A DNA stretch of 23,926 bases, taken from positions 1-23,926 of the IMG/VR virus record IMGVR_UViG_3300019752_000021; one strand, 5' to 3'. Source of the DNA: a virus. Positions within the stretch are counted from its first letter, which is position 1. Every line of letters starts with the position of its first letter. Shown one piece after another: positions 1-23,926 of this stretch. The position numbers and the translations under genes are program-made. The notes beneath the pieces were generated by a model. It did no database searches and was not told where the DNA came from. It was given only the letters and a program-made list of their open reading frames with translations.

Positions 1-226
1 GGCTCGGGCCAACTGGAAACACAGCCGAACTGCCATCCGCTATATTGGCATCCGCCGGATCAGCAAATACGTCAAAGTCATCACAACCCACTGGCTTGAA
101 TGCCACGGTAGCGGCAGTACCTCGCAGCGTAATTTTGTAGTGAGTATGATGAGGCTTCAAATTCTCCTCATGCTCCCCGGACACTGTAATAGGCTGAATA
201 TCAGCAGTATTAAACACCGATGTCAT
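1..226 (-). CDS. Phage structural-operon protein, N-terminal part only
   Basis: The first 75 residues of a protein whose C-terminus lies beyond the left edge; the frame has no stop. The ATG at 226 follows a very strong Shine-Dalgarno (GAGGAGGTG, about five bases upstream) and overlaps the stop of the previous gene as ATGA, so it is translationally coupled. The visible part begins MTSVFNTADIQPITVSG and contains KITLRGTAATVAFKPVGCDDFDVFAD, written here in part only as a descriptor of a beta-rich, polar, non-membrane sequence. I do not recognise the family. Position at the end of a run of virion genes suggests a particle component. It is too short as an ORF fragment to be listed by a simple length cutoff, but start signal and coupling are convincing. 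Confidence 0.8.
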   Translation of the reverse strand, partial: MTSVFNTADIQPITVSGEHEENLKPHHTHYKITLRGTAATVAFKPVGCDDFDVFADPADANIADGSSAVFPVGPS

Positions 227-729
227 GGTGCCACCTCCTCTGGTTCAGGCAGCAGATCCAGTTCCGCTCGCCGGTTACACACATACCCAGACGGGTATGG
301 CGACATATTGACCCCCGCCTGAATGGATACAATTTCCAGGGCCAGCCGGACGGAATCCCCCAAAATCAGATAAATCACATCGTTTTTCTTGATTCTGAAC
401 CCGTCATCACCCTCAATAGCTTCCGGTTCAATCAAGTACTGGCGTTCGTCGCCACTCTGGTATGTGGCGTCACCACGATCCACCAGCGATGACGCTGAAA
501 ACTGTTCAGCAGGTAAGGCAAAGCCATTCCCCACATGCTCATATTCAATATCATGCTCATCTTCAGCGCTGAGCACGCCCAACCCACCAATTGTGGGCAT
601 TCCGCCAGATACGGTATCCGATGTACGCAAAACAGAGCGCCGGAACACCTGGCACTCCAGCGTATTGGGGTGGTTTATGACGACGTTCCGAATCATCCGG
701 CTAACGCCACCAGCAATATTGTTCAGCAT
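223..729 (-). CDS. Putative virion protein (168 aa), function unknown
   Basis: A 168-aa soluble protein. The start ATG at 729 shares one base with the stop of the SWIM gene (TAATG) and its own stop overlaps the next ATG, so it sits tightly in the structural operon. The N-terminal half is Gly-rich around residues 43-52 (GGMPTIGGLG) and acidic after that. The C-terminal half has a beta-strand pattern (NDVIYLILGD, RLALEIVSI) followed by YVCNRRAELD. This resembles small conserved phage neck/head-tail proteins placed near tail-terminator genes, but that is from memory of similar operons, not from a diagnostic motif. No signal peptide or membrane segment is visible. Role in the particle is inferred from context only. 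Confidence 0.75.
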   Translation of the reverse strand: MLNNIAGGVSRMIRNVVINHPNTLECQVFRRSVLRTSDTVSGGMPTIGGLGVLSAEDEHDIEYEHVGNGFALPAEQFSASSLVDRGDATYQSGDERQYLIEPEAIEGDDGFRIKKNDVIYLILGDSVRLALEIVSIQAGVNMSPYPSGYVCNRRAELDLLPEPEEVAP

Positions 730-1853
730 TACACAAACCCCTGCCTGGCCAGCTCTGCCATAAAGTCTTCATGAGAGATGGCACCGGCCTGAAGTTTCCG
801 GGCATAGTCCGCAAGCTCGCCCCGGCGCGTTGCCTTAGCCGGACTTCCATTTGCAACAGATTTAACACGGGGGGCAGACTGTACAGCCTGCTGCAAGGCT
901 CGTAATTCAGCCCTGCGAGCACGTTCTCGTCTATTTCGGGCCTCCCTATCATCCGTCGTGTTAATTTGCCGTGTGCGCGCCGGACGGCCTTGTATCGCAT
1001 TGGCCTCTTTCTGACTGAGACGCGAGTTTGCCCTGTTATTATCCGATGCCTGCAAGCGCTTCAGGTGCATAATCAGGAATTGCTCAAACACTGCTGATGA
1101 CTGCAGTTCAGACATAGCCCTGATCACGTGCTTACATGCCACTCCACGCAGGTGAGGGTTACGGATTTTGGGATAACCCAGCTCCTGCCGTCCGGCGGCA
1201 AACCCGCCAATCGTGGCCAGATAACGAAAAAAGTACCGGTGGCGCTCACAGTCACACTCAAACGCCATTTTTTGTTTTCTCAACCAGTTCGCCACTCGCT
1301 TTATGGCCTTATCATCCCCTGCCTTCACGCTGGCCAGCCGAATACCGGCCTCATTCATAGCATTCATTTTCACGTTGATGATGTGAGAGGTTTTACCGCT
1401 GCTGCCGCTGGCACTGGTTTTAATCCGTAGCTCGTCTCTTCTGATGGACACCGGAATAGCAATCCGAATTTCACGCCGGGCCTTCTCAAGATCATTGCTG
1501 CACCCATTGTTATCGTCTGGGTTTTTGTAGTTCAGAGGCGTTGCCGCCGATACATCAATGATTTGCTGCGGCGTAATTCCCTCGCCTTTGAAGTTTGCGC
1601 GAGCCACTCGCATATTTTGGCGAAACAGTGCCATGTCATGGCGGGTGATGGGCCGCACCTTGCCACCCATCGTGGTGAACAGCGTCCGAGAGGCATCCCA
1701 CTCGCCTTGAACATCGCGCTTGGTCAGAATGACATTTTGGTTCTTGGGCTTGTTTTCAGCTTCCTCTCTCTGCCTTGCGTCTTCGTCCAGACGCCACCGC
1801 AGTTCCTTTACGTGCCCACCAACCCGGAACAGCTCATCATCATCGTCACTCAT
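729..1853 (-). CDS. SWIM-type zinc-finger protein of the virion operon
   Basis: A 374-aa, very basic protein. Residues 200-242 contain Cys-Asp-Cys, a 37-residue spacer, then Cys-Lys-His, matching the SWIM pattern CxCx(n)CxH. SWIM fingers bind zinc and take part in DNA or protein binding. The spacer is longer than in most SWIM domains. Upstream of it is the segment GSSGKTSHIINVK (150-162); it is Gly/Ser-rich with a lysine but is not a full Walker A. The C-terminal third (about 260-345) is Arg/Ala-rich and probably helical or nucleic-acid binding. The N-terminus is acidic (MSDDDDE) and then Arg/Glu-rich. The ATG at 1853 overlaps the gpX-like gene's stop as ATGA. A DNA-contacting head or head-tail role would fit the neighbours, but no function is established by the sequence. 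Confidence 0.75.
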   Translation of the reverse strand: MSDDDDELFRVGGHVKELRWRLDEDARQREEAENKPKNQNVILTKRDVQGEWDASRTLFTTMGGKVRPITRHDMALFRQNMRVARANFKGEGITPQQIIDVSAATPLNYKNPDDNNGCSNDLEKARREIRIAIPVSIRRDELRIKTSASGSSGKTSHIINVKMNAMNEAGIRLASVKAGDDKAIKRVANWLRKQKMAFECDCERHRYFFRYLATIGGFAAGRQELGYPKIRNPHLRGVACKHVIRAMSELQSSAVFEQFLIMHLKRLQASDNNRANSRLSQKEANAIQGRPARTRQINTTDDREARNRRERARRAELRALQQAVQSAPRVKSVANGSPAKATRRGELADYARKLQAGAISHEDFMAELARQGFV

Positions 1854-2188
1854 ATATCAATCCACGTTGGCTGGTGGTTGCTCCGGTACTCCGATAGTGA
1901 CTCAAACCCCGCAAGCCGCTTGATTCGATACAGCACGGACTCATTCGGCAAAGCCAGTCGCTGCTGTTCCAGCGGCTGCTCCAGCGTATCCAAGCCTGCC
2001 GCTGCCATTACCGCCAGAAACTCATCCCTACGACCGTACACGCGGTACGAAACCAAACTCAGATCAAACATTTCATCTGGCTTGGTCTCGTACCAGATCA
2101 CACCTTGGTGCCACTCTCGCGCCGCCTTGGCGAAGTCACGTATTTGCCGATAGTAGCTACCGGCAGCCTGGGGGTTTTTTTCAATCAT
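1850..2188 (-). CDS. gpX/LysM-like phage tail (baseplate) protein
   Basis: A 112-aa protein. Residues about 33-92 follow the layout of phage tail protein X and LysM-like baseplate proteins. They show a start like IWYETKPDEMFDLS, then YRVYGRRDEFLAVMAAAGLD (the position where gpX has its Tyr-Gly and NPGL region), and a closing 'LALP' before a helical tail. In P2, gpX is a small baseplate protein, and T4 gp53 has a related LysM fold. This protein is longer than P2 gpX because of an N-terminal helix (AGSYYRQIRDFAKAAREW). The start ATG at 2188 has only a weak AGG about nine bases upstream; the previous stop is 12 bases away. The assignment is by pattern, not by a unique motif. Confidence 0.6.
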   Translation of the reverse strand: MIEKNPQAAGSYYRQIRDFAKAAREWHQGVIWYETKPDEMFDLSLVSYRVYGRRDEFLAVMAAAGLDTLEQPLEQQRLALPNESVLYRIKRLAGFESLSEYRSNHQPTWIDI

Positions 2189-2200
2189 TGTCAGCGCCTG

Positions 2201-2701
2201 CTAAATCGTCACGACATGACCGGCCATCAGATTTGATAGATCATCAGCCATATCCAGGGTTTGAGAAATATCCGCAACATTGGAAACGTATAGGCACGTA
2301 GCTAACACAGCGACATGGGAGTTCGTAAGATCAGAAAGCCGATATTTCCAACCATTGGCATCAAGGCTGTCGCGCTCGATGACACTGATAGGGTTGGCGG
2401 TGGCCACTACTGGATCAATCTTGAGGGCCACACCACCTTTTTGTGTTTTTGAATTTTGGCGATCATAAAAAGCCTCAACGCCATTCATGATCAGTTGATC
2501 ACTGAAAAAATAGTCGTGTGCATGGCCTTTTTTATTGGTGATCAGTGTGTAGCTATCGTTTTTCCGAGAGGGTTCAAATGCCGTCAACCGACTAATCATC
2601 AGGATGTCTCTGTCGGGCGCATACAAGCCATACAGCGTTACAGGCTCTCCCATATACCCAGAGATGGCGGCTCGGATAAATACCGCTGCAGGTTTATTCA
2701 T
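2201..2701 (-). CDS. Unknown protein of the structural operon (166 aa)
   Basis: A 166-aa protein whose ATG (2701) overlaps the stop of the upstream gene as ATGA. No signal peptide; one mildly hydrophobic stretch near residues 128-143 (HVAVLATCLYVSNVAD) is probably a core strand or helix, not a membrane span. Mixed beta/alpha sequence with YGLYAPDRDILMISRL near the N-terminus. I do not recognise a family. Its place between a putative neck/tail-terminator protein and a gpX-like tail protein suggests a small tail-completion or baseplate part. That is inference from gene order. Confidence 0.7.
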   Translation of the reverse strand: MNKPAAVFIRAAISGYMGEPVTLYGLYAPDRDILMISRLTAFEPSRKNDSYTLITNKKGHAHDYFFSDQLIMNGVEAFYDRQNSKTQKGGVALKIDPVVATANPISVIERDSLDANGWKYRLSDLTNSHVAVLATCLYVSNVADISQTLDMADDLSNLMAGHVVTI

Positions 2702-3363
2702 TTCGATACTCTCCCGGCAATACTGGCGTTATTAACAAGGGGAACATCATCATCAGCAACAAGTGGAATAGTCGCTTGTAGAGTCAGGTCTATGGCCAGT
2801 ATTGTGAGGTTCTTTGAGTCAGTCGGTATGGAGCTGCCGTAGGCTTCAGGGGATTCGATATTCACCGGCCATTGCACCGCCTTGCCACAGATGGAGTGCG
2901 GTGCATAAAACCCTCGGTACACTTCAAGAAACGTGTGAAATTGCCCGGCAATGGATCGTGCAGTCGCACTATCGTGCGCAGCAATACAAAGCTGCGCGCG
3001 AAAATCAGCCTTCAGTGTTTTCATTCGCACGGCTTTGTCATCAGTACCTGGCACACCAACAACATGCTCCGGCACTTGACGGCCACGTGATCGATCAGTG
3101 GGAGTAAAGTCCTTCGCGATGGCCACCAGCACCACAGGCAACTTTGGTGGCTTGGTTGCAGCCTGATCAGTATCGTTTTTGTGCCATGAATCCACCATTG
3201 CCTGAGCTTCATCGATCATTCGGTCAGGCGCATAAGCGATAGACTTGTCCAGTCCGCGCTTCAGGTATTCTGCCATGGCTGTAGTCGTTGGAGTCATATC
3301 CTCATACCAACGCCCCAGGAATAAGCCAAACCCCGTCTTCAATGGGTCACTGATAATATCCAT
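2698..3363 (-). CDS. Putative tail-terminator or neck-type virion protein (221 aa)
   Basis: A 221-aa soluble protein. The N-terminus (FGLFLGRWYEDMTPTTTAMAEYL) is amphipathic helix. The middle (about 72-85, KLPVVLVAIAKDFTP) and the end (about 182-200, SKNLTILAIDLTLQATIPL) are alternating hydrophobic strands. A final 'LTILAIDLTLQATIPL'-type strand before a short polar tail is reminiscent of tail-terminator/neck proteins, which form rings with beta sheets; no signature residue proves it. The start ATG (3363) lies two bases after the previous TAG and lacks a clear Shine-Dalgarno, so it probably depends on coupling. Its stop overlaps the next ATG. Virion role is likely from context, the specific role is uncertain. 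Confidence 0.6.
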   Translation of the reverse strand: MDIISDPLKTGFGLFLGRWYEDMTPTTTAMAEYLKRGLDKSIAYAPDRMIDEAQAMVDSWHKNDTDQAATKPPKLPVVLVAIAKDFTPTDRSRGRQVPEHVVGVPGTDDKAVRMKTLKADFRAQLCIAAHDSATARSIAGQFHTFLEVYRGFYAPHSICGKAVQWPVNIESPEAYGSSIPTDSKNLTILAIDLTLQATIPLVADDDVPLVNNASIAGRVSK

Positions 3364-3365
3364 TA

Positions 3366-4190
3366 CTAGTTACAACCCAATCGAGCATAAATACGACGTG
3401 TTTCCAAATCTTGTTTAGCCGGTTTTTCATCGGGGCTTTCAAGCGTCTGCAAAGGCGCAGAACCAAAACTCTGAATATCAGACAGGATGTCATTGTACGT
3501 ACTTGTGAGCACCGGACGCTGGTGGCCGGTGATGCCATCCAATGTGACCGTATCCGACTGTCCACCAGCCACCAGCAGTGACAAATATTGTTGGTTTTCT
3601 GAGCCGAGACGCTCGATGGTCTCCATCGCCGCGTTTTCTCTGATGCGTGCGCAATCAAGTAGGTATATCAGACCGTCCTGCTGTTCCGTATTCACCGCCT
3701 CATAACGCTGCCCAGGCTCCATACTCTGCACAGAATCCAGAGACAAACCGTAACCTCGGTTTTGGTTGTAATTTGGCTCCTTGACGTAATCAAATCCATA
3801 GAAATGCGGCTTTCTCTCATCAATCGCAGACGAAAAGCCGCCCACGCGCGACACATGCATTGAGCGAGCGATCTTACCGGGGTTTGTTGAAAGAAACTCA
3901 GCTTGATGACGAATAGTGCCATCGTCATCGGCTTCCAGCAGCGTTGTCACCAGAGCCGGTTCCAGGGAGTTGACCTGCCCTTTCAAGATGCCACCCTCAG
4001 CAGGATTCCAGCCGAACGCCAAACGTGGCCAATGACCGTAATAGCCAAGCACATCACGAGATTTAACCATTTCTTGCATACGCGGGCTATTAATCAATGC
4101 AGCAATCTGCTGACAGTTAAAACTGCGATCTTTGCCAGTGTAGTGACGGCCACGATTGGCCAAGTTGTAGGTGATGATGTCGGTTTGCAT
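3366..4190 (-). CDS. Putative head-assembly protein (scaffold or maturation-protease-like), unproven
   Basis: A 274-aa protein using the ATG at 4190. A GTG at 4199 is in frame, but the GGAG Shine-Dalgarno lies directly against it and is correctly spaced (8 bases) for 4190. The core (about 45-125) holds YYGHWPRLAFGWNPAEGG, then a DDGTIRHQAEFL segment with one histidine, then RVGGFSSAIDE. The C-terminal 60 residues are polar, Glu/Gln/Pro-containing and probably disordered (SPDEKPAKQDLETRRIYARL). A folded, His/Ser-containing domain followed by a disordered tail is the plan of prohead proteases and scaffolds, which is why I suggest that. I cannot identify a catalytic triad. It begins a fresh block of structural genes right after a candidate promoter (4214-4241). 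Confidence 0.55.
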   Translation of the reverse strand: MQTDIITYNLANRGRHYTGKDRSFNCQQIAALINSPRMQEMVKSRDVLGYYGHWPRLAFGWNPAEGGILKGQVNSLEPALVTTLLEADDDGTIRHQAEFLSTNPGKIARSMHVSRVGGFSSAIDERKPHFYGFDYVKEPNYNQNRGYGLSLDSVQSMEPGQRYEAVNTEQQDGLIYLLDCARIRENAAMETIERLGSENQQYLSLLVAGGQSDTVTLDGITGHQRPVLTSTYNDILSDIQSFGSAPLQTLESPDEKPAKQDLETRRIYARLGCN

Positions 4191-4213
4191 AAACGCCACT
4201 CCAAAGAACAGCG

Positions 4214-4241
4214 TTTATAATCTCACCTGAGAAGGGGGCAA
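4214..4241 (-). promoter_or_regulatory. Candidate sigma70-type promoter before the head/tail gene block
   Basis: On the minus strand TTGCCC (4241-4236) and TATAAA (4219-4214) are separated by 16 bases. The -10 matches the consensus at five of six positions and the -35 at four of six. Transcription would start near 4207, about 17 bases before the ATG at 4190. It lies in a 70-base gap between the accessory cassette and the next structural gene, where a restart of transcription makes sense. A phage-specific promoter system could make this match meaningless. Confidence 0.4.
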
Positions 4242-4260
4242 GCTGGTGGGTGTTTCCGGG

Positions 4261-4599
4261 TCAGAAGGCGTTGGTATTCAGCGGCCCACCAAATTCAATG
4301 ATAGTGACTGGTGGCTCATGGTAAATACGCTGAATTTCCTGGGGGGCTTCATTCAGCCGGGCATTTGTAACGATGGGATCAAACGGTGCAGAATCTGCCA
4401 ATTCGGTAATTTTCTGAATGACCTCATCTGTTCTCATATTGCCCTCTGGCGAAAATTCCAGAATGATGAATGGTGTCCCCTGTTTAACGTTGGCCACTCC
4501 CTTACTGAATGGGCCAAATTCAGAATCTGCCAACTTTGCATCAAAAGGGGTGCCAGTAGAGACATGGCGTAGCTGATCGATAAACTGTCTTGCTCTCAC
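4261..4599 (-). CDS. Unknown 112-aa protein
   Basis: A 112-aa protein with a GTG start at 4599, preceded by a good Shine-Dalgarno (GAGGA, 7 bases upstream) ten bases after the membrane-protein stop. No membrane segment or signal peptide. Two short similar hydrophobic motifs, PFIILEF (about 43-49) and PVTIIEF (about 96-102), could be paired beta strands or a weak internal duplication. The family is not recognised. It could be the last gene of the accessory cassette or a small virion protein: it is co-directional with both, and a 70-base gap with a candidate promoter separates it from the structural gene downstream. Confidence 0.65.
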   Translation of the reverse strand: MRARQFIDQLRHVSTGTPFDAKLADSEFGPFSKGVANVKQGTPFIILEFSPEGNMRTDEVIQKITELADSAPFDPIVTNARLNEAPQEIQRIYHEPPVTIIEFGGPLNTNAF

Positions 4600-4609
4600 T
4601 GTTAAGTCC

Positions 4610-5251
4610 TCACGAGTTCATAGCATTACGAATTTGGCGAGCACCCTGAAAGCGACGGCCCCTAAACTTGTTTTTTATCAATTCTTTCCCGTTATCATCC
4701 AAGACAAACATATTGATAATTGGCGTTAGAAAAAATAGAACCAATGCGGCTATTGCTCGACTCTTCCTACGCGCCGCTGCATTGTTTCCTGATGGGTTCA
4801 GCGTCTGAAAAATTGCGATAAACCACAAAAACGATGTTGAAAACTTCACAAGATAAACAACTGGCAATTCCAGCAGCCTGTTGATCTTGGCTGACTCATA
4901 GCAAATATGAAGAAACATGCCAGAAGCGAATATAGCAGATGCCACCTGTGCGGCTTCAACTTGCCCAAATTGAGCACCGATAATATATAAAATAACTGGA
5001 ACTCCTACGACCGAAAGGCATTTAAACAAATCATAGTAATCTTGATAAATAACCATGCCTTCATCGCCATCACTCAGCTTAAACTGTCTTGACCCTCGAT
5101 ATGCAATCAAAACCAATACCAGCCATGACAAAAAAACAACAGTAAACCAGTAATCTGGATACAACACCGTTAACTCAGCTAAACCATAAACAATACCGGC
5201 AGCGAGAACCACACCGACGATTGAAGCCAGAAAAGTTTTAAAGGCTAGCAT
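4610..5251 (-). CDS. Multi-pass inner-membrane protein of the accessory cassette
   Basis: A 213-aa protein with about six hydrophobic segments, near residues 6-27, 33-52, 72-92, 97-116, 126-147 and 165-183, followed by a basic C-terminal tail (NKFRGRRFQGARQIR) that should face the cytoplasm by the positive-inside rule. The ATG at 5251 is chosen because GAGG/GGGAGG lies about 8 bases upstream; an upstream in-frame TTG at 5266 is inside that ribosome site. The sequence around it is visibly more AT-rich than the structural genes. I do not recognise a family. Phage membrane proteins in such insertions often act in superinfection exclusion or host-envelope modification, or lysis; none of these is shown here. 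It overlaps the end of a possible 35-aa ORF by 14 bases. Confidence 0.8.
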   Translation of the reverse strand: MLAFKTFLASIVGVVLAAGIVYGLAELTVLYPDYWFTVVFLSWLVLVLIAYRGSRQFKLSDGDEGMVIYQDYYDLFKCLSVVGVPVILYIIGAQFGQVEAAQVASAIFASGMFLHICYESAKINRLLELPVVYLVKFSTSFLWFIAIFQTLNPSGNNAAARRKSRAIAALVLFFLTPIINMFVLDDNGKELIKNKFRGRRFQGARQIRNAMNS

Positions 5252-5345
5252 TGCACCCCCTCCCAACCACTCTCAGTTTAAAACTGCTGACTGTCAAAGC
5301 CGTGCCGGGCGTAAATCCAAAGGCGATACCTATTCGCTCATTCAT
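5238..5345 (-). CDS. Possible 35-aa leader-like small protein
   Basis: An ATG at 5345 is preceded by AAGGAG (5357-5352) with six bases of spacing, one of the best ribosome sites in the window. It opens a 35-codon frame, MNERIGIAFGFTPGTALTVS and then SFKLRVVGRGCNASL, that ends 14 bases inside the membrane-protein gene. The peptide is mildly hydrophobic with a basic end and no clear membrane span. Arrangement suggests either a real small protein or a leader frame that couples translation into the membrane protein. A longer version from 5420 has no ribosome site. The evidence is start signal plus position only, so it stays tentative. Confidence 0.45.
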   Translation of the reverse strand: MNERIGIAFGFTPGTALTVSSFKLRVVGRGCNASL

Positions 5346-5489
5346 TCCACTCTCCTTGATTTTCTTACTCCTTCCATCTCGAATGCCATCAAATCCATTG
5401 AATGCGAGCATGAACAGCAATAGTCCAACAGGGTGTAGATTTTAGCAAGCACGACAACAATGGGTTCAAGCACTGTTGGACGACATGTA

Positions 5490-5514
5490 GAAAGGGGACA
5501 GCATACTCCCTTTC
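5490..5514 (-). terminator. Weak hairpin after the 44-aa peptide gene
   Basis: A perfect seven-base inverted repeat, GAAAGGG (5490-5496) and CCCTTTC (5508-5514), with an 11-base loop lies nine bases past the stop of the 44-aa gene. There is no U-tract on the transcript, so it is not a classical intrinsic terminator. It might stabilise the 3' end or do nothing. Confidence 0.25.
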
Positions 5515-5522
5515 AAGGTCAA

Positions 5523-5657
5523 TCAGTGGCAGTGGTATGGCTTAGAACCAGCATGGCAGCATTGGCCTTGCGGACTGTCTTTACGGCAGCCGCCGCCATG
5601 TGAGTGTGAAAGGCTGGCAACAGCAATCAGGGCCAATACAGCAACTATTTTTTTCAT
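5523..5657 (-). CDS. Secreted 44-aa Cys/His-rich peptide ending in YHCH
   Basis: A complete 44-codon gene, too short for usual ORF cutoffs. The ATG at 5657 is preceded by AAAGGAG with ideal spacing. The peptide starts MKKIVAVLALIAVASLSHS, a textbook signal peptide (two Lys, hydrophobic core, small residues before the likely cut around residue 17-19). The mature part is about 25 residues: HGGGCRKDSPQGQCCHAGSK followed by PYHCH. It has four Cys (24, 33, 34, 43) and His at 18, 20, 35, 42 and 44. Short secreted proteins with a terminal HCH motif preceded by Gly/Cys/His are widespread in bacteria and look like metal-binding or disulfide-bonded modules; their function is poorly known. It lies in the accessory cassette between lipoprotein and membrane protein. 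Confidence 0.8.
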   Translation of the reverse strand: MKKIVAVLALIAVASLSHSHGGGCRKDSPQGQCCHAGSKPYHCH

Positions 5658-5685
5658 AAAAACTCCTTTTATTGTCAATAAGCGG

Positions 5686-5715
5686 TTTGTACCACTATTT
5701 TCAACTCTACCTCAA
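5686..5715 (-). promoter_or_regulatory. Candidate weak promoter for the 44-aa peptide gene
   Basis: In the 124-base gap between the lipoprotein and the peptide gene, TTGAGG (5715-5710) and TACAAA (5691-5686) are 18 bases apart on the minus strand, each matching four of six consensus bases. Transcription would start near 5679, about 22 bases before the ATG. The gap is AT-rich, so chance matches are likely. Confidence 0.25.
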
Positions 5716-5781
5716 ACTTGATGAAAATGCTTATTCGAGATTAATGACATCACATGCAACAACGAAATGATTGTGCGATAT

Positions 5782-6243
5782 TCAATCTATGTTAATAACA
5801 CAAGTGTTGTTCACCCAAATACCGCCTGACTTCTGACATTTTTGGGCCTTTCTTATGAGTTCATTTGTTATGGCTGTAGGCTCGACCCTCTCTTCTGCTT
5901 TACGAATTAGATTCACCTTAGGCTCAGAACAGTTATATACAAAGGCATCAGCTCGCCCGCCGACGACTTGCCATTTCGATGAAGTAATTGAGACGGTATC
6001 AGAGCCTGGGAAGTTGGCGGCGGCTTTATTTATGGCGTTATTGATTGCTTGACTTCTGCCAATCTCACCACTAAAAGCAGCGCTCTTGGACTTGCCGATA
6101 ACGCTCCCCAGCAGGGTGCAGTCATTCAATATTGGGGAGCTTGAACGTACCAACTTTAGCCTGGAGGCTTCCTTTGTCAAGGGAACAGAGCAGCCTGTTA
6201 TGGCTATTAGAAGCAGGGTTACAATCAATGACTTGGCTGGCAT
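5782..6243 (-). CDS. RcsF/DUF4156-like outer-membrane lipoprotein
   Basis: A 153-aa lipoprotein. The ATG at 6243 has AGGGA eight bases upstream. It begins MPAKSLIVTLLLIAITGC, a signal peptide ending in a lipobox (Ile-Thr-Gly-Cys18), so Cys18 should be lipidated after signal peptidase II cleavage. Residue 19 is Ser, which favours sorting to the outer membrane. Residues 40-106 follow the DUF4156/RcsF layout: Asp-Cys42-Thr-Leu-Leu-Gly-Ser-Val-Ile-Gly, then Ala-Ile-Asn-Asn-Ala-Ile-Asn-Lys-Ala-Ala, a 'DTVSI' strand, and 'GRADAFVYNC' with Cys105. RcsF senses envelope damage through the Rcs phosphorelay. A C-terminal extension has Cys136 and Cys148 around GGIWVNNT and probably makes another disulfide. 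As a phage gene it would alter the host surface (inference). A longer frame from GTG 6423 exists but has no usable start signal. Confidence 0.75.
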   Translation of the reverse strand: MPAKSLIVTLLLIAITGCSVPLTKEASRLKLVRSSSPILNDCTLLGSVIGKSKSAAFSGEIGRSQAINNAINKAAANFPGSDTVSITSSKWQVVGGRADAFVYNCSEPKVNLIRKAEERVEPTAITNELIRKAQKCQKSGGIWVNNTCVINID

Positions 6244-6244
6244 G

Positions 6245-6406
6245 TTACATCCCTGTATGAGCTTTACTGACAACAACGATCGCATAGGATAATACTGAAA
6301 AGGCGCTGTCAAAATCCAGTTCAGAGATTCGCAACCCGAAAATAACAAAGAAAACACAAGCCACGCTCGCGGTTTTTTGTGCCTGTGTGCTGCTACGGAT
6401 CGACAT
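6245..6406 (-). CDS. Possible 53-aa small membrane protein
   Basis: A 53-codon frame from ATG 6406 to TAA 6247-6245, one base before the lipoprotein ATG. It starts MSIRSSTQAQKTASVACVFF and has two hydrophobic stretches, about residues 14-25 and 36-47. The end of this frame carries the lipoprotein's ribosome site, an arrangement often used for coupling. Against it: the nearest Shine-Dalgarno-like GGAGGG (6428-6423) is 16 bases from the ATG, and a candidate promoter (6284-6312) lies inside the frame. Two-helix holin-like or spanin-like function can be imagined but nothing supports it. Confidence 0.3.
   Translation of the reverse strand: MSIRSSTQAQKTASVACVFFVIFGLRISELDFDSAFSVLSYAIVVVSKAHTGM
6284..6312 (-). 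promoter_or_regulatory. Candidate promoter for the lipoprotein
   Basis: A perfect -35 hexamer TTGACA (6312-6307) is followed after 17 bases by TCCTAT (6289-6284), a poor -10. A better -10-like TATTAT exists but only 12 bases from the -35. Start of transcription would fall near 6277, leaving a leader of about 34 bases with the AGGGA ribosome site. An own promoter would fit a moron-type insertion. Confidence 0.35.
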
Positions 6407-6419
6407 AGAGAGGGAGTAG

Positions 6420-8405
6420 TCACCCTCCTACACCACCGGTAGCAATATGCGCGATGCGCCGGTCACGCACATCTTGTCCAGCATCCTGCGGAACCTGAAC
6501 AGTGACCTTTACGTCGCCACGCCCACCAGCAGCAGAGCTGGTGGGTTTAATCGGCGGTGCATCCTTTATCACAACTGGATGCTGTGCTTTTGGAAGCTTG
6601 ATTTCTGGCTGTGTAACCGACAACGCAACTGCGGGAGCATCACGGTAGCCGGATGTAACTCCCAGGCCAGCAGACCCCTGCACTGATGCTGCTACAGAGG
6701 GAGCAGGCAAGGAATTTACAGCCGGTACAGAAGGAGAAATTGGTACCCCATCTTCTTCAAACCACGATGACGCGTTTTTGTAAAATCCGGTCACCGTTTT
6801 TCCGATAGCATTCTCTTCAGTCAGGTACGTGCCCACTTTACTTGTAGTTTCTGATACCACGCTTACAGCTTTATCAACGATCATTGACCCAGATTCTGCA
6901 ATGGTTTCAACGCCCGGCAGCGAGTCAAACAGATTCGCACCCATTTCCATCAAGTCTGTTATGGACTTCAGAGCACCATCAAAATCAAAATTGCTTGTAA
7001 CGGAATCCCACATTGATTCTATGGATTGAGTTGTTGAATCCCAAGCCGAAGAAATCTTGCCTGGAATGTCCGCAGAGCGTAGGTCATTGACCCATTCACC
7101 CAGTTTTTCGCCGATGATTTTGCCGCCCTGATCCCCCAGGAAACCACCGACGATAGCCCCCACCGCTGCGCCAATTGGCCCAGCGATCGCTCCTGCAGCA
7201 GCACCAGCAAACATCCCGCCAATACCACCAGCCACACCACCGGCATTGCCCCCATGTTCGATATCTTTCTCTCTCCGACCCAGGCCATCATCACTCTCAA
7301 TGTCATGAGCATTCCAAGCCGCTATTCCGCTTGCAATCAGAGCACCAACAACAGGTATGCGACGCAGCACACGACCAATCCCGCCGCGCCGCCCTCCATC
7401 CCTATCCCTATCCCTATCCCTATCCCTATCCCTATCCCTCCTCGACCCCGTCCCTGGCAAGTCAAGATCCGGCAGGGATGGGATAAGAGACGATATACCC
7501 GCCACCACAGCCGCTACCAACCCCAGTATGGATGTCATCAATGAAGAACCCTTGCCACCCACTGGTTTTCGCTCAATATCCTTCAGGATTCGGTTTTGAG
7601 CCTTTGAGTACCCAGTCTCAGACTTGCGAAACAACGACAATTCGCTCCAGATTTTTTGATACCAACGCTTCTGAAGTTTCTCCTGATCATCAATTTGAAA
7701 CACAGACGATACGGACGACAACCCAGAAGAAAGAGGGCTTAACACCTCTCCTACCGCCTTGATAGACGGATCAACTTCCCCAACAGCTTGCGAACTGGCC
7801 GCCACGTTGCCAGCGGCACCGCTTATTGACTCCAAACTATCCAGAAGTCGGCTTTTGGTGTTTTTGTCAGAAGCCCGCACATCTCCACCCCCAAAGCGCC
7901 CATCCATTCTACGGGTGCTTGATTCCGGCTCGGCTACAGGCAATAAGACAGGGCTTGGTTGCGCAACAGCTTCAGGCAGGTTCGCGCTCTTGGTTTCGCG
8001 GGTGGCAACAGCAGCATCCAGCACAGTCGATGCGGGACGCGCAGTAGAAGGCGAAGAGGAAGGTATCACCTGTATCGGCAGTGCCATATCGCTGGTGGCA
8101 TACTGGTGATACGCAACCACTTCTGCTGCAGGGGTGACGACACCAGAAAGAAGGCCCGCACCCTTGGTCTCGCGGGTGGCAATAGCAGCATCCGGCACAA
8201 TGGTTTTTTCCCGGCGGCTCCGAACAACTCCTGAACCACCAGCGTCATGTTCAGTTAATGCTGGTGGCCAGGCAGGGCCATTGGACAGAATGGAACGAAT
8301 GGCACCTATATCTGACCTTATGTCATTCAGAACATCAATTTGCTCTTTTAGGTCAATTCGATCACCAATCAGAAACCCTTGGCTGTCATGATTTAGTACA
8401 GGCAT
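6420..8405 (-). CDS. Large Gly-zipper phage protein, possible tail tape measure
   Basis: A 661-aa protein beginning at ATG 8405, with GAGGTGA about five bases upstream and a TAATG overlap with the preceding gene. N-terminal 40 residues look coiled (LKEQIDVLNDIRSDIGAIRS). Residues about 55-170 are Ala/Ser/Pro-rich and contain an imperfect duplication (DAAIATRETK and DAAVATRETK). A hydrophobic stretch near 290-312 (MTSILGLVAAVVAGISSLIP) is followed by seven Arg-Asp dipeptides, then a hydrophobic helix (VVGALIASGIAAW) and a long glycine zipper (about 383-430, AGGVAGGIGGMFAGAAAGAI and onward). The C-terminus is Pro/Ser-rich and ends TGGVGG. Tape-measure proteins combine coiled coil with membrane-active segments, and this is the longest virion-like gene after the tube-like gene. 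At about 0.15 nm per residue it would fit a tail near 100 nm. It could instead be an injected or membrane-puncturing protein. Confidence 0.6.
   Translation of the reverse strand: MPVLNHDSQGFLIGDRIDLKEQIDVLNDIRSDIGAIRSILSNGPAWPPALTEHDAGGSGVVRSRREKTIVPDAAIATRETKGAGLLSGVVTPAAEVVAYHQYATSDMALPIQVIPSSSPSTARPASTVLDAAVATRETKSANLPEAVAQPSPVLLPVAEPESSTRRMDGRFGGGDVRASDKNTKSRLLDSLESISGAAGNVAASSQAVGEVDPSIKAVGEVLSPLSSGLSSVSSVFQIDDQEKLQKRWYQKIWSELSLFRKSETGYSKAQNRILKDIERKPVGGKGSSLMTSILGLVAAVVAGISSLIPSLPDLDLPGTGSRRDRDRDRDRDRDRDGGRRGGIGRVLRRIPVVGALIASGIAAWNAHDIESDDGLGRREKDIEHGGNAGGVAGGIGGMFAGAAAGAIAGPIGAAVGAIVGGFLGDQGGKIIGEKLGEWVNDLRSADIPGKISSAWDSTTQSIESMWDSVTSNFDFDGALKSITDLMEMGANLFDSLPGVETIAESGSMIVDKAVSVVSETTSKVGTYLTEENAIGKTVTGFYKNASSWFEEDGVPISPSVPAVNSLPAPSVAASVQGSAGLGVTSGYRDAPAVALSVTQPEIKLPKAQHPVVIKDAPPIKPTSSAAGGRGDVKVTVQVPQDAGQDVRDRRIAHIATGGVGG
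6522..6545. repeat. Inverted pair of Chi-like octamers in the large Gly-zipper gene
   Basis: CCCACCAGC (6522-6530) and GCTGGTGGG (6537-6545) form a perfect nine-base inverted repeat with a six-base loop. Each arm contains one GCTGGTGG, in opposite orientation. It encodes part of a Thr-Ser-Ser-Ala-Ala-Gly-Gly segment, so coding can explain it in part. Confidence 0.8.
7398..7439. repeat. Seven tandem copies of the hexamer ATCCCT
   Basis: Seven exact head-to-tail copies of ATCCCT (42 bases). On the coding minus strand each unit gives one Arg-Asp pair, so the large Gly-zipper protein carries an uninterrupted (Arg-Asp)7 charged linker. Perfect identity of all copies implies recent slippage expansion, because synonymous changes have not accumulated. 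Confidence 0.95.
7984..8199. repeat. Imperfect 42-base direct repeat in the large Gly-zipper gene
   Basis: Copies at 7984-8025 and 8158-8199 match at 37 of 42 positions and are 174 bases apart, in frame. They encode the two DAA(I/V)ATRETK(G/S)A motifs in the low-complexity N-terminal region of the protein. This is a partial internal duplication or a footprint of recombination between relatives. Confidence 0.85.
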
Positions 8406-9184
8406 TAAATCACCTCAGTCCAAACAAGATCCAATCGTTTAAAATCATGGCCATCGCGGTCAAGGCTGGTTTCAATTGAGACCGGCCGGAAGTGCGCTTT
8501 CTCCACGAGCGCCTTTATTTTCTCCTGCGAGTCAGGATCTGGATTGATGTAGCTGTGGGTGATTTTAATTTCGACAGAGTACTCTGCCGGTAATCCAACA
8601 GTGCCGTCAGAATGAGCAACAAGGCTTGAAAGCCCTTTAAACCAGTCATGGATTGTTCCCTGCTTGTCATCCCAAGTACTGATTCTGAGTTCTACCGGCT
8701 CGCTGCCAGTCACAACATCCATTTGCAAACCACCGACCTGTTTACGCTCTCCCGATATTGTGAATGGCGAATAACCGATAGAACGAACAAACATATTGAA
8801 AAGTTTGGAATCCGATATCCCAGGGTCTTGGCTCACTTCAATCAGGAAAAGATTCTCTTTGGCCAACGGCTGGGCCGAAAACTCCTGGTAGTATTTGATG
8901 GCCTTTTCTGGCGTCATTCCACCGAACAATTTGGACTTGGTTTTCATAAACTGCTCACGAATAAGCTGACTACCCAGCTTATTGTCGAGCTTACTGGCCA
9001 GATCCATGACAGCGCCATCAACGTCACCCGTTTCTACTTGTCGCTTTATCTTGCGCAACTCTGGTGGCAGATATGCAAATGCAGCGTCATTCATAATGCG
9101 CTCGCCAAGCCCACCAGCAGCACCAGCGCTCAAATTGGACTGCTGCTGCGCCAACCGTGCTTTCACTTGATCAAACAGCGCCAT
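8405..9184 (-). CDS. Putative tail-tube-fold virion protein (259 aa)
   Basis: A 259-aa protein. The ATG at 9184, which opens MALFDQVKARLAQQQ, is preferred over the frame's earlier start at 9244, which would run 74 bases into the portal gene; from 9184 the overlap is 14 bases. Residues 1-95 are helical (AGAAGGLGERIMNDAAF, LPPELRKIKRQVETG). From about residue 110 it turns into a beta-rich domain: ENLFLIEVSQD, MFVRSIGYSPFTISGE, GGLQMDVVTGSEPVELRIST, then WDDKQGTIHDWFKGLSSLV and a final YSVEIKITHSY. This order, with a Gly-containing loop and a 'tG.epvelr.st.DD..gti..wf' stretch, resembles gp19-type tail-tube and tube-initiator proteins. The helical N-terminal extension is unusual for a simple tube, so a tube-initiator or completion protein is an alternative. 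Confidence 0.55.
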   Translation of the reverse strand: MALFDQVKARLAQQQSNLSAGAAGGLGERIMNDAAFAYLPPELRKIKRQVETGDVDGAVMDLASKLDNKLGSQLIREQFMKTKSKLFGGMTPEKAIKYYQEFSAQPLAKENLFLIEVSQDPGISDSKLFNMFVRSIGYSPFTISGERKQVGGLQMDVVTGSEPVELRISTWDDKQGTIHDWFKGLSSLVAHSDGTVGLPAEYSVEIKITHSYINPDPDSQEKIKALVEKAHFRPVSIETSLDRDGHDFKRLDLVWTEVI

Positions 9185-10703
9185 GACCAGCCTCATCATT
9201 GCTACCGGTGGTTGCTTCTGCGTACACCTTTGCATCATCTTCATCCAACAGCATTTCTTTTGTTAAAAACTGGGTGATGGCTTGCTCACCCCATCCCAGT
9301 TCCCGTAGCTGCGACAGCCCACCCAGCACCATCAGAGCGGTATTCATCTTATCCATCTGTGTTTTCTGGCGTTCAGCTTCCAGCGCTGATATCGAGCCAT
9401 AGAAGCTGATCACCCAAGGACGTTCACCAGGCTTGAAAACCAGTCCGTATTTTTTCAGCGTATGGATGTCTACGATATGATTCAGGAAATGACTCAGAGA
9501 TGATCTGATGATTCGGGCACGCTCGGCTGCCTGGGCACTCATACGGAAAAACCCACCATCTCCCAGACCTCCTGACAACTGATCAGCAAAGCCCACCATG
9601 GATAAATCGGTTCCCAGAGAACCCGCGAGCATCCGGGCATGTAACATGATGTCTTCTGTGGATATGGTGGTGTTACGGCCACCCTCGCTCATTTTGGATA
9701 TGCTCTGTATCTGCTTCTCATGAAACACAGGCAGGATGTGTTTGACGCGTTCCAGAAACGGCTCCCCGGTTCTCACAGCATGCTCGGCAATTTCCTTTGA
9801 CTTCTTGAGCATGGTCACAACATTTTCCTGAAATTTCTTTTGCTGCTCCTTCGTCATTCCATCCATTTTCAGAGTCACAATTTCTTCGTCAATGGAATCC
9901 ATTTGACGCTGGCCTACAAGCCCGATCAGGGCCGTATTAAGCTTGTTATATGCATCTTCCGCGTTATACAGGAGGGAGCCACCCGCCATGGCTGGCAGTA
10001 ACGGTAGTTTTTTGGGGTCATCTTCGGTAATAGCCATCCGAATGGCTTTTTGAACAACACCATGCTGGGGAACCCACTGTGTGCGCGGCATTTTAAACCG
10101 GGCCATCTGGTCAATAGACAGTCGTTCTTGAGCTTTTTTACCGGTAGCAACGGTAAAGCCGACAGTGCGAGTGCCACGCTGAAATGGGAGCACAAGAGTC
10201 GGCCTGAACATTTCGTCAGTATTGATATCAACGATGCCAACCTTGTCCTCAGAGTACAGACGGGCATATGCATCCCCGAAAGCCGACCCGGTATACGACA
10301 CTTCAAACGCAATGCGATTGAACAGGTCGCCCAGATCCTTCGCCACTTCATCTGCAATCCTGGCTTTTTGAGCATCTTTGGATGCATGTGCTGCACGCTC
10401 AATGAAAACCAGCGCCCCTGTGGTTTCATGGCCTCCAAGTGCTCCTGTCACCTGTAACTGAAGAGCGGTAGAAACAATGGGGTTTGCTTCCATTTCAGCC
10501 CACTTAGCATAAATATTGGCGCGGGCACGTGCCTGACGGTTGCCTGCAGAGAGCAATGACGAGACGGTAGCCGCCCCCTCAAACGCATAGGCATCAGAAT
10601 CAATTAAATCGTGATCATCCTGGGAAGCGGTTTCCTGAATTTCATCAGCAACCTGAATTTCCTTACGAAAGGGCCAGACGCCTTTCTTCTTTGTTTTTGC
10701 CAT
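9171..10703 (-). CDS. Portal protein
   Basis: A 510-aa protein of typical portal length. It starts with a Lys-rich tip (MAKTKKKG) and an acidic stretch, then a helical region RARANIYAKWAEMEANPIVSTALQ (in part; about 56-82) that matches the portal opening in which two helices precede the wing. The wing/stem section contains DINTDEMFRP (about 176), PRTQWVPQHG (about 227), then long helices around 260-325 with Glu/Lys-rich coiled character (KEQQKKFQENVVTMLKKSKE). The C-terminal crown region is helical (SALEAERQKTQMDKMNTALM). Portals form the dodecameric ring through which DNA is packaged. The ATG at 10703 has only a weak ribosome site, and an inverted repeat sits just upstream (10707-10730). The next gene overlaps its end by 14 bases. 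No single catalytic motif exists for portals; identification is by length, architecture and neighbours. Confidence 0.7.
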   Translation of the reverse strand: MAKTKKKGVWPFRKEIQVADEIQETASQDDHDLIDSDAYAFEGAATVSSLLSAGNRQARARANIYAKWAEMEANPIVSTALQLQVTGALGGHETTGALVFIERAAHASKDAQKARIADEVAKDLGDLFNRIAFEVSYTGSAFGDAYARLYSEDKVGIVDINTDEMFRPTLVLPFQRGTRTVGFTVATGKKAQERLSIDQMARFKMPRTQWVPQHGVVQKAIRMAITEDDPKKLPLLPAMAGGSLLYNAEDAYNKLNTALIGLVGQRQMDSIDEEIVTLKMDGMTKEQQKKFQENVVTMLKKSKEIAEHAVRTGEPFLERVKHILPVFHEKQIQSISKMSEGGRNTTISTEDIMLHARMLAGSLGTDLSMVGFADQLSGGLGDGGFFRMSAQAAERARIIRSSLSHFLNHIVDIHTLKKYGLVFKPGERPWVISFYGSISALEAERQKTQMDKMNTALMVLGGLSQLRELGWGEQAITQFLTKEMLLDEDDAKVYAEATTGSNDEAGHGAV

Positions 10704-10706
10704 GAC

Positions 10707-10730
10707 AAGCCACAGTGTTAACTATGGCTT
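10707..10730 (-). promoter_or_regulatory. Stem-loop just upstream of the portal start
   Basis: AAGCCA (10707-10712) and TGGCTT (10725-10730) pair perfectly, and after one mismatch AGT pairs with ACT around a GTTA loop. On the transcript this hairpin ends three bases before the portal ATG (10703) and covers the place where its ribosome site should be. No strong Shine-Dalgarno is present. It may limit portal translation, which is sensible for a protein needed in only twelve copies. Confidence 0.4.
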
Positions 10731-10757
10731 GATGGTAGAGGGTATTGCTGGTGGGGC

Positions 10758-10789
10758 ACTGCTGGTGTTTCCGACGATCCACCAGCAGT
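10758..10789. repeat. Ten-base perfect inverted repeat built on the Chi-like octamer
   Basis: ACTGCTGGTG (10758-10767) and CACCAGCAGT (10780-10789) are perfectly complementary, with a 12-base loop. It lies in the 90-base gap between the 141-aa gene and the portal gene. A third octamer copy sits beside it (10747-10754). No U-tract follows on the minus-strand transcript, so it is not a classical terminator. Confidence 0.85.
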
Positions 10790-10793
10790 ATGG

Positions 10794-11219
10794 TTACATG
10801 AGTTCAGATTGGGCTATCGCGGTTTCCATATCGTCATCCCAAAGCGTCCACACGTCCCCTGACCCATCCAAATCAAACTGATTAGAGCCAACGAAGAAGG
10901 TACTGAGATACAGATCCCGGAACATGTCTGCTTTGACGATGGATTCCTCCGGCGTTTCGCCGGAATACGTTTCGCGCACACCAACATCATCATCGCTACC
11001 CAAGTAATACTCATCCTCTCCCAGCAACCGCTTTATTTCCCACCAGTACGGGCCATAGTCCCTGTAGCGAGCCGGTTCTTTCGCCAACCTCCGTTTGATG
11101 ACATTCAAAGCGTGCCCTTTGAAATCCGACGTATCTTTGCTGGCCTGTAGATTTGCGGTCATTTCCTCAACAGCATTTTTCACGGTTTCAGGATCAAATA
11201 AAAATTCAGTGTATGCCAT
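10794..11219 (-). CDS. Unknown acidic 141-aa protein upstream of the portal
   Basis: A 141-aa acidic protein starting at ATG 11219, 12 bases after the stop of the methyltransferase/helicase gene, with a modest AAGAGA ribosome site. Features: an N-terminal helix (DPETVKNAVEEMTANLQASK), a basic middle (NVIKRRLAKEPARYRDYG), and an acidic C-terminal third (FDLDGSGDVWTLWDDDMET). The DLDGSGD part resembles an EF-hand loop (DxDxSG), but no flanking helix pair is evident, so calcium binding is only a thought. The family is unknown. It could be a small packaged protein or chaperone associated with the portal or the large neighbour. Confidence 0.7.
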   Translation of the reverse strand: MAYTEFLFDPETVKNAVEEMTANLQASKDTSDFKGHALNVIKRRLAKEPARYRDYGPYWWEIKRLLGEDEYYLGSDDDVGVRETYSGETPEESIVKADMFRDLYLSTFFVGSNQFDLDGSGDVWTLWDDDMETAIAQSELM

Positions 11220-11231
11220 GTTTGTTTTCTC

Positions 11232-14200
11232 TTAACGGATACTGAGGTCTTCACCAGCGCGTGAATATTCTTCGATTAGGAGCTTGAATGCTCCACGTTT
11301 AATTTCCCATGCAACTTCGTTCCGCAACCACTTGAACCCACCACCATACCGACGGGCATAGGATTTGATCTGTTCTTTCCACACTTTTGTTTCACCGACC
11401 ACCTTGATGTAATCATCGTCAGACTCTGCGGATTTACTTGTAACGCTCAGAATTTCATTGATGACGTATTTCATATCCCATGTCATGACATTTTCAATAT
11501 CACCACCCACATCAAACCATGGCACCGAGTCTTCAAAATATTCAGACACGGCTGCATCAACAGCCACGCTCGTCGCCTCCACCGTTTCCAACTTAGCGCG
11601 CAGTGAATCTGCTGACACCAGTGGATGAACCAGATCACGAACGACCCGATACTCATCCGGGCCAAAATCAGCTACCTTGGCCCGGATACCATTGGCCTTG
11701 TAGTAATCAAGCAGAGCACTCGCCGCCGTCAACGCCCCAATAGGCTCAACTTCCACAGAACTCGACACAACAAACTGCGCAGGATACGAATTAAAGCGTT
11801 TGATAACACCTGATTGCTGCTTAATGATTTTGGCCAGATGCTCTGAATCCCTGCCATGGTGGTCAGGGATCACCACGGGGAAGTACGGCGATGGCAAGCG
11901 CCATTTACCAATGGAATAAACTGCCATTTTTTCAACTACCCGATGCTGGAGCACATCAGGTATTGCATCCGAATATCCGTTGAAAGGCTCACCTTCTTCC
12001 TCTGCCTGATCTTCCAGTTTTGCCGCCTCCACCAGCAGTTCAGAGTAACGCGCAGTACCCGGATAAATAATCTCACCTTCTGCCATCATCCAAACTTTGC
12101 GCTCCTCAAATCGCAATGATCCGCCCCAGCGCCCATGGGCCTTACCCTGGTGGTACACAACAAGATCAGATGCATTGTCTGAAACAAAAAAGCACCCATC
12201 AAATACAGGAAGCCCTTTAATCAATGCCCCCTGACCTGCTGCCAAAGCGCGTGCCGCCTCTTCAGGGAGTGACCGGTCACCACCAGCTTGTTTCTCGTAG
12301 TTAATCACTGACTGCTCTTTCATTGCTTCAGACATGTCAATTTCGCTACTCCAGTCACTATAAAGTTCTGAATCCTCATTAACGTCAATTCGCCACGTTG
12401 AATAAGCAAAATGCCCGGCGCTGATGGCCTTAATCAAATCAGAAGGACGGCTTTCGCCGCGCTTTGCACCTCGAAGAAACTCGCTAATTACCTCTTCTGG
12501 CTCATGCTGAACTGGGTTATTCCCTTGATAGTCAGTTTTAAAAATTGTCGCACCGGCATTAATCGTTGCATTTAACCCATCCAGCCGAGGCTGCAGTTCT
12601 GCCAGCTTTGACTCGTATCGTGCAGCAGCATTTGCCCCCACTTTAGGGTTGGCAAGGCGCTCTCTTAAGCTGGCGCGAGCACCCATCACCCCCATCAACT
12701 CACCCAGGTACTTACCGACCCAAGAGACGGGTTGCTCATAATCGCTTAAAAACTGACGTTGTTTCTGAATGGTATCCAGGTTGATGATCTGTTTGTCTCG
12801 CTTGGACTTTGCACGATCTTCGGCCTCTTGGGCAGCCTGGGACTCTTGCAACTTTGACTCACCATCACGGTCGCCCATAACATCAATCAAAGCTTCCATT
12901 TTCTCTCGACTCATGCCGCCAGAAATCTCAATTCGATCATCCTTCCCCGATTGATCCATCAACGAATCAATCCAGTTGGATTTGCTATTGACCAGTGTGC
13001 GCTTTGCACTGTCAAACGTACCGGAAGCATCGTAGTGGTAAACGGTCACATTGCTGGTGGCATTCCCCTGACGAACACCTCGGCCATTTCTCTGAGTTAG
13101 CGAGTCTGGAGTCCAACCGATAGTCAGATGATGCAGCGCCTGCGTCCCTTTTTGTAGGTTGATACCGACTTCGATCTTTTGATTGCCGATAACGACATCA
13201 AACTTACCGTCATTACCGGTTCCGTTGAATCCATCCTGAACAGCCTGAATAGCTTCTGGAGAACTGTTCCTCTGGCCAGTGGCGATGACAATTCTGGAAG
13301 ATGACAAACCAGCTCGGCTGACCAAAAGACGTTTGATTTTATTGTGCATCGACAGAATGTCGCAGAACACAATCTGCTTAGCCCGAGACACCCGTTTGCC
13401 TTCGGCATCAACTCCGCGAGGACTGGCTGCTTCGCGCTGAAAATTATCAAGGAAGGCAGCCAATTTTGGAGGGACTGAAACATCCAGCTCGATTTTCAGC
13501 TTTTTAGCCATGGCCTCCAACTTATCTTGCGTCTTCCAGTCCGTTGAGTCGATACAGACAGAGGAGCCGTTCTGCCAAGCCTTTACTGGTATTTTGTACA
13601 GGCGGCCAACCACTTCGCCATCTATCCGCCGGGCCTTGACGCTGGTGGCCTCATCCTCCGTTGCGTTTGGCCCAGGACGATCTCGTTCTTCGGATGGCTT
13701 TTTCTTGTTCCACTCTTCCGCCAGCTTGGTTGCCATATCTTCATTGGCAACGTGATAGCGAGTCATGCGCCGATCCAAGTCTGGATCGACCACCAGCAAT
13801 GTCATTTTGTTAATGAGATTAAATGGGTGGGCCACCAGCTCCATCGGCTCACCAAAGTACTCAGAAACCTCGTTATACGCATGCTCACTGCCGCCAGCAT
13901 CGTCTTTTTCTCGCATGGTATCGGCTGCGTAGCGATAGGCGTCCTTGTAAAGCTGCAGGCGCTCATTTGTTGATTCAGACAACTCAACAGACGTTGCTGT
14001 CTCTTGAGCGTCAGGAACATGTATCTGGTTCCCGACATCTTCTGAACTTTTAACCGTGGCCACCTGGTGCAACATGCTGCGAAGCATATCGACGTTATTC
14101 AAGCCTTTGAATACGCGCATGGAGCGGTATTTGCCGTCAATCGTCTCCTGATCTTCATCTTCGATGTCACAAACGGCAAACATAAAATCATCAGCCCCAG

Positions 14201-17200
14201 ATATGCCGCCCATCATGTCATTGACACGCTCATGCCCATAGGCCAAAGCCAGCATCGAGTAGATTTCCAACGGGCTGTTGGTCAACGGCGTTGCCGTCAA
14301 CGGAATCACACCGTCACCAGCAGCACTCAATCCTCGGATGTACCAGCATTTAGCTTGAGCATCCAGCCCGCGCTTGGCAGGCTCGCTGATCGATAAATAT
14401 TTTGCTCCAGAAAAATCAACAGTCGAGGATGAGTTCTTAAAACCATGAGCCTCATCAATCACAATCGAATCAACGCCCATATCTTCAAGGTATGGTGCAG
14501 CAGAGCCTTTGCCTGACAGAATACTGAGAATGGTCTTGGCTTTGCCTTTCTTGCGCTCATCCTCTTTTTTGGATTCAGAATCAGCAAAAGAAGCATCAAC
14601 GGTGCGCATATAACGCTCAAAGCCCTCAATTGAGTCATCACGCAGAGGGATGCGCTCAAACGCCTCGAACGTCATGAATATTTTGGAGTGCTGATTCTCA
14701 AGAATGATGTTCAAGTCCTCATCATAAAGGCTCGAATCCACATCAAATTTTCCACTGCCCTTTTCTCTCAGGCCAACAAACAAACACCCCTTATTACTGG
14801 CATAAGCCGGTGAATCCCCCTTTTCAGGGTCACCTCGAACTGCCTCCTTGTGCCAATTGGAAAGAACCGAATTGGGTACGACAAAGATGGTTTTCTTTTT
14901 GACGCCCATAGACTGCACATATTGCACAGCCATTAACGCACTGAACGTCTTGCCCAGGCCGGTACCGAACGCATTGATGCCCGCAAAATCACGCCCAATT
15001 TTTCGCGTCCAGGACGACTGATACCCATGGGGTTTGAAATCCGGGTGCAGACCTGGAACCTGAAGTGGCGTTTCATCATCAGCCTGACGAAAACGCAGTT
15101 TTGCAGGGTCTGACATTTGTTTTTCGAGGCGGGACAGTACTTTGGGGCTGGACTTTGACCAGCTATTAAACTGCTCATTGGCCCGCTTAAGCATGTCACG
15201 CAATTGTTTAATGGCCGCTTTGTCATCAATAGACAGCTCTGCTCCACCCAAGCTGACCGACCCAGTCTTAAGATGGTAGCCAAATCGTTTAAGCAGCTTT
15301 TCATAGTCAGTGAGCTTGGAACCCCGAATATCGAAGATGATTTCCTGATCGCCTGTGCGCTCATTTGTGCCAACGACGGCCCGACTATCCACGTAACGAC
15401 GAAGAAACTCTGCTTTTTCTTCCATGCCCACGTAGGGGCTGAACAGGTTGAACTGGATACGCTCCAGATTCACCTTATCAACACGCTCTGCGGCCAAAGT
15501 TTTCTGACGCAACAGCTTGGACTTAACCCGGTCATCAGAAGATGAGGAAACGGCTGTATCTATAGCTGTCAAGAACGCCTGGTAGTTGCCGACATAGTAA
15601 TCATCAGCGGGCGTACATTGGGTGCCATCATCTGAAATGCACCATTCATCAGACTCCACCGGGTCAAAGGCACCCCCCATGACTGAGCGGGCTTGATCAA
15701 AAGACAGCCAGTGTGATTTGTTCTGGTACTGAATCCCATCAACACCCATCTCAATTGACTCAATAACAAGTGCTGACTCTGCAACATCACCCCGCCACAA
15801 GGCCGAATATCCCTGCTTTTTCCCCTTGTAATGGTTGCGAATCTCACCAAGCACCTGACGGCCAAACCCTTTCAGCTTAAGCCGCTTGGCCTCTGTGTGA
15901 TGGGCCAGCATGGCTTTTGAAAGCTCGGGATATTCTTGCAAAAAGTTGGTTCCAGAGCTTCGGCCTACTTCATCCAATATCTGTCGTACAGCCGCCCCTA
16001 TCAGCACAGGACGCCATGAACGCTTTTTATCAGGTGAACTCAAAAAGTCCAGAGCGCTGTTGATGCTGGCCAGCCAGCCAGGAATGAACAGCGACTGGCT
16101 GGTGGCGTGCATGTAGTCCACCAGCTTAACGGCATCTTTCAAGGTGACGTCAGATTCAAATGCCGAATAGGCATCCTTACAGCGCCCCAGCAACTGCATC
16201 ATGTCCAAATCACTGGAGGAGGAATCGAGAGTGATCCACTCGCCGTTACGATACTCCAGTGTTTGGCCACCATGAGCCAGAGTATCGCCATCCCGGTACT
16301 CGATGGGCATGGTTTCTGCTGATTCAAGCAACCCCCAATCAATCCGGGAGTCAGGCAGCTTGCGCAACAGGTTTGCAATTTCCGGGACAGAAGCGTTGTT
16401 TTCAACCCGATCAACATCGCGGTATTTTTCAGGGTCTTTGGCCTTGAAATCTCCCAGGACGTGCGGCGAACCTTCTGGCGTTTTGAAGTAATCCCCATCA
16501 ATGTAGCCCGACCACAACACCTTGGCAGCAGATAGCAATGCAGGGTCTTGCTCCAGCAGTTCGGTGATTCTTTCTGCGCTATCGGTGCCAAATTTACGGA
16601 AAAATATCACATCCGTAATTGTGTCAGCCGCTGCCGCCCCAAACACCTTATTGGGCAGCCGATAAGCACCCAAAAACTCCGCTTTAATGCTTGCTCGCTC
16701 ACGCAGTTTACGATCAGAGCCGCCTCTTGCCGTTGTACAACGCGGCGGCACGATGAACGCGGCCAGGCCGCCCGGTTTCAGCTTATCCAGTGAACGCAAG
16801 ATAAAATAGGATTCCAGCGTTTCCTTCTGGTACTTCTTGTCGAGTAGCTGATTACCACCCCGATCAGCCGTAGTACCAAATGGCACGTTGGTTACGACCG
16901 CATCGTATTGTTCATCTGGCGTCGCCGCCGCTACAGCTTCAAATGGGCTGATCGTGGTGGTATAGGTGTCCGAGTTATTCAGTAATGCGTTGATTGACCC
17001 TGACGTACCATCAAGTTCAACAGCATCAACGGCTGCATTGCCTGGGGCTGTGGCCCCAAAGACACCGGTACCGGCGGACGGATCAAGCACTTTACCACCA
17101 GCAAACCCCATGTCTTTCAATGCATCCCACACACCCGCTGCAACAGGTGTTGGAGTGTAATACTCGTAAGCACTGCCCTTTTTACCATCATCACCAATCA

Positions 17201-17567
17201 AAGCACCGCCATTGCCGGAGTATGCAGCCAGGGTTTCTCGATATTCTTCTGTCAAATCAGACTGTGACAATTCACCCGCATTGAAGCGTGTAACAATATC
17301 GACTGCGGCTTTATTGGCCTTCTGTCGCTTGCCGCGAGACTTGATGTTTTGGTGGCCATATACACCGCTGTCACGATTAGCTGATGGTGTATCAGACCCA
17401 TAAACCCCAGTAAGCAATACACGGATCTGATTGGCTCTTGAGATAAATTTCAAACGCTCCAAAGCCGTTTTCATTTCCACAAGCAGGGATTGTTTTATCT
17501 CTGCAAGTTCGCGCACGAGTTTCAGTCGTTCAATCGCATTGAGGCCATTTGCCTTATCTAAGATCAT
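11232..17567 (-). CDS. DarB-like polyvalent protein: N6-adenine methyltransferase fused to SNF2 helicase
   Basis: A 2111-aa protein; ATG at 17567 with AAGGAG eight bases upstream, overlapping the previous stop. Residues about 135-330 are a gamma-type adenine methyltransferase: YYTPTPVAAGVWDAL, then motif I LDPSAGTG (161-168, SAM binding) and catalytic motif IV as NVPF (227-230), a variant of NPPF. Residues about 840-1515 are a superfamily 2 helicase: PHGYQ (846-850), Walker A GTGLGKT (868-874), VVPNSVLSNW (motif Ia), DEAH (1038-1041), TATP (1091-1094), and QRNGRGVRQG (1492-1501, motif VI). The last 600 residues are unassigned. P1 DarB (about 2250 aa) has the same plan, is packaged in the head, and protects injected DNA against type I restriction. 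The context here, beside DarA-like genes in a structural operon, fits that role. Restriction targets and packaging are inferred. Confidence 0.9.
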   Translation of the reverse strand: MILDKANGLNAIERLKLVRELAEIKQSLLVEMKTALERLKFISRANQIRVLLTGVYGSDTPSANRDSGVYGHQNIKSRGKRQKANKAAVDIVTRFNAGELSQSDLTEEYRETLAAYSGNGGALIGDDGKKGSAYEYYTPTPVAAGVWDALKDMGFAGGKVLDPSAGTGVFGATAPGNAAVDAVELDGTSGSINALLNNSDTYTTTISPFEAVAAATPDEQYDAVVTNVPFGTTADRGGNQLLDKKYQKETLESYFILRSLDKLKPGGLAAFIVPPRCTTARGGSDRKLRERASIKAEFLGAYRLPNKVFGAAAADTITDVIFFRKFGTDSAERITELLEQDPALLSAAKVLWSGYIDGDYFKTPEGSPHVLGDFKAKDPEKYRDVDRVENNASVPEIANLLRKLPDSRIDWGLLESAETMPIEYRDGDTLAHGGQTLEYRNGEWITLDSSSSDLDMMQLLGRCKDAYSAFESDVTLKDAVKLVDYMHATSQSLFIPGWLASINSALDFLSSPDKKRSWRPVLIGAAVRQILDEVGRSSGTNFLQEYPELSKAMLAHHTEAKRLKLKGFGRQVLGEIRNHYKGKKQGYSALWRGDVAESALVIESIEMGVDGIQYQNKSHWLSFDQARSVMGGAFDPVESDEWCISDDGTQCTPADDYYVGNYQAFLTAIDTAVSSSSDDRVKSKLLRQKTLAAERVDKVNLERIQFNLFSPYVGMEEKAEFLRRYVDSRAVVGTNERTGDQEIIFDIRGSKLTDYEKLLKRFGYHLKTGSVSLGGAELSIDDKAAIKQLRDMLKRANEQFNSWSKSSPKVLSRLEKQMSDPAKLRFRQADDETPLQVPGLHPDFKPHGYQSSWTRKIGRDFAGINAFGTGLGKTFSALMAVQYVQSMGVKKKTIFVVPNSVLSNWHKEAVRGDPEKGDSPAYASNKGCLFVGLREKGSGKFDVDSSLYDEDLNIILENQHSKIFMTFEAFERIPLRDDSIEGFERYMRTVDASFADSESKKEDERKKGKAKTILSILSGKGSAAPYLEDMGVDSIVIDEAHGFKNSSSTVDFSGAKYLSISEPAKRGLDAQAKCWYIRGLSAAGDGVIPLTATPLTNSPLEIYSMLALAYGHERVNDMMGGISGADDFMFAVCDIEDEDQETIDGKYRSMRVFKGLNNVDMLRSMLHQVATVKSSEDVGNQIHVPDAQETATSVELSESTNERLQLYKDAYRYAADTMREKDDAGGSEHAYNEVSEYFGEPMELVAHPFNLINKMTLLVVDPDLDRRMTRYHVANEDMATKLAEEWNKKKPSEERDRPGPNATEDEATSVKARRIDGEVVGRLYKIPVKAWQNGSSVCIDSTDWKTQDKLEAMAKKLKIELDVSVPPKLAAFLDNFQREAASPRGVDAEGKRVSRAKQIVFCDILSMHNKIKRLLVSRAGLSSSRIVIATGQRNSSPEAIQAVQDGFNGTGNDGKFDVVIGNQKIEVGINLQKGTQALHHLTIGWTPDSLTQRNGRGVRQGNATSNVTVYHYDASGTFDSAKRTLVNSKSNWIDSLMDQSGKDDRIEISGGMSREKMEALIDVMGDRDGESKLQESQAAQEAEDRAKSKRDKQIINLDTIQKQRQFLSDYEQPVSWVGKYLGELMGVMGARASLRERLANPKVGANAAARYESKLAELQPRLDGLNATINAGATIFKTDYQGNNPVQHEPEEVISEFLRGAKRGESRPSDLIKAISAGHFAYSTWRIDVNEDSELYSDWSSEIDMSEAMKEQSVINYEKQAGGDRSLPEEAARALAAGQGALIKGLPVFDGCFFVSDNASDLVVYHQGKAHGRWGGSLRFEERKVWMMAEGEIIYPGTARYSELLVEAAKLEDQAEEEGEPFNGYSDAIPDVLQHRVVEKMAVYSIGKWRLPSPYFPVVIPDHHGRDSEHLAKIIKQQSGVIKRFNSYPAQFVVSSSVEVEPIGALTAASALLDYYKANGIRAKVADFGPDEYRVVRDLVHPLVSADSLRAKLETVEATSVAVDAAVSEYFEDSVPWFDVGGDIENVMTWDMKYVINEILSVTSKSAESDDDYIKVVGETKVWKEQIKSYARRYGGGFKWLRNEVAWEIKRGAFKLLIEEYSRAGEDLSIR

Positions 17568-17579
17568 CCTTTCGGCTCC

Positions 17580-21475
<3,896 letters not shown>

Positions 21476-21479
<4 letters not shown>

Positions 21480-21961
21480 GACTCACCGGCCTTGAGCGCT
21501 TTCGTGGCTTCCTGAATCTCGGCAATGGACGCCTTCAGGTCGTCCCGCTTCTCCACCAGCTTAGCTTCGCGGCTTTTCCGGCTGACTGCCATGCCCTTGG
21601 GGACGGCCACCTTGGCTTTTGCTAGGCGCTTTTGGAATGCGGTGCGACCAGCATTCAGCTTTGCTACGATTTCGCCCACAGCGGCTTTGTGGTCATCTTG
21701 AGATCGTACCGGAAGCTCACGACCATTCACTTTTACCTTGAAAATATCCCCTGGCCGCTTGATCAGCATGGTGACAGTCTGCGAATCCGCAAAAGTGAAG
21801 TGTATTGTTCGGTAGCTGATCCCTGATGTTCGCCGGATTTTGTCATCGACCTCGATCTCGATGGTCTCGGCTCCCGCGCTGGCGAACAGGCGCTGAATTT
21901 TCTTCAGTGCCTTGTCTTTATTTGATAAATCATCGAACGAGAAAAGTAGCTTTTGGCTCAT
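21476..21961 (-). CDS. DarA-N-like anti-restriction protein (161 aa)
   Basis: A 161-aa protein starting [13 protein letters not shown] at ATG 21961; a GGGGGA ribosome site five bases upstream decides this start over an earlier in-frame ATG at 22006. Residues about 15-110 form one domain: helix with [14 protein letters not shown], then [39 protein letters not shown] and a final helix [13 protein letters not shown]. This matches the N-terminal domain of P1 DarA-type (defence against restriction A) proteins. The C-terminal 50 residues are a charged coiled coil ([19 protein letters not shown]). A related copy of the domain lies inside the next protein. It is translationally coupled to that gene. 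Likely acts in the capsid or at DNA entry with the two large proteins; this is by analogy to P1. Confidence 0.75.
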
Positions 21962-21975
21962 GTCATCCCCCAGTT

Positions 21976-21998
21976 TTGCTAACACATATTGTGAGCAA
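21976..21998. promoter_or_regulatory. Imperfect palindrome before the anti-restriction module
   Basis: TTGCT (21976-21980) and AGCAA (21994-21998), plus inner CACA (21983-21986) and TGTG (21990-21993), make a 23-base imperfect palindrome with a bulge of two A. It lies in the gap between the tail genes and the first anti-restriction gene, six to seven bases upstream of its ribosome site. It could be an operator or an mRNA hairpin. No good promoter hexamers accompany it. Confidence 0.3.
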
Positions 21999-22044
21999 TC
22001 CAACAAGGGGCGACCGGCCCAGGTTTCCGACCGGAGTCACTGGC

Positions 22045-22506
22045 TTAATCGGCGGGTTTTTCTCCTTCCTGGGAGAAGTTGCTGGCAAACATGGCTGCCA
22101 CGGCATTGGACAAGGCAGTGACCGCATTGGACTGGGTGGGAGACGCCTTCAGGATTGCGGCATGAATCTTTGAAGATTCGACCTTGTGTTTGTGTTTTCC
22201 TGTTGTTGTATCCCAGCTCCCGGCCCAGGCCGTCACTTCCTGATCAATGCCCATTCCAATCGCCAACAGAAATCCATGGCCTTTTCCATGGCCGGTTGCG
22301 GATATATCGGCAAATTCCGTGGTGATTGCCGTGGTCATGGTGGTGGGAGTTGATGGTATCGCTGCTACCCATCCGGCATCCAGAGCCGCTGACAACCGGC
22401 TGGCCATTGCCGAGTTCTCATCAATTTGGGTTTTGTATCCGCCTTCAACAGTGAATTTAACCGGGAACAGTTCGGATCTAATATCGTCCACACCAGGGCT
22501 TGGCAT
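22045..22506 (-). CDS. Unknown 153-aa protein beside the spike gene
   Basis: A 153-aa protein whose ATG (22506) overlaps the spike gene's stop as TGATG, so it is coupled to it. It contains a Thr-rich strand region (about 54-66, TPTTMTTAITTEF), a Gly/His segment (SATGHGKGHGFLLAIGMG) and a His/Lys cluster GKHKHKVE (about 102-109), followed by an Ala-rich helix (SNAVTALSNAVAAMF). No family recognised. Adjacent to hub and spike genes, it is probably a baseplate component or assembly factor. The His clusters might bind metal but that is speculation. Confidence 0.7.
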   Translation of the reverse strand: MPSPGVDDIRSELFPVKFTVEGGYKTQIDENSAMASRLSAALDAGWVAAIPSTPTTMTTAITTEFADISATGHGKGHGFLLAIGMGIDQEVTAWAGSWDTTTGKHKHKVESSKIHAAILKASPTQSNAVTALSNAVAAMFASNFSQEGEKPAD

Positions 22507-23159
22507 CAGGTACCTGCCGTCACGGTGGCACTACCTACAGGGTGGGCCAAGCCGGTAAACGCACACGCATGAGTCTGGCACACCACCCCACCCGCCTTGC
22601 CGCCATTCAGCACCACCGTATTCCCATCTATCTTGGCAGTACCGGCTGCCTTAATGGATGCATCACCACCAGCATCCACAGATGCATTACCACCAGCGGC
22701 TGCGGACACATTGCCATCGGCATTAACAGAGGCATCACCGGTCGTGTTAACCGTCACCCCATCAGCATTAATGACAACCGAATGCTGCTTGTCGGTTGTG
22801 ATGAGCTGCAAGGTGTTATCGGCCAACAGTTCGATATTGGCATGCTGGAATCGCCGCCACTCTGTTGAGGCGCTGGTGGTTGGGTTTCTGGCACCGGTGA
22901 TGATCGGGTACCGGGAATCACCGCCAATAAACTCCAGCCAAACCGAATCACCGGCCTCAATGCGTATTTCCGTGGCCCTGACATCGTGAATGCTGCGATC
23001 ACCAATGGGGTATTCAATTTCCGCCAGTGGCAGCACATCACCACCATCCGTTAACCCTGGTATCTCAACCCGGCATTGCCGGTGTTCCGGAAGGTATTCT
23101 TTTACAATACCGGGGTAACGCCCGGCCATTACCGTCATTCGATTGCTGTTATTGCTCAT
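22506..23159 (-). CDS. Baseplate spike protein, gpV/gp5-like
   Basis: A 217-aa protein. Residues about 10-92 form the OB-fold typical of gpV/gp5/VgrG spikes (RYPGIVKEYLPEHRQCRVEI near 14-33, SVWLEFIGGD, then YPIITGARNP). Residues about 131-187 are seven eight-residue repeats rich in Gly, Asp, Ala and Val (such as GDASVNAD, GNASVDAG, GDASIKAA), which should build the triple-stranded beta-helix needle, as in the T4 gp5 octapeptide repeats. The end (194-206) is C-Q-T-H-A-C-A-F-T-G-L-A-H, a Cys/His cluster that probably binds a metal at the tip, in place of a separate PAAR cap. The trimer pierces the outer membrane on contraction. The ATG at 23159 has GGGGA seven bases upstream and overlaps the hub gene's stop (ATGA). 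Confidence 0.85.
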   Translation of the reverse strand: MSNNSNRMTVMAGRYPGIVKEYLPEHRQCRVEIPGLTDGGDVLPLAEIEYPIGDRSIHDVRATEIRIEAGDSVWLEFIGGDSRYPIITGARNPTTSASTEWRRFQHANIELLADNTLQLITTDKQHSVVINADGVTVNTTGDASVNADGNVSAAAGGNASVDAGGDASIKAAGTAKIDGNTVVLNGGKAGGVVCQTHACAFTGLAHPVGSATVTAGT

Positions 23160-23926
23160 GCAAGTGTCCCCAGGAATAGGCGACTGGTCTCGCTTTGCTG
23201 GCCTTCAGTCGCGTTGTAGGTATGCACCACGGTGATGGCTACCATTGGTTCACCCATGGATGTGCTGAACAGATCACCGGCAGCCAGGCGAATATCAAAC
23301 CCCACAGTGACCGGGGCACGATTGATCAGGGACTCCCCCATGTTGTTTAGGGTTTGGATGGTTTTGACTGGGGAAAATACGACAGACCTGTCTTTGTCTC
23401 GATTGCCAAACACCACCAGTCCATCGTCTCTGATTGAGAAGTGCGCGGGGATTGTGTGTCTCTCCAGTAGTCCACTTTGCGTATCAAAGGAACCTGTCAG
23501 AGAAATAAACGATTTGGGCGTCTGCCTGAACAGGTCGCGGTACCGGAAGAATTCCAGCTTGCCGTTTTTCCAACGCACCACCCCAGCCTCCTCCTGCAAC
23601 ACCTGCCGGATCTGGTAAGACGGTGTCTCACCGGCCAGGCACGTAAAGCGTGGTACAGGGAAATCGGCAGCTACCGCACGGACAGAGGCACCAGCGGCAC
23701 GATAAATACCCGCCAGAGTTGCGTCTTCCTTGATGATTGCCTGACGCCGGGTAAAGGCAATGGGCAGGCACGCTTTCAGCAAGGCAGTGAGCCGCACGCC
23801 CTGCTCCATCCGGTCATTCCGCACGGTACCAAGGCTGATTTTTTCACGCTTGACGATCTGCATCTCTTCACCGGACATCAACGTGATGGCCCGGCCCTGA
23901 CGCGTCAGGCTCTCGATTTCCGAAAA
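23156..23926 (-). CDS. Tail hub protein, gpD-like, C-terminal part
   Basis: The reading frame continues without a stop to the right edge, so the true start is outside. In-frame TTG (23881) and ATG (23878) exist, but the 15 upstream codons read FSEIESLTRQGRAITL smoothly into them, so an internal start is unlikely. The visible 256 residues include TPSYQIRQVLQEEAGVVRWK followed by a strand (LEFFRYRDLF) and many beta strands (FSIRDDGLVVFGNRD, PVTVGFDIRLAAGD, PMVAITVVHTYN). This is the pattern of the C-terminal half of late-control protein D/gp27-like hubs, where a small helix-plus-strand domain leads into a beta barrel. Such hubs form the trimer that holds the spike encoded directly downstream. 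The gene order hub then spike is the usual one and strengthens the call. Confidence 0.7.
   Translation of the reverse strand, partial: FSEIESLTRQGRAITLMSGEEMQIVKREKISLGTVRNDRMEQGVRLTALLKACLPIAFTRRQAIIKEDATLAGIYRAAGASVRAVAADFPVPRFTCLAGETPSYQIRQVLQEEAGVVRWKNGKLEFFRYRDLFRQTPKSFISLTGSFDTQSGLLERHTIPAHFSIRDDGLVVFGNRDKDRSVVFSPVKTIQTLNNMGESLINRAPVTVGFDIRLAAGDLFSTSMGEPMVAITVVHTYNATEGQQSETSRLFLGTLA

What the first reader, a model, noticed from the sequence alone, without database searches (positions are those of the whole stretch)
480..22879. Roughly 50-fold enrichment of the Chi octamer GCTGGTGG across the window
At least 37 exact copies occur in 23.9 kb, about one per 650 bases, against about 0.7 expected. 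This is several times denser than Chi in the E. coli chromosome (around one per 4-5 kb). Copies use many different codon frames, occur on both strands (23 along transcription, 14 against) and hit three intergenic gaps, so protein sequence alone does not explain them. One-base variants such as GCTGGTGT or GCTGGTGC on the plus strand are rare by comparison. Possible roles: protecting phage ends from RecBCD-type nucleases and turning the host enzyme into a recombination helper, a packaging or uptake tag, or a binding site for a phage DNA-organising protein.
Basis: partly seen in the sequence, partly recalled or inferred. Interest (0 to 1): 0.85.

Follow-up and report, generated by a model that had tools for sequence, protein, structure and literature searches.

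The report
Phage fragment loaded with recombination-enzyme signals
A piece of an uncultured P1-like bacteriophage carries 37 copies of the eight-letter "Chi" signal that tells the bacterial RecBCD enzyme to stop destroying DNA and start recombining it; this is a known phage strategy, but the surrounding family shows that the signal is swapped to match the host's own enzyme and is not loaded where the phage carries its own recombination genes.

Summary
In detail: 37 exact GCTGGTGG in 23.9 kb (14 +, 23 -), against 0.87 in dinucleotide shuffles and 4.5 (maximum 11 of 1000) when proteins and codon usage are held fixed. It is the most over-represented octamer of all. "50-fold" is too high; about 7.5-fold over the protein-preserving null is fair. 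The window is a fragment of a P1-like phage (DarA/DdrB, Hdf, Ulx, portal). Complete P1-like phages and phage-plasmids of enterobacteria carry 50-103 Chi each (one has 49 in 24 kb), so the density is within the known range. Relatives from Pseudomonas carry instead 35-107 copies (records over 50 kb) of GCTGGCGC, the biochemically defined Pseudomonas Chi. This motif swap argues for RecBCD recognition and against a packaging or structural tag. Relatives with phage recombination genes (RecT or YqaJ) are not Chi-loaded; one lacks GCTGGCGC entirely (0 against 19 expected). The window sits in a clade otherwise not loaded with Chi, so it gained its load independently of the P1 clade. Chi enrichment in recombinase-less phages, P1-like included, is published (Bobay 2013). 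Verdict: real, ordinary in kind, with an interesting family-wide host-matching pattern.

The parts
480..487 (-). Chi GCTGGTGG
707..714 (-). Chi
1870..1877 (+). Chi
3123..3130 (-). Chi
3518..3525 (+). Chi
3562..3569 (-). Chi
3569..3576 (-). Chi (overlaps the previous by one base)
4242..4249 (+). Chi, intergenic
6523..6530 (-). Chi
6537..6544 (+). Chi
7225..7232 (-). Chi
8091..8098 (+). Chi
8236..8243 (-). Chi
8260..8267 (+). Chi
9111..9118 (-). Chi
10747..10754 (+). Chi, intergenic
10779..10786 (-). Chi, intergenic
12029..12036 (-). Chi
12280..12287 (-). Chi
13053..13060 (+). Chi
13641..13648 (+). Chi
13790..13797 (-). Chi
13832..13839 (-). Chi
16098..16105 (+). Chi
16118..16125 (-). Chi
17095..17102 (-). 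Chi
18190..18197 (+). Chi
18543..18550 (+). Chi
19130..19137 (-). Chi
19336..19343 (-). Chi
19826..19833 (-). Chi
20801..20808 (-). Chi
20901..20908 (+). Chi
21553..21560 (-). Chi
22666..22673 (-). Chi
22690..22697 (-). Chi
22872..22879 (+). Chi
9171..10703 (-). portal protein of the P1 type (context: identifies the phage)
   Evidence: PHROG phrog_1497 E 1e-150; P1 portal/Prt 28%
10794..11219 (-). Ulx-like anti-restriction protein
   Evidence: phrog_1629
11232..17567 (-). 2111-aa methyltransferase-helicase protein
   Evidence: Pfam Eco57I, N6_Mtase, SNF2-rel_dom, ResIII
17580..21479 (-). fused DarA_N / DdrB-ParB head protein, used for the family tree
   Evidence: Pfam DarA_N, ddrB-ParB, InPase, LPD29; tblastn to P1 DarA/DdrB
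21476..22006 (-). Hdf-like anti-restriction protein
   Evidence: phrog_1620 E 3e-38

Best explanation
The octamers are working Chi sites for the RecBCD enzyme of the phage's host. The window is part of a P1-like phage. Likely course: linear, terminally redundant DNA enters the cell; RecBCD loads on its ends (and later on broken or replicating ends), meets an active Chi within a kilobase or two from either side, stops degrading the 3' strand and loads RecA; the ends recombine with the redundant copy or with sister genomes, so that the genome is saved, circularised and joined into concatemers for packaging. Selection keeps Chi dense because the phage has no recombinase or RecBCD inhibitor of its own. 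Shown here: exactness and excess of the octamer beyond protein constraint, both strands, P1-like identity, host-matched motif swap in relatives, exclusion with RecT/YqaJ genes in relatives. Inferred: the host recognises GCTGGTGG, the missing part of this genome lacks a recombinase, and the physiological step served.
For: Excess over codon-preserving shuffles, 34 against 4.5, first of all octamers. GCTGGTGG is also the single most over-represented octamer in P1 (36 against 4.7 in 55 kb), Cronobacter phage JK004 (93 against 17.7), a Serratia phage-plasmid (65 against 10.3) and IMG/VR G021 (61 against 8.1); whole-record counts are 50-103, reversed-motif controls 0-4, in seven enterobacterial P1-like records. 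In Pseudomonas members the top octamer is GCTGGCGC: P. putida plasmid NZ_AP015032 101 against 27 (107 in the whole record, reversed control 7), P. fluorescens CP048608 49 against 13.6 (53, control 0). GCTGGCGC is the Chi of P. syringae RecBCD, which does not recognise GCTGGTGG (PMC5959072). Eight records with RecT or YqaJ are not loaded with either Chi; the 12 loaded records tested for RecT, ERF, YqaJ, Rad52 and Gam have none (Fisher p 0.002 on the first 17 records, not corrected for relatedness), and further loaded ones lack YqaJ. Precedent: PMC3784561; P1 has 50 Chi, and circularisation of P1 DNA without Cre is attributed to RecA/RecBCD (PMC10028697).
Against: The host is unknown, and the nearest named relatives come from Pseudomonas, Chromatiaceae and others rather than enterobacteria. 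Only 24 kb is held, so absence of a recombinase cannot be tested. No experiment. The motif/recombinase association rests on a few clades, so independent events are few. One relative (G013) has YqaJ and a weak RecT yet is enriched in another motif containing CTGGC, and one YqaJ-bearing relative (G007) has mildly raised Chi (16 in 97 kb, reversed control 2).
Confidence: 0.85

Rival explanations
1. The octamer is a tag for the phage's own machinery (headful packaging, capsid DNA organisation, or the ParB-like DdrB protein), and its identity with Chi is incidental.
For: Density is far above the host level; several injected head proteins including a ParB-like domain are encoded in the window.
Against: Homologous phages with the same proteins use GCTGGCGC when the host is Pseudomonas, which is precisely that host's Chi; relatives with 70-75% identity in the ParB-like domain are not loaded with either motif.
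Confidence: 0.05
2. Chi is selected mainly as protection from CRISPR spacer acquisition, since RecBCD products between a DNA end and the first Chi feed Cas1-Cas2.
For: The link between Chi and spacer acquisition in E. coli is established knowledge (PMC10011333, listed, was not read). Dense Chi in both orientations would shorten the exposed stretch.
Against: Does not by itself explain why relatives with recombination genes do without Chi and why one lacks GCTGGCGC completely.
Confidence: 0.07
3. By-product of protein sequence and codon usage (Ala-Gly-Gly, Leu-Val, Thr-Ser codons), or of repeats.
For: In an open scan for Chi pairs many hits are single-strand runs inside one gene. Codon shuffles raise the expectation from 0.9 to 4.5.
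Against: 34 against at most 11 in 1000 codon shuffles; many phases, both strands, intergenic copies, unrelated flanks.
Confidence: 0.01

Closest known systems
Chi enrichment in recombinase-less lambdoid, T5-like and P1-like phages (Bobay, Touchon and Rocha 2013, PMC3784561)
   Same: Same octamer, same over-representation beyond composition, same phage group (T5-like and P1-like named as the strongest), same exclusion with recombinases and inhibitors.
   Different: Density here 1.55/kb against 0.2/kb in their recombinase-less lambdoids; this lineage is far from the enterobacterial P1 clade; the paper concerns E. coli and Salmonella phages.
Enterobacteria phage P1 and relatives (D6, SJ46, Cronobacter JK004, Serratia/Enterobacter/Shigella phage-plasmids)
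   Same: 50-103 Chi per genome, both strands, top octamer; homologous DarA, DdrB, Hdf, Ulx, portal and tail genes.
   Different: Only 41-45% identity in the DdrB-ParB domain, against 70-75% with relatives not loaded with Chi; DarA_N and DdrB domains are fused in the window.
Pseudomonas P1-like phage-plasmids (NZ_AP015032, CP048608)
   Same: About 61-62% identity in the DdrB-ParB domain; loaded with their host's Chi.
   Different: Motif is GCTGGCGC, not GCTGGTGG.
Pseudomonas-Chi-rich lambdoids JBD68 and F10 (Gabija preprint, PMC12407980)
   Same: Pseudomonas phages carrying 18-20 host Chi, interpreted as possible use of RecBCD.
   Different: Unrelated phage type; reported as counts.

Membership tests
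Chi-loaded, RecBCD-using phages (sense of Bobay 2013) | Exact Chi octamer over-represented beyond composition | tested here: met
   37 copies; 16-fold over order-2 Markov, 7.5-fold over codon-preserving shuffles, rank 1; one-base variants rare
Chi-loaded, RecBCD-using phages (sense of Bobay 2013) | No phage recombinase and no RecBCD inhibitor | tested here: inconclusive
   No RecT, ERF, YqaJ, Rad52 or Gam match in the 24 kb, but most of the genome is missing; Sak4, gp2.5, Abc2 and other families were not searched
Chi-loaded, RecBCD-using phages (sense of Bobay 2013) | Host RecBCD recognises the motif | not testable with these tools
   Host unknown; no near DNA match in E. coli genomes or plasmids
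P1-like phages | DarA/DdrB/Hdf/Ulx anti-restriction proteins and P1-type portal | tested here: met
   Pfam DarA_N, ddrB-ParB; PHROG portal, Hdf-like, Ulx-like; tblastn to P1
P1-like phages | Plasmid prophage replication and partition genes, headful pac packaging | not testable with these tools
   Outside the 23.9-kb contig
Enterobacterial P1 clade (Punavirus and near kin) | Falls inside the clade of P1, D6, SJ46, JK004 | tested here: not met
   DdrB-ParB tree: window in another clade, support 100/99, with ten rows not scored as Chi-loaded; P1 clade separate at 100/100

The most novel reading that the evidence does not exclude
Across the whole P1-like family the dominant octamer of the phage genome is the Chi of its host's RecBCD, and loading switches on or off as the lineage loses or gains its own recombination genes. 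The window is an independent switch to the GCTGGTGG type in a clade otherwise not loaded. If so, P1-like genomes can be read to infer the host's RecBCD type and unknown Chi motifs (for example CTGGCAAG/GCTGGCAA in G013).
Probability: 0.5. Interest if true: 0.62.

Novelty: new member of a known kind. Interest (0 to 1): 0.45.

Why it matters
It extends a rule known from coliphages to a wide family with different hosts, and adds a natural control that coliphages cannot give: homologous phages carrying two different Chi motifs, each matching the host enzyme. That makes the function of Chi in phages directly testable, gives a sequence-only clue to the host of uncultured P1-like phages, and offers a way to find unknown Chi motifs in bacteria whose RecBCD has not been studied.

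Tried and rejected
Single-protein scans of viral contigs with the 2111-aa protein and the 374-aa tail protein found no relatives. An open scan for close Chi pairs in direct orientation brought mostly one-strand runs inside single genes and is not a fair survey; the inverted-pair scan was more useful. Host identification by near DNA match in plasmids and E. coli genomes failed. A strand preference was considered and rejected: 23:14, p 0.19, and codon shuffles alone predict 2.6 to 1 in favour of the gene strand. The synonymous-site test could hardly be run: only 2 of 34 coding sites lie where any relative keeps the residues identical; Chi sites sit at somewhat less conserved residues than gene-matched positions (0.36 against 0.44, p 0.03). 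The idea that the density is unique was rejected: JK004 has a 24-kb stretch with 49 Chi, and L348 (a P1-like record close to Citrobacter phage-plasmids) and L323 (similar to an Erwinia phage) reach 1.5-1.6/kb over 13-14 kb.
Full report
What was claimed and what is there. The window holds 37 exact GCTGGTGG, 14 on the + and 23 on the - strand. Dinucleotide shuffles give 0.87 (maximum 6). A stricter null, which keeps each protein and its codon usage and shuffles synonymous codons, gives 4.5 +/- 1.9 (maximum 11 of 1000) for the 34 copies in genes. The octamer ranks first of all octamers under that null; the next ones overlap it. One-base variants occur 0-5 times per strand and the flanks are unrelated. 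So the excess belongs to the exact octamer and is not a repeat family. The 50-fold figure should read about 7.5-fold over the fair null.

What the window is. It is an IMG/VR record of 23,926 bases, all of which is the window. Its proteins include a fused DarA_N/DdrB-ParB protein, a 2111-aa methyltransferase-helicase, a portal protein, Hdf-like and Ulx-like anti-restriction proteins and tail genes. These are head and anti-restriction genes of P1-like phages. No near DNA match exists among phages (for part of the window), plasmids or E. coli genomes.

The family shows the same behaviour. Whole-record counts of GCTGGTGG (reversed motif in brackets): P1 50 (1), D6 53 (4), Cronobacter JK004 103 (4), SJ46 54 (3), Serratia plasmid 74 (4), Enterobacter plasmid 71 (2), Shigella plasmid 71 (0), IMG/VR G021 67 (1). 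Under codon shuffles Chi is the top octamer in P1, JK004, the Serratia plasmid and G021. The densest 24-kb stretch of JK004 holds 49. So the window's 37 is high but within the range of its kin.

The motif follows the host. In P1-like records from Pseudomonas, GCTGGTGG is at most twofold over expectation and GCTGGCGC is loaded: P. putida NZ_AP015032 107 (reversed 7), P. fluorescens CP048608 53 (0), and nine IMG/VR records of the same clade plus the outlying G048 with 19-80. It is the top octamer of the two named plasmids under codon shuffles. GCTGGCGC is the Chi of P. syringae RecBCD, which does not recognise the E. coli Chi (PMC5959072). I found no paper describing this for P1-like phages (only open-licence papers are searched); a preprint notes Pseudomonas-Chi-rich lambdoids (PMC12407980).

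The window's Chi load is an independent gain. In a tree of the DdrB-ParB domain (48 rows, 418 columns) the window lies with ten rows scored as neither type (support 100/99), among them Pseudomonas sp. UMAB-08, and is separated from the enterobacterial P1 clade (100/100); starred branches force at least two changes for the GCTGGTGG label. The labels were assigned from the counts, and some rows are short contigs.

Recombination genes and Chi loading exclude each other. RecT or YqaJ matches occur in G002, G053, G055, G013, G060, G062, G007 and Xanthomonas phage Rb1, none loaded with either Chi (G007 is mildly raised, 16 in 97 kb); the loaded records tested have none, and ERF, Rad52 and Gam are absent throughout the 18 records tested. 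G002, G053 and G055 are close relatives of the window. In G053 GCTGGCGC is absent where 19 are expected, as in the related L181, L184 and L186. This repeats in a wider family what Bobay et al. reported for lambdoids: recombinase-less phages load Chi, those that block RecBCD avoid it (PMC3784561). The counts are not corrected for relatedness.

Mechanism. From established knowledge of RecBCD, Chi acts when the enzyme comes from its 3' side; with copies about every 650 bases in both orientations, an enzyme entering from either end would usually meet an active Chi within one or two kilobases. For P1, circularisation without Cre is attributed to RecA/RecBCD, and 50 Chi are noted (PMC10028697). I therefore take the copies to be working Chi sites that turn the host enzyme from destroyer to helper. 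That the host is of the GCTGGTGG type and that the missing part of the genome lacks a recombinase are inferences.

Verdict. Observation real; interpretation right in its first form; kind of system already known; this is a new, independently evolved member of it. The family-wide host matching is the part that deserves follow-up.

Noticed in passing
G013 (IMGVR_UViG_640427134_000001; loci L263-L268), also L020, L023, L025: P1-like relative whose top octamers under codon shuffle are CTGGCAAG (28 against 3.7) and GCTGGCAA (33 against 7.5), a candidate unknown Chi. It carries YqaJ and a weak RecT match.
   Followed up: partly
G053 (loci L269-L272), L181, L184, L186: The Pseudomonas Chi GCTGGCGC is completely absent (0 against 19 expected in G053) although the genome is 68% GC: apparent avoidance in close relatives of the window that carry YqaJ.
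   Followed up: partly
window 14960, 17066, 18356, 18698, 21287, 23538; also G053, G042: Palindrome CGGTACCG is over-represented in the family (42 against 2.8 by base composition in G053, 38 against 3.1 in the P. putida plasmid; 6 in the window). Role unknown.
   Followed up: partly
window 17782-17936: Hexamer repeat TCTGGT (19 overlapping matches of TCTGGTTCTGG and near it) inside the DdrB-like gene; the stretch matches Pfam Trypan_PARP, an acidic repeat.
   Followed up: no
window 7398-7438: Short tandem repeat ATCCCT inside the 661-aa gene (tape-measure-like in PHROG).
   Followed up: no
L147 (Chromatium weissei NZ_NRRR01000007.1): Locus next to a relative of the window protein has octamers AAGGATTG/ACTCAATA about 30 times, probably a repeat array.
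   Followed up: no
L323 (IMGVR_UViG_3300031151_000224): Phage contig similar in part to Erwinia phage Midgardsormr38 with 20 Chi in 13 kb on both strands.
   Followed up: partly

Follow-up and report, generated by a model that had tools for sequence, protein, structure and literature searches.

A virus fragment of 23,926 bases (IMG/VR record IMGVR_UViG_3300019752_000021; hereafter the window) contains four contiguous genes, hdf, darA::ddrB, darB and ulx, which we consider likely to form a P1-type Dar virion-cargo module, used in defence against restriction, of an uncultured P1-like myovirus. This reading is based on observed homology, gene order, domain content and intact motifs, and on the predicted fold of DarA. 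The Dar module itself is a known kind; the new part is its two shared protein ends, an acidic tail at the C-terminus of DarA and a basic tag at the N-terminus of DarB.

Gene order and neighbourhood

Every gene named here is carried on the minus strand. In order of transcription, a tail-hub-like gene (labelled 'tail protein' by PHROG) and a spike-like baseplate gene are followed by a gene for a 153-aa protein without a label, hdf, darA::ddrB, darB and ulx; downstream of ulx stand the portal gene, another tail gene and more structural genes, one of them homologous to P1 Pro. The module and its P1-related neighbours are:

21476..21961, minus strand: hdf, Hdf homologue of 161 aa; DarA_N fold plus a short C-terminal helix region
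17580..21479, minus strand: darA::ddrB fusion, 1299 aa
11232..17567, minus strand: darB, 2111 aa; adenine methyltransferase and SNF2 helicase
10794..11219, minus strand: ulx, Ulx homologue of 141 aa, between darB and the portal gene
9171..10703, minus strand: portal (Prt) homologue flanking the module (phrog_1497, E 1.1e-150)
3366..4199, minus strand: homologue of Pro, the head maturation protease in P1 (32.9% identity to P1 Pro over 146 residues, E 3e-16)

The portal protein is 56.7% identical to that of Xanthomonas phage Rb1 (PQ569993), the closest isolate found, and the Pro homologue 43.0% identical to the product of an Rb1 gene annotated as prohead core protein protease. The original prediction described a three-gene module, coupled by overlaps and filling nearly 45% of the window, that runs in the same direction as hub, spike and portal genes. 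The three large ORFs between 11232 and 21961 are real and occupy 10,730 of the 23,926 bases (44.8%), and Pfam and PHROG matches bear out a hub-like and a spike-like baseplate gene upstream and the portal gene downstream, all on the same strand. The module, however, comprises four genes, ulx (10794-11219) having been missed, and only hdf and darA overlap, by 4 nt, whereas darA/darB and darB/ulx are each separated by a gap of 12 nt.

From the common strand and the tight spacing we infer late co-expression of the module with the structural genes; promoter and terminator scans of the window found sites no more numerous than in shuffled sequence. No major capsid gene was recognised within the window, and a near-identity DNA search of phages, a scan of viral contigs with the window's single DarB and a tRNA scan yielded nothing useful.

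Conservation of the locus in relatives

Relatives were collected as 80 viral loci fetched with an InPase-DarA_N profile, 80 viral loci fetched with a DarB profile and 20 bacterial genome loci. Duplicates at 90% identity and ORFs running off locus ends were excluded from the counts; since profile iteration drew on these very loci, the E-values refer to small sets. Duplicate removal left 83 DarB ORFs 1500 aa or longer, or 76 without 7 giant InPase-DarB fusions, which were also omitted from the neighbour counts.

The layout of the window is common to about 80 non-redundant darB loci. Among the non-redundant, non-giant loci with enough flanking sequence, ulx lies directly downstream of darB in 62/66, the portal gene follows ulx in 45/57, an ORF with a DarA_N domain lies upstream of darB in 61/65, and hdf is found within 2.5 kb of darA in 28/49. 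All 20 of the whole records searched contain hdf which, when not adjacent, is usually elsewhere in the record. The module had been described as embedded between baseplate and portal genes; this placement is not odd, and hub-spike-hdf-darA-darB-ulx-portal is a recurring order in the relatives, in IMG/VR contigs as well as in bacterial genome contigs. The nearest DarB relatives (52-53% identity) come from Halomonas, Ectothiorhodospira and Pseudomonas contigs, and a gammaproteobacterial host may be guessed from them; prophages were seen in contigs of Halomonas salipaludis and Ectothiorhodospira mobilis.

Plasmids, too, often carry DarB-like methylase-helicases, with matches in 2019 of 72,556 plasmid records, which would suit a polyvalent methylase-helicase cluster of plasmid or conjugation type that has simply ended up within a prophage remnant. 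We regard this origin as highly improbable. The conserved structural neighbours already contradict it: tail, baseplate and portal genes of a phage share one strand, in the recurring order just described. The DarA_N, Hdf and Ulx matches belong to families of P1 phage.

Proteins of the module

The first gene had been predicted to encode a DarA-N-like protein. Its product does contain a DarA_N domain (Pfam, E 1.9e-17), but its identity is Hdf, a separate component of the P1 Dar set: it matches phrog_1620 (E 3.3e-38) and the P1 Hdf chain 9ukm_H (E 4.9e-8), and is 52.1% identical to Rb1 Hdf. It is 161 aa long from the ATG, or 176 aa if started at an upstream TTG.

The second gene encodes a single polypeptide that aligns both to P1 DarA (33.8% over 151 columns) and to P1 DdrB (43.5% over 418 columns). 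Its parts, from the N-terminus, are:

20991..21386, minus strand: InPase domain, residues 32-163 (Pfam PF18823, E 9.6e-48), acidic residues retained
20421..20783, minus strand: DarA_N domain, residues 233-353 (Pfam, E 4.9e-41)
20244..20465, minus strand: predicted long alpha-helix, residues about 339-412 (helix 112-185 of the model), counterpart of the capsid-anchoring helix of P1 DarA
19947..20186, minus strand: LPD29 domain, residues 432-511 (Pfam, E 2.8e-11)
19386..19709, minus strand: LPD3-like domain, residues 591-698 (Pfam, E 4.6e-5, under the curated cut-off)
17985..19220, minus strand: DdrB N-terminal half with ddrB-ParB, residues 754-1165 (ddrB-ParB, E 1.1e-34)
17769..17951, minus strand: Pro-Glu repeat linker, residues 1177-1237 (6-bp repeat, 26.7 copies, 17777-17936)
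17595..17753, minus strand: acidic C-terminal tail domain, residues 1243-1295, predicted as three helices (AlphaFold, pLDDT 93.9, pTM 0.80)

The InPase, DarA_N, LPD29 and ddrB-ParB matches all lie above the curated Pfam cut-offs, which makes this a multi-domain polyvalent protein. The ddrB-ParB domain proper spans residues 772-903 within the longer DdrB-like stretch, and LPD29 is present in 1 of 51 scanned DarA middles. Neither a DarA_C domain nor the metallopeptidase half of DdrB was found among the window proteins scanned with Pfam, PHROG and BLAST. A cleavage site resembling the leader site of P1 DarA was not found in the window DarA, while a Pro homologue is present in the window.

An AlphaFold model of residues 228-413, built from 62 aligned sequences (pLDDT 92.4), matches P1 DarA (chain 9ukm_I) in a Foldseek search with E 4.6e-9 and a probability of 1.00. 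Only two PDB chains match this model at E <= 0.001, both of them P1 DarA in P1 heads (9ukm, 9vz0). The DarA core, consisting of an alpha+beta domain and the long helix, is thus predicted to fold like P1 DarA as solved inside the P1 head, where the helix serves as a capsid anchor (PMC12810830).

Three elements of DarB are of particular relevance:

17406..17540, minus strand: basic N-terminal tag, residues about 10-54 (defined by profile; ~45 residues)
16593..17174, minus strand: N6-methyltransferase domain, residues 132-325 (Pfam N6_Mtase, E 1.6e-8), motif NVPFG at 227-231
13065..15032, minus strand: SNF2-type helicase, residues 846-1501, motifs GTGLGKT, DEAH and QRNGRGVRQG

DarB aligns to P1 DarB (27.5% over 1679 columns) and to Rb1 DarB (41.5% over 2154 columns), and the genes of the module are therefore not chance ORFs. 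Ulx matches phrog_1629 ('Ulx-like anti-restriction', E 7.8e-23) and is 33.0% identical to P1 Ulx over 88 residues (E 4e-10) and 42.4% to Rb1 Ulx. Key motifs are conserved across the relatives, in a manner that fits retained function: InPase residues E54, D89, D94, D118 and E119 are identical in 89/89 non-redundant copies and D91 in 84/89, the ddrB-ParB motif GNGR occurs in 22/22 non-redundant copies, and the asparagine of the DarB methyltransferase motif is kept in 69/72 non-redundant DarB proteins. The methyltransferase, helicase, ParB-like and pyrophosphatase-like parts of the original prediction are all present (Pfam N6_Mtase, SNF2, ddrB-ParB and InPase), and the fusions suggest one assembly of DarA, DdrB, InPase and DarB. 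The suggestion that the set defends against more than one host system is neither supported nor contradicted. In P1, different type I systems are affected by different parts of the Dar set.

The acidic C-terminal tail of DarA

The tail of ~53 residues recurs in 116 ORFs (85 non-redundant), and in 83 of these 85 it finishes at most 12 residues before the stop. Net charge is negative in 66/67 tails of this first type. A second tail type occurs in 32 ORFs and ends other DarA proteins as well as small proteins; the two types match in profile comparison with E 2.6e-5 and a probability of 75%. The complete non-redundant DarA proteins number 99: the first type ends 67 of them, the second another 10, and 14 of the remaining 22 score at least 8 bits with a combined model, compared with 0 of 880 decoy C-termini. 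A tail is therefore found at the end of 91/99, 14 of them by these weaker scores. P1 DarA is one of the 14, and its ending in the same tail is suggestive only, because it scores 9.9 bits and hhalign places the tail on its last residues with E 0.0021 but a probability of only 13%. P1 DdrB and DdrA give no tail signal, and DdrA was rejected as a tail protein. A scan of 25 tails produced no convincing Pfam or PHROG match; a fold search retrieved nothing from the PDB, and its best viral match, a myovirus protein (E 1.7, TM 0.88), was not convincing.

Tails are confined to Dar modules in the records searched. Across 41 whole records, 33 contain a tail, and all 43 matches lie inside Dar modules (38 within fetched loci, 4 checked by fetching and 1 in Rb1 DarA by coordinates). 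When 2.9 million viral contigs were scanned blind, with nothing but the tail as query, 27 loci were retrieved; all 27 are Dar modules, with the tail on an ORF with DarA_N in 26. At least two tails are present in 5 of 47 tailed modules, and several tail-only genes follow a DarA that lacks a tail of the first type.

The sequence between core and tail is highly variable. For 61 tailed DarA proteins, the cores match in 1830/1830 pairs, whereas the middles are without detectable similarity in 1087/1830, and the middles thus appear from their sequences to be swapped freely. In the 51 of these 61 middles that were scanned, LPD3 was found in 18, ddrB-ParB in 14, MutS-I in 2, and PBECR1 and PBECR3, which are of nuclease type, in 1 each, besides other domains. 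A further 23 tailed proteins of the same modules lack DarA_N and include an ADP-ribosyltransferase (1/23) and PBECR1 (1/23), among others.

Tailed DarA is also found on 13 contigs without an adjacent darB (6 with short partial DarB matches, 7 with none), which have no full-length DarB in possibly incomplete records; a tail needed only to dock DarB was rejected on these grounds. Such contigs, together with the well-conserved DarA core, would also suit Dar proteins that are mainly head-assembly parts, for scaffolding or size control, with antirestriction secondary or lost in this lineage. Deletion of darA or hdf in P1 shifts the heads towards the small size, and paired DarA and Hdf brace the capsid where penton and hexon meet (PMC12810830). 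We nevertheless think a mainly structural role improbable: DarB has retained its methyltransferase and helicase motifs, and the nuclease-, ParB- and ADP-ribosyltransferase-type domains of DarA middles and tailed neighbours would be superfluous for scaffolding.

The basic N-terminal tag of DarB

In 3 of the 13 records without DarB beside DarA, the DarB query matched with its own first 50-60 residues (47-49% identity). These matches fall on unlabelled proteins of 855-946 aa just after DarA, in the place of DarB. A profile of this tag detects 112 ORFs (55 non-redundant), comprising 27 DarB proteins, 4 metallopeptidases, 22 unlabelled proteins, 1 InPase protein and 1 tail protein; net charge is positive in 53/55. 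Some of the tagged proteins are small and consist of the tag, a linker, a tail of the second type and little else. When 20 tags were compared with Pfam, three had any match below E 0.1, the best being 0.039.

Like the tail, the tag is found almost exclusively in Dar modules: it is present in 31 of the 41 whole records, with 34 of 36 matches inside such modules. Among the 34 matches in IMG/VR, 33 lie within 7 kb after DarA (17 on proteins other than DarB) and 1 on a distant DarB; of the two matches in Rb1, one lies between darA and a metallopeptidase gene and the other outside the module. A blind tag scan retrieved 14 loci, all with darB or darA. The profile threshold is passed by only 24 of 83 non-redundant DarB proteins, while 16 of the other 59 score at least 5 bits, compared with 0/693 decoys. 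P1 DarB has no tag detectable by profile, and a likeness of its residues 16-24 to the tag was rejected, since the profile lends it no support. In loci with a DarA_N ORF, a tail is present for 24/24 tagged DarB proteins and for 29/39 untagged ones (Fisher p 0.0097, relatedness uncorrected), although the labelled proteins of such loci are generally acidic in any case.

Packaging, delivery and the shared ends

Purified P1 virions contain all six Dar proteins (Ulx, DarB, DdrB, DdrA, DarA and Hdf; PMC9024508, Table 1), and pairs of DarA and Hdf line the inside of the capsid, binding both its wall and DNA (PMC12810830). Because their counterparts are so placed, it is soundly based that the Dar proteins of the window, too, are very probably packaged in the virion head to shield incoming DNA. 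By analogy with P1, Hdf and DarA would use their helices to assemble inside the procapsid, on its wall, the remaining Dar parts would then be taken up into the head, and all would be ejected along with the DNA. DarB, with Ulx, would then protect the incoming DNA in cis from type I restriction, in keeping with the action of P1 Dar in cis on packaged DNA (PMC12707154). The fusion would bring in DarA, the ParB-like domain of DdrB and the pyrophosphatase-like domain as a single chain.

Within this scheme, we infer that the acidic tail and the basic tag are cargo-loading or docking elements, the variable middles and bodies being an exchangeable payload. The first 30 residues of P1 DarB are enough to bring a reporter into the head (PMC9024508), and the tag occupies the same place and is common to different bodies. 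The opposite charges, the co-occurrence of tails with tagged DarB and the small tag-linker-tail proteins support the same reading. In contrast, P1 DarB and many other DarB proteins are without a detectable tag, and the DarA core, with its own capsid anchor, may already be sufficient for packaging.

Alternatively, tail and tag could be ordinary folding, DNA-binding or post-entry domains, spread with the cluster by descent and gene fission, and to this we give a probability only a little short of even. Most tailed modules have a single tail, tail-only genes after a DarA devoid of the first type are what gene fission would leave, and the tag is basic enough for DNA binding; descent and gene fission do explain part of the tail pattern. 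Less easily explained in this way are a tag on bodies as different as DarB, a metallopeptidase and the unlabelled proteins in DarB's place, small proteins of little more than the tag and a tail relative, and the near-constant position of the tail at the stop. A bolder extension of the loading reading, that P1-like phages are a general protein-delivery chassis in which the DarA core presents an acidic three-helix tail that docks basic tags and so loads swappable payload for injection, is speculative and in our view rather unlikely.

The literature covered contains no report of either the C-terminal tail or the N-terminal tag. A shared capsid-targeting signal of the Dar proteins has been an open question in P1. 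Two oppositely charged candidates are now available. They are carried by many payloads and hardly ever occur outside Dar modules, so that the sorting of very large proteins into a phage head, and their delivery into a cell, can be put to a direct test.

Comparison with known systems

The parallel with P1 DarA and DarB drawn in the original prediction proves stronger than claimed. Counterparts of five of the six Dar proteins of P1 (Hdf, DarA, part of DdrB, DarB and Ulx) are present, as are those of Prt and Pro, with alignments of 27-44% identity over partial lengths; DdrA had no match among the window proteins by PHROG or BLAST. Homologues of Hdf, DarA, DarB and Ulx, together with the methyltransferase and SF2 helicase motifs of DarB, mark a Dar system of the P1 type. 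In both, ulx directly follows darB. P1 has hdf-darA-ddrA-ddrB plus darB-ulx, whereas the window has a single contiguous four-gene array with the portal gene after ulx on the same strand, P1 prt being divergent from darB. DarA and DdrB are fused, InPase, LPD29 and LPD3 are extra, and DdrA, DarA_C and the peptidase half of DdrB are among the parts not found. DdrB is present in 15/61 modules of the relatives; the window has its N-terminal half as a fusion.

Rb1 DarA has the same start (49.4% over 397 columns) and tail (56.7% over 60) as the window fusion, but a different middle without ddrB-ParB; Rb1 has its own metallopeptidase gene ahead of darB, and its portal gene is elsewhere.

Polyvalent proteins (Iyer et al. 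2017, PMC5512222) are long late-gene proteins with InPase, DarA_N, DdrB-ParB and methylase-helicase domains, as here; the main text of that paper, in the parts available, describes no common C-terminal tail or N-terminal tag. Capsid targeting sequences are short terminal elements that bring a protein into the head, as in the internal proteins of phage T4 and in P1 DarB (PMC9024508). The P1 authors proposed that the Dar proteins might share such a sequence, and BLAST among the Dar N-termini showed none (PMC9024508). The tag differs from these sequences in having no detectable similarity to the start of P1 DarB, and the tail in standing at the C-terminus; the terminal position of the tag and its sharing between cargo proteins fit a capsid targeting sequence of the T4 type, as its putative function here. 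Overall, the module is the known P1 Dar kind of system in a contiguous, compact and fused form.

Reading frames with tag or tag-like segments in phage Rb1

Two unannotated open frames of Xanthomonas phage Rb1 (PQ569993), the closest isolate found, carry segments resembling the basic N-terminal tag of DarB (~45 residues):

L002:40468-40941 (Rb1 55467-55940), unannotated ORF of 158 aa from stop to stop
L216:3080-3571, tag-like segment within an unannotated 164-aa open frame

The first, flanked by darA and a metallopeptidase gene, consists of the N-terminal tag joined to the second-type tail, the other C-terminal end found in DarA and small proteins. The second sits outside the Dar module, and its tag-like segment may be a remnant.

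Fusions, rare domains and atypical loci

InPase and DarB are joined in giant proteins of about 4700-4900 aa, and InPase, DdrB and DarB are found together in a single protein of 3891 aa.

Loci with giant InPase/DarB-type fusions, both kinds: L064, L067, L068, L071, L076, L077, L079, L080, L084, L085; L161

Among the 51 DarA proteins whose middles were domain-scanned, two contain MutS domain I in this region and one matches ribosome modulation factor. A Dar module (L171; DarB 44%) lies on a contig titled as an Alistipes (Bacteroidota) MAG, a label that is possibly a binning error; the remaining titles from the same scan were proteobacterial. In a single phage contig, fetched as L022, L213 and L218, darA and darB are each split among several ORFs; both genes are intact in its close relatives.

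Other features of the window

22045-22506, function-unassigned gene of 153 aa between spike and hdf
7398-7439, 6-bp tandem repeat (ATCCCT x7) inside a tail gene
17777-17936, 6-bp tandem repeat coding for a Pro-Glu linker

Among the fetched loci, a relative of the 153-aa gene was found in only one other, L102.

A predicted Pro site in P1 DarA

In P1 DarA (L004), DLLE/AISS occurs at E68/A69 (residues 65-71), a motif that was picked post hoc; when the first 100 residues were shuffled 5000 times, it turned up in 12 of the shuffles. The cryo-EM model of this protein begins at residue 70, directly after E68/A69, which is predicted from sequence to be a cleavage site for the P1 head protease Pro, comparable with AMLE/SVAA, where P1 Pro cleaves gp23 (L166).
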